Source of the DNA: Nereocystis luetkeana
Lineage: Eukaryota; Sar; Phaeophyceae; Laminariales; Laminariaceae
Assembly: GCA_031213475.1 (NCBI GenBank)
Contig: JARUPZ010000011.1
Coordinates: 2,108,001 to 2,172,000 of the forward strand
DNA length: 64,000 bases
Direction of reading: 5' to 3'
In this document: one piece after another, positions 1 to 64,000 of the stretch
How the letters are laid out: every line of letters begins with the position of its first letter
Position numbering within the stretch: position 1 is the stretch's first letter
The notes under the pieces: model-generated
Database searches by the model: none
What the model saw: only the letters and a program-made list of their open reading frames with translations
Told to the model about the DNA's origin: nothing
Position numbers and translations under genes: made by a program

Positions 1-860
1 TTTCCTCAAATTTCTTTCGGGTGCGGGAGCTATATATGAAGCTCCGCTTTTGTTTACGCTTTTGTGTGCAGTGCCGTGCTTTGTGATATTGTCACACTCG
101 CTGTGACATTTCGATAGATATTGCTGGGGAGTAGGTTTTGTGTCAGGTCTAACAATAGTACGCAGGGTTTTTTTTTGTCACCTTTTTCTTGTGAACATTG
201 ATCACAACATTAGGCATTAATTTTCTTCGCTTTTTTCTTGTGAACGTAGCTCGAATGTCGCCTAATTCACTGCAAATTACGAGAGGAACCACCAACCGAC
301 CGGTTGCCTTGTGTATTTCATTGTAGGAATTACAGAAGTTCGTTGGGCTACGACTGGTACAAGGTTAATCAATCGCCGACCCACACCGAGCGTCATTACA
401 CTCTCCCCCTGCCTGGAACGGACCGGATATACGGGTAGACGTGTCACCAACACGTGATTCCAATTTATGGGAAAGGGTCTTGTCGAGGGGCGGTATTTTT
501 TAGGTTCGAGACGGAGAAGTTCAATTTTTCTTTTAAAAAGGCCCATTGTTGTAGAGAGGTGCAATGGAGTTTCTTATGGAGGGGGACGCAGGTATGTCGA
601 TGCTGCCGAGGATACGCTTCTTACTTGGTAAAAGTTCTTCTCGTTGCTCATCTCGTGGGAGCTCGATGATGGAGTGCGAGATCAGAGTGAGACATAGAAG
701 GGGGCACCCTGGACCATGTGCCTTCTTACTACAGTAGTACGATCTACCTGACGTTTCCATTACCACTGCTGTGGCGCGTCAGGTGACCTTTCATACTCGC
801 ACCACGTATGTATCTGCCTGTCTCCTGATACCGGTACGATCGACGGAGAAAACGTTTCTG
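1..860. other. Left-edge intergenic sequence
   Basis: No gene recognised. AT-rich and T-run-rich up to 250. A copy of tRNA-like repeat family 2 lies at about 290-450. Open frames here are short and without motifs. Confidence 0.4.
290..450 (-). repeat. tRNA-like dispersed repeat family 2, copy 1
   Basis: Aligns with 7800-7930, 30880-31110 and 31200-31325 over GTTGGGCTAC...GGTTAATCAATCGCC and the following block with GACGTGTC. Moderately diverged. Confidence 0.55.
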
Positions 861-1170
861 TTAGTAGCACGTCACGTGATCCCATACTGGTACGTACTGC
901 ACCACCTTCTACCCGTATCACACTGGGTGATAAGATAGCACACCCCCTGGGACGAATTTCGGACCCGTTTTCCTCCAAAACATGCCTTAAGGGGCGCACA
1001 AAACGAAAATGGTGGCTTTAGAAATATTTCGTCGAGAAGGTTACATGGACGCATCGCTCGGCGTGCTCAGCACGTCCTCCCCGTTTCCGAGAACCTCAGC
1101 TTTGAAAATCGTCCGAGGTGGTGCGTTATCTTGCGTGTTATACAGTAGCTATTAGGACGTGATACCATCA
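860..1170. repeat. Repeat related to 7721-7801, interrupted by R3
   Basis: GTTAGTAGCACGTCACGTGA and TACTGGTACGTACTGCACC occur in both places. At 7765 the sequence passes directly to GTAGCTATTGGTACGTGAT, whereas here that part comes only after about 240 bp of R3. Confidence 0.65.
906..1146 (-). repeat. Dispersed repeat R3, left part, with an empty TTAA site
   Basis: Reverse complement matches 24438-24560 and 59757-60015. At 985-1000 it holds the uninterrupted GCCTTAAGGGGCG that is split by a MITE in the 59.8-kb copy. It may itself be inserted: the flanks 860-905 and 1147-1170 are contiguous in the related stretch at 7721-7801. Confidence 0.7.
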
Positions 1171-3115
1171 CATCTGCCCACCCTGAATTACCGTGGATTC
1201 TGATCACCCCACGATTAAAGGATGATGACCATGTCATTCCAGAAATCAGGAAGGGGAGTCGAACGTGACGCTATTCGAAACAAACTTGATCAAGCTATAA
1301 ATCTACGCGACACCTCGTAATGAGGCTTCGACGCCTCACGCGTGGGACAACCGCTCTATACCTGAAGAAACGCTGCGATATGCCTGCGGCAGGGGCGAGT
1401 CGATGGAGACGGAAGCCGAGTCAGCGGGCCGGTGTGTGTGAGTACCGATCAAGAATGAAATTCCAAAGAAGGGAGCGAAAAATACGAGGCGAAAGAGGAA
1501 ACAGTGCACGCTGCGATGCAAAAATCAAGGCCCTAAACTTGGACTGAAAGAGGCTATGTAGAGTTGGGCCGCTACTCGGACCAACGGAGAAAGAAAAAAG
1601 ATAGATGCCGGCCGAGACAAGTCGCAAGGGCGCGCATAAAGAACCCGAAGGCAGAATGAAGGTGATATGAAAGCGAGAAGTGCGCTGGAAAGCTCGAAAA
1701 GAAAAGGAAGGGTCGACAACGAAGGACATATGGGCCTGCACCGTCGTGGGGTCAATGTGCTATTAACGTGGGGCCCGCAAAAGCCAGGTGGTAAATGTTA
1801 AGACCAGAGCATGCGGGACACTTTGCATCCCTGGACAGGTCTGCTTATTAAGTCGGTACTCGTTGGTACTCACGTTTATTGTTTGCTTAGAGATAGAAGA
1901 AGAGCAGCTTTATTCCTTTCGTGCACGACGGAGACTGAGACCACGCTCGTGCCTCTCTCTCTGGAAAACCCCTGGTTTTCCGTCTAAAATACGCCTTCCA
2001 AGTACTACAAATTCAATCCCAGTGCCTGAACCCAGGTAATTCCCGGGCTTTCAACAAGCAGTATCATAACATAAACACGCTACGAGCGCAAGCCGAAACG
2101 CGGCGATAGTGTTCGTCCGAAAACAGGGAAGCCAAGGAAAGAGAGGTCCAAAGGGAACGCCTCGTATGCCATGGAAATGAAGATAACAAAAATGAACCCA
2201 AGTGTTTAAAGGTATACTGCAGAGACTGAAGAGAATGTGTATGTCGTAGGAAAGGCTACTCGCGGAAGAGGCGGGTATGCTGAGGACAGGAGGGTGAAGA
2301 ACAAGAAGGAACGCCTGGTACATTGCAACGAAAGCAGAACATGGGCAATCCGTGTCGAAATAGACACAGGACAAGAAAAGTCAGGGCGCGAATATACAAG
2401 CCCGAGTGAAAACACGGTAGCACCACGGGCCGGCGGCCGTCACGAAGAGGGGGCAGGCTGAAACGGCGGTAGAAGCTGAAACAAGTCAAGTATAAAATAA
2501 ACAAAAACCAACAACGAAAATACACCCAAAAGTACGCTATCACTAACGTTCGGCGACCCTCGTGGGAGGTGGCGAGGAGGCGTTCTACGATAGAGATTCA
2601 CCGTAATTTTTATGAGGCTCCTCACTTGAGGAGCTCCATACCTCATTGACATCCGAAAACTGACGTCAGCTAAAATCGAATCGCATCCCGAGGAATACTC
2701 CCATGGCCCAAGTGTACGATTGCGTCATTTTTCGGTTCCAACGATTTTGGGTGAAGAAGCCCCGTCATTCAGAAAACGTTTTAGCGGAAATGCACTACCT
2801 CTATCGTAGGAAGCGCCCAAGCGGAACCGGCAGTGAAATACTTAGAAAACACTTCCAAACGTGATACCTCGACAGTTCAGCGGCCCTCGCGAGAGGAGGC
2901 TGGCGGAACCGGCAGGAGGGTATTGAAAATAGAGCTAACCCGAATATGTCTTACCAAACTGAACAAACCAAGAACTATGTCCAAAGGAGGCCCCAATAGG
3001 GCAACTAAAAACAAAAACAAAAAAGGTACCCGAAGTTAATTAATAGAACTAACCATGGGGGGCAGGAGAGGCAGTCGGAGCACCGCGGGACGCGTCTGAG
3101 TTGCGTATCACCCCG
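1171..3115. other. Intergenic, no recognised gene
   Basis: Nothing recognisable. The plus strand is purine-rich at about 1450-1730 and 2230-2480, which makes open frames on the minus strand look Phe/Ser/Pro-rich. No repeat family in this window matches it. Confidence 0.4.
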
Positions 3116-4379
3116 CGAGCTAGACTCCCAGTTTTATGGCGTTGCAAACACTACGATCCGTAGTTGGCGACGCTGGAGGTTGTGTAGCTCGCCGACCGGA
3201 GGTTGATCTTGATTGGTCCAGGATCGTCGAGGAACCGGATGATGTGCTGTAGGTGTAGTCCGAAGAGGAGTGGTAGGGTGCTTCCGAGCAGGGGTTCGAG
3301 GGGGAGTGATATGGGCGATTTAACCCAGCCACCTCAGGTCGCCGCGAAAGTGTGGAGCCAAAGGTCGCGGGGGACGAGGATGTATCCGGGGCCGAGGTAG
3401 ATCTGGCCTTGTCGTCACGATAGCTCCCGCTGCGCGGCACCGATGCGCCTTTGTCGGTAGAGGCGGTTTTCCTGTCGGTGTTTTGGGGTGCCGGACCAAA
3501 AGAATAGGATGTGGCGTCTGGAATGGTGAAAGTCGAGTTCCCGCTCCCAGGAAGGACTGAGCAATCCGACCCAATGAGTCTCGCATAGGACAGAAACAAC
3601 CCCGCCACGGCCGCGAAAAGGGTGATGGCCCGTGATTCGTTCGACCTCGAGGCGTTCCGGCGGAGCTGAGACGTCGTCGAGGGCAACGTGGAAGGGAAGG
3701 GACTTGGCGGAGAAGCAGTTGAGTACTTGCTGGGTGAGGCCGGATGGTAATACTTGGACATGTAGGAGGTGTCGTCGAATCTCCCGCAGGGCTTACAGCG
3801 CTCGACGGAGACGCGGCGTTTGGAGTCCCGTCTCGGTGGGTCGGAAGGTAAGCCGAGGTAGAGAATTTTGACGTGGAGGGGTCGGTTATCGAGGACGTCG
3901 GAGGCCGGCGCGGGGCCCACGGCGAGAATCTTGAACGGTTCGATCTAGTTGAGGGAGAGCTTGGTCTTGAGCACGACGGCGTCGATGCCTTTTTTGGCGC
4001 CGTGCTTGATGGTGGCCGCGGAGTTGTAGACCCATGCCTAGCCGCCAACGGCGTAAGGGGGGGATAGCCGGACGGCGTTCGGGTGGGGGTTGTTGCGGCG
4101 GACCAAGCGCAAAATGGTGACGGCGTGGACTTCGCGAACGAGACGGTAGGCACGTTGTTGGCGCTCGGCGGCGAGGTTGCAGTAGCCCAGGTTGTCACGG
4201 TCGAGGCAAAGTGGTCACCATTGCTGGGGGGGTCGAAGACCGAAGGAGAAAGACGAGAAAGACGGTTCATGTTTGCTGCGTTGGGGGCGAGCCCGGTAGA
4301 AGCGTCAATGGAGTTCTTGTAGGCGGCATTGACGTGCGCCAGGAGCGCATCCCAGTTCTTCTGCTGCTCCTTGTAGCCC

Positions 4380-5150
4380 ATGGCCAGCATCCGGGCCGTG
4401 GTGTGGTTGACAAGCCCTGTGCCGCCATTGGTGCATGGGTGCTAAGAGCTAGAGTTGATTTTGTTGATGCCAAGGCGTTGGTTTGTAGAGGCGTAGGAGA
4501 GCTTGGGGGTAAAGTGAAGGCCGTTGTCGGAGATGAGCGTGACGGGGGACACCCAAAGAGGTATGTACTGGTCGACGAGGATGTCGGCGTTGCCGGCGGC
4601 GGTGAACTGGCCTGCTGCCACCGCGTAAATATCAGCACGGCGGCTAAAGCGGTTGGTGAAGAGAAGAATCTAGGAGTTGCCGCTTGGTGTAAGGGGCAGC
4701 GGGCCGAAGAAGTCGATGCTGACGGTGATGCCTGGGTCGTTGGGTGAGGGTAAGGAGAGGATAGGCCAGCGGATGGTTTGACGCAAACGAAGCCTTACGC
4801 GCCTGGCACTTGAGGCAGCGGCAGATCCATCAGCAGGCGGAGATGTCAATTCCAATCTTCCAGAAGAAGCGCGAAAGCATGCTGACCGTGCTCGAAACTC
4901 CCAAGTAGTAGGAGGTAGTAACGTGGCAGGTTTGTAGCACCCAAGAGCGCAACAACATCAGAACGTAGCTGCGCGAGGGTGAGGCGGTGGAAGGTGTACT
5001 GTTCCCGGTCTGGAAGAGCTTAGGTAGTCGTCGAATCAGGAGGATGGTGTCGTCGTCGGTGGGGTGGAGTTGGTTTTTAGCGGCGAGGAAAAGGACATTG
5101 GAGAGCTGAGGGAGCCGAGACGATGGAAAATAATCGAGGAGGTCGGTCAC
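4380..5150 (-). pseudogene. Retroelement integrase remnant
   Basis: FFWKIGIDISAC followed by CRCLKCQARK matches the end of the integrase zinc finger. The core shows SIDFFGPLPLTP (first Asp, about 4711) and SDNGLHF (second Asp, about 4525). The third catalytic residue, usually Glu in TNGxxERVN, reads TNGGTGLVN (Gly codon at 4415-4417). In-frame stops interrupt the region. Confidence 0.8.
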
Positions 5151-6099
5151 CGGGGGGAGCAGGGGAGTTCAAGGAAATAAAGCGGGTGGTGGCGAAGCCG
5201 AGAGGCTCGGCTCGCTTTTTGTGCGCCCGGTCCGTGTGTATGACGTGCTTGACGCAGGAAAGAAGTTGGGGGTCGTCATCAGGTTCGACGACGGGCTCCG
5301 GTAGGAGGGAGGCATTATTGTTGAAGGCCGTGGAAGAGGCTGTGTCGGAGTCGATCTTGAAGAGGCGTCGTCGGGGTCAACGACGGGTTCCCGGGAGTGG
5401 AATACCGGAGGTGGAAAAAACGATGTTGAAGATCCTGAACCAGTGGGCGCCTGCAGTTGGGTCTGTGCCGATCGGAGGGGAGGCGGCCTTGGGCGTGGTC
5501 GGTGGCGAAGGCCTTGGCGATCCCCTGGCTGGGGGCGCGGCGGCGGGTAGACGATGATTTCGAAGGCCGGCGGCCGAAACCATGATCAGTCGTGGCGCGG
5601 GGAGTTCCAGCGGCAGCGGCGGCGGCGCGATGGCGGGTCCGGCAAGAGATCAGGTCCGGAGCGGCTAGAACTGTGGCGCCAACGGTTGGTGATGGGGAGA
5701 CGACGGGCGGCCTGAGAGCCAAGCCAAGAGGAGCGCCGGCGTCCACGGCGGGAGTCGCGGATTTGCCGAGCGGCGCGGCGGCGGTGTCGTTGGTCGAAAT
5801 AGGCCCGACGAAGGTTTCGAGGACGTGGAAGGGGCCAAAGGAGTCCATGTACGATCCAAGGCGGGGGAAATCGACGAAGTTGCCGTCGATGAAGGGGATT
5901 GGTCGGATAGCCGTAATAGGGAAGCAGGGAGGGGATACCAGCCCACCCAAGACGATTCCCGTAAAGGAGGGTTTGCAAGGCGTAAAGCCACAGGGCCGGA
6001 TGAGATAGATACCCATCGTGTCAAAGCTGGTAAGGTGGTTGGGTCCAGTGCGGTCGGCGTCGGTAGCGGGGTGGGGAAAGCGAAAAAGAAAATCGGCGT

Positions 6100-6600
6100 T
6101 ACCGTTGGCTGAGCCTTTGCGATACTCCAGCGTGTATGTGTCCTTGGAGGAACTCTAGCCGACGCTGGACGTGGCCGTTGAGCGCGCCTAACCTGGTGAT
6201 GTTCTCGAGCGTCTTGTGGTCCGAGTAGTTGTAGAACAGGTGGACCAAAGGTGACCGCGTAGTCGTTTGATGGCCCAAACGAGGCTACCGGCTTCAAGGT
6301 CCAGGGGTGTCTAAATGTTCGTTGTTCTAGGTGAAGCGGCTGATGAAGAGGATGGGGCAGACAGAGCAGTTTGGTTGTTCATGCTCGAGGATGGCGCCGA
6401 AGCCGTCGCGGCTGGCGTCACAGTACAAGCGGAAGGAGCCAGAGTTGTCGGCCACGGCGTCCCAGTCGGGAAAGACCAAGATCGGAGGCTTGGACAGGTC
6501 GAGGAGCTAGCGGGCAATGTCTCCCATGGCATAAGTGGAGAGGAATTTGACCCCTTGCTTGAGAAGGGCCGTGGTCGGGCTTAATCGTTTGAACAGTTAA
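6100..6600 (-). pseudogene. Retroelement RNase H-like remnant
   Basis: After the RT, the minus strand carries a segment with a RLYCDASRDGFGAILEHEQ-like reading, the start of the RNase H domain of Ty3/gypsy pol. It is out of frame with the RT and is followed by a stop-rich linker. Confidence 0.65.
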
Positions 6601-6659
6601 ACAGGTTGTCGAAAAAACTCTGGGAGTAGCCGATGCCACCAAGGAGCGCATGCGTTTGC

Positions 6660-7462
6660 TTTACCTTTGTCGGCATTGGCATGTTGGTTAAGGCTGCGAC
6701 CTTGTCGGTGTTAGGATTAACCCCGTCGGGGGGGATCGTATGTCCCAGGAAGTCGGCTTTGGTGGCGCCAATTTTAACTTAGTTGGGGGCAAGCTTAGGG
6801 TTGTGTTTTATCGAAGGTCTTTAAAAAGGCCTCGGATGTTGGCGGTGTGGACGGCGAGGTCAGGATCATAAAGGATGATGCCATCAAGATAAGCGGAGAC
6901 GCGTTCAAGGCCTTTGAGGACCTCGTTTATTCCCTTGATTAACCAGCCGGGGGGCGGCACTGCTGCCCTGCGGCTCGACAAGCCACTCGAAAAGTCGGTC
7001 AGGTGTGCAGAAGGCGGTGAGAGGCATGGTATCCTTGTCGATGGTGATCTGGTGGAACGAGGAGACGAGGTCGAACAGGAAAGAGATGCGCCCTTCGCTC
7101 AGGGAATCGAGGATCTCGTCAACGCGGGGGATGGGGAGTCGTCCGAGGGAGCTGATGGTGTTCAGCTTCTTGTAGTTGATGGTGATGTGGACGCCTCCAT
7201 CCTTCTTGGGGGTGATAACCATTGGGCTGGAATATGGAGTAGTGGAATGCCGGATGAGGCCGGCGGCCAGATACTGGTTGATGACGGTATCGGCTTTTTT
7301 GGTCAGGATTGGGTTCATCCGGCAGCGGCGGGAGGTGACGGGGGCGCTGTCCGGCGGGACGGTGATCTTGAATGGTATGAAGGAGCCCGAGCCGAAGTTG
7401 GTGTTGGACGTGGAGAAGACGTCCCGGAATTCGCCTAGAACTTCGCTCAAACCGTCGATCAC
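6660..7462 (-). pseudogene. Ty3/gypsy reverse transcriptase remnant
   Basis: Blocks typical of Ty3/gypsy RT are readable: LIRHSTTPYSSPMVITPKKD, FLFDLVSSFHQI and, after a frame break, ADFLGHTI. The active-site box that should read (F/Y)xDD reads YLDG at 6880-6891, so the second catalytic Asp is lost. Frame breaks lie near 6905-6990. Confidence 0.88.
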
Positions 7463-7720
7463 CGACGGTGACCACCCGTACCGTGGAGATCGAAGGTGGT
7501 GTCACGTAGGTGCGGCGGTAGGTGCCTCCATAGCCGTAAGAAGCTCGTTCGTTGGTCGGTGCCAAGGCGTGCAAGTAGGTCGGGGCACGGTGTCCTTGTT
7601 GGGGTAGTGGGGTCTGGTGAGGGTGGGTCTTCGTTGGCCACGGGAAAGTTGTCGAGGAGGGCGTGGGCGTCGGAGTTGAGATGGAATGAATGCGGCTCCG
7701 GCGTAGGGTCGGTAGGGGTT

Positions 7721-7801
7721 TTCCGTTAGTAGCACGTCACGTGATCCTCTATACTGGTACGTACTGCACCGCCTTGTAGCTATTGGTACGTGATGCCATC
7801 A
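7721..7801. repeat. Uninterrupted copy of the 860-1170 repeat
   Basis: Pre-insertion version of the 860-1170 arrangement. It abuts the right side of the retroelement remnant and runs into tRNA-like repeat family 2. Confidence 0.6.
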
Positions 7802-7930
7802 CAGAGGGTGGCGAGATTCGATCCCGCGACCCAAAAGCCATGACCTACCGACGACGCCATTTGTTATTATATTAGTCCGTCGGGCTACGTACCGATAAAG
7901 GGTTGACCAATCGCCTACCCAAACTAAGCC
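7800..7930 (-). repeat. tRNA-like dispersed repeat (SINE-like) family 2, copy 2
   Basis: On the minus strand it contains GGATCGAATCTCG, close to a tRNA B box (GGTTCGAATCC), preceded by an A-box-like GGCGTCGTCGGTAGG. Body and 3' block are shared with the other family 2 copies. A Pol III-type SINE is the simplest reading. Confidence 0.55.
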
Positions 7931-7959
7931 AGCGTACTGGTATACAGGTGCGTGGTTAT

Positions 7960-8485
7960 CGGGGCCGAAATCGGCGTTGGCGACGAACGAAACGTGCAAT
8001 CCAGGCTTGATGTTATTACGGCCGTGCTGCTACTACATTTGCGTTTTTCAATCATTATCCTTATTAAGTATATCCATTTTGCAATCAGTGTCCTTGCTTG
8101 TTCACACCTATCCAAAATGTATCGGGTTTTGGTTTCCAAGCACTTTTTCGGCCGCTTCCCTGTAGTTTTGAGTTTCAAGCCCAGTCCCAGAAACATCCAT
8201 GCCGCCTCCATCCAACCTTAAATACCGTACTAATACCTGCGGGACAGCACGACAACGCACACCGTTGGTGCTGCTCTACAGTTTATTTCAGAAAGGTCGT
8301 TAAAGGTTCAACGACGAACAAACCATGTCCATGCTACATGTACATTGCCCGAAATCGGCGTCGGGGACGAACGAAACGTGTAACCTAAGCTTGATGTTAT
8401 ACTTCGTCCGTGCTGCTGCTACACACCTGGTGTGCGGTTTTCAATCCCTTTCCTGACTATTTATATCCGTTTCGCAATACTTTGT
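7960..8485. repeat. Direct repeat pair (7960-8090 and 8345-8485)
   Basis: Both copies share CCGAAATCGGCGT, GACGAACGAAACGTG and CTTGATGTTAT and the order of the flanking text. The second copy reads CTACACACCTGGTGTGCGG where the first reads CTACATTTGCG, so it carries extra bases around a CCTGG core. Confidence 0.7.
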
Positions 8486-8489
8486 GCAT

Positions 8490-9450
8490 TGCCCGTAGAT
8501 GTTCCGAACTCACGGACATATTCATGAGATACGAAGTATATAGAGCTCAATGTGTATTGCAAGCGTCAACTATAAATAGGTGGGGTCTCTAAAACACAGC
8601 AGTTGTTTCGTAACCCTTCTACACTCACTGGAGTACATACACATACTTGACTCTAATTTCAAGCAATGCCATGGGTAGCTCTACGCATTGGACACCCACA
8701 GTGGCGAAAGGTTGGCGCAGGCCGCTTGGCAATTGATTGTGTTTGTTGTTATTGTTGTCCTCACATTCACTAGTCGCCACAATGCAGTCTGTGGCCACAG
8801 GACAGGCTCCATTAACTCTGGAGTGGGATATTGCCTCCGGGGAGGAAAGACTAAAAACAAAAACTAAAATACACAGAAACTGCTTTAACACAAATCGCAT
8901 GCCTCAGACGAAAATAAAGTGAGATGAGCCTAAGCACGTACCGGAAATATATGGTACACGGCTGTACGAGTCGCAACCGAAACCGAGGAGACAACATAAA
9001 AATAACGGGAAAAAATAAAAAATAATACCTGGCAGACGGGATGACACAAACCGACGTTGAAATACGAATTGAACTCGAAAGGGGAAGAAAGAAAGGCTCA
9101 TGGACAAGAAAGCACATATCGGCTGTCGACTCCCATCGCGCTGTGGGCATCTAATTGAGCTGAGGAGGAGCAAATTGGTTGGCGCAAGCCGCTCGTCTGT
9201 GTGTGCGAGAGCCACATCCGTTTCCGTCGCGGTATGGGCATCAATCATAAAGGGGTCGTATTAGATTAGGGGGAAAATGCGTACTAGGCACTGACAGAAT
9301 GTAGGTCAAACCTGGTGAGGGTGACAAGACGGACACGCAATATTAATAGCTCGAAATAGGTCGGACACGAAAAATTCCTTAAATAACGTCGAAGAAATAC
9401 GCATGATCCTGGAGTAGAGACACCGGTTGACACTAACGATACTTCAGTAC
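8490..9450. other. Intergenic, no recognised gene
   Basis: No coding signal or repeat family recognised; A-rich on the plus strand from 8850 to 9110. Confidence 0.35.
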
Positions 9451-9454
9451 AGTA

Positions 9455-9720
9455 GTCTGGTGGTCTAGTGGTTACCCTCGAATGCTAAAGGCTGATACGT
9501 ACGTGAGCTAAACCCCTACCGTGGTGACATTTTGGCTTTAGTTTGCAAAAACAAAAACAATCAATCGCTGAGGCGCACTGCGTGGGTTGGCGCAATTCGA
9601 CGCAAGTCGAAAGAAGGGGCTAAAGTTTTCGCGAGATGAAAAACCAAGGCACGAACCTATAGTGGGGGGGAGAGCCTGCTGTGTAGTGATCCAAGATTTG
9701 AAATACGACTATTAAACATT
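9455..9720 (+). repeat. tRNA-derived SINE family 1, copy 1
   Basis: Starts TCTGGTGGTCTAGTGGTTA (A-box-like) and shares CGCAATTCGACGCAAGTCG and the downstream GGCACG...GAGAGCCTGCT body with 20737-21086. The tRNA B box is decayed and no clean poly-A tail remains. Confidence 0.7.
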
Positions 9721-10128
9721 CGCAGGGTGGAGAGAAAAGTTGGGCGGAGGGATGTATTTTTTTTTTTTAATCGTACAACTGAAAATGCAGCGCCAACGAT
9801 ATGCGTCGTCGTGCGGTTGGTTCCCTAGTGTATATACTACTTGACAGTAGAGCAGGGCAATCGTTGCCCTGCTGTTCCCTAGGTGTTTTACCATGTACCT
9901 GGTAGTATTCCCGTGGTTTTGTGGCGTGTAGATTAAACCTACATGCAGCGCGGAGAGTAGACTGGACACGGCGGTCGCCACTACTTTTGTGTATAAATAC
10001 TCGAAATCTATTACCTGGTACATAAAGCAGCCTAACACAGGGAAAGAAACATCAGGAGCCGATCGAAAGGTGCTGTGGCACGGTATAGGAAGAGTCAAAG
10101 CACAAGACACTGTCACAGACGTAAAAAC

Positions 10129-10367
10129 GCACTGCATCTAATCTGCGGGCCGTTTAGTCTAACCCCACCGGGCACCACGGCCCCTAAAGCAACGCAATGC
10201 TACCCAACCCAACCCAACCAAAACATTTTGTGGCACGTTTGCTACACACCCAACGTCGATGCAGAGAGGCTGATTGGGCAAAACGAATCCGATTACAAAC
10301 GCGCTGCATCTAAAATACGCGGGGCCGTTTTCCCTTACCCCCCCGGACACAAGGGCCCCTATTAATA
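10129..10367. repeat. Diverged direct duplication
   Basis: CTGCATCTAATCTGCGGGCC...ACGGCCCCTA at 10129-10196 recurs at 10301-10361 as CTGCATCTAAAATACGCGGG...AGGGCCCCTA. The second copy is followed by TTAATA (10362-10367) before the alignment resumes. Confidence 0.6.
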
Positions 10368-10369
10368 GC

Positions 10370-12495
10370 GGTCGGGGTTGCGGTTCCCTAGTGTACATAC
10401 TACTTAATACCTGGTAGCAGGCAAGGTTGGACGGTCATATATGGATGAGCTCAATATAGCAGCAATAATGAACGGAGGTGTGATGCAAATTTTAGCTGAG
10501 CGCGAACAAAACAAACGCAGATTGAAGTAGTCATGCATGGTAGCAGGTTCAGTTTTGGTAATATTGTAGAACCGTACTACGGTCACCCTCGCATGGGAGC
10601 AAAACAACGTGATCGAACAACATTTACCTAAAAAGAAATAATAAAACTACCGGTCGGTACGTATTATGGCCTGGCGATGCCGATGTCAGGTAGGACAAAT
10701 CATAACCTCGTCGTATCACGTGGACGTCCGCCTCTCGCCTCTCTTGCCAGTTAGTCTTGCCTGCTTGGTCTATTTAAAGTCGTGCGCGTCATAGACAGGA
10801 CTCACTCCCTACAGCCCTAGGCGTTTCAGATGCGTGCTTTCCATCAATTAGTTCTTCATGTGCCCCTCCATCGCCCTATCCGTCCCTGGGAAGTAAACCG
10901 TCCCTGGGGAGTAAAGACGCCCACCCTACAATAGTGACCGACCGAGATCCCAGTTCACACTGGGAAACCCCAGCTCACACCGGGGAATTAGACTATTGAT
11001 AGATTGTCATAGATAACACGGCGCCGACTATTCCGGGCTGGGCTACTGGAAGAAAAATACATCCCCCGTCGCCCTCCGCGCACAAGCGCTCAAAACCCGC
11101 CGAGTAGGCCAGGCTAGGCCAGGCCAGGCCAGGCGACCAAGATGGGCTATTCCCTTTCTCGTATATAGAAACTTGTTCGTCTGTCTCTTGTTATGTTATG
11201 GGCTACCCAAAGGTGGGAGGACAATAGCCGATTATTTTTTCAATCTATCCAAAATCACACCACCACCACCACGCAGTCTGGCCGTCCGTTCGGTCCGGCC
11301 TGTTTTCTCTCTTTTTCGTCTTTTCCGCGAGGAATTCCCTCCCTCCGCTTGGTTCGTTCGTGCGTTCGTTGCGCGCGCATCGACCACCACGTCCGATAGC
11401 GTTAGGCTATCCGTTCCCGTAGACCACAAAACCAACCACCCCCCCCAACACCACCACCGATTCTGTTTCCGCCGCGCAGCAACAACAGTCCATCGTCCCT
11501 TCTCCTTTCCTGCTAGAATTCTGCCCACCCCCTCACCTTCTGCCTCTCTAGGTTCGACATCCTGTACGTAATCACTGCTGCGTTGCGACCGATCGCCTTC
11601 AAAAAAGAAACCGCCACGACTAAATTCGTAGGCAACAAAAAAAAATATATTTTCATTGCCAACAACATTTCTCGTTGCTGCCTTCCACCCACCCGCCCTG
11701 CCGGCCCCGCCCCCCAACCCTCCACCACACGCCTGCGCACGCGCCGCGCGCGCACTCTCCAGCCACTTGACGCACCCACCGTCTGAAATAGAAGGTCACG
11801 CACCTCTCCCATCCCGACCACGTCAACGTATCATCGGAAGGAGGTACTACTAACCTGCCCCAAACACAAGCCCTAGCGTGCGCTCAGCCAAGCAGACATC
11901 TAAGAAAGCCCTTTCATCGTGGTCGTCAGCCAGGCGACTGAGTGACTACCTGACTCAATAAGGATCAAGGAAAAGAGGCGCAAGGAAGGAGGGGAGTATG
12001 GAGAGGCACACCCGCACTTTTTCCCGCCTCCGCCGCACCAACAAATCCTGTCACACGTTTCGGCCCCAACCAAAAAAGGCAAACAAATTAGATGCAATAA
12101 AAAAAGCTCTCTTTTTCGCTCAGCCAATCATCTTGTCCGCCCGCCCGCCCTCTCCATCTCTCAGGCCACATCAGTTTTCCCCAAGGCAAGTCCCCAGAGT
12201 CCCTTCCCCCACACCCTCTCCCCACCCGGCGACAAGACTCTTTTTTCCTCACGGCCTATCCAACCATCCCTTCCTACCGTGCTTCTTCGTTCTCCGCAGC
12301 TGGACTAAAAAAAAAAAGTGGCCTGCAAAAGCGTCCGCCATGCCCTACACCGTGCCATCCCACGCCATGCAGCACCCGGCACCTGCCATGTCCGCTCGAC
12401 GAGGGACGAAGCAAACGCGAACAAACAAGGGGCTCAACGCATTTCCTCCCCCCAATTCATCCCCCCCCCCCCCCTCCCCAAGAACATTCGCCAGC
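10370..12495. other. Downstream flank of the G3BP-like gene, C/T-rich
   Basis: From about 11250 to 12300 the plus strand is strongly C/T-rich with A runs. This keeps long Pro/Ser/Arg frames open (for example 11998-12801, which overlaps the last G3BP-like exon on the other strand). I recognise no gene. Some of it may be 3' UTR of the G3BP-like transcript. Confidence 0.35.
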
Positions 12496-12643
12496 CTAGG
12501 CCGGCTCTGCCCGTCCTCTAGCCTTGTAACCGCCGCCACCCTCTTTAGGACCGGGGCCGTCAGGACGGTCTCCCCTGCCCGCACCGCCTCCGCCGCGTCC
12601 CGTCCTCCCTCCCGTGGAACGACGGTCGCCCCGCTCGCCGTCC
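12496..12643 (-). CDS. G3BP-like exon 12 (RG-rich tail and stop)
   Basis: Takes the two bases from exon 11 (AG+G = Arg) and encodes an RG/GG-rich tail with TGGRTGRGGGGAGRGD and later KARGRAEPA, ending with TAG. Acceptor CATGTTCAG. The composition continues the RGG box of exon 11, and the total CDS becomes divisible by three. I see no clear poly(A) signal to the left. Confidence 0.75.
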
Positions 12644-15600
12644 CTGAACATGGCAACGCCAACGGTAGCGGTGGCATCCATGTTAACATCAACGGTAACA
12701 TCAACGGTAATAAATATGTTTTCATCACTGATAATCGACACATCAAAATCATGGTGAACATCGACGGTAACATCACCTGTAAAATATACCAGGTATATTA
12801 ATACCAACGGTAACATAACATGTTAACATCAATGAAACGGTAAAATATCAAAGGTAACGGTAACATCAACGGTAACATGCTACGTTAACGTCAACGGCAA
12901 TACCAAAGGTAGAACCCACCGCAACATCATCGGCAACATCCACGTCAAGGACTGTACGAGAAAAAGAAAGAGATATTACGGGGGACCATAGTCAATAGGA
13001 CCTATCGTATACAAAAAAAACTATATATATTTAACCATTTTTACCAACAATAGTTGGTCCTGTTAACTATGGTCCCCCGTAATAGTAGGGATCTACAGCG
13101 AGACTAAAGGGGGGACGAGAAAGTGCACTGGCTGTGCTGAGCAACCGAATCCGATCAACCAATGAACAGCATCGATTATCACGTCGGGGAGGGGGCGGTG
13201 GGTGGGGTGTAAATACCAGGGCTGTTCGCGGGTCACTTGATGTTCACAATGTCACGGGTCGGGTCGGGTCGGGTCAGGAAGTGTTCAAATCTCACGGGTC
13301 GGGTCGGGTCGGGTCAAGATTTTTTCAAAGCTCGCGGGTCGGGTCAAGTCGGGTCAAGAGTTTTTCAAATCTCACGGGTCGGGTCGGGCCGGGTCAAGAG
13401 GTGATGAAAAGCTTACGGGTCGGGTCAGGTCATGACCCGCGAGAAGCGGGTCACTCGCGGGTCGGGCCAGCATGACCCGCGAGTTGTTTTTTGCTGACCC
13501 GCGGGTCGGACCCGCGCATTCGGCTCGCGGACCCGACACTTGAATAACTTCCCGCTCTCTTACTCAAAGGCTTCTCTCGTACCAATACTCCATAACACCG
13601 TAACACCCCTTTGGTATCATATGCAGACATTAAAACACCGCCAAATTCATATACGCATGCCCGCATCCATTCATACCCACTACAGCCAGGTCATATATCG
13701 CTTCGGGGCACTAAAATGAACATTAAATTGTTCTTGAAGCGCCTACCCACGGGCCAGATCCGCGGGTCGAACCTTCGGGTCAAGATAAATGGTCTCGCGG
13801 GTCAAGGTGACCCGACCCGCATGAAACCCGTGTCTAACGGGTCAGTCGGAAAGTGGCGGGTCGGGTCGGGTCGGGTCAGGAGGTTTCGAAATTTCGCGGG
13901 TCGGGTCGGGTCGGGTCAAGAGGCTTTCGAAATCTCGCGGGTCGGGTCGGGTCAAGTCAACATACCTAAAAAAAATCGCGGGTCGGGTCGGGTCAGCTGA
14001 CCCGACCCGACCCGACCCGACCCGTGAGGTTTGACCTGACCCGCGAAAAGCCCTGGTAAATACTTATGTCATTCATGCATGGCCGTAGTCGTGTGACCAT
14101 AGACCCTCGCATCCCTACAGTGTCGAGACAGAATACATCGGGTTTCCACCGACCAGGCAGACATTGCTTGCACCACAAGCGTGAAGCGCCGTGAGGCGTG
14201 GGGAGGGAGGAGGGTGTCTTACTCGACAAAACAAATATATCTAACTCGCCAAGTATCTCCCCTCTCGCATCGACTCCTCGAAGGCTTTGAGCAATTGCCT
14301 TCGACCATCTATAAATACAGCATGTATACCTGGTACGAACATAAACGGAGCTCTACTGCAGGTGAGGTCAACGGTAAAAAATGCCACCCAGACACAGCAG
14401 CGGTTGCGCCGCCGATTGGATTCGATGCTTGATAAGACTGTTTCAGGATGCGCAAGAGGCCAGTGGCACACACCTTGCTGACAAATACGCCACCATTTCG
14501 GAGCGCCCCTAATTACTACTTTTAGCAGCGTGAAAAACGCCACATCACACTATAGGTGTACCAGGCCCCGACCAGCGGAGGGACTGCTGAGTCCAGCCAA
14601 CCCAAACAAACGCTCCAAAAAAGCGACTGGTCAAGGCGCTTCGGCACTGCCCACCAAGAAAAACCAAGAAAAAAAAAAATGAAAATCATAAAATGCCGCA
14701 AACAAGATACCTGCCGTCCCTTCCTCCCGACGCACGGCCACGTCCCCCATTGCGGCCACCCCTCCCGCCCACGCCGTGCTCTGCGACGAAACGGGGGAAA
14801 AAAGGGACAGAGAGCAACGGAAAAAGAGTACGAGGTATCACATCAGACACTAACAGACTTTTTTTTAGGCTACGTAATAGACATGCACTCATTTTTCGTG
14901 CGTGGTGCGGACCTATTCAGACAACGAAAAAAAAAAACAGGGTGTGATCCATGTGATCATAGCCACGTGATGGATCCCGGAGAAAGAAAGAAACAAACAA
15001 AGAAAGAGAAAAAGCAACACACTCGACACAAACCTATCAACACCCGTCCATCGTTAACCCTTTTAGGACTGCAGTCCTGTTTTGGGGACAAACTATGCAG
15101 AATTTGACTGGTTTGTCCTCAAAACGGAACTGCGGTTCTAAAAGGGTTAATGCCGTGCTTGGGGACGGACACGCCTGACAACAAAAACAACACATGGGCA
15201 TCAGCAGTTTCTGTAAAAGCGATGTAGGGGGGGGGGGGAGGGGGCTGTCGTTCGACCGCTTGGTGTGATGGGTTCGCCCCAAGAGAGGGGTGGCCCCCTG
15301 CTACAGTGGGTAGGTACCCCAAAAGTTGAGAGCACCCCGTGACATTTTTTTTTTTTTGCTTTTCCCATTTACCTGGTGCTAAATAAATCATATATAGCAT
15401 TCGCTCTACTTTTCTCGGTCCCTTCTAGCCGTGTCTCAGATCCGGGATCAACATACCAGGCTTTCCTCCCCGCTCTCCCCACTACAAGATTCGTGCCCAG
15501 CATTACTGTCGCTCTTAATGCAAAAGACTTCCCTCGTCGACCCGCGTCGATTTTTTTACGTCGAATTTTTCAAGCCTCAACAAGCGATCTCAACTACACA

Positions 15601-18600
15601 CTGCTCTTATCTGCAATGGGCGATTACATACAGCTTCCATAAGGCGGGGCATGTCAATTTCATCGCTCTTGCGTCCAGAATTATCGGGGCTGTCCTCGGT
15701 AATTTACCGGTAGTTACCGCGAATACACCACGGTTGGTGGTAAATGCCACGATTCCTTGAATTACTGTGGTTTTCGCTTACCGCGGAAGCGTGCCGTGCT
15801 AATGCCGTGATTTCTGATTACTGTACCGCGACTGCCGAGGTTTTCGCTGTGACTGCGGAGGCGTGCCGTGGACATACCGCAATCGCGAGTAACCGTGCCA
15901 TGATCTACCGTATCAGCATTTTATGCCGAAGACAACCGTGCGAATGATCCTATCCCACTCTCAACTTGGGGCAACTCATCGACCTCGGCAAAAAAACATC
16001 GTAAGCCAATGGCGACTAACTTTCACTCAAAAATGAGGGTGCACTCCGAAAAAAAAAACTTTATGTTTCGAGCTCCATCTAAATTCCGTCCCAAGAGTCA
16101 TCGCGCGCGCTGGGAGCGGGCAGCGAACACAACAGCAGTTATCCTTCCACAGCGCTTATCGGTCGAAAGAGCTATATTCCTGATTGCATCGGTTGTTCAT
16201 CATAAGGATGCAAATACACAGCAGCGCAACCAGTACGATGGTTTTCGTCTGTGAACGCATTTCCAGCGCTACTACCTCCTGGTGATAGTAGAGCTTGCAA
16301 CAAGCTTGCTCCGCGGATGCATCACGCGCGTACGTAGAGCAGCAGAGTGGACTACCCTCCAACGGCCTCCGAAGGATAACTTAAGGATAGTCGGACGGTC
16401 ATGAGAACAATCGCCGAAGCATGACATCACACGAAGACTTACCTCCCCTGGAAGGGCGAAGCATAGGCGAGTGGCGCTCCTCAACGACGAGCAGCTTGCG
16501 GTTCACGTAGTGTTCCTTGGTGCTGATGATGAAAAAGCCACAGAGGAACAGAGGAACAGAGGAAAACACGAAATCGGCGACACGGGGACAACACAGGTTA
16601 TTCCTGAGGCTTCACCAATGATCCTGCACAACACGACAACACTAACAACTATTAATAGTAACACCCCACCACCACCACCACCATCACCACCAACACAATC
16701 GCACAAATGCGATGGTTCCCCAGCGCAGCCGATCAAGGTAGGTTGAAATTTTTTGGCAAGGCGAACCAACATGAAAAATAAACACGCCCAACGCTCCAAA
16801 ACTGCCAAAAGGCTGGCCGAGCCCGTATCTCGCGCATCGTAAGAGTAGCGCTTTCGGCCGGCGGACAACACCTACTCACAGCGACACGCCAACTGACACA
16901 CAGCTAAAGCACGAGCACGAGCAGGAGCTGCCGATCATCCATCACGACATATCAACGCCGACCATTCATCATAAAAAACCAGCCATCGATTACCAACCAT
17001 GGATTTAATAAATCGCCAATCAATAATCAATCCATCCACCATTAATCGTCAATCACTAGTCATCGATCACCAACCATGCCTTGCATCAACCATCAACCGC
17101 CAATCAACCTGCTGCTCTTCACGAAAACCGCGAACCAATCACCAGTCCTCCATCACCAACCATGCCTTTCACCCTCCAACCATCATCAACCAACCCTGCA
17201 TGTCACCAGTCACCAAGCATCTCACTTAAGGGCACTCTGCACGCATTCGTTGGTTCGGTAGTCGATGAAGGCGTAGCCGCGAGTGGGGTTCATGCTGATG
17301 CCCGTCACGTCGCCGTAAGCCGAGAAATGAGCGACCATTTCCTCCCTGTCGATGGTCATGTCCACCTGAACCAAACCAATCGGACACACCCAGGCCAAGA
17401 TTAATAGGAACAATCACAACAGACAGGAATCGTAGCAATTGTGAAAAGGATCCAAACACACAGGCCATGTTTAATACCTTGGGGCAGGAGTTTATCATGC
17501 CGAACTGAAGTCGTAGTCATCGCGAATACCAGGTATGATAGGAGTGTCTATATTAATAGTCGTTAATCACGAATAGTCAGCGTTCACACAATACATGGAT
17601 AATAATAGTGAGCGCTATTACACCAGGTGCCGAATAATGGTACACACGTACAATAATAATATGTCGGAAAATCCAGACGTTAAGCAGGGCGGCATGGCAC
17701 GACGAGGGGAGGTCACCGTGTCCGCTTGTGCCAACTTTTGATACTTGAGATGGCCGCTATTTGCGCATGATTTCTACTCAATATCCTGGCATTACTCAAT
17801 ATGCTGGGTATCACCCAATATACTGGTACCACTCAAACGTACTGGCATTACTCAATCTACTGGTGATATTCGATTATTGGTACTACTCAGTGGTACTTGG
17901 GTACTGCTCGATGTGCAGGTATAGTTCATGCGCACTATTTTATTACACCGGCAACCATACTGGAGTTGATAAACTACGTGGTAGCCATCTCCTCCCTTAG
18001 GTATCATTTTACCACTCCGAGAATTATCCGATAATCCGCAAGCGAAATACCTCCCACCCCAAGGGGTGGTGACAAAAAAAATAAAGCGACTTGCGCCGCC
18101 ACATTGGCTCGGGCGGTGGATAGCAGGACAATACACACAAAACGAAAGAACATCACGACAAACACAAAACAATTAACAAAGGAAACCACAAAAACAACGA
18201 GAAAGAAAAGAAAAACGAAACAAAACCAAAACAAAACCGAAACACGTCACAGAAACAAACAGAACAAAACCAACGCGTGGAGCACGCATGCAATGCAGCA
18301 ACGAGCTTTGGGGCGCTAAATTGATACATGTTCAATAACCCCGACCTAATAAACCGATTGCTAATTATGAATGTACGTGCATTGCACAAGGATCGCCATC
18401 AGCAACCTTCGTATGGCGCACCCCAAACAGAAACAAGAAGGCGTGCGAAGCGTGCCGATTTTTGCGCTTGTATTGTGATAGTATACCTTGCGCACGAAGA
18501 TCGAGGTAGCGGGCATTATCTCCCCGTTGCCCGCGGCAGCGGCCTCACGGGCAGCAGCGGCAGATGCAGCAACCGCCGGGGAAGCGTGGTGGGGGATGTG

Positions 18601-19671
18601 CGCCGAGGACCCCTTCTGGGCCTGTCGTACCGTATGGGTGAATCCATGATTCCGTCCATATCGACATATCGACATATCGAACGATTCGATCCCCACGACG
18701 ATTCCGCCCATACCATCATCCCATCCATATCGACGTATTCGATCGACACCATGATTCCATCCGTATGATGAGTCCATCCACATCGAACCATTGCCGATGA
18801 TTCGAGCCAATTAAATAACGAGGCCGAAGAGCGAAAGAGGCAAAAAGGTCCGGCATAGCTCGGTGTCAGCGTTAGCATCAAACACCAACGGAAAGAGCGG
18901 AATTTTTCAGCGTGGGGGAGATGGCGGATACACAAGGGGGGGGGGGGGGGGGGGGTAGGGGGCTGATAGAACAGAGGTGGGGAAAAGGCGAGGGGCAATT
19001 CATCACCTAGTGACATCTCGAAAGCTACAAACGTACATACAAGTACACGTAGATCGGTCAATGGAGGACCTCTCGACGCTTCCATGCTCGGAGGACAAGG
19101 GGTGCACCTACCACCTATCAATCCGGACGGAAATGTAAGGACTGTTTGGTCTTCATATTTTCGTCTGTATACTCTTATTTCGAGTGGTATAAAAGTATGG
19201 CAGCAATAGACAACCCCCTCCAAAACCGCGCCTGCAAGATAACCAACCGGCCTGAGAACCACCAAGCGAGCGAACCAACCCAACAACTCACCAAGCAAGC
19301 AAGCCAACCAGAAGTCATCAAGCCACTCAAAAGTCAGCAAAGCAAGCCAGCCATCGACCGTCCGACCGAAATACCGACAGCAAAATATACAAAACCGTCG
19401 CACCTTGCCGGGCGCAACCGAAGGGCGAGAAGACCCCTGTCCCCCGCCAGACCCAGCCTGAGGAAGGGGCTGCTCCACTACCATCCCCGCCCCACCCACC
19501 GGCGCCACCGCCGGCACGGCACCCACACCCACCCCACCACCACCACCACCACCACCACCCGCGCCCGCCACCACCGCCACATCAGGAGTGCCCCAACCAC
19601 CGTTGCTAACAGGGGCAGTAACTGCGACGCTTCCGTTGTTACCGCTGACGATACCCGTCCCAGCAACCATC

Positions 19672-19702
<31 letters not shown>

Positions 19703-22700
19703 GGGTTCCAACACCAGCGGTAGACAGTCCCGGAGCGGCGACATCGCCTCCGACGGCGGCAACCGTGGCCCAAGACTTGGCCATGGAGGCGTACGTCGTC
19801 GGGGCCGCAGGGACGGGAGGGGCGGTAGCCGCGACGGGAAGCGGGGATGCGGGAGGGACGGGGGCGGGGGCGAGAGCAGCCGGGGGGGCAGCGGGGGCGG
19901 GGGCTGGGGCCGCGGCCGCGGCTTCGGGGGCGGGCGAAGTGGCCGCCGCCACCGGAGCTGCAGAAGGAGAAGCCACGACCGCAGCCGGGGGCATCACCTG
20001 AGGGGGACAGGTTTGCATGGTTGGAGGCGGTGCCAGTAAAACGATTGATCCGTGCCGCGTGTGAAAGAGGGGGTTCGAAACACGACAAGGCAAGACAAGA
20101 CGAGACGAGATAAGCCAAGCGGAGCCAGAAAAAGAAAAACAAAGTACAATGAAGTGATACGAGACAGGACCAGAAACAAAAAGAGATCGCAGGCGTCCTC
20201 ACCATGAGCATCTGCACGAGCCTTCCCATGAGCACCTGCATAGATAACCATCTGCACGAGCACAATCATGAATGACGTCACTGCTCCTGATATTGAAAGA
20301 CCAAGCTACGGATTGTGCTTCAATCATCGTGCCCATCTCCATCGTACTTCAAAGTATATGTTGTCACCATGCAGGCCATCCAATCATCCAACCCCATAGC
20401 CCAAAGATTACAGTCAATCAAACTATACAGCCCCAAAATTACGCAGTATTCATACAACCACAGCCATCGAAACATAGAACAAAAAAACTATACACCCATG
20501 TGTATAACCATGGCCATGCAGCCACAAAAGCATAGTCATGTACGAAGCATACCACTCCACACAGCAGTCATAAATCCAAAAACAACCATACGGTAGTATA
20601 CTGATATAATACAGTTTTACAACCATACCAGGTATATTCGTAGTCATCTCAGGTGCAGCCATTACACTATTTCAGCCACAAGCCAGAAACCATACAACCA
20701 CAGAAAAAAAAAACTTTACAGCTATCCAATGACGGCCGGTCGCCCCGGTGGTTCAAGTGGTTAACCTCGAATTCTACTTGTGTTTGAGTCCTGGGTTCGA
20801 GCCCCAGGTGGGTCGGACATTTGACCTTATTTGCAAAAATAAAAATAAAAAAGGATTCAATTGTTGAGAGCGCCTTGCAGCGTGGGTAGGCACAATTCGA
20901 TGCGAGTCGACGAGGGAAGAAAAAGCTGATATCTACTCACGATAAAAATGAAGGCACGTACCGTAGCGGGAAGGGGGTAGAAGAGCCTGCTATGTGACCC
21001 CGGATCTGAGTTACGAGTTGTCAGGAGAGAGAGAAGATGAGCGAAGATATTAAATGGGATAAGCAAAAAAAAAAAAAAAAAAAAACATGACGCACTCTGG
21101 CAGTGGCCGATGCTGTATTTTTTTTTTTTTTGTTTCTCATCCCATTCATCATCTTCGCACATCTTCTCTCTCTCCTGACAACTCGTAACTCAGATCCGGG
21201 GTCACATAGCAGGCTCTTCTCCCCACTTCCCGCTACGGTACGTGCCTTCATTTTTATCGCGAGAAGATTTCAGCCTTTTCTTCCCTCGTCGACTCGCATC
21301 GAATTGTGCCTACCCATATATGTCATCGGCCATTTTGATTATTATCATTTTTTTCCTCAAAGGGTTGAGGCACCACCCTTTGAGGACCGAAACGTTGACA
21401 CCATAAAAACGTAGAGGGCTGGGCACAATTAAATAGTAGCTGACTCAGTCAGTAGCGATTGTACTCTCGCCAAAATCAATCAGTATACAGGATTGTAGTA
21501 GAACAGTACCAGGGTATACTGGATTGCAGAAGTATACTGCTGTCGCTCCTCTCTCCTCTCTCCTCCCCAAACGCTTTCAGTGGGTTTTTGCACCATAATA
21601 TGGTGAATTTCTCGGGCGCACGTAAGATAAAACTACCGGCGAAGATATTGCCCACGTTAAACCCTTTTAGGACCCCAGTCCCGTTTCGGGGGCAAACTAC
21701 TTACATAATTAGAGTGTTTTGTCCACATATGGGAGAGCGGTTCTAAAAAGGGTTAATCAATCAGTACACTACTACTGACAGTACATACAGTGCCAGTACC
21801 CGGCGCTACAAAAACGATAGTACGGTCGGTGCCTATGAACTGTCTAAGGCCTATTAATAGTAGGGGTTGCAAGTAGGAGAAGCACTTTTTGGCAAAAAAT
21901 ATTTGTGATCGACGGGGGGGCTCCAACGAAGTAACTACGAGCAGTTTTGTACCCATCTTAAGACCACCCACCCCGTGACAATCCCAAAAACTTGGTCTTG
22001 CATCTCTATTACGGGGGATCATAGTTAATACCTGGTAGGACTTATGGTATACATAAAAAACCATATATTCAACCATTTTTACAAACAATATTTGGTCCTA
22101 TTAACTATGGTCTCCCGTAATAGGACATTCTTTGCTTTTACTAGGAACTGAAAAATAGTTCTGTACTAATTCCAAGTGTGTGTTCTCGTGACGAGCCGGT
22201 TTGCTTTCATCTGTACTACTTACTTCGTGTGGCCTTAGACCAGGATGTCTTGAAGGGGGTATACAGACCACAATACCCAATTTCGTCATGCCAGTCGATT
22301 CGAAAATAGAAGGTACACTTGGATTCTCACAACAAGGTATAAAAGTACCTTATAGTTCCGATGAGACTGATACCGTCTAACCATAACCATCATTTGCGCT
22401 CTACAATCCAGGGGAGCCACTGGCCTATATCCTTAACAAGGAATTACATAAAGAATATTCGGGAACGGATCATCATACAATTTGTAAAACTCAGCGAAAA
22501 AATGGAGGTCTAGACGAGACGTATTACGCAGCTTGCAAAGTTGAGCATCAACTATTCAATCAGTCGAACTCACAAACCTTGTTTCGGTATGCCAGGGTAT
22601 GTGCCTGCAGTAGGCCATGCCATGACATTCATTGTTCATGGGCTTGTGCTTTCACTTTTTCTCAGTCACGTTGCGGGTGAGGAGCGACAACCTTCAGAGG

Positions 22701-25700
22701 CAATTAGGTGCATACACCCTTGGACACCTCCGACGGACAGGCCATCGATTCCTACTTAATCATCCATATTTTTCATGACGGATATATTCCCGATCTCGTC
22801 CGAATGATCTGTATGATCTAGCTCATGCTGCCGGGTAAGAGCCGTACAATCTGCGTAGTCTATGCATCACATGTTTCTTGGGTCTATCTGCAGTAAATCA
22901 TCTATAGTTCGTCGACGGCGGCTGTGAGAGATTGTGCGGGATCTGCATACCATGTAGCACGTATCCAAACCGAGAAACATGTGATTTATAGATAATGCAG
23001 TGTAAGGGTCCCACCCGGCAACATGAGGTAGATCATACAGATCATACAGATCATACAAGATGCGGAATATGTCTGTCTGCCTTGAAACATCTAGATCATC
23101 AAGTGGGATTGAGCCGTACATTATCTGTCCTAGTGCTAGGTGTGGATCCTCACCGTAGCATGCGTCGTCTACGTATGCGCAAGTGTAACCGCAGCCGTAC
23201 ATACAAGCACTCGTACAGTAGGATCATCTTGTACACGCGTCTCATTACTCCCTGCACTGTACACGTACTTCGAAAACTTTCGAAACCGAAGGCGCTCTAC
23301 AACCCACAGACAAACGCTGCCGATACTGTAATTGAATCGATTTTTCGTCTATTTCTCCCTTTCCTTACCTTGCACGACCATTAAGAAAAAAAATCTTCGA
23401 ACAAAATTCGCATCAGAAAAACGGTTGTCAAAAACAAAAAATAACAGAAGTGGTGGAGGTTGCAAAAAAAGGTGTGGGGAAGGGGGGGCTCTCTATGTAG
23501 GGAGGAGGAGCAAGTCTATGTCCAAATCGGAAACACCGATCCACCCGAAAACAACAACTGAGGGCGTCAGAAACCGAAACACATGGACCATACAAAAACA
23601 CACGACAGCCAACAACCACAGCACAGAAACAGCTGGAAAACAAAAACAAAAAGCACTAAACAACAGCAGCATACTCGAAAAGCACAAAAACACAGCAACC
23701 CAAAACCACAACAAAAATACCGCACTTAAAAACACGTGGTCTGAAGCCACAACGATAACAAACACTAAACAAAAGCGCCATCCAATACTCTAAAACACTA
23801 CACAACACAAGAAGAAAAAAAAACATTCGAAAAACAAACGTTCACCAGGTACCAGGTATTAATAGTAACTAAAAACACTATTGAAGAAAAAACACTACGA
23901 ACCTGTGCACAAAAACACAACAAAAAACAACAAAAACACTACGTACGAGTACACAAGAAAAAAAAGTGCCATCCTCACCTTCGCCACGGACACCTTGCCG
24001 CCCGAACCGTTGCCCAGCGGCACAGCAGCAACCGGAAGGGCGTCAGCGCTACCATCACCGCCACCGCCACCGCCGCCACCGCCGCCAGCAGACGCAGCAA
24101 CCTGAGACTCCGACGGAGGGGCCGCGCCCACGGCCATCGAGGAAGTAGGGATAGCGTCCGCGGGCACGCCCACCGGTTCAACCACAGAGTTGACAACAGG
24201 AGTCGTCTGTCGAGCAAAAACACAAACACACGAACACACACACATCAGAGAGAGAGCGAGGAGCAACGAACGGGGTTTGTAGTCGGGGGAGGCGGGGGTG
24301 GTGTCATTCCGGGCGCGTGGGCATACCGTATATAGTGGAAACAAGTATTATAACACCCCCCCTAAGAAGACGATCAGCGAAGCTGATTTTTTCGAAAACG
24401 GCGAAGGTCTACTACCAATAGTAATAGTACACGCCAAGTGATACGTCCATGGAAAGGTCTCGTCGACATATTCCCAACCCAACCATTTTCGCTGTGGTGT
24501 GCCCTCCTGGGTTTAGCGAAACTCGGTTCGGACCTTCGTCCCAGGGCGTGTGCTATCGTATCGCTCGTGTCATGTGGTATACTATTAATAGGCGTACTTC
24601 AAAGTATATCTTGTGGGAGTTGGATATCGCTATCAAGACTTTCGACATGTCGAAACATCGGAGTTCGACACCTGGCATCCCCGGTATCCTGCCTCTGACA
24701 CTGAAACAAAAAACAAAAAACAAGTCGGACAGACCACGATCTACCGTACGTCACCTGGATCCTAGCCCTATAACCCTTACGAGGTGCTGTGCAGGATCTG
24801 TGTAGTACAGATCCAAGCCTCTGTACGAAACATGCGCTATACGAGATAGATCATACTGGTTATACGGCTCCCACCCGCCAACGTGAGCTAAATCATACAC
24901 ATCATACAGATCAGGAACCTATCTATCTATCCGCCCTGGAACATCGAAATATCGAGATCATAAAGCGGGAATTGTGTGTATCTGATCTGTCCGACGCGTG
25001 GTGATCAATCCAGTATGGAAATTGTAGCTACGATTTTTCTCCGTGTATCGCTACCGTAGCTACGAACTCCTTTCGTGTGCTGTCTTCAATGGGTGTGGCT
25101 TATTCTAACCACGCGGCCATCTTCCGCCTAAGAGCTAACCCTAAGCGTGATTCGCATACCGGTTGCGAGCACGCCGACAAACAAAAGGGATGTGAACCAG
25201 ACACCACCGAACGCAATAGATATCGGTACACGAGACCCCCCGCCCCACTAACAGAACCACCCCTGAGTGATTTAATATTCTCTGCGGTAACTCCTACCAG
25301 GTACGTAACGCAACCCCACACCAGCCAAAACTGCCCATGAGGTAACCTCCAGGTAAATCAAAGGTAACTACCACTAACCCAAACCCAAGCTAACTCTACA
25401 GCAACCCTACAGTAACCCTACGGTAACCCTACGGTAACCCTACGGTAACCCTACGGTAACCCTACGGTGACCCTACGGTAACCCTACGGTAACCCTACGG
25501 TAACCCTACGGTAACCCTACGGTAACCCTACGATAACCCTACGGTAACCCTACGGTAACCCTACGGTAACCCTACGGTAGCCCTACGGTAACCCTACGGT
25601 AGCCCTACGGTAACCCTACGGTAACCCTACAGCAACACCAAGATAACCCCGCAGAAACTCAATTGAGATAATCTTACAGTAGCCCTTGGGTAACCTTAAG

Positions 25701-28700
25701 GTAACCCTACAGTAGCCCTTAGGTAACCGGAAGGTGACTTTAAGGTAACCCCAACCGTAACCCCAACGCAAGCCAGTAATCACCTGGGGAGCCGACGAGA
25801 TCACCGCCGCTGGCCCGCCCAGAGGGCTCGCGTTCTGAATCTCGGCAACCCCCTCCCCAGGCGTGACTTGATCGTTGCCCCCCACGGGCACGATAGCCGG
25901 CATGGAGCGAGGGGTAGCACCCTCCTCCGCATCGCGCGCCTTAAGGGCAGCCTATTCCAACAACAGGCATGGAAGGGAGGCGGGGGGAGGGCAAGGGGGT
26001 AGGGGGGAGGGAGGGGGGAGGGAGGGGTGTTCAACTATCTGCTGCAGGCTGCTTGCAGAGAAGTAATGCACCAGACGCAAACAGCAAATTTGGGTTATTT
26101 CCGAGGACGAGTCACGTACACATATGTATGATACGATGCGATACCTTGGTACGACGGTAGAAATAAACAATCGCTACTTGCGGCCGCCACGACAAAAAAA
26201 ACGCTAGGAGCAACGTAAAGCAAAGCCTCAGCAGCTGTATAACACGACACCCCTGAGCTCTGCCCTTTACCTCAAACCCCCCACGTGCACTCTCCAACGT
26301 ACCTGGTACGACTTCCATCTAAAATGCCAGGTGACAAGACAGCAGAAAATACAGCGTGCCAGGTAGCAACATATACATGAACTCTCCATCATATACATCC
26401 ACCTGATGAATGAACAGGGGGAGCTAACGTTTTCCAGCTACATTACCGGTATGAAACAGGCGTGCATTCTATATATATACAATGACGTATAATATTAGAC
26501 CGTGGTGCATGCCTACCAACAAAAAAGAGCATAAAACCTTGAAGGCATCACGCTAGCGTGCACTCTCCAACTATTAATAATACAGTACCATTGGGTACAC
26601 TCCAGCAGCAAACGCAAGCCTGACAGGCGTAACGGTATCAACTAAAACGTGCACTCTACAGTGCACCTACTCTCTATATACAGGTAACAATACAGCACAA
26701 CTAAACACCTACCATCAAAAGACTTCTGTGTCGTAGCAAGATGCCAAAGTGCAGGCGTGGTTTTGTATCGCGTTGCATTGGACGCGTTGCGTTGCATTAC
26801 GTTTTTACCTGCACAACCTCGGGCAGGACGTCAAGGAAGCGGAAGATAGTGTTGCGAACGAAGTAGTTGTGGCGGTCGTTGTCCTGGTGTTGTCTCGACA
26901 GGAAGAACGTCTGGCAGAACTGCCGCGGGTCCAAGTCAGAGATGGTGATAGAGCCCGTCACCATCAGCAGCACCCCGCCTGCCACACATACGTCACGATG
27001 AAAGACGCGCAGCATCGTCGGGTTGGAAAATTCAGCCAAGAGAAAACACGCAGAAACTTGACAACAACAAAAATAACCGTCGGGTTGTCTGCCGGGTTGG
27101 AAGAAATGCTATCGAAAAAACTCAGACAAGAAAAAAGCAAATCACAAAAAAAAACATGACGTCCGCGGTTGGAATACGCAATTGAAAAAAACGACACGAA
27201 AAAAAAATGTAGTGTGAAAAAAAACGAAACTGACGGAACGTCGGTGGGTAACGTAAAAATATACCAGGTATACCAGGTATATTTTTTAAAACGATAAAAA
27301 AGGGGAAAAAAAACAAAACACAGAAACAACACCGTGTCACCGAAAGAAGCGGAGCATTAGCGGGATTCCGTAACCGATCGTCACGTCATGTACACCGCAG
27401 GTGACGGATCCATCAACAGCATTCATCGAGAACATTCATCGAGCACATTCGTCGAAAAGGCTACCCGCGAGGACTCCACAGATAATCGCAACAGCATAAG
27501 TGGAGGGCACTCATCGAGAGCATCCGTCAAGAATACTACTCGCTGCAACAGTACTCTACTCCATGAGAGCAGTCAGCGAGAGCATTCATTGACAACATTC
27601 GTCGAGGATGCTGCTCGCGACAACACTACTTGTCGAGGGCAACTATCGAGGGGCATAAACATCGAGAACGTTCGTCGAGAACACTACTCGAGATATCCCA
27701 CTCATCAAGAGGATTTATCGAGAGCACTGATCGAGCACACAAATCGAGCACACGAATCGAGCACACGAATCGAGCAAACGAATCGAGCACACGAATCGAG
27801 CATAGTCGTGGAGAGCACCTCGAGCAAACTCATGACGCGCTTGTCACGAAAGATCAAGCACACATATCATATAAAAGCATTCACCGAGAGCCTTACTATT
27901 AATAATGGTCGAGCGTAATATTCAACAATTGAAGAAACCGCTTGTCACTCGCACTCGCATCATGCAATAAGTGTTTACACTCGCCGAGAGTACTACTGAT
28001 ACTGTAGTCGATAGAGAATACCCATCGAGAGGACTCATCACAAGAAATACTCGAGAGCACTACTACTTACAGTTGAAATATTTCAATTCAGCTCGTCTTT
28101 CCGCTTCATGGATAGAACCCAACACGAAAGCTATGGCAACAAACAGCCACAACAGACCGGCCGACAGCCTACGCTGGGCCGCGGCAAGGTGCAGTAGACT
28201 ACTTCTGTAAGGTGGTGCAGTGGACTACTATTAACAAGAGGCAGTACACCTGGTATTAGACTACTATATATGGTGCAGTAAACTAAGAAGAAGCAATAGA
28301 CTGATTCCTACAGCAACACACGAGAGCGACAAAAATCCCTCAGTATCCACTGTAGACCCATCCTGGACGGAAAATGTAGGGACCTTAATATATTGAAAGT
28401 TACACCCCCACGGTCCCTACATTTCGGTCCGGCGCGGTATACCAATACATAGGACAGCACCATTTATTTATTTTTTTGCACCAGGTATTTCATTTTTTCT
28501 CGTCCCATTCATCATCTACGCCCTTTTTTTCTCTCTCCCTCCTATCGATAGCCGTGACTCAGATCCGCGGGGGTGACATAATAGGCAGTCTCTCCTTCCC
28601 CCTCCCCACTACGGTTTGTGCCTTGGCAGGCGTTTTTTTATCACGAGAAGACTTCAGCTCTTTTTTTATCCCTCGGCGACTCGTGTCGAATTGCGCCTAC

Positions 28701-31700
28701 CCACGCAGCGCGCTTCTCAGCAGTTGATTCCTTTTCGCCTATATTTTCGCATAAGAAACGCAATGTCACCACGGTGGGCATTTGCACTCACGAAATCAAC
28801 ACTACAGTACGTAAAAGCAATAAGGGGTACGTACAAATGAGCCATCGGGGCAACCGGTTGTCTGTGGTCCAATGTAATACCTGGCAGTAGAACCGAGTAC
28901 GTTTGGCGTGTGAACAAGCAGGACAAAAGGGTGAACACATGAAACGACGAGAAAGAGGAGTGAGCCGCACCTGCTTCCGAGGGCTGAGCGTCGACGGAGC
29001 CGCAGCCGAGGTCGACCGTCGCACCGCCCAGACCTAGGTGCTCAATCTTGGCTTTGATATCCGCCAGACCCGAAACCGGTTCCTGCATGAAAAACAGCCA
29101 TCAAAAACGCGCATCGAAAAAGGAAAGCGCCACAGAGTCAGCCAGTACCTAAATTAAGACAGCAGTAGCAAAGTCACATTCGGAATCTGGTCATTAAAAA
29201 AAAGGTCATAAAATCTTAGATGATTATATACCACCTTGAACATAGTTAAAAAATCCAAAATCTGATGTCATACTTGACTAGATGTAAAACCAGGTCATCA
29301 ACTACCTAGAGTAGTAGTGGCAGAGATTACAAACTTACAATACCAACAGAACAATACATTGCGTGGAACATTTCAAGCACCGATTTACGAGAGTAAAAAA
29401 AACAGCCGGACGCCGCACCTCGAATGAAGAACGATCAACCAATCGATCGCGCATGCAATAGACCGGTACCCAACAAATAACGGAACCATATCACTACTAC
29501 TACTACTGCTGTACCTGGTATTACTAGTACATACACCTGTAATATATATCAAATATATCGCGAACCATAGAGACTGTATTGATTAAATATGAATATACCA
29601 AAGTTCCTTACATTTTGGAACAGAGGTATGCATCATAACGCTACAGGTACCAGTACTATAGTAGAGCGAAGTATTCAGGGATCCCTGGTAAATCAATAGC
29701 ATGTACCAGATTACCGTAGCATCCTATTAATAACATTACCAGGTACAACAGTACTGGGATATGTTGAGAGCGACTAACCAATATATATACCCTCCCATCC
29801 TCCGAAACCCGCTTTGGTATTTTCATGGACAAAGCGACCAGCCCGCCCCCGTAACCAACTAAAACTAGCGGCAGAACTCGTATATACGATGGCATCATCG
29901 ATCATTTATATATGTAGAGCGAGAAATCCCCGATACTATTAATAGCATCCTTGCCCGAAATGAAACATTGATGAAGCGATTTTTTTTTCCCCTTACGCCC
30001 AATACCGGCGGCGATCATGCAATCGTACAAACACAGCAAACACATCAGATCAGTATAGTGCGCACAGCCGTAACTAAGTGTCATTCTTATCGGAAAGCTT
30101 TTTCTCCAATTTTTCGACATTTTTTTCGCGCAATTTTTCAACCTTCCATATTTTCCATGTTTTTTATTTCCAAATATTGGAATGTTAACAAACTTAATAT
30201 TTTTTGTTCTGGAGAATTTCACGAATAGTGACAGAACGCCTCCGTATATTGATACATGTCTCCAATTATTTCCAAACTTTGGAAATTATGGAAAAACACT
30301 CTCCGATAAGAATGAACCTAACACCGACTAACAACATACGGACACTACGAGGTAAAACATCTCAAAATAAATAATTGTAGTCGTATTACCGGTATAAAAT
30401 AAGGCCAGGTACTGTAGATCAGCTGTGGTACGGTATTATGATATTAATAGTATACCAACCCTCTTAGCTTCGCAGTCCCGTTTTGGGACAAACTACATAA
30501 AAAAATTGGACAGTTTTTACTCCGAAACGGGACCGCCGTTTGCCCTAAAAGGCGGTCCTAAAAGGGCTCTTAACCCTCCGTTCGGGCTTCAGCGGGGAAA
30601 ATTGACGATGAAAAGTGGCGATCGCAGCAACGGCGACTGCGCGGTCGGTGGTTGACGGGAAAAAAAGGTGTCCGAGTTACGGCGGTTGAACGCAAGGAGT
30701 AACTACACTATTACGGGGTACCATAGTTAATAGTACCTATGGTATACATAAAAACTTATTTACTTGGCCATTTTAACTAACAATATTTGGTCCTATATAC
30801 TATGGTTCCCCGTAATATGGATAGCATGGCATTGGCGCAAAATGATTCTTGGGCGCAAAGTGATTCTTGACTTTCTTGCTAGGCGCTCATGCTGCTCGTG
30901 GACGGCTGGTAACACACACACCAAAGTTATCAGGGTTTCCGCCGCTATCCAAAGGAGTTATTAATAGTAGTCTGTTGGGCTACAGCTACTCGCCTACCCA
31001 ACCCAAGCCCCATGACATACACCATATTGACGTTACACCCTCCCCCACTTGGACGGCGTGCTATTCAGGTCCAACCCGGATGTACGAGTCGACGTGTCCA
31101 AGCCAAGCCGTTCGAGTTTTTATGCGGACCCAGGGAGACTATTTATTGTTCAGGTTTGACAAGGGGGCAATCAACTTCTCTTTGGACAGAGGCTCATCAA
31201 GGCAGGTGGCGTGAATCGGGATTCACGACCCGAAAGCTGCTGTCATTGCCATGTGTTGGGGTAACTGGTAATAGTCTGTTGGATTACTGGTAAAAGGTTA
31301 ACCGATCGCCTAACCAACCTAAGCCTCAAGACCTCGTTAAAAAAAAAGCAAGGCGGCGATGGAACTCCTCAATGTCTGTGTACAGTGACAGTAGTACAAG
31401 CAGTAGTAGAACAGACAGTACTGGGGCAGACGGACGGTGTAACAGACAGTAGGGCAGTACACGCACCTCTTCTCTAGTGCCGGAGGCGTGGCAGAAGGTG
31501 CTCTCGTCCGTGTAGAAGCGGTGCAGCTCAACCGGTTTCTTGGACAAAACTTCCCCGTAATACTGTCAATACAGCAGTATCGGTCGGAAATGCACCCGTC
31601 GCATTTAAGCGTTTACCGCAGTAGTTTCAAAACAAATTATAGTCCCACGAGATATCAGACGGGGACGGGCGTAGGGGCCGCAGGGGGGGGTGTACTCAGT

Positions 31701-32918
31701 ATCATGCATGGCCGTAGTCTTACGACCATAGACCCTCGCATCCCTACAATGCCGGGACAGGGCGGAATCGAATAGCCACCGGTGACCGATGCTATACGCA
31801 CACGGCAGTTCATGTGCTTCGCTCCAGAAATATACGACACACAGACAGACAGACCCCTTTCGAAAGTACGCATGGAAGCCTCACCCACGATGTTGTGACC
31901 TCTCCGCGAGCGTCAACACTACTTTAAAAATGGGCATACTGGGCATAATCGGCACCGCCACACAGCTACTGCTTTTGTCTTTGTACTTTACAGCAGTGGG
32001 TCAGTGCGAGACTCCAAGGCACGAAGGAAAAATGCTTTGGTCAAGCACCATGCCCAGATACGAGGTTTTCAAAAAGCAAATGCGGTTCTCGAAACGTTTG
32101 CCAACAGACCCTACCGAAGATAGAAACGCCTTCAAGCACATGTTGGAAACCTCCCCTTTCTACCTACTATCAGAAGGTAATGAATGTATTGATCCATCTC
32201 CTACCACAACTTTTGCGGTACCGGTTCCTGAATGCGGTTTCTCACAATTGCTCATTTTGTGGTGTTCCCCGTAATATAGGTTCGCGTTCAAATCTGCGGC
32301 AACACGCCTCCCCGATTCAGAACTCCCTTTACTCGGACGTAGAAATCCATACCAAAATGGACGGAAATGTAAGAACCGTTCGTGTGTTCACGTTGATACC
32401 TAAACGGTGCTTATATTTCCGTCCAGAGTGTGTTCTGTACAGATACAACAAACGGATACAACGACCGCATGCCATGTTACAACCGAGCGTGCCGGCTGTC
32501 AACTGCTGTGTCAACTGCGTCGCGTGTGTCAAGACCCACCAGCCAACAAGCAAAAAAAAGAAGGAAGCCAGAAGCACCACAGACTAACGAGTCTCTTGAC
32601 CCACTCCTCCCCCATCACCGGCGGACACAAAGTGCCTCAACTATGACATCACACCAAGTACGAGCATCGGCCGCAGTGGTAACCCTATCAAATACTTACC
32701 CTGGTACACCGAAGCCAAATATGGTCTACAGTACAAACATAAATTACTGTTGTGCGTACGACTGTACACAAACAGCACGTAGCGTAAGCCGAACCACTTC
32801 TAGAGTAGACACGACCAATATTTTTCACAGCAATAGGGACAATAGTACTATGCTATACCTGCTTGACGAAATGGCTTCCGACCACTGCCGGCGCCGGCGC
32901 CCCCCTCCTCGTAGACAT
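12496..32918 (-). CDS. G3BP/Rasputin-like RNA-binding protein (NTF2-like + RRM + RGG), 12-exon gene
   Basis: Twelve exons, joined in transcript order: 32918-32859, 31562-31467, 29082-28971, 26978-26809, 25951-25784, 24206-23979, 19997-19404, 18621-18487, 17365-17226, 16522-16443, 14780-14711, 12643-12496. All junctions are GT-AG and every phase agrees; the sum is 2001 nt, ending in TAG (666 aa). Residues about 13-143 form an NTF2-like domain, 147-515 an Ala/Pro/Gly-rich linker holding TYASMAKSWA (aa 346-355), 516-590 an RRM, and 590-666 an RGG/RG-rich tail. This is the domain order of G3BP proteins, which bind mRNA and act in stress-granule assembly in animals and plants (family knowledge). 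RNP1 is RGYAFIDY and RNP2 is IFVRKV, both intact. The start ATG at 32918 gives a 12-residue leader before the NTF2 fold. Transcribed introns carry many MITEs and SINEs. The function is confidently G3BP-like; 5' UTR exons were not found. Confidence 0.88.
12655..12930 (+). repeat. Degenerate AACATCAACGGT tandem repeat
   Basis: Units of about 12-15 bp (AACATCAACGGTAAC and variants) run from 12655 to 12930. They lie next to the acceptor of G3BP-like exon 12, in intron 11. Confidence 0.7.
12974..13084. mobile_element. TA-flanked MITE (TTACGGGGGACC family), copy 1
   Basis: TIRs TTACGGGGGACCATAG and CTATGGTCCCCCGTAA, flanked by TA on both sides. About 110 bp with an A/T-rich centre. TA target and palindromic ends point to the Tc1/mariner superfamily. 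In G3BP-like intron 11. Confidence 0.85.
13217..14055. mobile_element. hAT-like non-autonomous element enclosing a GGGTC array, perfect 8-bp TSD
   Basis: Ends are CAGGGCTGTTCGCGGGTC and GACCCGCGAAAAGCCCTG. The flanks 13209-13216 and 14056-14063 are both GTAAATAC. An 8-bp duplication with CAGGG ends fits the hAT superfamily. The interior is mostly (GGGTC/GGGTCG)n blocks spaced by about 25-40 bp of A/T-rich text, with no transposase. G3BP-like intron 11. Confidence 0.85.
14074..14200 (+). repeat. Dispersed repeat R5, copy 1
   Basis: GCATGGCCGTAGTCGTGTGACCATAGACCCTCGCATCCCTACA, then GTTTCCACCGACCAGGCAG; also found at 31.7, 50.8, 51.97 and 52.05 kb. Confidence 0.7.
14711..14780 (-). CDS. G3BP-like exon 11 (RGG box)
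   Basis: Encodes EHGVGGRGGRNGGRGRASGG and a few further residues. Acceptor CGTCGCAG fits phase 1. Donor GTATCT leaves phase 2, which fits exon 12 exactly. If the donor is not used, the frame stops after eight more codons at 14686, giving a possible shorter isoform. Confidence 0.8.
15054..15150. mobile_element. TTAA-flanked MITE, copy 1
   Basis: TTAA, then CCCTTTTAGGACTGCAGTCC, a short centre, and the inverted end GGTTCTAAAAGGG with TTAA. The whole element is one imperfect palindrome. A TTAA target is the hallmark of piggyBac-type elements. G3BP-like intron 10. Confidence 0.85.
15345..15550 (-). repeat. SINE family 1, copy 4
   Basis: T run, then the CCGTGTCTCAGATCCGGGAT...CAGGCTTTCCTCCCC body and CCCTCGTCGACCCGCGTCG. 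5' truncated. G3BP-like intron 10. Confidence 0.75.
16443..16522 (-). CDS. G3BP-like exon 10 (end of RRM)
   Basis: Completes the split codon from exon 9 and encodes TKEHYVNRKLLVVEERHS, the last helix and strand of the RRM (G3BPs end with a similar '...L-x-V-E-E-K'). Acceptor ATCATCAG, strong donor GTAAGTC, phase 1 out. Confidence 0.88.
16990..17215. repeat. Degenerate ATCAACCA/CATCAACC repeat
   Basis: Short A/T/C units (ATCACCAACCAT, AATCGCCAATCA) over about 220 bp in G3BP-like intron 9, ending next to exon 9's donor. Confidence 0.5.
17226..17365 (-). CDS. G3BP-like exon 9 (RRM core, RNP1)
   Basis: Forty-six codons plus two bases. It contains DREEMVAHFSAYGDVTGI and the RNP1 octamer RGYAFIDY, a perfect match to [RK]G[FY][GA][FY][ILV]x[FY]. 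The donor GTGAGA gives phase 2. A TGA straddles the donor, so an unspliced reading would stop within the RRM, which argues for splicing here. Confidence 0.9.
18487..18621 (-). CDS. G3BP-like exon 8 (RRM start, RNP2)
   Basis: Forty-five codons ending SIFVRK, the first RRM strand. RNP2 (I-F-V-R-K-V) spans the junction with exon 9. Two in-frame acceptors are possible (exon starting at 18621 or 18615, a two-codon difference). Donor GTATAC. Confidence 0.82.
18640..18800. repeat. Degenerate CATATCGACATATCGA repeat
   Basis: Imperfect units of about 8-30 bp (ATCGACATATCGACATATCGA, CCATCCATATCGACGTAT), just upstream in the transcript of G3BP-like exon 8. Confidence 0.5.
18930..18965 (+). repeat. Poly-G tract
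   Basis: An almost pure G run of more than 25 bases. On the transcribed minus strand it is a C run within intron 7. Confidence 0.7.
19125..19170. mobile_element. GGACGGAAATGTA MITE, copy 1 (short)
   Basis: GGACGGAAATGTAAGGAC, then TTGGTCTTCATATTTTCGTC; ends are inverted versions of one another. G3BP-like intron 7. Confidence 0.5.
19404..19997 (-). CDS. G3BP-like exon 7 (large Ala/Pro/Gly-rich linker with TYASMAKSWA)
   Basis: The longest exon, 198 codons, phase 0 at both ends, with acceptor CCCCTCAG and donor GTGCGA. It is Ala/Pro-rich, with a nine-residue Ala run (GCA/GCT repeat) and a nine-residue Gly run. TYASMAKSWA at aa 346-355 resembles the (K)SYASIVK block found between NTF2 and RRM in plant G3BP-like proteins. 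The surrounding 525-codon open frame (18516-20093) is this exon running on into both flanking introns. Confidence 0.85.
20737..21086 (+). repeat. tRNA-derived SINE family 1, copy 2, with poly-A tail
   Basis: The head (20737-20815) looks like a tRNA: A-box-like GGTTCAAGTGG and a T arm CCTGG-GTTCGAGCC-CCAGG. The body follows and a long A run ends at about 21086. The most complete copy in the window. G3BP-like intron 6. Confidence 0.85.
21118..21316 (-). repeat. SINE family 1, copy 3, tail to tail with copy 2
   Basis: Begins with the poly-T complement of the tail and matches the copy 2 body closely for about 190 bp; the tRNA head is missing. Only about 32 bp separate the two tails, so the pair forms a long inverted repeat. 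Confidence 0.85.
21657..21756. mobile_element. TTAA-flanked MITE, copy 2
   Basis: Same TIRs, TTAA on both sides, more diverged inner arms. G3BP-like intron 6. Confidence 0.8.
22007..22122. mobile_element. TA-flanked MITE (TTACGGGGGACC family), copy 2
   Basis: Same family, TIRs nearly intact. It carries an extra CCTGGTA at 22031-22037 right after a TA, absent from the other four copies. In G3BP-like intron 6. Confidence 0.85.
22790..23160. repeat. Two R3 fragments in inverted order
   Basis: 22790-22890 reads in the inverted orientation and 22930-23160 in the forward one, so together they form an inverted pair. G3BP-like intron 6. Confidence 0.6.
23979..24206 (-). CDS. G3BP-like exon 6 (Gly/Ala-rich linker)
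   Basis: Seventy-six codons, phase 0 at both ends, from TTPVVNSVVEPVGVP to GGKVSVAK. It includes a run of ten glycines from a GGC/GGT repeat. Acceptor TCGACAG, donor GTGAGG. Confidence 0.8.
24438..24990 (+). repeat. Dispersed repeat R3, most complete copy
   Basis: Left part matches 906-1146 (inverted) and 59757-60015; right part (from about 24775: GCAGGATCTGTGTAGTACAGATCCAA...CATACAGATCAGG) matches 61590-61830, 22930-23160 and, inverted, 46470-46640 and 47710-47960. No coding capacity. TTAATA at 24585-24590 is an extra insert compared with 60030. G3BP-like intron 5. Confidence 0.7.
25370..25640 (+). repeat. 11-bp minisatellite (CTACGGTAACC)n
   Basis: About two dozen near-identical CTACGGTAACC units, degenerating at both sides into TAGCCCT/TAAGGTAACC variants up to about 25770. 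Within G3BP-like intron 5, ending shortly before exon 5. Confidence 0.9.
25784..25951 (-). CDS. G3BP-like exon 5 (linker)
   Basis: Fifty-six codons, phase 0 at both ends, starting AALKARDAEEGATPRSMPAI. A disordered-looking linker after the NTF2 fold. The donor GTGATT lies about 140 bp transcript-upstream of an 11-bp minisatellite in intron 5. Confidence 0.8.
26809..26978 (-). CDS. G3BP-like exon 4 (end of NTF2-like domain)
   Basis: Takes the single base left by exon 3 and runs in phase to a GTAAAA donor. It contains VLLMVTGSITISD, then RQFCQTFFLSRQ and NYFVRNTIFRFLD. The last matches the 'F-x-V-x-N-D-I-F-R-Y/F' block that closes G3BP NTF2 domains. This is the exon that best identifies the family. 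Confidence 0.9.
27410..28060 (+). repeat. Degenerate CGAGAACATTCGT / CGAGCACACGAAT array
   Basis: Units built on TCGAGnACA (13-15 bp); the cleanest run is CGAGCACACGAAT at 27720-27800. G3BP-like intron 3. Open frames across it only reflect the repeat. Confidence 0.7.
28365..28430. mobile_element. GGACGGAAATGTA MITE, copy 2
   Basis: A 66-bp near-palindrome: GGACGGAAAATGTAGGGACC and the inverse GGTCCCTACATTTCGGTCC. Target duplication not clear. G3BP-like intron 3. Confidence 0.7.
28461..28710 (-). repeat. SINE family 1, copy 5
   Basis: T-rich start, then TCGTCCCATTCATCATCTACG, GACTCAGATCCGCGGGGGTGA and GCGCCTACCCACGCAGCG, all shared with copies 2 and 3. ACCAGGTATT sits in the tail region. G3BP-like intron 3. 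Confidence 0.8.
28971..29082 (-). CDS. G3BP-like exon 3 (NTF2-like domain)
   Basis: Thirty-seven codons plus one base. It begins EPVSGLADIKAKIEHLGLGG, matching the helix that precedes the central strand of the NTF2 fold. Acceptor CATGCAG, donor GTGCGG; leaves phase 1. Confidence 0.85.
30458..30573. mobile_element. TTAA MITE, copy 3, rearranged
   Basis: Left TIR eroded and its TTAA lost. The right arm is partly doubled (CCTAAAAGG twice) before the right TTAA at 30570-30573. Confidence 0.65.
30709..30817. mobile_element. TA-flanked MITE (TTACGGGGGACC family), copy 3
   Basis: TIRs TTACGGGGTACCATAG and CTATGGTTCCCCGTAA with flanking TA. No extra insert. In G3BP-like intron 2. Confidence 0.85.
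30880..31110 (-). repeat. tRNA-like dispersed repeat family 2, copy 3
   Basis: Shares the CTGTTGGGCTAC...CGCCTACCCAA block and the downstream GTTACACCCTCCCCC...GACGTGTCC block with 290-450. A TATTAATA motif sits inside the copy at about 30959. Confidence 0.5.
31200..31325 (-). repeat. tRNA-like dispersed repeat family 2, copy 4
   Basis: Aligns with 7806-7930: GATTCACGACCCGAAAG matches the B-box end, and GGTTAACCGATCGCC matches the body. It lies in G3BP-like intron 2, just before exon 2 on the plus-strand map. Confidence 0.5.
31467..31562 (-). CDS. G3BP-like exon 2 (NTF2-like domain)
   Basis: Thirty-two codons, phase 0 in and out, starting YYGEVLSKKPVELHRFY. The Y-Y-x-x-L...L-x-x-F-Y pattern is typical of NTF2-like domains of G3BPs. 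Acceptor TTGACAG, donor GTGCGT. Confidence 0.88.
31695..31770 (+). repeat. Dispersed repeat R5, copy 2 (short)
   Basis: CATGCATGGCCGTAGTCTTA...CATCCCTACAATGCCGGGAC. G3BP-like intron 1. Confidence 0.65.
32358..32425. mobile_element. GGACGGAAATGTA MITE, copy 3
   Basis: TGGACGGAAATGTAAGAACCG with the inverse CGGTGCTTATATTTCCGTCCA. G3BP-like intron 1. Confidence 0.7.
32859..32918 (-). CDS. G3BP-like exon 1 (start codon, NTF2 helix 1)
   Basis: Twenty codons beginning MSTRRGAPAPAVVGSHFVKQ, the usual start of an NTF2 fold (V-G-x-x-F-V-x-Q before YY). The donor is GTATAG right after CAG, phase 0. No upstream in-frame ATG is needed. Confidence 0.85.
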
Positions 32919-32999
32919 CCCTCCTCCCGCCTCCTACCTCCCTGGGGGGCGACTGGACACAAGTTAGCTTCACCCGCGAGGGCCTGAACGTCAAGTCAC

Positions 33000-33115
33000 G
33001 TCATCACGCCAAGGTCACACCGAGGTCATGACACGTCAAGTCGCCGCGAGGCACGTCACATCACGCCAAGCCACGTAACGTCAAGGGATGTTTTGCCACA
33101 TCAGGGTGCGTCAAG
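33000..33115. repeat. CACGTCA-rich degenerate repeat
   Basis: Many CACGTCA/CAAGTCACGTCA/CACGCCAAG units just upstream of the G3BP-like start codon, so possibly in its promoter or 5' UTR. CACGTCA resembles a bZIP (CRE/G-box-like) core; any function is speculation. Confidence 0.45.
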
Positions 33116-35575
33116 TCGCGAGGAAAGCCACCAACGATTGACCGAAGATTGACCAACGGTCGGCAAAAACGATGCCCGAGGCAAGAGATCAACGCCGGAT
33201 GTCGGGAGAAGGAGAACAAGGGGAAGGGGCAACAACGTAAAAAAGCCAACCGAGGAGGCGAGAGGGGGGGGGGGGGGGCAGGGGATGGGTGTGAGTGAAA
33301 AACGTTGTTCAACAGCGCAGTAAATGCGCACAGCTGACATCTGTTTTGTGACCACTATATATTAATATACCAACTAATAGTCAACAGCGCAGTAAATATA
33401 TGCACGGCAGACATCTGTGTTGCGATCGCCACGTATGGATATAATAGTCACGCCGTCAGCGGTGCTTTCGTATGCAATGAAAATGCAAGAGACTGACTCA
33501 TACGGTAAATGAACGACAAAGAAAAAAAAAACGTGTACGTGTACGTGTACCGGTACCTGGTACCTGGTACACGACACGGACGATCGAGCCAACGCTTTTA
33601 CCCTACCGCTGTACCAGCGTACCAGGGGTATACCGTTAATCTCACTTCGTCTACTGTGCTGCTGCAGTGCTGTATTTGTGTTCCGCAGGATGGAGTGACG
33701 CAACGAAAAGAAAAAGTAAAGATGGCGTGACATCAACAAGGTTTTGCCTTCATGCGGACGAATCTGGGTAGGTGGAGAGTCCGACGTCACGCGTGTGGGT
33801 ACAGTACTTGTGGCGTAAACTAAGCATGCACACAAAGCACAGCCCCATGAACACACCTGCCTCTCCTTTTTTTTTGTACCAGGAATTCAATTTGCATCAA
33901 AACAAAAAAAAAACCGCGACAGAAACAAAGTGTCTCGGCAAATCAGAGTCGGATCGGAGTAGGATATCGAAATAAGTACTCGAATGATATGACTGAAATG
34001 TCCGGACGGCCTGGACGTACGAACGGCACCTCTCTCCCATTCGACTTGGACGACGGGAGGGGGGGCATGGGAATCGAACCAAATAAAAGATTGAAACAAA
34101 ACAGACCAGACGAGACCAAACTGAACTCATCCCAACACAATCAAATGGCGCCAAACCTAACTCAACACCGAGTCTATAACGCCAAGAGCGGCGACGGTGC
34201 AGACAGCGTGAATGAACTACGGCAGTCCGTATTGCCGTACACTCGTAATGTCCTGCATATCGACCCGGCTCTGTAGACGACTGACTGCCCGGTGCCCGCA
34301 AATCAATACTGTTGTTGATACTGATACTGATACTTCTGGACTTTATTATCGAGAATCGGGTTATCATTACCACAACGATTTGATAGAAAAAAAAACCAGT
34401 ATGATTCGATATTTGATACCGCTCTGGCCGTCGTATAAGGTAATATAAAATCCGCTTGGTCTTCATCTTAAGGTCTAAACGCTCCTCATATTTGCGTCCA
34501 CAGTGGTACGTGGTAGGGCCCCCGTCCAAACAAGGGAGAACAAAAACCTTCACGTTCACGCATAAAATATACCAGGTACATAAAAACAAAAGCGAGAACC
34601 GAACCGAGTTTGCTTTTTATGAGAAAAACCAAGATGGAAAACAGACACAGGATAAGCGTGAAAGCACAAAAGGGAAACCGAGCCGTCGGTCGCGGTGGAG
34701 GGAGCAGCAGCAGTGATGATGCACTACTCAGCTATGGTAAGAGGGCGGCGCCCAGGCCTAAAAAAAAAAGGGGAGTGTCCTCAAACGGCTAGCCAAACCA
34801 TGCTGTCGTTGCTGCTCCAATGTAACCGGTGTTCTGCAGCACGAGATTTGCGCAGCACAAAGTACGGGTGCTGTTGAAAACCATCAACGCTTCTTACAAC
34901 AGACGTTTTTATACTGTACAGCAGGACTCGATTCCATTAGGACAGCCCCAAGGGCCACAGTTTAGGCTAGGGGGATGAACGCTGAAGTGACTGGCACCAG
35001 CGGTATGTTGTTTGTGTATTGTCTGCTCTTGGCCCTCTGGCTGATCAGTCTACGGCGCGTTCATAGTTGTGGTTGTCGCCATGGTCTCGCTCCTCGCTTG
35101 GGCTATTCGTGCTTCGCTTTTAGAGCCTCACCAGTCAGTCTACGGGGCCTTCGTAGCTGCGGTTGTAGCCATGGCCTCGCTTCTCGCTCGGGCTGTTTGT
35201 TCTTCGTTTTTTGCAGTCAGGTTTTGCTTGATCGATTTCCGAAGGGACAAAAGCGAAGAGCAAAAATAACCCCATGCCGGTTTGCCGGGCCTTATTTTGG
35301 GCGATTTTGCCAATCAGAGGGAGTCTATCTTCCTACCAGGTATATCCCATCCGCACTTTGGTTTTTAAGCTCTTGTTTTTTTGGGGGGTTTTTAGCTCTT
35401 GCTTCTGGCATGAAAATGCACCGTTTCGACGAGAGCTTTTAGGTCGAAAATCTTTTTTTCACTACAAGCATAAAAACACGAGGATGCAAGGGGATCGAGG
35501 GCAAAAAACGCCCCATTCGATACATCGAAAGTTGGACATACAGTAGGTAGCCCGTTTTAAGGGACTCCTTTCATG
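33116..35575. other. Intergenic upstream of the G3BP-like gene
   Basis: No gene recognised. Holds a G run (33265-33280), stacked TACCTGGTA copies (33540-33570) and half of a MITE (34448-34503). Open frames near 34970-35540 are short and unmatched; CTACGG(C/G)GCxTTCxTAG... at 35047 recurs at 35139 as a local duplication. Confidence 0.4.
34448..34503. mobile_element. GGACGGAAATGTA MITE, copy 4 (half)
   Basis: Right half only: CTTGGTCTTCAT...CTCATATTTGCGTCCA, matching the end of the 19.1-kb copy. Confidence 0.4.
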
Positions 35576-35583
35576 GTAAATCG

Positions 35584-36448
35584 CAGGGCTCACTTCGGTA
35601 TGCCTTTTTTAGGTTGGCATCGTTTACCGCGGTATCCAGCCACCACGGTAATGCACGATATTTTTTTTTATGGTAGCTGGCCACCTTGGTACTCATTGGT
35701 ACAGGAACCGGCCACCACGGTAATGCACAGTAATTTTTGGATGATAACTGGCCACCTTACTCATCGGTACAGGAACCGACGACCACGGTAATACACGGTA
35801 AAATAATTTCGTGCCGAGCAGGCGTTTTCGCGAGGATGGTCGAGAAGCTTCAAAGCTGGCAATGGTTGGGGGGGGGGGGGCGCCAGAATAACTACTCTTG
35901 GCGCTCCCGCCGTTTGTTCTGATTTTGACCGAAATGGATCAGGTATACCTGATTTTGGCCACAACCCGAAAAAGAAACAGGTTTGCTTCCAGTCCAAAAA
36001 AAAAACATTCAGTTCAAAAACAATTAACAAAAAAGTACTCGTATAATCGCCAAAAACACACACACATAAGTCGCCAAGAGAGAATTGAACCCTGAGGCTA
36101 GTCCATCAAAATTGACCGCCTCACCCACTGGCGTAGATGGTAGTATCGAGTTGAGATGTCTGCGGTATTTCATGTTACCTTACCGTTCGGTAATTGGGAA
36201 CTGTACATTTGCGCGGTATTTGGTTGGGTGGCAACGAGAAACCACATAAATGCCGATATTTGCACGGTAATTGTTTGGACGGGAATGGGATAACATGATT
36301 TTTTCGGTAACGATTTGGATGGCAATGGGAGAACATGATTTGCTTGGTAACGGTTCGGATGCGAAAGGTAATTGCAATTTATCCCGGTAACGTACCGTTT
36401 ACCAATTACCGTGGTTTTACCGCGGTAAAATTACCGAAGTGAGCCCTG
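35584..36448. mobile_element. hAT-like non-autonomous element, second copy type
   Basis: Ends CAGGGCTCACTTCGGTA and TACCGAAGTGAGCCCTG. Flanking 8-mers are GTAAATCG and GCAAATTG, matching at six of eight positions. The interior is rich in (C)CACGGTAATGCAC and CGGTAA units, unlike the GGGTC interior of the first copy. Intergenic between the G3BP-like gene and gene X. Confidence 0.7.
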
Positions 36449-36743
36449 GCAAATTGGGACATGAGCGACCTCAAATTCATGCGCAACGTTTTCGCCCACT
36501 ACATACTACCAGTTTTAAGCGAGCGGTCTCTGCTAAGGGACGTTGGCACCGTATATATCGGACCTCCAATCCCGAACGCACCATTAATAGGTGCCTCTTG
36601 GAAGGTGGCTACCTGCTATATCGAGACTATCGGTAGGATACCCAATACTACCAGCCACACCTCGTACAAACACTCGACGCACAGCAGCACTATTAATAGT
36701 GTAAGCATACGGAGGATACCCAACAGTTAATGCTACTGCGGCA

Positions 36744-36941
36744 TTAAAAGAGTCTACCAAGGCAATCAATCGCCGCCACGTTTCCACGTTGCACACAGAC
36801 AGGCAGGGACGCTTGCAGCAGCAGAGGAGGAGGAGGAGGAGGAGGAGGCGCAGCAGACATTTGAGTGGAACGTGTCGTTAACTTCAATGCAAAAACTGCA
36901 AGCTTCCGGAGCGCGTGGATCGATGGGGTCAGGCTGTCGGA
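36744..36941 (-). CDS. Gene X last exon with poly-proline run
   Basis: Acceptor ATTTTACCAG, then SDSLTPSIHALRKLAVFALK, an eight-proline run from an interrupted GGA/CCT microsatellite, and TAA at 36744-36746. It is exactly 66 codons in phase with the previous exon. The alternative frame with a serine run is also open, so the frame rests on phase agreement only. Confidence 0.45.
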   Translation of the reverse strand, partial: SDSLTPSIHALRKLAVFALKLTTRSTQMSAAPPPPPPPPLLLQASLPVCVQRGNVAAIDCLGRLF

Positions 36942-39900
36942 CTGGTAAAATGCCGTCGTGGTACCAATGTTGCATGGTTGAAAAAAAGTGCGCATACACC
37001 CCAGTACTTCGTACCAGGTACATTGGTACATGAACCACCAGGCTGCTGTTTTGTTCGCAATATGCTCGCTCGCTGCGTGCTTCATGGCCTCTTTGTTATT
37101 TATGTTTTTTCCGTCCCCAAGGGTGCACTTGCAGTTGTTAACTTGTCCTCACCCCGTTCAGGCCTTGAGGACTGCAATCCCATTGTGGGCACACTTGGAA
37201 ATAGAGTCACATTCAGGTACATGTACAAGGCAGTAATGAAAGGCGTAACAACCCTTTTGGACATCAGCGGGAAAAAAATGAAGAAGAAAAAAAAATCAAA
37301 CGTCACAAGTGACGACCGCAGCCTCGGCCGTCTGAAGTAACACGCGCTGCTCAAGTGCTCAAGTGCTCAAGTACGGTACAGCGTACAGCAGAATGCGACT
37401 CCGCCTAAGCGTCTCTTCTTGTGGGCCACGTTTGCATTTTGATTGAAAGCAGAGTGCGTCCTACTCTAATTTAATCGCTACCAGGACATGACTATCTTCG
37501 TCTAAAACTATAGCCTTACGGTTAAATTCTTGCCTCCGAAGTGGCCACTATACTACTACCAGTACCAGGTACGTCTTAATGTAAAAACCGCGTGGATTAA
37601 ATATTAACATAAAAGATGTCCTGATATTGTCCATTGGGAAGCATATAGTATAGCATCACAAATATGGAGTGCCTGAGCTTTGATGCAAGGGAATGCACGA
37701 CACGGCGCGTGAGATGCATGATCCTACTTGTGCGATTCATAACACTTACTTAAATAACTTGTGATACCTTTTTTGTCGAATATAAATCATGTGCACCTTT
37801 AGAGAGCCATGTACTGTAGCCATGGAGCAAGCGACAGGTGACGTCCTTTTGTCTTGTCATCCCTGGAGATTTTGCAGCCTACGATATCTATACAGCAGTT
37901 AATAGTACACAAGCGCCGTACAAGTCGTTGCATTTTGAGCCCGTCCCGACACCAGAAATCAGCCTCCCCTAACTTCTAGCAGCTCGCCTTCCTTTGAGTG
38001 GCACTTCGCTTACTCATACCAGGTACTATTGTCTTCGCCCGGTTACCCCTGAAGGCTGAGAGGGATTGATGATATCAACGCCATCTCACCCTCCAAGCCG
38101 ACAGCGTAAAAATACACCAGACAACAGGGTACGAGCGCAAAACGAGACTTCTTTGTCCTCCCATAATATACCTGTACGACGGATCTCAGGGATACTGCCT
38201 GTACTTTCAGATCATACTTGCCGACATGTAAAAACTTCAACTGAAGGGCTTCGTCGTGACGGAGTTTCAACCAAAATCCTCCATCTCACAGATGATGTTT
38301 TTTAAAATATCTAAATACCTGGTATGTATGAATGGGGTGCATGAACGCATGTCTTACAGAAACATAAAAAGGTGTTTTTGGACTTGGTCTCGTACGTAAG
38401 ATCACTGCTGTGGAAGTTACAGGTTGTGGTCAGTCGCAACAGTCAGTCAGTCAGGCCCATGGCGTTTCGATAACCTCAGTCCTATGAAGACCTGCGACAT
38501 AACCGATATACCTGGTAGTAAATAAATACCTGTAATACAGCCGCAGTAGCGCGCTCAATACTGGCAACAAGCGCGTCGGGAGTTGGGAGCACTCTCGGAC
38601 ACTTAAAAAAAAGAACAAGAAAACAGTGAAACCGCGACCATTCCTTCGTCGCAAGGCAAACTCGGCAACTATCAACAGCTACGAGTATACTCTACTATAG
38701 CCATAAGGCCAGCGGTTATCGATTGTGTCGTTAATTATAGCACGGTGATACAATAGTTGCACTATCAACAGGAACTACAGTATTACGAGAGACCATAGTC
38801 AATATTAATAGGCCCTACAGTAGGGTACACAAAAAAAACTGTCTATTTACCTATTTTTACTAAGAATATTTGTTTCCACATACTCTACTCCCTCGTGATA
38901 TTATTAGCAAGCTGCAAAAACAGCGGAGTACTGTCGTCGGTGGTGAAAGAAAACGCTGCTGTGCAACACGGCCACCTACCCACCCACCCCCTCAACACGG
39001 CGGGCTGGCACGGCAGGGGTTTCGACTACAAGACGAGAGCTAGCTTGGATTGGATTGGACTGGATTGGTACATCCAATAGTAGATTTTCGGTATGTTGGG
39101 TATCATCTCAGGGTGATTGGTGACTACTGTAGTACATATATTGAATTGGCAGGTACGGTACCAGGTACCTGATATAGATCGATAGGTTGATTGGAACATC
39201 GGACTGCAGGCGCGGTAATTTTGCCTGCGTGGACACGATTCTCACGTGTGACAGCAGAAAGTGACATTGTTTGATTGGGACATACTCGTACGGAAAGGGT
39301 AAATACACGAAGCAAAAAAAAAGTCGACACCCCACTGTTTTTCGGAGCCCTAGACAGGGGGGAAAGCTACTGTAAAATACTAAACCACGTACAATAAACT
39401 GAAACAAAAACGTAACAGGTACGTACTGCATGTTTTTTCTTTGTTTCTGACAAAAATCCCAACCCGCTCGTATATTTTTGCTGGTGAGCGTTGCTCCGTT
39501 CTCTTTTGTTCGGTTACTCCTGGGTACGCGAGCACAATACTATTATCAAGTACGACCAGAGTTTTTTCGCGAGAGTGGGATTTTCCTCTGCTAAACCGAT
39601 GACAATGGGGACGCGAAGTTTGAAAGTTTTCCTCCAAAAGTACTGCTTTCAAGAAACAGCTGAAGATACTCCCGTATATACCGCCGCTATGGGAAAAAAG
39701 GGGAAAAAATGTTTGATTTTTTCCATTTTTTCTCACGCAGCTGCAGAGGCGGCCCCATTTGTTTTTTTTCGACGCAAATTGTCAACATGCTGACGAAAAA
39801 CAGCTCGTGCGACGATAGAGCTTCGATCTCGATATGGGCTCAGCCCACGGTAAACCCGCTTGGTGTCGGTTAAGGCCAACGAGTGTAGATGACGGCCTCG

Positions 39901-41492
39901 AAGATATCAGGTGGATCCATGGTCTAGGGGGCGAGCGAGGGCTTGCCGACCGCGTCCTACGCTCGTCTCCCACACTTAAAACAAACAAAAAAAACAAAAA
40001 TGCCATTCGAGACGGATCGAGCATTTTCGCCATCTCTTTCTGCACACCAGCGGCCAAAGTTTTTCATCCTACGCCTGGTCAGTGCCCGCCACATATCACC
40101 GACTAGTGTGTGAACACGGTGACCTGGGGTGGGTCGGAGCCCCAATAACGAGCGCACCCCGTTCAGAGTTCATGACGCAGTCGTTTGTTGAGGTCGATCG
40201 ATGTCCGTCGAGGAATCGGAATCTCGTCGCTTCGGACCGAACGTTCGCTCGAGTTTTCTGAAGACGGTCTTGGCCCTACGTCTGCCCCATAATTTGTTTT
40301 TTTCGGGGTTTTCTAAAAGTTTGGGTCTTTTCGTTTGAAGAATCGAGCTCATAGCAAGCTGTACTCAAAGGTTATAGCGGGTATCTATGAAATTCAAACT
40401 TTTTATGGAAACTTTTGCGTTCGCATTTGTCATATGGTCCAAGTACCACCTACTGTTAAGTAGGCTGATCGCTGAGCGGGCACATGATGTGCTTTTGTTG
40501 AGGGCGATAGGCGAAAAAACCATAAACCTTCATTATTAAAAGTTGACGTTACGTGGGTGGCTTGACGTTACGTCGGCGGCTGTCGCTATGATTTCATACC
40601 TGGGGACAAATAAATAATCGTGCCTTCGCAGGCAAAAACACGCGCTGAGATTGGATTGGTGTATTTGGATCCACGGGTGCATGGGATTGGATACACATTG
40701 GAGAACCAATCGCGACTCCTGGGGACAAATAAATAATCGTGCCTTCGCAGGCAAAAACACGCGCTGTGATTGGATTGGTGTATTTGGATCCACGGGTGCA
40801 TGGGATTGGATACACATTGGAACCAATCGCGACTACGCGTACCAGGTTCCGGTGCAAGGATGCATCAGGTATGGAAGGGTATGTGAAAGTTTGTGAACGT
40901 GTTGACTTGTCTGTTTGTGGCATCAACAGAACCCGCCGCTAGAGCGAACCAATACGATAGCTGCCCTGTAGTCACACCGGTTACCATTTTGTAGCATCCT
41001 CGTATAATATACCAGGTATACACTGACTGCTGCTGCGCTGCTGCTGTACGTGAGAATAAAAGGAGGCTCAAACCAACACAATTGGTATTATAGCACGGTA
41101 CATCAATTCAACACACTGACATGATATTATACATATCATAGCACGTAAATACTGACACGAGCTCTACGGACTACCTGGTACGTTGTTACTACTGCTGCAA
41201 AAAAACTAGTATTAATACTGCTGTAATATCAAAATACCGTCCCCCTTTAGAACCGCAGTCCCGTTTTGGGGACAAACTATTTGAAATTTGACTGGTTTGT
41301 CCCCAAAACGGGATTGCGGTTCTAAAAGGGGCTATGGCTATGGGTACTCACACGTACGTACGCTCGTACCAGTTAGGTACGCTGGTACCAGTTAGGTACG
41401 TTTTTATTGCCGTATTTCATGTGTTTAACGTATTTTTTACCGCCCAAAAACTGGATGTGGTCTACCAGAGGTATATCACAACAGCATGACAG
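36744..41492 (-). CDS. Gene X: unrecognised spliced gene, six exons, 5' end missing
   Basis: Phase-compatible exons: 41492-41400 (phase 0/0), 39224-39169 (0/2), 38601-38530 (2/2), 38407-38358 (2/1), 38284-38172 (1/0), 36941-36744 (phase 0 to a TAA stop). All junctions are GT-AG. Readable blocks include DIPLVDHIQFLGGKKYVKHM, LPTRLLPVLSALLRLYY, SDLTYETKSKNTF and LKLRHDEALQLKFLHVGKYD; the last exon has an eight-proline run from a (GGA)n tract. I recognise no family. The chain of six matching phases supports a real gene, but further exons between 41.4 and 39.2 kb, and the start codon, may be missing. It lies tail to head upstream of the G3BP-like gene and head to head with the EF-hand gene. Confidence 0.55.
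38172..38284 (-). CDS. Gene X exon E
   Basis: Reads GGFWLKLRHDEALQLKFLHV and continues to VVQ before donor GTATAT. Phase 1 in, 0 out. It has the most protein-like composition of the six exons. Confidence 0.55.
38358..38407 (-). CDS. Gene X exon D
   Basis: A 50-nt exon reading SDLTYETKSKNTFLCF, with acceptor CTTCCACAG (a second CAG three bases on is also usable) and strong donor GTAAGAC. Phase 2 in, 1 out, fitting both neighbours. Confidence 0.5.
38530..38601 (-). CDS. Gene X exon C
   Basis: Phase 2 in and out; reads VRECSQLPTRLLPVLSALLR. A long T-rich tract precedes the acceptor TTTTTTTAAG; donor GTATTT. An alternative phase-0 reading is open but does not join the next exon. Confidence 0.55.
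38781..38900. mobile_element. TA-flanked MITE (TTACGGGGGACC family), copy 4, diverged
   Basis: The most diverged copy. It carries two extra inserts, each after a TA: TTAATA at 38805-38810 and CAGTA at 38818-38822. In an intron of gene X. Confidence 0.75.
39169..39224 (-). CDS. Gene X exon B
   Basis: Eighteen codons plus two bases, beginning AKLPRLQSDVPINLSIYI, with acceptor CCACGCAG. The donor reads GTACCTGGTA, so the splice site sits inside one of the window's TACCTGGTA motifs. Confidence 0.5.
40600..40835 (+). repeat. Tandem duplication, about 118-bp unit
   Basis: CTGGGGACAAATAAATAATC...GGATACACATTGGA occurs twice back to back with almost no differences, so it is recent. In a gene X intron. 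Confidence 0.9.
41241..41331. mobile_element. TTAA MITE, copy 4
   Basis: Both arms are well matched (CCCTTTAGAACCGCAGTCCC and inverted) but the flanks are no longer TTAA. In an intron of gene X, about 70 bp from exon A. Confidence 0.75.
41400..41492 (-). CDS. Gene X exon A
   Basis: Thirty-one codons with acceptor TATATTCCAG and donor GTACCT, including DIPLVDHIQFLGGKKYVKHM. Phase 0 at both ends. The upstream (5') partner was not identified. Confidence 0.5.
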
Positions 41493-43060
41493 CTGGAATA
41501 TAACAGCAACAGCAGTAGTAGCCAGCCGGTGCCTGAAAGACCGCTTCTGAGCCGGAGATATCATGCTATCACACGATACATATCAATCAAGACGACTCAT
41601 GGGAGAGAACGGCTTTCAGGTCGCTCGCTATCAGCGAGTAATGGCAGTCAGCAGTCAGCAGTCAGCAGTCCGCAGGAAAACTGCCGGTAACTTCCAGCAA
41701 CCAAGACAATCGGCCGAAAATAGTCTCGAAGGGTACGGCTGGGTCTTGTCTTGCACACACGGCGGTGTCAAACGTATTATTCGTAGATTCACCCCCACCA
41801 CCCTTCACAACATTTATTTTGATTCGCGGGCCCTGCTTGGGATGGTGTCGAGCAACCAAGGTCACGAGCGACCAGCCGGCTAACAAGGGCTGCTCCACAA
41901 CAGCCAGCCCCATGGGGGTGGTGATAAGCTGCACCGGTGGGGTGGAACATCTTTCCATTATTTCCATCAAATATCATTCGTACCGACTTTTCGAGGCGAA
42001 AAGTAAGTGGGATTGAGAGGCGGTGCGTTGGGAGGGAAATGATGGGGAAAAACCCGACCGCAGAGCAAAGCGGAACGCTCGAGATGGCGGTCGCCACCGC
42101 AAGTCAACCCGGAGGCACGTGACGCGGCTACTTTACCGGCAGAAAATTGAGGACAGGGAGCCTCCCGCGGAGGCTACACCCCCCACGAACTCTAAGCCGG
42201 GAGAGCGCACGTCTTGAAGAGCGACGCAATTGATCCGGGTTGGTGTGGCTGTGATCATCATCACCACACCCACCCCGATTGGCAGATTTGATTGCCACAG
42301 AGAACAAAGCGCGTCGAGATGAGGGAAGGAGCACCTTTTTCGCGATATCGTGAACAAGCACCACTCCAACGCACCGCGCCCTCCCCCACGACAATCCAAT
42401 TCGCTACTACGACCGCTGGGTCGCTCTGCTGGCCTCTCCTGTCCGACCTGGAGGCGATGAGGGCACAGCTCGCCATGTCCGCCCACCACAATCCCCCAGC
42501 CTTTCTCCTACCCTACACCCAAAATTTTACATAGAAGAACCAAACCACGCACGCATCTGACACCGCAGATCTGAACTCCGAAACACACCTGTGCTCATGC
42601 TCCCAATAGGGGGCAGGGGTTGGCGCTGATCCTAACGCGGCTCGAGCTTGCAGCTAGTGCCCAAAGCAGTCAACCTCTTTGAGACAATAGCAAAAACGCC
42701 ATTTAGTTCTGTGAAAACCGGGGAGGGGGTGTGAAACTATGCGGCGCAATAAGCACCCCAATGAAGAACGAAAGACTGCGAACCGAAACCCTGCTGATTG
42801 CCACGAGCCACGAACCACGAGCCACGAGCCGAGTGATGCTCCGTGACAACGCGCTCCGCTGCGAGAGACAGGGTGCTATGGGGAACGTTCTGCACAAGTG
42901 ATTGAGAAAATCCGACTGAAAGAACGAGGCAACGAAAGACTTTTACAGGCGGGAGCTTAGGTCAGGCGCACCACATTTTCACATCGAGCCGCAGCAAGTT
43001 CCACCTCGAATACGGGGGGCGCAACAACGCAACGACCTTGAGATTTTGTGTAGCAGCACC
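41493..43060. promoter_or_regulatory. Presumed divergent promoter region between gene X and the EF-hand gene
   Basis: About 1.6 kb between two genes facing away from each other. It is more GC-rich than the nearby introns and holds a CAGTCAG/CAGCAGTC tandem (41645-41671) and a (CCACGAGCCACGAAC)n-type run at 42798-42832. A minus-strand open frame at 42261-42491 might contain gene X's first exon but cannot be joined in phase. I see no certain TATA box. Confidence 0.3.
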
Positions 43061-43318
43061 ATGAATGATATCAACTCCGCTCGGTCGGTGCGTAGTAGGA
43101 CTCAAGTCGGCGCCACCAACAGGTTTTCGGCCTTACCATCTCCATTGGCTCCAGATAGTCTTCGCGAAAACAAAAAGGGGGTAGCAAGTGGCCCACACAG
43201 GGCAAGCCGGGCTGGTGCTATTAGGCCGCGTTCCACATCGCCATTGTCTGCTGCTGCTGCTGCTGCGGCCACCTCCAAGTGTAAAGAACCTCTGCGATCA
43301 AGCCGAAGTCACGAATTG
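43061..43318 (+). CDS. EF-hand gene exon 1
   Basis: Begins CACCATGAATGAT, a good start context, and encodes MNDINSARSVRSRTQVGATN onward. A (CTG)n repeat is read as an Ala run. Donor GTGAGA, phase 0. An upstream frame extension lacks an ATG. Confidence 0.6.
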
Positions 43319-46300
43319 GTGAGACCCCATGCGATAAGCAGTATCTATGATCTCCTGCTGCTCCGCACGTTTTTTGGGGACGCCAGCACTGCTCTTGCCT
43401 TTCGAGAACTGCTGTTCAACACAACAATATCGCGGGTGGAAACAGGATAATAATATGCGTGGTGTGAGTGCGATCGTTACGTACTCATACAGGAGAACGT
43501 CGCCCCATTATGTGCATTTGAGCCCCGTGTCACGTGGTACGTACACCCTCCTACTCGTACGTACGCTCGCCCCATTATGTGCATTTGAGCCCCGTGTCAC
43601 GTGGTACGTACACCCTCCTACTCGTACGTACGCTGCTATGACACGCACCACTGCTGCTCTGTGCTGCTCTGTCAGTACGCACGTAGCCTACAAGGTATTC
43701 AAAATGGGAGGCTTATATATCCTTCTCTGTATGTAGAACAAATTACATGTGACTGACCCACCAGGCGTGATACTACTGATATCGATCGCCTACTATTTTT
43801 ATTCGGTACGTACGAGGTATGACCTACGCGTAGCACAGTTGAGCATCCACGAATTCGGTCGAACTGACAGCAGCGTACCCCCTGGACCGGAATATTACCC
43901 ACGTTTGCAGGCTGATATGTATTTTAAACGGGTATTACATTACCGTCTATAGTTGTACATACTAGTTTGTACCAGTACCTGGTATACAGTATCAGGTATG
44001 TCGTATGTGAAAAAACAAAAATGAAAGGCGAAGAGTGAAAAAAGGTGAACGTTGCGCGTCGTCTCATTACGGTATGTATCACATTCATATCACAGTCACA
44101 TCACATCATATCATATCATGTGATATTTGATACTTGGCGCCATGTTAGACCCGCGTATCATGCTGCACTAATCAGGAACACTTACCGCACTCGAATTGCA
44201 ACGTTGCAACTGCCCCACGCAAAGACACTCATTCAGCACAGCAATAAGGCAAGTAACGGCAGTAGCGACAAGAGCCTGTCGACGTCGCAATCGATGCCTT
44301 CGCTGGGCACTCATTCGAGCCCCCTCAGCGTCGTCCTGGGGAGCAGCGGGGAGGGCAAGGAGAGTCCAGACGACGAACAAGAAATCTCCTTCCAAGATCA
44401 GGCGGTGGCGAAAGATGACAAAGGAAAACAGCGTGCCTACGCCCCGGAGGAAGAATCCTACATGACTTCGACCAAGATGGCCTACGTTTTAGGTGAAATG
44501 CAACCTGAAACGATACCCATGCATTCGTGTGAGGGCAGGAAACTTCCTTCCACTTTTCTCTCACCCGAAAAGAGAAATTAAGTATACACATCCACATCGA
44601 ATGACGTGGCAAACCGCAACGACCGGAGGATGGGCATGATCCACACGACGCATGCATCATATTACAGCAGCACGAGACGCGGTGACAAGTGGCGCAAGGA
44701 GCCTCATTTCATGGCTGACAAAAAAAACGTACGAATGGCATTTCTATTTACCGTGCCTTTCGTCTAGTACTTCGTGCCTGGTATCAGAAACGTAGGTACC
44801 CGGTGGACAACTCCTTTTGCTCTGATACGCCATTGACTTAAAGAGCTCGTTAGGGCCAACCGCGGGTGATCACATTATCCCCTTTGCGTTGCGCCTAACG
44901 TGCAGAACGTAGAACGTTTTATTTAACACCTGCTATACGACGTAATACTGGCCCTTGCCACCCATTTTCGAGGAGGAAACCCCTCAGCAACGTGCCCGAC
45001 AACGCACTGCTCTCGTCCTCACTATGATAGCGTTTCCCTCTCTACGACCCACTCGTTTCTGTGTCCCATTCAACGGATCTTCTTCTCCCCCAACGGTATT
45101 TTCGGCAGGTCTGAAACCTCCGGAGAGCAAGGTCCCCGTTTTGGATCCTTATCGCTACCGCCAGCTGCTGCTGGACAGATGGATTAATCGCGCGAGCAAG
45201 CGACTGGGCGATCTTGCCAACCTGAAGTACGGCAGCATCAAGGAGTTCTTCCGGGTAATTCAATCAATCGGTCCCGCGGTGTCTACTCGTGCGTCGAAGC
45301 GTACAGATAGTACGGGCACCTTACTCGGCTTTCTGCTCTTCGAAGCACGTCCATATTTACTCTCGTTCCACTGAAAGCAGGAATGTGGTGGGGGGGGGGA
45401 TTGGGGGCAAACGGTGGCTGAAGTAAACTCCGGTACGGTATGAGTACCATGCTCTCGAGTGTGTGCCGTTTATTTTCGTACTCCAACTGACTGTGATGCG
45501 ATACGAGCTGGGCCAGCCATAAAAAACGGAGAAAGCTTCCTAAAGTCGTATCTCGTGAACCACTGCGAATTAAACTACACAAATTGGAATCACCTACCCT
45601 GACACACCACTGCTTGGGCGCAAAAAAAATGAAGAAAAAATTGACGTTTTTTTTCTCGACTCGTTCTCGCCGAGATATCCGCGAAACTCAAAAACACCAC
45701 TGAATTCGTATAAAAATTGTCGTTTCCGATCAAGATAATATTTGGTGGAGACATTGCTGCAGGCATAGGAAGAAAAAGGATGTATTTCTTGTTCCCCAAT
45801 TCGTCAACCATCTGGAGGTATTTCCAAAACTCGATTCCATATCTAAATCAAGTGATTACGAAAAAATGGTGTTTTTGCGATGCCCCGCTCAGTTTGGAAA
45901 GTTTTGTGCTGATGTTTTAACCCCGTAATTGAATCGCGCGAATCGTACGTTCAAAGGTATTGAGTGTCGGCCCTGTGTTTTTATTTGTATTAGATTTGGC
46001 CGTTTTTGTATTTTTCGGGTTGTTGGAGCGGTCATGTCTTTCGGGAAAATAACTAAAGAGAGGCCGACACTACCTACGTTGGTGAGTGCATGAACTACAT
46101 ACACCGTGCCGAAATCAAATATAAAAACGTCAAATTGATGGGGGCATGACCAGTCCCACGTTTGAACCATTTCAGGGCTAGTCCAGCTCGAAGCTGTCCT
46201 GACTTGCAAAGGGTTCGTATGCATCGTGCGCTATTAGTCGACGGATACACGCCAGTGCTTGCAGGTCTCCTGTCCAGTTTGACTGCCCAGCAACAGAGAG

Positions 46301-49300
46301 AAAACTCTAGACTCTGGCATGGCGGGAAAAACGACAGAAAAAAAATACCACAGCAAAAAATGAGTCCGCTCTAATTTCAAGTAGTTTCCCCAAAGATGTG
46401 GGTGCAGTTCGTTTCACATCTTGGAAAAGGGGTCGATACCCACGCGATGATCTAGACGATTCAAGGCAAATATTTTCCCTAACTTGTATGATCTGTATGA
46501 CCTGGATGATCTAGCTCATGTTGCTGGGTGGGAACCGTATATTCTGCGTGAGTTAGCACATGCTTTTTGGGTTGGATCTGTACTATGCAGATCTTGCACA
46601 ATCTCCTATCACAACGGTAGGTGAGGAACTAGATGATCTAGACGGATAGATCATGATCTGTCTGAGGTATGACGTATTTACAGATGAGCAATCTCGTGAC
46701 ATCCTCCTTGGCCCGCCTTGCCCTCCTTCTGTCCTACTTCGGCACCCTGCTTCAGTCGTACGACCACAACTGCGACGGGTTGCTAGATTTCGACGAGTTC
46801 AGCAAAGGCATCACCATGTGCCAATTGGACGACTTGTTCCCGAGATCGCTTCAGAGGACGCTTTTCGACAAAATCGACACCGACAAGGTGCCTAGTCTAC
46901 CCCAGGAAAATTCCTCTACGAGTGTACAACAAGTTGTATCGCAAACGAAACGCATCACAGCCATAAAACTGAAGCGCGCGAGGTCGCGCGTGTCGGTGTG
47001 ATCGGGCGTACGACAACAGAAGAAGCGTATGATTAGTGAAGGGATGCAACAAATATTTCTACTACTCTCGCAGCAACACATCGTACGTGAACGCCTTCTA
47101 CATTTCGGTAGATCTCGCCTGTAAAAACCTAGCAGACCTTGCTCCTGCACTCATCTTAACACCCTCAAATTTACGTACCCATTCGTGACATCCGTGCACA
47201 GTTTGAATGAATCTCGGCCCCTTCTTGTTGTTGTTTTTTCCCGTGGATTTCGCCTCGGTCAGAGTGGAAGCATCGAGCTCGACGAGTTTGTCGCGTTCTT
47301 GGGCGGAGCAGAGGAGCCGGTGAGTACCAGTCGTTCGCAAGTTCAATGTCGTCGAGCAGCCCTCACAGTGGCGGTCCTCACTGGCGTATCCGTTGTCGAG
47401 GCGCAATTATTTCACTATTAATAGTGCTGTAAGAACTATCCCACACTACCAAGTATTTTGTCCACAAAAACGTGGGTGTCGTTCCATTTGTTGCCATCCG
47501 GCAGCATTGGCAGCAAGCGCTGTCGTTTTCACCGACAGCACATGAGGCCTGGCCGGTGGTGGCGCACAGGACTGAGCGCTTAGCGCTATTAATTACACGC
47601 ATATGTATAAATACGCAACTGGTTAACGTTGGATCAAGGCGCCAAACGTTTGTCTGTTGGACTCGGCGCACATGTATGCAGGACGTTGACATATGCCCAC
47701 ACCCTCGCAGGCGCCAATGCATATTTCACACATCAGATAGATCAGATAGATCAGATAGATCAGATATATCAGATGTGTCTTATCCCCACTTGACGAGTCT
47801 AGGTTTTTTAGGCTATGATGGGTTCCTGAGCTTGTATGATCTAGCCCGTGTTGCCGGGTGGGTGGGGTCTGTGTGATCTGCATAATCTAGAACAAGTTTT
47901 CTGAGCTGGATCTATATTTGCACTATACAGATCCTGCTCAGCATCTCATGACGGAAGGCATACTCGAGATAACGCAAGCCATGGTCTGTCCGAAACTTGA
48001 AGTATTTCGGCAACATCTCGGTTTTTCAACCGGGTCAGAGCATGGCACATGTGTGCTTGCCGAACCCGGCTGCCCAGGGCATGAATAGTGTGTAGCTCAG
48101 CAACCAAGTGGCGCTGATAAGTTTTGGAGGAATTGGAATATGCGTCGAACCCAGCAACGTTTCCGTACAAACAAGTAGACGGTGGCCTGTTATATCACCT
48201 GGAGGACATCCGCTCCGTGCGCTCAAAACTTTCTCTCTGACCGTTGGGCTTTCGTCTTTCCGTCATTGGTAGCATCTCAAGGCTCTCTTGAGGTTTATTA
48301 CTGGCTGTTGGGCCTTCGCAATTCCAATCGCTGTTGAGCCTTCGCAATGCCCTTCGTGCTTGGGCCTTCGCAGTTCCATTCGTTCCTGGCTTTTCGTAAT
48401 CACATTAGTTGATGCGTCTTGGTGAAACGTCGTTCGCCCTCTCGGATGTAACTGCCGTAACGACACCGCCGTCCGAAGGCAACGAGGGCCGCGGAGCCGA
48501 GCGTGTGGCAAAAACAGGAGCAACGGCGAAAGTCCCAAGACCCCGAGGCTCGATCGGTGCAACTGCAGCCAATCCACGACCACAAGAACCAGCGCATCAA
48601 GAACAAGCTCTCGCATTACCTTAACAAAGTGGTGAGTGACCTTGGCATGGTGGAAAATGTGGTTGCCACTGGGGGGCGTGTTGGGGGGGGGGGGGGGGGG
48701 GGGAGGGGGGGGCTAGCAGGAAGCCATGCCATGCTCGAAATGTCGCGATTTTTAGGTATCTGTGCGAAACCATAACCATAGTGTGGCTACTCATAGGAAA
48801 ATCTGGTATATCCGGAGCACGTAAGGTAGAGACGCGAGACGTCCTTCGCACCCATGTTGCCGTAGTCTCTGTTCATCAGCTTTTGAATTTGCGCAGTATA
48901 CGCGTAGGTACTCTCGCATGCTCGTGGCCGATGAAGCATCGCTCCGTCGTGATAGGCGTGAAAATGTGCATTCTGTGCCTTTCGCTCAGAAGAGGTTCCT
49001 CCACTTGCTGGCGGCTTTAGTTTGTACAACTCAAATTAAAGTACTCTGGCAGCATTAACGGGGAATGCAACACACGCGCGGCCGATAGGTCGCGCAGCTT
49101 GCACAGCTGAGTATCGACGTTTCTCTCCGTCCAATTCATAGCTAAAGTATTTGCAATACAGTATGTATACATAGCCCCTTTGAAGGAGCCCCGCGGAAAG
49201 GGAAAAGGTATGCATGTGACCCCAAATGTATGCGTACCGTTGTTTCCCACTGTTGGCTTCGTGGGGTTGGCTACAACTCTGATGGAGCGTTGATATATGA

Positions 49301-52300
49301 GGGACCTCTAATCCCCAACGCGTTGGGGTCCCTTGAAAGGAGACTAATTTATGTATCTTAATAACGCAGGGCCAGATATCGATACTCACTGTAGTTTACG
49401 TGGGGCGTGTAAAACGCTCTGTGTGTGCCTTCCCTCGCCCCAAAAGGTCCCTAATGCTAGCACTGGATTGGCCGACAACAGAACTATGTTCCTCAAGAAG
49501 CAGTTTGCTTTCATGAGCGAGGACACTGCCAACCCAGGCATCAGTCTCCCAGACATCGTCCGGGCCATGGGGCCGAGAGGGATGAACGTCGGGGTGAGCT
49601 CGGGCTACGATAGCTTACGCGTCTTCGTGGATTGATGCGCTTTGCTCTTTTTTCAGCGTGTTGCACGGCACGCACCAAATATTTGAAATACGTAGCCTCA
49701 AAATATGCTTGAAACTAGTGGTCAGGTAGAAGTCGTTTTGGAGTGAGTGGCAGGTGTCGCTTGGTCAGCAGACGTGCTCTGTAGTTGGGCGTCCTCGCCT
49801 TCCCGCATCATCCAGTCTCACGCTGCTTGGCTACCCGATGGTGTCTACCATGTGATTATATTTTCTTATGTTGTCCAACTTGACAACGGCTGTGCTCGTC
49901 GTAGACAACGGTGGGAACAAACTATAGCCCACATGTTGCTTGTGGGGTGCATGATAAGCTGGCAGTGTTTAGGGGGTAACAACCGCACAAATATCCGGCC
50001 GAACGTGTGGTGGAGGTCATACCGATGGTACCCCACCAGCAGTTTTGCAACACACGTACGTCGTTTTCCTACCCATGTACACGCGCAACTTGCAAAGATG
50101 AATGCAAACAACCGATCTCACAAGCTGGCGTGTTTTGATAACAAAGTACAAGGGTGTGGAGAGTTAGGTATGCCAGTACATGTACTCCGGTGTACCCGGG
50201 TACCAAATCTGGTTGTTTAGATCATACTCGGGTAGGTACCCGGGTATCATTCGGGCTGTTTTGATCGTACTCACGTAGGTACCCGGGTATCAAACCTGGT
50301 TGTTTTGGGCATACCTGGGTAGGTATCCGGGTACCAAACCTTGTTGTGTTGGTTATACTCGGTAGGTACCCGGGTCCCAAACCTGGTTGTTGTGATCATA
50401 CTCGGGTAGGTACACGGGTACCCCGAGTATATGTATACCCTATAAAACGCACCCTTCAACAGTTTTGGTTGATTTGAATTCTAAATAGGCCCACTATCAT
50501 GGTTGATTCAAGTTTTAAGTATGGGCGAACATCATGTATCAATAGAATTCGAAGTACGGGCAATACCATGGTATGAACAGAAATAATGCGCCTTAGTTGC
50601 CCTTGCCGACTTGGACCTGCCACCCTACTATGCGACTGGGCAGGTAACGGAGGACGAGGTGCGATCGCTGGTTAAAGAGGTCGACACCAAGGGCGACGGA
50701 CGCATCACCCTCAACCAGTTTGCGTCTTTCGTCAATCTCGACGACCACGACCCGCTGTTCCAGTCGCTCTTCGATGGTAGACGCAGAAACGTCAACTTAC
50801 TTAAGGTCAGAGGGTGGGGGGAGTGTATTCATGTTATGCATGGCCGTAGTCGTAGGACCATAGACCCTCGCATCCCTACAATGCCGGGATGGAGCACGTC
50901 GGGTTTTCACCGGGGGGGGCATTTCAAGCAAGCCGCCACCAAGCATTGTTCTGTCGCTATTGCTGTTTGTGGTTCGAGGTATTCGCCGAAACGATTGTTA
51001 TATAGACTGTAGACAGCAGTACGTACGTAGGGTAGTCATCTCCGCGATCAAGTCGTTGGTGTCAATGTGATGTGTTCTCTGGTGCCTGATGGATACGCGA
51101 TGCCAGCGTTTTTAATAAAGCGCCCGTGTATCCTTAACCTCCTCTAAGCAAGGCAAAACAACAGACAACATAACACTACGCATTGTGCAACATGTTGGAG
51201 GTACGCCTGAACCATTGAGCTAAAAGTCAGCACTGCCTGTTAGCTCAGTGGTTATCATCTATATCTAGCAAGAGCACACTCTGAGGCTCCTCCGGCTTTC
51301 ATCCCTGGACGTCAGATCTTACTGCAGGAACATTTCGTCGTCGCTTCAACTTGTACCTTGTACATACTTTGAGGTTATTGAGGCCTCTCTGCTGTAGTCA
51401 GCCAGAGATTCTCACCCAAGGCTACTACCTCCGCGTTGATTTAACTGGCAAGCAACGCGGAACCTCGCCGCAAACAGTAGTTGCTGCGGCAAAATATACA
51501 CGACAGCCGACCTCGTGTTCGCTGAATTAGGAATAGCTTGATAGTTACGGTGTACAAAGTATATACTTCGTACACATCTAAAAAGTATTGCAGTGTGGGG
51601 GCCATCCAGCTGTTGCAGCGCCCGGACCTCAGATTTCCCCCCTAAGCGCTCTGCCGTCCCGCCTCCCCCCCCGTGTCTGGCATTATTCCCGCTCCCCGTG
51701 AAAACGCAAGTCTGCCGTTGATCAACCACCGCCGGCGGAAACCTCTGAAGAGGCATTCCTCAAGGCCAGGGCGGACCAGCTGCACTCGACCGCGGTGCCC
51801 TCAAAAATGTAAGCTGCGGCGTTCAATGGGGAGGGGTAATATTAGCGGGGTCAAGGTTGTATCAGAGCGGAACGTGGAATCCACGAACGCTCAAACGAAC
51901 TTGGATCTTATTTTGAAAGGCACGAGCGAGAGGGGGGGGTGTACTCGATAATAGAGATGTACTCGATCTCATGCATGGTCGTAGCCGTATGACCGTAGAC
52001 CCTCACATCCCTACAATGCCGGGACGAAGCACGAGGGAGGGGGGGCGATTTTTATGTCCTGCATGATCGTAGTCGTATGACCTAGACCCTCGCATCCCTA
52101 CAATGTTGGGACGGGGCGCGTAGGGTTTTCACCGACCAGGCAGCTTTTTCTTGCACCAAGCGCGGAGCGACACGTGAGGTGTTCGGCGAGAGTCGCACGA
52201 AGGGTGAGTTGCACTCTACTACGAGCGGCTTGAAAAGGGGACTTTATTGCGTCTTGCGTAAGGATGACTGCGTCGAATGAAATGGGGAGGTAGGAGCTTG

Positions 52301-55300
52301 TTGAACTTTGGTACGTTTACACATAGTGCGGGTGTGCGATAGGTGTCCCCAATGAAGATCACGCAACTACCAGGTGTTACCAACGAAGGCAGAACAACTA
52401 CTGTAAGAATTTATAATATGTGTGTTCAGTTTTGTTTTGTTTTCCGCTGAGGCGTTCCTTCTTCCCACTCCAGAAGTATTGGATCCCGTTCGATGACCAC
52501 GGGCTCGATTTTGAGGATGGTATAGTGTGAGCACAACAGTAACAACAAAAGTAGCCAGAGTACTGGCTCTGCTGGCCGGGTTTGTGTTTGCAGGGCGTGC
52601 GGTGTGCAGGTCGCGTATTTAGCGCATGCTACACGGCGTACGTTGCGGGCAATGGGGATTCCAGATCAAGGATAGGAAGCCGTGGCTCGAGTAACTTTAA
52701 TCCACGTTGCACTGTTGTAGCATGCGTTGATGGTGCAGTCGCAACGGCAGATGGTGAGCCGAAGTCGCCCGTGGTACCCCACGCACAGGCACCGGTGGCT
52801 TCCGGAAAAGGCCGCAAAAAAACCGATCGAATGGATGTACAAAAAAAATCATTGAGTCAACGCCTAGTAGGAACTGATTTGTTTTCTGGTGCGCACCAAA
52901 CCCGGGTCTGGCTCTCTCTCTCTTGCAACTGCGAAACGCCTGCAACTGGTTAGAATTCCTCTGTGCTTCCAACTATGAAACGCGTGAAACTGGTCAAGTT
53001 TGCCTTCGTCTTCGCAAAACCGTGTGATGCCGCATATTGGTCAAGTTTGCCTTCGCCCTTCAACATGTGAAACGCCTGCAATTGTTTATTTTTCATAATA
53101 TCTTTCTTCAACTGTGAATCGCCTGCAATCGGTAAACCAAAAATGTCTTCCTTCAACTATGAAACGCCCGCAATTGGTTTTGAAACGATCTTTATTTAAC
53201 TGTGAAACGCGTCGTTTTGGTTCAACCTGCCTTCGCCCTCAGGCCGTCGAACGCCTGTTCTTGATTGGAAATAAGTTCGCCCTTCACCTGTGAAACGCCT
53301 GCAATTCTGTTTTTAATCGGTCTTCAACTGGGAAACGCCTTCATTTTGGTAAAACGCGGGACAGGCTGGATGAAGCCGTGAGGATGGAGCGGAGCAAGAA
53401 ATACCCTTCAGTGACCGGCTCCCACTTCCGAACCCCTGTTCGCCCTGAGTCGCCGGCGTGGAGTATGGGCGGCGACTCGGTAACGGTTTGGGCACCATCG
53501 GGGCGGGAGGTGAGCGCAGTCTTTCACCCCTCAATAGTTCTGGGGGAAATGATATCGGAAAAATATACTAAGTACACGATGACATCGCCAGCCGTACGAA
53601 GAAAACCGGGCCTGCTGGGGTGGCGCATCATGGACGGGGGGAGTACTGTAGTGTATCCGAAAACTCAAGACAAGGATTTTTTCGGCACACGCGCTATATG
53701 GATACTCATGATGCTACTTGTTGTACGTCACGCTCACGCCATCACAGGTGACCGGGATAAAAATAAGTGTCACCACAACAATGGATGGGTGCTACATAGG
53801 GGTATGCATACCTAGCACTTTTTGGCCAAACTAGTTCTGACTGACTGGGCTCCTTGAGGGCACTGACAACACTGACAGTACTACCCACAAAAGCATGTGC
53901 CTTATCCTTTGGTTTTGTGTTATTTTTTTATGTAAACCTACTAATAATCCATGGGACTGTTCTTGGGGTGAAGCGTACACTTTTTTTATCGTACATTTTT
54001 CTTCAAAGCCGTTCTTTGGGTGACATACTATCAGTATACAGAGGTCCCCGGGTGAAAAGCCTCAGGAGAATTGCCATGTACACCCCTCCTGTAGCATGCG
54101 TCAACATAGCAAACCCCACGACTTGTAGACAACCTCTCAATTCGGTACGCCTACTTGATGGTGTGCTACGTTGTTCTATGTCTCCGAAAGTATTTTTGTT
54201 TTGGCCGGCCACCTTTTAAGGTTGAGAAGGGCACGGTTTTTAAAACAAAAGTGTCGGTATATCTGGGTCCCGTCACGCTGGCAGCGGTATTATTAGCGCT
54301 AAGCAGATCGTGCGCTTTTTGCGCAGTGTCAGTCTGGAGGACCTCTTAGATCTGAGTAGAGCGTTTTTTGTGCACAGCAAGGCTGAGGACCGGAAGCCGA
54401 TCGAGACTCATTCGGTGAAGAACAAAAATATGTATGCATCGAGAGCAGTGCCGTTAGGAGAGATCGAACTCGATTTTCGTCGCTCTCGCCACCTGTTCTC
54501 TTGCTTTTCTGCGCCCCATGACTGAATATGCAAGCTTTTGACCTACTCCCACACTCTCATCGCCTTCGTAATATGCACGCTCTCTTCCTGCGCCCGGGAC
54601 CTTTCGAAGGTGGTCGACGTGTGGGACTTACCGCCACCTACTCGGCATCTATCTCGCACCAAGAGCTCGCTGACGTCGTCGATGCGGTCACTGCCCCAGT
54701 CGGTGCCGGACTGCAAGGACGGAGCAGGCGCTTCTTTCGCCTGCGATGGAGGTGTGCATATCATATTTCAACACCTCATACTAATTTCAAGTAGTGTGTG
54801 CAAAAAAACGTGGGTGCAGTTATAAACGGATTATAAACCGTTTTTGGGGGAGACAGTGCTTGGAGTGGGTGTGGGGTTGTTGTGTTTGCAGTTATGATGT
54901 GTGTGTGTTTTCACATCAAACCGTTATTTTCTACTCAACGGCATCAGCAGTGCCCCTAGTGTCCGTCCTGATTATTATCCTAAGAGATACTAATTATGTG
55001 ATCACAGACTGTGGGACAGAGACGAGATACAAACAAAAAATGCTTCAATCGCACAAAGAGCCAAGTCAAGCGCAAATGAAAAACAACGTCCCTGACACAG
55101 AGACACAACGAAACAAGCCAAACGAGGGAACAAGAACTAGGGATCCGATAGATAACCGGGCAGTAAGAAAAAGGTGAAGGGGCAATATCATATCATGCTT
55201 GTGGTAGTTAATGAAATGCCTCGACTGTGTGGGCGTAACCTGGAGTCAGTCAAAGTGCTTGAGCGTCAATGTGTCGATTCATTATTTACACCGGGGCAGA

Positions 55301-55831
55301 GGACGCCATGCAGTATAGTACCACATTGCAGGCCAGGCACTGCTGTGAAGAAAAGGGGTAGAGTCATCCCTGATGATCATCATCATGTTCTCACACAAGC
55401 TCGTTCCCCTGAGATCTAGCTTGTGGCCACCTCATACGTGTCTGTACGACTGGGATGTAGTGTGTCTTGCGTACAATACTTACAAGTGTTTGCGGGTTTC
55501 TAGAATACTGGTTGAAGCGACCGATCGACCTACCGACCTGGGTCCACGAACGCACACGAGTTGACGACGGTTACAGATATCCTGCTGCGCGAGTTCCTAT
55601 ATATCGACAGTTATACTATTAATACCTGGTATCTCCATCGAAAGGATTATCGGTATAGAGGTGACCTCGTAACAAAATATCGCGCCTGCTGTGGACACGC
55701 TGTATCGCAACGCAGGGGAGGGAGTAACGCGTGCCCGTGCGTTTCCTATAAGGAGCGTCTGTTCGCTCTTGCGAGGAATACTCGTAAGCTCCGACATGAA
55801 AATAAACAACATCAACGACAACAAACAACTA

Positions 55832-55862
<31 letters not shown>

Positions 55863-58800
55863 AACAACAACAGCAACAACACCAGCAACAACAACAACAA
55901 CAGCAACAACAGGCTACCTGTTGATGAGCTGAGATCGTTACCCTGTCATTATTTTTTGTGCTGTCGCAGGACCGTTCGCCGCTGTCTCGCCACAAGAGGC
56001 GCTGTGGTCGGACAAGAAGGCGTTGTCTAGCTTGTCGTCGAGCAAAGAGCTATTCTCCTCGCTCGAAGAAGAGCAGTTGCAGGTGATGAAGGATGAGCGT
56101 TTGCTCCCAAAAATTGAAACCGTTTTCAAGAAACGTTTCGCGGCAACCACGACAGTTAAAATGCAATAGCGTAGTGTGTGCGGTGCCGTGTATAATACCT
56201 GTTTGATGACACTACGTGGGGGGACAGTACGAAAAGTTTCCGGACATTTTTTTTTCCCACGCCGCAAGCAGCCGTACTGTGTCACCGCTGGGCACACCTC
56301 AACCACGTTCGGGCGCCGCCACTGGACACAGGCCGGCAGACCAGGTTCGCTTTGTCCCTAGGTAACACTATTTTTCCGAGGACAACGGCCTTCTTCTGCT
56401 ATCGGGGTGGCCATTTGCAGATTTTTATGCGTTGGCCGCTTTTAGTTGCGAGTAGACAGCGCTATAACTAAAAAGTAGCCCTTCAGGTCATTCCTTCTGA
56501 CGACCATGTTTCTCGCACGCTTCTCGCCCACCGTACCGAGCTATCGTTCGTGTAAATGCCCTTCCACAATGCGTGCGTGCTTGGTGTTCTGGGCACTTCA
56601 TATTTCCTTTCCGAGGGTGTGAAATGTCAAGCCTCACACAGCATTCTGACAGATCATGGTCCGACACCTGTGATCACGTACAAAGCGGCACAATGGCGGT
56701 TCTGTCATGACCTTGGCGGAGCAAACTCAACGGTCTTCGTTTTACTTCAAACTTGACCCCGAGATCATCCTTCTCGCCGTTTCAACCGCTTTGAATGAAA
56801 CGGAACCGGAACATAGGCGGCGAAAGCGAGCGCTTTGGCGCGAACCCGCAAGGTGGCGAAGTCAACGTGGGCAGACATCGGTCATGGGGGCATCGGCAAC
56901 GATGCCGGGACGGACGAATCTTCTTCTTACTACGCTGGTCCTGTGAGTTGCTGAGTTACCGTGCCTGATTCTGTTTGTGCTGTCTTTTCATATTTTCGCA
57001 TTTTCGACGAGTCTGGGGTGTACAAGGTATTATGATATTATATAATTCAACCCTCCGGCGGACGGGTGAAATAAATCTTACGTTCAGTATAATCCATTGT
57101 GAAGTGGAGCTCTTATCCGAACCTCGAGCTTCTGTTGTTGAGCTGAAGCGTCTACAGCTGTAGCCCGTTTCTTTCCCAACACATGTCTTTGGGCGTACTT
57201 ACGGAGCTGACAAGGCTTTGCTGCAGCACGGCGTGGGGTTGGTTGCAGAAAGCAGGCCTCCCACGGCTTCGCCTCTCGAAGCCCGTTTTCGTGTGTTACT
57301 TGTTGTTCTTCCTAAAATAGGGAGGATATTCTCGCATTCTAGAATTTTGGGCGAGATTGACGAGTAAGAGGACTGGAGAGTGTGTGGCGTTAGCCAACCA
57401 GCAGCGCAATCCTCCGTGTTGATCTCGCAAGTCGTCTGGTCTACCCAGCGGTTGGCCCAGGTACTGCCAGAGATGAACGCAAACGATCGGATCTTCAACT
57501 GCGACAGGAGTTCTACAACAGCAGGAGTTTGTGGCTCCGTTGTTTACTCGGCACAGCCGTATCAACAACCATCAAACAAAACTAAGCACAGGAGAAAATT
57601 AACGCCTCAGCCTTCATTCAGCCTTTAGGCTTTATTTAATCTTTGATTATTTTAGCACTGCCTTAAGCATAAACCTAAACATGACTCTTCAGTAATTCCA
57701 AATGTTTTTTTTACACAGCGGAAGCGCAATCCCTAAGCCCTAGACGGGCTAAGCCTTAAGCTTTATCCTTTAGCCTTGAGTCTCATTGCGCTCCGACCCC
57801 TCCGCCCCCAGCGATTGTTTGGGAGCAATGCGTCGTCTAACCTCGTAGGATTGCTTTGACCCGCGTAAATTTCCCCGGAATGAAGGAGGAGAGGTTCACA
57901 ACGACAAACTCGGAGCGCTACGCCCCACTATTGAAAGAGAAGAAAATAGAAAAGGGGCAGCGATCCGCTGGATTCTACCGTCAACGACAGGGCGACTCTG
58001 CCATGGATGCGTCCCGAAGGCGGCATAGGAGCGACGTGAGTACGGACAAATTATGATGGAAGGGTGGGTGCGCAGCAAGATCGATGGTGGGATTTCCGGT
58101 CGAAATGTTCGTGGATTCCTCGTTGTTTTTTCGTGTTTTGGGAAAACTCTCGCGTTTTGTAACCCTTTTACAACTGCTTCGTTTTGTAACCCTTTTACAA
58201 CTGCTTGAATAATGCCACAAATTCCTAGTGATTGTTCTCTAAAACGTCACCGTTTTACCAGGGGTGCACATCAAAAATGAGAATACGACACCCCATCACC
58301 CATTGTCGAGACCCAGACACAGGGGAGTATACTAAAATCAAATTTTACAAAATCGTTAACAAAAACTCGTTTTTCGTAATTTCGCCCAGAATTCCCACCA
58401 TAATGTTGGAAAAAAAAAAAACGTCGACCTTTTTAGGAGTGTGGTTTCGTTTGTATGTTTGTCGTGCACCCTGTGTGGTTGGCAAAAGTAAGACTGAACC
58501 GTAGGTGTGGTTCAGGCACTTGGCCGGACATACCTGGTATCGATGTCTCCCTCATGTTATATGGAAAGGTTGGGGTTTGTTTCACGAATGCGAGTTTCTT
58601 CTAATTTCGACGGCGACAGAACAGCTCGGACCCTTTTCCCGTTGCCTGACGCGCTCACCCGCCTTCGCCATACCACTCCCAAAAGGTACACCTGGTACCT
58701 TTTTTGGGCATTCTTCCCCAAAAAGTCAATACCAGGTATATATGTTGTACCTTCCACTCCACCGACGCATGCAAGTTGACGACAGTTGTTACGAACATCC

Positions 58801-61233
58801 TGATGTACGAGTTCCTAGTGGCAGCTCAACTGTCTTTCTCATGTATAGGTATAGCTAGGAAGTCATTTTTTTAGGTCCGGTACAATCAACAGCAGACTGC
58901 TCTATTAACGGGGGACCATAGTAAATAGGACCTACGGTACACACAAAAATGTATATATTTTCTTATTTTTACTAACAATATTTGGTCCTATTTACTATGG
59001 TCCCCCGTAATAGAAGGTGGCCCGGCTGTTCGCTTCCTCTCCCCGGTTGCTATTATATTCCTCTCGTGGTGGCTACATGCGATAAACGATTTTCCCGTAC
59101 ATCTTACCACATTCAAAACTCGGATATACACCTGTACTGTCTGTGCTTCTCATGGAAGGAGCGATCGAGGAAGACGAGAGCACACCTGGAGCGAATATCC
59201 CTTAGCATCAAGACGGAGGAAGTCGCCGCAAGGCTTAAGGGCGAGAGGTGAGCCTCACGGGATGCCCTAGGGACACAACCTCTACCGGTCCTGATCCCAC
59301 CCGATATGACCCCGCCCACAAGGTGCAGAAACATGATAAACCCTGCGCAAGCGCCGCCGGAGGCAACTTCTACCGGACCTGATCCCACCCGGACCTGATC
59401 CACCCGGATCTCCTGCCCCTTCTCTATATTTTGCCGGGGTGACGTTGACCAGTTAACAGTTGCTGAAGGGACATAACAGGTAGTTTGTGTTGTGTAACTA
59501 CTATTAATATTGTGGCCGTTGTTCATCGGGTAGAGCAGTTGCGCCGGGTGTGCGCATCGATCGGTTTTGCAGAAAATTCACTGGCGTGCATGTGCGCCGA
59601 AGAGCGCCAATCAAGCTGCGCCTCTACTTTGGTTTGTTCGCCACCTGGTGGGATACCGTATAGCACGCAAGATAACGCACCCCCTCGTACGAACTTCGAA
59701 GTCTTTGTTTCTCGACAATGGGGAGAGTGTAAACGCCTACATACATACGTCTAGGGAAAGGTCTCGGACGAGATATTGCCATAGCCACTATGTAAATGGT
59801 TGTGTGTGCCTCCTTGTGACGACATATTTCCAAAGCCACCGTTTTGGTTGTGTGTACCCCCCCCCCTTAACCCGTTTAGAACCGCATTCCCGTTTTGGGG
59901 AGAAACCACTCAAACTACAAGTAGTTTGTCCCCTAAACGGGACTGCGGTTCTAAAGGGGTTAAGGCATGCTTTGAAGAAAACCGGCGCGGAAAATCGTCC
60001 CAGGGTGTGCGTTATCTTCATTATAGTGTACTACGCCCTACCTCGGCATGCTTCGTCCAGATGTACGACTGCCGAGTATGCGAGCGTTTACACACCTCGG
60101 ATAGAGTACCTACCTGTAGATTCTCTAGACTCTCACCTGCCGTTACGAGATGTTCAGGATCTGTGTAGTACAAGTTCAACCCAGAAACTATATGTGTTCT
60201 AGACCCTGCAGAATATACGGGATGAGAAGAGACCTAACGCAAAAAAGGCGACACATGTTTCACACCTGCTCGTAGCCTAAAAGCTATGCCACTCTTTACG
60301 GGAATAATAGCCACGTTTAAAGTTCTTCACATCATAGTCTGAACGTAGTTTATATTTCCTAAGAGGGTGGCACACCCGTTCTACGTAAAGGCGGGATGAG
60401 TCTAGAATACTTCCGCGCGGCCCCAACCAAGTAGCTTTCGCCTCTCTGGTCAGTATCATACGCATGGTATTTTGTTTAGTAGCCTGCTCATTAGCTAACT
60501 ACACCGGTAGCCAGGATGCCCACCCCTCGAGTGGTGTGGCGCGCACGGCGCACAAGAGCGCAGTCTGGTCTGCCTCTACTGGCGCCCTATTGTTTCCATG
60601 ATAAACGCCGGATTCGGTCCCAACCAGTTAGGCTTGGCCGTCCCCGACCCTACTTTTGACTTCTAATCCTTTTGGGACTCCGAGTTAGCGACCAAAACAA
60701 GCACCAGGTGGAATTGTGGTCTTACCAATCAACCATTGCCTACGAGCAGCGCTAGCGTCAGCACTACGAGCAGGATCATGTTGTGCCCCGTACCCGCCGT
60801 ACGACTCCTTGCCTTGTCACTCGGATACCAATTGATGTCATTCCCCAATCACCCAGTGGCCTAAACTGTGATGCCCACATTTTGCCGGCAATATACCCCC
60901 TCTAGTCCCTAGAGAGTTAATCACAACCAATGAGTATAGGGGAGCGTGAGGTGACATGGTGTGGGAGGGTTCGGAAACACCTGAGGCACGCCCCCACATT
61001 CCGTGGAGACACTGTAGTCACCCTTTCCGACGCTTGAAATAGTGGTGGTCGTCGAACGGCTCTCTAACAGCAATTCTGTTTTCGGTTGGCACCCCAACCA
61101 GGCGTGTGCGTGGTAAGGCCCGCACGCGACTGCGGTACAACCAGTGGGTGAACAGCATGGACAACTGGCTTAGCGACGACGTGCCGAAGCTGGCAGACTA
61201 CGACAGGCGACAGTTCCCCGAGCAGAACATGAG
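43061..61233 (+). CDS. Multi-exon EF-hand calcium-binding protein with long C-terminal extension, 3' end beyond window
   Basis: Exons by splice signal and phase: 43061-43318, 44237-44492, 45109-45254, 46684-46887, 47263-47319, 48479-48631, 49447-49593, 50644-50805, 51711-51808, 52452-52519, 53376-53509, 54340-54414, 54610-54751, 55970-56082, 57227-57363, 57405-about 57557, 57849-58035, 59159-59247, 61102-61233. The EF loop DHNCDGLLDFDE (aa about 247-258) is canonical. A second, DTDKSGSIELDE, is split over the junction 46887/47263 and becomes canonical only after splicing. A calmodulin-like pair follows: a degenerate loop, then DTKGDGRITLNQ (Gln at position 12 instead of Glu). The N-terminus is Ser/Ala-rich with a CTG-encoded Ala run. 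The C-terminal half is charged, with no family I recognise. EF-hand calcium binding is confident; overall role unknown. The exon pair around 57.4 kb is uncertain, because the intron would be only 41 nt. I see no stop before 61233 in this model. Confidence 0.75.
43499..43636 (+). repeat. Tandem duplication, about 68-bp unit
   Basis: CGCCCCATTATGTGCATTTG...CCTCCTACTCGTACGTACGCT repeated without visible differences in intron 1 of the EF-hand gene. Confidence 0.9.
44237..44492 (+). CDS. EF-hand gene exon 2 (Ser-rich, acidic)
   Basis: Reads HSNKASNGSSDKSLSTSQSM and continues to TKMAYVL. Donor GTGAAA leaves one base, which fits exon 3. An acceptor 12 nt upstream (exon start 44225) is equally in phase. 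Confidence 0.65.
45109..45254 (+). CDS. EF-hand gene exon 3
   Basis: Acceptor TTTTCGGCAG; phase 1 in, 0 out. Contains VPVLDPYRYRQLLLDRWI and YGSIKEFFR, an amphipathic, mostly helical-looking stretch just before the EF hands. Donor GTAATT. Confidence 0.7.
46470..46640 (-). repeat. R3 right-part fragment
   Basis: GATCTAGCTCATGTTGCTGGGTGGGAACC...GGTTGGATCTGTACTATGCAGATC, inverted relative to 24.8 kb. In the intron before EF-hand gene exon 4. Confidence 0.65.
46684..46887 (+). CDS. EF-hand gene exon 4 (EF hand 1)
   Basis: Sixty-eight codons. EF loop DHNCDGLLDFDE has Asp at 1, Asn at 3, Asp at 5, Leu at 8 and Glu at 12. The exon ends with DTDK, the first four residues of EF loop 2. Acceptor TTTACAG, weak donor GTGCCT. 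Confidence 0.82.
47263..47319 (+). CDS. EF-hand gene exon 5 (second half of EF hand 2)
   Basis: Nineteen codons, SGSIELDEFVAFLGGAEEP. Joined to exon 4 it completes the loop DTDKSGSIELDE. Acceptor CGGTCAG, donor GTGAGT. The restored loop is strong evidence for the junction. Confidence 0.85.
47710..47960 (-). repeat. R3 right-part fragment with (AGATAGATC)n
   Basis: As at 46.5 kb, with a short AGATAGATC tandem (47735-47775) where other copies have ATACAGATC units. Confidence 0.65.
48240..48400 (+). repeat. GGGCCTTCGCAATTCC degenerate tandem
   Basis: About five units of GGGCCTTCGCAATTCCAATCGCTGTT type, just before EF-hand gene exon 6. Confidence 0.6.
48479..48631 (+). CDS. EF-hand gene exon 6 (basic, Gln-rich)
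   Basis: Fifty-one codons, phase 0 at both ends, with blocks KQEQRRKSQDPEARSVQLQ and RIKNKLSHYLNKV. Donor GTGAGTGAC is strong; the acceptor CCGAAG is weak, so the 5' edge is approximate. Confidence 0.55.
48680..48712 (+). repeat. Poly-G tract
   Basis: Nearly uninterrupted G run after EF-hand gene exon 6, on the transcribed sense strand. Confidence 0.7.
49447..49593 (+). CDS. EF-hand gene exon 7 (degenerate EF hand 3)
   Basis: Forty-nine codons. FAFMSEDTANPGISLPDI aligns with the start of the calmodulin C-lobe, but the loop is altered (Ser at position 1 and an extra residue), so it probably does not bind calcium. Donor GTGAGC. Confidence 0.78.
50210..50440 (+). repeat. GGTACCCGGGTA tandem repeat, unit about 50-57 bp
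   Basis: Four to five units of ATACTCGGGTAGGTACCCGGGTA...AACCTGGTTGTT. In the intron before EF-hand gene exon 8. Confidence 0.8.
50644..50805 (+). CDS. EF-hand gene exon 8 (EF hand 4)
   Basis: Fifty-four codons starting VTEDEVRSLVKEVDTKGDGR. The loop DTKGDGRITLNQ has Gln at position 12. Acceptor ACTGGGCAG after a C/T-rich tract; donor GTCAGA. Confidence 0.82.
50830..50950 (+). repeat. Dispersed repeat R5, copy 3
   Basis: TGCATGGCCGTAGTCGTAGGACCATAG...GCCGGGATGGAGCACGTCGGGTTTTCACCG, 25 bp after the donor of EF-hand gene exon 8. Confidence 0.7.
51230..51310 (+). other. tRNA-like fragment
   Basis: CTGTTAGCTCAGTGGTTATC resembles a tRNA 5' half with A box, but the T arm is not recognisable. Probably a SINE head or tRNA pseudogene in an EF-hand gene intron. 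Confidence 0.35.
51711..51808 (+). CDS. EF-hand gene exon 9
   Basis: Reads SAVDQPPPAETSEEAFLKAR and continues to VPSK, with strong donor GTAAGC (phase 2). An in-frame GTGCCC at 51795 is a weaker alternative donor. Confidence 0.6.
51968..52200 (+). repeat. Dispersed repeat R5, two copies in tandem
   Basis: 51968-52045 is a short copy; 52050-52200 is a longer one that continues GTTTTCACCGACCAGGCAGC...GCGGAGCGACACGTGAGG, matching copy 1. Confidence 0.7.
52452..52519 (+). CDS. EF-hand gene exon 10
   Basis: Follows a T-rich tract and CTGAG. Completes the split Met codon and reads RSFFPLQKYWIPFDDHGLDF. Donor GTATAG, phase 1 out. Confidence 0.55.
52920..53350 (+). repeat. CAACTGTGAAACGCCTGCAA degenerate tandem
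   Basis: Units of roughly 40-60 bp with the core TTCAACTxTGAAACGCCTGCAAxTGGT, repeated about eight times in the intron between EF-hand gene exons 10 and 11. Confidence 0.75.
53376..53509 (+). CDS. EF-hand gene exon 11 (tentative)
   Basis: Phase 1 in, 0 out; reads MERSKKYPSVTGSHFRTPVR and continues to SVTVWAPSGRE before a strong GTGAGC donor. The acceptor GGATGAAG is poor. Confidence 0.45.
54340..54414 (+). CDS. EF-hand gene exon 12 (tentative)
   Basis: Twenty-five codons, DLLDLSRAFFVHSKAEDRK onward, phase 0/0, acceptor TCTGGAG, donor GTGAAG. The open frame continues past the donor, so the 3' edge is uncertain. Confidence 0.45.
54610..54751 (+). CDS. EF-hand gene exon 13
   Basis: Reads VVDVWDLPPPTRHLSRTKSS and on to ASFACDG. 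Acceptor CTTTCGAAG, donor GTGTGC. Phase 1 out fits the next exon. Confidence 0.5.
55820..55916 (+). repeat. (CAA/CAG)n microsatellite
   Basis: Nearly pure ACAACAACA with interspersed CAG, in the intron about 50 bp before EF-hand gene exon 14. The Gln and Cys frames it opens are not genes. Confidence 0.85.
55970..56082 (+). CDS. EF-hand gene exon 14
   Basis: Acceptor CTGTCGCAG; reads PFAAVSPQEALWSDKKALSS and on to SLEEEQLQ, then GTGATG. If the donor is not used, the frame runs on in a protein-like way to TAG at 56167, a possible alternative C-terminus. Confidence 0.6.
57227..57363 (+). CDS. EF-hand gene exon 15
   Basis: Acceptor TTGCTGCAG, phase 0; reads HGVGLVAESRPPTASPLEAR, then a hydrophobic RVLLVVLPKIGRIF. 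Strong donor GTAAGAGG, phase 2. An in-frame TAA overlaps the donor. Confidence 0.5.
57405..57557 (+). CDS. EF-hand gene exon 16 (edges uncertain)
   Basis: In phase with the previous exon, CAG|C at 57405 gives DAILRVDLASRLVYPAVGPG and then a QLRQEFYNSRSLWL stretch. The implied intron is only 41 nt, far shorter than all others here, and the donor is not obvious. This exon may be misplaced. Confidence 0.35.
57849..58035 (+). CDS. EF-hand gene exon 17 (basic)
   Basis: Phase 2 in; reads TRVNFPGMKEERFTTTNSER, then KEKKIEKGQRSAGFYRQRQ, ending at a strong GTGAGTACG donor in phase 0. Confidence 0.55.
58903..59012. mobile_element. TA-flanked MITE (TTACGGGGGACC family), copy 5
   Basis: Right end CTATGGTCCCCCGTAA-TA intact; left end has one extra A. 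No inserts at the sites used in copies 2 and 4. In the intron between EF-hand gene exons 17 and 18. Confidence 0.85.
59159..59247 (+). CDS. EF-hand gene exon 18 (charged helix)
   Basis: Reads ERSRKTRAHLERISLSIKTE and on to RLKGE. Acceptor CATGGAAG, donor GTGAGC (phase 2). The charge pattern suggests a helix or coiled coil. Confidence 0.55.
59757..60232 (+). repeat. R3 copy hosting the TTAA MITE
   Basis: AAGGTCTCGGACGAGATATT...CGTCCCAGGGTGTGCGTTATCTT aligns with 24.45-24.56 kb; the right part ends near 60232. Interrupted by the MITE at 59869-59963. Between EF-hand gene exons 18 and 19. Confidence 0.75.
59869..59963. mobile_element. TTAA MITE, copy 5, inserted in repeat R3
   Basis: TTAA on each side. 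It splits the R3 sequence that is continuous at 985-1000, giving a precise insertion with duplicated TTAA. Confidence 0.9.
60655..60925. repeat. Dispersed repeat R6, copy 1
   Basis: Shares GTACGACTCCTTGCCTTG, CCAATCAC and TAGTCCCxAGAG blocks in the same order with 62710-62990. Intron of the EF-hand gene; no coding potential. Confidence 0.6.
61102..61233 (+). CDS. EF-hand gene exon 19
   Basis: Acceptor CCCCAACCAG. Completes an Arg codon and reads VRGKARTRLRYNQWVNSMDN, then WLSDDVPKLADYDRRQF. Donor GTGGGA leaves phase 2. A following exon must exist, in or beyond the last 2.7 kb. Confidence 0.6.
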
Positions 61234-61589
61234 GTGGGATTAGCGTTAGTCACCTCAAAAACAAGTATGGCAACCAGAAAAGAAAACGTAAGTTGACGTC
61301 ACCTGATATCTGCTATCTGCAGCGACCATATTGAAGTGTCCAATTTCACCAAAAAGTGACGTCACGACCCTGGATGGCGCCACCGGTCGATCAGGGATTT
61401 TTTTCCCATCAATCAGTTATTCCTTTCCAAAATATAGGAAAACTGCGAGCACGATTTACGGAATACCTGTCTCTCGCGGTGGGCGGCTTATCGTTTGGCA
61501 CACGCGGGTTTGTCGGCGGTGAGCAAAGCACCCGGTACTCGTTCTGCATGCAATCGTTACGGTTTCATCCAATCAGGGATAGATGATGA

Positions 61590-61830
61590 CCTAGATAATC
61601 TATTAATAGATACTAACCTGCCGTTATGATATACTGTGCAGGATCTGCATAGTACAGGTCCAACCCAGAAAACATGTCCAAGATCATGCATATTGCACTG
61701 CTCCCACCCGTCAACATGAGCTACTGTAGTTTACACAGACGAGGAATATATGTATCTATCTGCTCCGAAGTATCTAGATGATGAAGTGGGAATGATCTGT
61801 AGCTGATAGGACCGATCTGTGAAAGGTTAA
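61590..61830 (+). repeat. R3 right-part fragment
   Basis: GCAGGATCTGCATAGTACAGGTCCAACCC...GATGAAGTGGGA matches 24.78-24.98 kb. CTGTA at 61724-61728 follows a TA and is absent from the other copies. Confidence 0.65.
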
Positions 61831-62187
61831 GGTTGCATTCAATCACGAAGCCAAAATAAACTGGGGCACTGCTAAAGTAGGCTTAAACGTAGGAAATAGG
61901 CATCGCTGCAGTTTCTCTCGGTGGACGTATCTCGTTTGCCATCTGTTACGAGGGTCTATACAGTAATAGTAATACATAGTAAAGCATGATATTACATACC
62001 AGGTACCAGGTAGTAGTACATAGTGCTACATAGTATTACAAGTAGATAGTAATCAGAGCCCACAATGAACCCAAAAACTAGATCCCCCCTATGTAAACAC
62101 GCCATATTTTGGTTCTCATTACTACGTTCTCTGGCAGTAACATTCATTGTACATACTGAGAGTATTTGGGTGCAGTGGTAAGACGCG

Positions 62188-62345
62188 AGTCCACGAGGGA
62201 AGACAGTGCTGAGCCCTCATTTTGCGATAAAAAAGCCTTCCAAGGCGCGAACCGCAGTGGCTAGGGGGGAGGAGAGTCTGCTACGTGACGCCGGATCTGA
62301 GTTACGGCGAGGAGGGAGAGAGAAAAAATAGAACACAACGATAAC
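62188..62345 (+). repeat. SINE family 1, copy 6 (3' part)
   Basis: TCCACGAGGGAAGACAG...GAGTCTGCTACGTGACGCCGGATCTGAGTTACGGCG matches the 3' half of the SINE body. Confidence 0.7.
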
Positions 62346-62709
62346 AAATGGGAAGGGGGAAACAAAATATGGTAGGATATTTTTAACTTGATGTTTTGGT
62401 GTAGCACTTACGAGGGAGAGAGAAAAGAAGGGCAAATATAATAAATTGGGAAGGAAAAAAAAACGTGGTTGGATAATTATATCTTGACGTTTTTTGTGTA
62501 GTACTTGCAATACTCCCTTCAGTCTAATCCGTTTGGATGGAAGACACTACACTCCGTCCTGATGCTATGCAGAGCGCGAATCCTTGCCCTACAACCGACC
62601 CATGCTGCAAAAGGGATACTACGTAGTAGCACCTAAATTTTCTGGGACTCTCCTACTGTAGGTTGAGGGACTCCAGCAACCGAGTTTGATGAACAAAAAA
62701 AGTCTAAGC

Positions 62710-62990
62710 TTACAACCTTATAACCTCTCTGGGGGCCCGAGACAGCGACCAAAGCAATGATAAGTCTAGCGCTATCAACCACCTATGAACAGCGTCAGCG
62801 CCCAGCAGTATGAACGGATAGGATAATGTTCTACGCCCGTGTCTGTGCAGTACGACTCCTTGCCTTGAAACTTGGACACCATGTTGTAGAACATCACCCC
62901 CCAATCACGCGGTGGCCGTCGCTGTAGTCGTCACTCTTTATCGCCAATTTTCCCCCCTCTCTGTAGTCCCAAGAGGGTTGGGCCCGATAC
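62710..62990. repeat. Dispersed repeat R6, copy 2
   Basis: Second copy of the 60.66-60.93 kb repeat, moderately diverged. Confidence 0.6.
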
Positions 62991-63645
62991 GCACAACCAT
63001 TACACTACCCGCAGGAGATGACTCTCCCGGGTAGCTATCTCCACCGCACCTGCCCCTCTTGCGGGTCAGGTCGGGTCAACGTGCCCTAGCGCCAATGGCA
63101 ACCGTAGACTGTTCTGATGCTGTAACGGGAACTATGGGTTAAATTGACACCCGACACGAATTTTGAACGTGGAAGTGTGGTGAGCTTAAGCTTTATTTTT
63201 ACCAATCCGCCGGAGGATTGAAGAAAACAAAATGAATCGGGTACAACAATGTTGGGTCTATAGTAGTTTGAGAGTTATCATGGTTGCTACCTGGTACAAT
63301 GGTTGAGTACCATGTCCGTCGGTGACAAAATAACGTTTGGTCTAAAAGAGCGCGACCCATACCGTAGCATGCATCAACCATTGCCTCATCCTTGAGTAGG
63401 CGGCAGTTCACCAACTCCCTCCCATTTCCGTGCCATGACACTGCTTGATTGCCTTCTCTGCCTAGGGTACGGGGCGGACAGCAGGTGCACGAGGCTCTCG
63501 GGGGACCCATGGCGATCGCTGTCTAGATAGAGGGTGGTGCTGCTGGGCTGGAGGGACCCTATCGAGGGGCGTTCATACGGAAGCACGCGCTTTGATGTGT
63601 CTAGCGGTTGTCGTGTTATCTGCTTGGTCAAAAGCGGGATACACT

Positions 63646-63800
63646 TCAGGGCTGTTTATTGGTCGGTTCAAACCTCACGGGTCAGGTCGGGCCGGGTCGA
63701 GTACCGGTGACCAGACCCGATCCGTGAGAATTTTGAAAAGCCTCCTGACCCGACCCGGCCCGACTCAACCCGACCCGTGAGGTTTAGAAAACACCTGGCT
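63646..63800. mobile_element. Partial hAT-like GGGTC element
   Basis: Starts CAGGGCTGTTTATTGG, then CACGGGTCAGGTCGGGCCGGGTC and the inverted CCCGACCCGTGAGG. The right TIR was not found, so it is truncated or rearranged. Confidence 0.5.
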
Positions 63801-64000
63801 CGACCCGCGTATTGGGTTCATGGCTTGTGAAGAGTCCTCGATACCATGAGGGGGCTGCGCGCCACACCCCAGGCGAAGCACTTTCACCCGACCGTTCAAT
63901 TTGTTCCGCGTGTCGACTGAAGCAACTGGACGCGTCCACCTGCAAATACTTCGAGGACGCAGTGGCTCGTGATGATGTCCCGTGATGTTTTTTGTGTGCT

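What the first reader, a model, noticed from the sequence alone, without database searches (positions are those of the whole stretch)
9342..63297. Extreme excess of TACC(A/T)GGTA across the window
Reading both strands I counted 33 exact TACCAGGTA/TACCTGGTA copies (for example 9895, 10014, 14328, 20629, 25296, two at 27263, 29513, two at 33553, 34571, 37013, 39159, 41008, 43975, 55621, 58730, two at 61995, 63289), plus several one-off variants. About 0.5 would be expected by chance in 64 kb. They occur in introns, intergenic DNA and inside MITEs, and I saw none inside the called coding exons. The core is palindromic except for the middle base, like the TAC(A/T)GTA scar left by Sleeping Beauty-type elements, but two bases longer. 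I infer they are excision scars of a Tc1/mariner-like transposon whose ends begin CC(A/T)GG and which cuts with a 5-nt stagger.
Basis: partly seen in the sequence, partly recalled or inferred. Interest (0 to 1): 0.9.

Follow-up and report, generated by a model that had tools for sequence, protein, structure and literature searches.

The report
Genome-wide transposon excision scars
The nine-letter sequence TACC(A/T)GGTA is most likely the scar left when a jumping gene cut itself out of a TA site; this genome carries a very large number of them, with an unusually long five-base footprint.

Summary
Observation confirmed. The window holds 34 TACCWGGTA; shuffles give a mean of 0.36, maximum 2 of 100. 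The 465-Mb assembly, eukaryotic by its content, holds 182,395 against 1,744 for the reversed motif. CCWGG elsewhere is not in excess (505 outside the 9-mer; 538 expected in all), though one-sided TA forms are (119 against 76), as decayed scars would be.

It behaves as an excision footprint. Repeat copies carrying it have sister copies with a bare TA exactly there: 22029 against three window copies; 3 of the 10 sampled sites (of 111) that had any spanning paralog alignment, and none of the 10 had an exact filled paralog. Scars overlap at exactly 7 bp, sharing a TA (6 of 110 gaps; 8 of 99). Flanks show a symmetric target preference to +/-7 bp, also after neighbouring scars are dropped. Minor products (CCAGGG, hardly CCTGGG) fit self-annealing CCAGG overhangs.

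Excision scars: well supported. Five-nt stagger: best inference; a review gives 2 or 3 (PMC3878927, passages). No donor with CCAGG ends and no transposase was found; two transposase families went unsearched. TATTAATA looks like a second scar type.

The parts
9896..9904 (.). TACCWGGTA scar (TACCTGGTA on +)
10012..10020 (.). TACCWGGTA scar
10408..10416 (.). TACCWGGTA scar
12787..12795 (.). TACCWGGTA scar, directly followed by a TATTAATA at 12796
14327..14335 (.). TACCWGGTA scar
17527..17535 (.). TACCWGGTA scar
20626..20634 (.). TACCWGGTA scar
22029..22037 (.). TACCTGGTA scar inside a D9 MITE copy; three window paralogs (12974, 30708, 58900) have bare TA here
23850..23858 (.). TACCWGGTA scar sharing its TA with a TATTAATA at 23857
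25295..25303 (.). TACCWGGTA scar
26300..26308 (.). TACCWGGTA scar
27262..27279 (.). two abutting scars TACCAGGTA-TACCAGGTA
29512..29520 (.). TACCWGGTA scar
29737..29745 (.). TACCWGGTA scar
33554..33569 (.). double scar TACCTGGTACCTGGTA sharing one TA
34570..34578 (.). TACCWGGTA scar
35334..35342 (.). TACCWGGTA scar
37012..37020 (.). TACCWGGTA scar
37563..37571 (.). TACCWGGTA scar
38017..38025 (.). TACCWGGTA scar
38316..38324 (.). TACCWGGTA scar
38509..38517 (.). TACCWGGTA scar
39159..39167 (.). TACCWGGTA scar
41010..41018 (.). TACCWGGTA scar
41172..41180 (.). TACCWGGTA scar
43976..43984 (.). TACCWGGTA scar
55623..55631 (.). TACCWGGTA scar sharing its TA with a TATTAATA at 55617
58531..58539 (.). 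TACCWGGTA scar
58730..58738 (.). TACCWGGTA scar
61997..62012 (.). double scar TACCAGGTACCAGGTA sharing one TA
63288..63296 (.). TACCWGGTA scar
12974..13085 (+). D9 MITE: TA-flanked, ends TTACGGGGG, about 110 bp; empty-site reference
22007..22122 (+). D9 MITE copy carrying the 22029 scar
30709..30817 (+). D9 MITE copy, empty site
38781..38901 (+). D9 MITE copy with two other scar-like inserts
38803..38810 (.). TATTAATA at the same TA that carries TACCTGGTA in the 22029 copy; paralogs have TA
38816..38822 (.). TACAGTA (the form of a Sleeping Beauty footprint) where paralogs have TA
58900..59013 (+). D9 MITE copy, empty site
22948..22956 (.). TACCATGTA; one paralog (46640-46439) has bare TA: decayed or variant scar

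Best explanation
TACC(A/T)GGTA is the footprint of a cut-and-paste DNA element that inserts at TA (duplicating it) and later leaves. Shown: in sister repeat copies, TA stands where the marked copy has TACCWGGTA; most sites lie in unrelated flanks; the sites have their own symmetric target preference; scar TAs are themselves hit again. Inferred: the element's ends read CCAGG, the non-transferred strand is cut 5 nt inside the element, and each flank keeps a 3' overhang CCAGG. The two overhangs anneal (CC with GG on both sides, an A-A mismatch in the middle), the mismatch is settled to A-T, and the break is sealed as TA-CCWGG-TA. Annealing slipped by one base, or trimming, gives the rarer CCAGGG and CCAG scars. 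The element most likely works like a Tc1/mariner transposon or its MITEs; membership is not established.
For: Empty sites: 22029 against three window paralogs. Over the 264-kb sample (111 sites), 10 sites had a spanning paralog alignment at E <= 1e-4; 3 of these 10 lack exactly 7 bp in the paralog (two in D9 MITEs, one in an L018 repeat) and 0 have an exact filled paralog. Of 16 D9 copies, two carry an intact and one a decayed scar, at two TAs. Counts: 34 against 0.36, 77 against 1.93, 182,395 against 1,744. CCWGG outside the 9-mer: 505, against 538 expected for all CCWGG. Offsets of exactly 7 bp: 6 of 110 gaps, 8 of 99. Target preference Y-A-T-n-n-T-W outward from TA, chi-square 65, 74 and 64 at +1, +6, +7 (222 flanks); after dropping 33 flanks that begin with CC or another scar: 64, 48 and 59 (189 flanks). 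Similar bias in 17 copies from a second source. Minor products: CCAGGG 10 against 0.7, CCTGGG 1 against 0.5, CCAG 30 against 12.2, 3-bp CCA 39 against 34.1. Of 100 listed scar-adjacent CCWGGV, 37 were CCAGGG and 11 CCTGGG.
Against: No TA-flanked element with CCAGG ends in 264 kb, apart from one that reads as hAT. PF13358 gave 0 matches in the assembly (30 candidates scored); PF03184 and PF01359 did not complete. So many scars with rare or vanished donors is odd. Only three clean filled/empty sites were seen, two of them in one MITE family. The other 7 of the 10 spanning alignments were untidy; one (L023 4960 with the window at 23833-23863) joins two scar-bearing sites over about 30 bp with a 2-bp gap. 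In one search (E up to 0.1) some 18-28-bp alignments centred on the 9-mer join two filled sites (12787/34570, 23850/55623, 37012/26300 and others); I read them as shared target preference, not shared ancestry. In an unfiltered list of TA-X-TA inserts between repeat copies, low-complexity ones (TATA 8, TACTA 6) and TATTAATA (5) outnumber TACCAGGTA (2). Five of the 13 CCAGGG-TA cases are copies of one repeat. CCATGG, predicted by the 3-nt rival, is also somewhat raised (3 against 0.4).
Confidence: 0.78

Rival explanations
1. Scar of a TA-targeting element with the usual 3-nt stagger: overhangs CCA (a mariner-like end) are joined with a one-base overlap, giving CCWGG.
For: Ends beginning CCAGG are recalled for Mos1 (recalled, not from a call). 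A review gives 2 or 3 bp overhangs for Tc1/mariner (PMC3878927, passages). CCATGG, a product it predicts, is 3 against 0.4.
Against: It predicts frequent 3-bp CCA scars (TACCATA 39 against 34.1) and does not predict CCAGGG (10 against 0.7); it offers no base pairing to explain why one product dominates.
Confidence: 0.15
2. A protein-binding, splicing or regulatory palindrome kept by selection.
Against: Bare TA in sister repeat copies, 7-bp offsets sharing a TA, no excess of CCWGG outside the 9-mer, and TATTAATA at the same TA in another MITE copy.
Confidence: 0.03
3. Part of a dispersed repeat or satellite that spread with the 9-mer in it.
For: One repeat did spread with a double scar in it (L047-L050, L055).
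Against: At E <= 1e-4, 0 of 111 sampled sites have an exact filled paralog in the shared flank, though only 10 had any spanning alignment.
Confidence: 0.02
4. Programmed DNA elimination at TA, as in ciliate IESs, rather than ordinary transposition.
For: Would explain many scars and few visible donors.
Against: Paramecium-type excision is recalled to leave a single TA, unlike this (recalled, not tested).
Confidence: 0.02

Closest known systems
Sleeping Beauty / Frog Prince (Tc1/mariner) excision footprint C(A/T)GTA (PMC3878927, passages)
   Same: TA target; palindromic footprint with an A/T middle base; a self-annealing 3' overhang as explanation
   Different: Overhang 3 nt (CAG, recalled) there, inferred 5 nt (CCAGG) here; two bases longer; donor unknown here
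mariner elements such as Mos1 (ends CCAGG..., recalled)
   Same: TA target and apparently the same first five bases
   Different: Mos1 is recalled to leave 3-bp footprints; that class is not in excess here; no mariner-type transposase was found, though PF01359 did not complete
Mariner-Tc1 elements of the brown alga Ectocarpus (PMC12477816, passages)
   Same: Almost 12,000 copies, mostly non-autonomous, in one eukaryotic genome
   Different: 'footprint' and 'excision' have 0 occurrences in its main text; the window's organism was not identified
hAT
   Same: An 839-bp hAT-like element in the window begins CAGGG right after a TSD ending in C
   Different: Its duplication is 8 bp (GTAAATAC); the scar's empty site is TA

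Membership tests
Tc1/mariner | TA target, TA on both sides of the insert | tested here: met
   Sister copies have TA where the marked copy has TA-CCWGG-TA
Tc1/mariner | Symmetric target preference around TA | tested here: met
   Y-A-T-n-n-T-W outward; likeness to published Tc1/SB target consensus is recalled, not tested
Tc1/mariner | Terminal inverted repeats flanked by TA (donor element) | tested here: inconclusive
   No CCAGG-ended TA-flanked element in 264 kb; a few thousand copies in the assembly could be missed
Tc1/mariner | DDE/D transposase | tested here: inconclusive
   PF13358: 0 matches, 30 candidates scored; PF03184 and PF01359 unanswered
Tc1/mariner | 2- or 3-nt 3' overhang at excision | tested here: inconclusive
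   Products point to 5 nt, against the reviewed range; no cleavage was mapped
hAT | 8-bp target duplication | tested here: not met
   Empty sites show TA only
piggyBac | TTAA target, footprint-free excision | tested here: not met
   Target is TA and 7 bp are left

The most novel reading that the evidence does not exclude
A TA-targeting transposase lineage that cuts 5 nt inside its ends has written some 180,000 identical scars, about one per 2.5 kb, into one eukaryotic genome, together with at least one and probably two further scar types from other families. The genome then holds a countable archive of past excisions that far outnumber the surviving donors.
Probability: 0.55. Interest if true: 0.85.

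Novelty: new variant of a known kind. Interest (0 to 1): 0.74.

Why it matters
Cut-and-paste transposition is mostly studied through surviving copies; excisions are rarely countable. Here each excision seems to have left the same recognisable word, so excision number, target choice, repair fidelity and relative age could be read from sequence alone. A 5-nt stagger would lie outside the 2-3 nt range given in review, and a self-complementary overhang would explain why one footprint dominates. Scars at this density would also confound motif searches and intron comparisons in this lineage.

Tried and rejected
The double scar in IMG/VR: 9 loci, 8 with just the two overlapping copies and one with three, so chance. 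Two window-repeat patterns and an RT alignment found nothing in viral contigs. The RT alignment found one locus in genome contigs, in a 'Rickettsiales' MAG.

Candidate donor 13214-14058 (TA-CCAGGG...CCCTGG-TA): rejected as hAT-like. Its ends read CAGGG with an 8-bp duplication GTAAATAC, and a second copy starts CAGGG after TT; that copy's right end was not found.

A bare CCWGG (Dcm-like) motif: rejected. Pattern TACCWGGTACCWGGV, meant to catch donors sitting in old scars: 1,458 and 1,377 matches on the two strands, reversed control 5 and 5. Of the first 100 listed, 37 CCAGGG, 25 CCTGGC, 15 CCAGGC, 11 CCTGGG, 7 CCTGGA, 5 CCAGGA; CCTGGC is probably decayed scar. I fetched 20 of the CCAGGG sites: 13 go on with TA (five are copies of one repeat), two of the other 7 read CCAGGGGTA, and I saw no shared donor end. 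Donors beginning CCAGGT would have been missed by that pattern.

Age: 120 non-central one-off variants against 75 expected, beside 111 exact, suggests up to about 5% change per site; some are alternative footprints, so this is a rough upper guess.

The 264-kb sample used throughout includes the window itself.
Full report
WHAT IS THERE. An order-3 Markov model expects 0.73; 100 dinucleotide-preserving shuffles gave a mean of 0.36 and a maximum of 2. The window lies in an assembly of 465,085,209 bases in 1,987 contigs, which I take as eukaryotic from its content (LTR retroelement and EF-hand exons; MITEs). That assembly holds 182,395 copies, against 1,744 of the motif read backwards. Twenty 10-kb stretches from contigs C1-C20 hold 77, against 1.93 expected and 0 of the reversed motif. 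The excess needs TA on both sides: of 616 CCWGG in the 264-kb sample (window plus those stretches), 111 are in TACCWGGTA and 505 elsewhere, with 538 expected in all; forms with TA on one side only are mildly raised (119 against 76), as decayed scars would be.

EMPTY SITES. The key result came from a MITE family in the window (here D9: TA-flanked, about 110 bp, ends TTACGGGGG). The copy at 22007-22122 has TACCTGGTA where the copies at 12974, 30708 and 58900 have just TA. Of 16 D9 copies aligned from 264 kb, two carry an intact scar (22029; L032 7056) and one a decayed scar (L020), at two different TAs. In a test of all 111 sampled sites, 10 had a paralog alignment spanning the site at E <= 1e-4. 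In 3 of these 10 the paralog lacks exactly 7 bp (two in D9, one in an L018 repeat); 0 have an exact filled paralog; the other 7 were untidy, and one of them (L023 4960 with the window) joins two scar-bearing sites over about 30 bp. At laxer cut-offs, 18-28-bp alignments centred on the 9-mer join some filled sites, which I read as shared target preference. Outside the sample, one repeat did spread with a double scar in it (L047-L050, L055). So most sites look like separate events, but the number of clean filled/empty pairs is small.

REPEATED HITS AND TARGET CHOICE. Copies overlap by sharing a TA (offset exactly 7 bp) in 6 of 110 gaps of the sample and 8 of 99 gaps of the whole-genome listing. 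At about 0.4 copies per kb this is more than 100 times chance; it is natural if new insertions land on old scar TAs. Reading outward from the TA, flanks prefer Y-A-T-n-n-T-W on both sides, chi-square 65, 74 and 64 at +1, +6 and +7 against all TAs. A neighbouring scar would itself put TA at +6/+7, so I dropped the 33 of 222 flanks that begin with CC or another scar type; the preference stays (64, 48 and 59; 53 at +2). Seventeen copies in seven loci of a second source (the contaminated MAG) lean the same way (+6 T 17 of 34, +7 A 19 of 34). Six of those seven loci were picked because they carry the 9-mer, so their density says nothing; the whole MAG has 23 against 8 control, and L010, picked by its reverse transcriptase, has 3 in 13.9 kb.

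FIVE-BASE STAGGER. The palindrome is what two 3' overhangs 5'-CCAGG would give on annealing: CC pairs with GG twice, A faces A, and repair leaves A-T. CCWGG is the main product (111 against 2.7). Minor products are CCAGGG (10 against 0.7) but hardly CCTGGG (1 against 0.5), CCAG (30 against 12.2; CCTG 15 against 8.6) and CCGG (15 against 4.3); the 3-bp form CCA is near expectation (39 against 34.1) and CCATGG slightly raised (3 against 0.4). The excess of CCAGGG over CCTGGG points to CCAGG as the end; in the whole-genome listing of scar-adjacent CCWGGV it was 37 to 11 of 100, and 13 of 20 fetched CCAGGG sites go on with TA, five of them in one repeat. A 3-nt overhang CCA predicts CCA and CCATGG instead. 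This is inference from products; no cleavage was observed. A review gives 2 or 3 bp overhangs for Tc1/mariner and the footprint C(A/T)GTA for Sleeping Beauty (PMC3878927, passages).

OTHER SCARS. TATTAATA is also in excess (22 in the window against 0.73 by shuffling; 74 against 6.0 in 264 kb). In the D9 copy at 38781 it sits at the TA that carries TACCTGGTA at 22029, where paralogs have TA. D9 ends TTAC/GTAA beside TA, so TA-TT-AA-TA would be its own 2-nt footprint. TATTAATA flanks prefer C before and G after (27 of 44), and by eye so do D9 insertion sites in the alignment (C in 10 of 16 left flanks, G in 10 of the 15 right flanks with an intact TA). TACAGTA occurs in the same copy where paralogs have TA; TAC(A/T)GTA is 110 against 39 in 264 kb. 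Whole-genome counts of these two were not made.

WHAT IS MISSING. No donor with CCAGG ends was found in 264 kb; by my arithmetic this still allows some thousands of copies in the assembly. The one candidate, at 13214-14058, reads as a hAT-like element with an 8-bp duplication GTAAATAC. PF13358 gave no match, 30 candidates scored. The search service was busy for most later requests, so PF03184 and PF01359 remain open. The organism is not identified; a brown alga is my guess from genome size, base composition and gene style, not a result, and the test for it (PF19114) did not complete.

PRINT. No paper in the held open-access library has TACCAGGTA or TACCTGGTA as a separate word (the 9-mer inside longer strings was not searched), and none holds 'brown algae', 'mariner', 'footprint' and 'excision' together. 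Most subscription papers are not in that library.

VERDICT. My own odds: excision scars about 0.93; a 5-nt stagger with CCAGG ends about 0.75 given that; Tc1/mariner membership about 0.65, not established.

Noticed in passing
9341-61608, 22 sites: TATTAATA palindrome in large excess (22 against 0.73), apparently a second scar type linked to the TTAC-ended D9 MITE
   Followed up: partly
13209-14063: hAT-like element, ends CAGGGCTG, 8-bp TSD GTAAATAC, internal CGGGTC arrays; a second copy starts at about 63648, right end not found within 3 kb beyond the window
   Followed up: partly
15054-15153, 41238-41337, 59867-59966: Inverted-repeat family with TTAACCC...GGGTTAA-like ends, piggyBac-like in form; the likeness is recalled
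   Followed up: no
3082-7671 (-): LTR-type retroelement remains (RVT_1 at 6908-7501), 71-75% identical in DNA to contig JALZUV010000217.1 of a Rickettsiales MAG, which points to eukaryotic contamination there
   Followed up: partly
20883-21316: Palindromic element with 199-nt arms, 93% complementary
   Followed up: no
25326-25688: Tandem array of the 11-mer GGTAACCCTAC
   Followed up: no
264-kb sample (window, L015-L034): TACGAGTA (32 against 10.5) and TACGGTA (84 against 33.4; part from the 11-mer array) may be further scar types
   Followed up: no
46666-51009 (+): Stretches matching EF-hand families, below Pfam's curated cut-offs, far apart as in a gene with long introns; no TACCWGGTA between 43984 and 55623
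   Followed up: no
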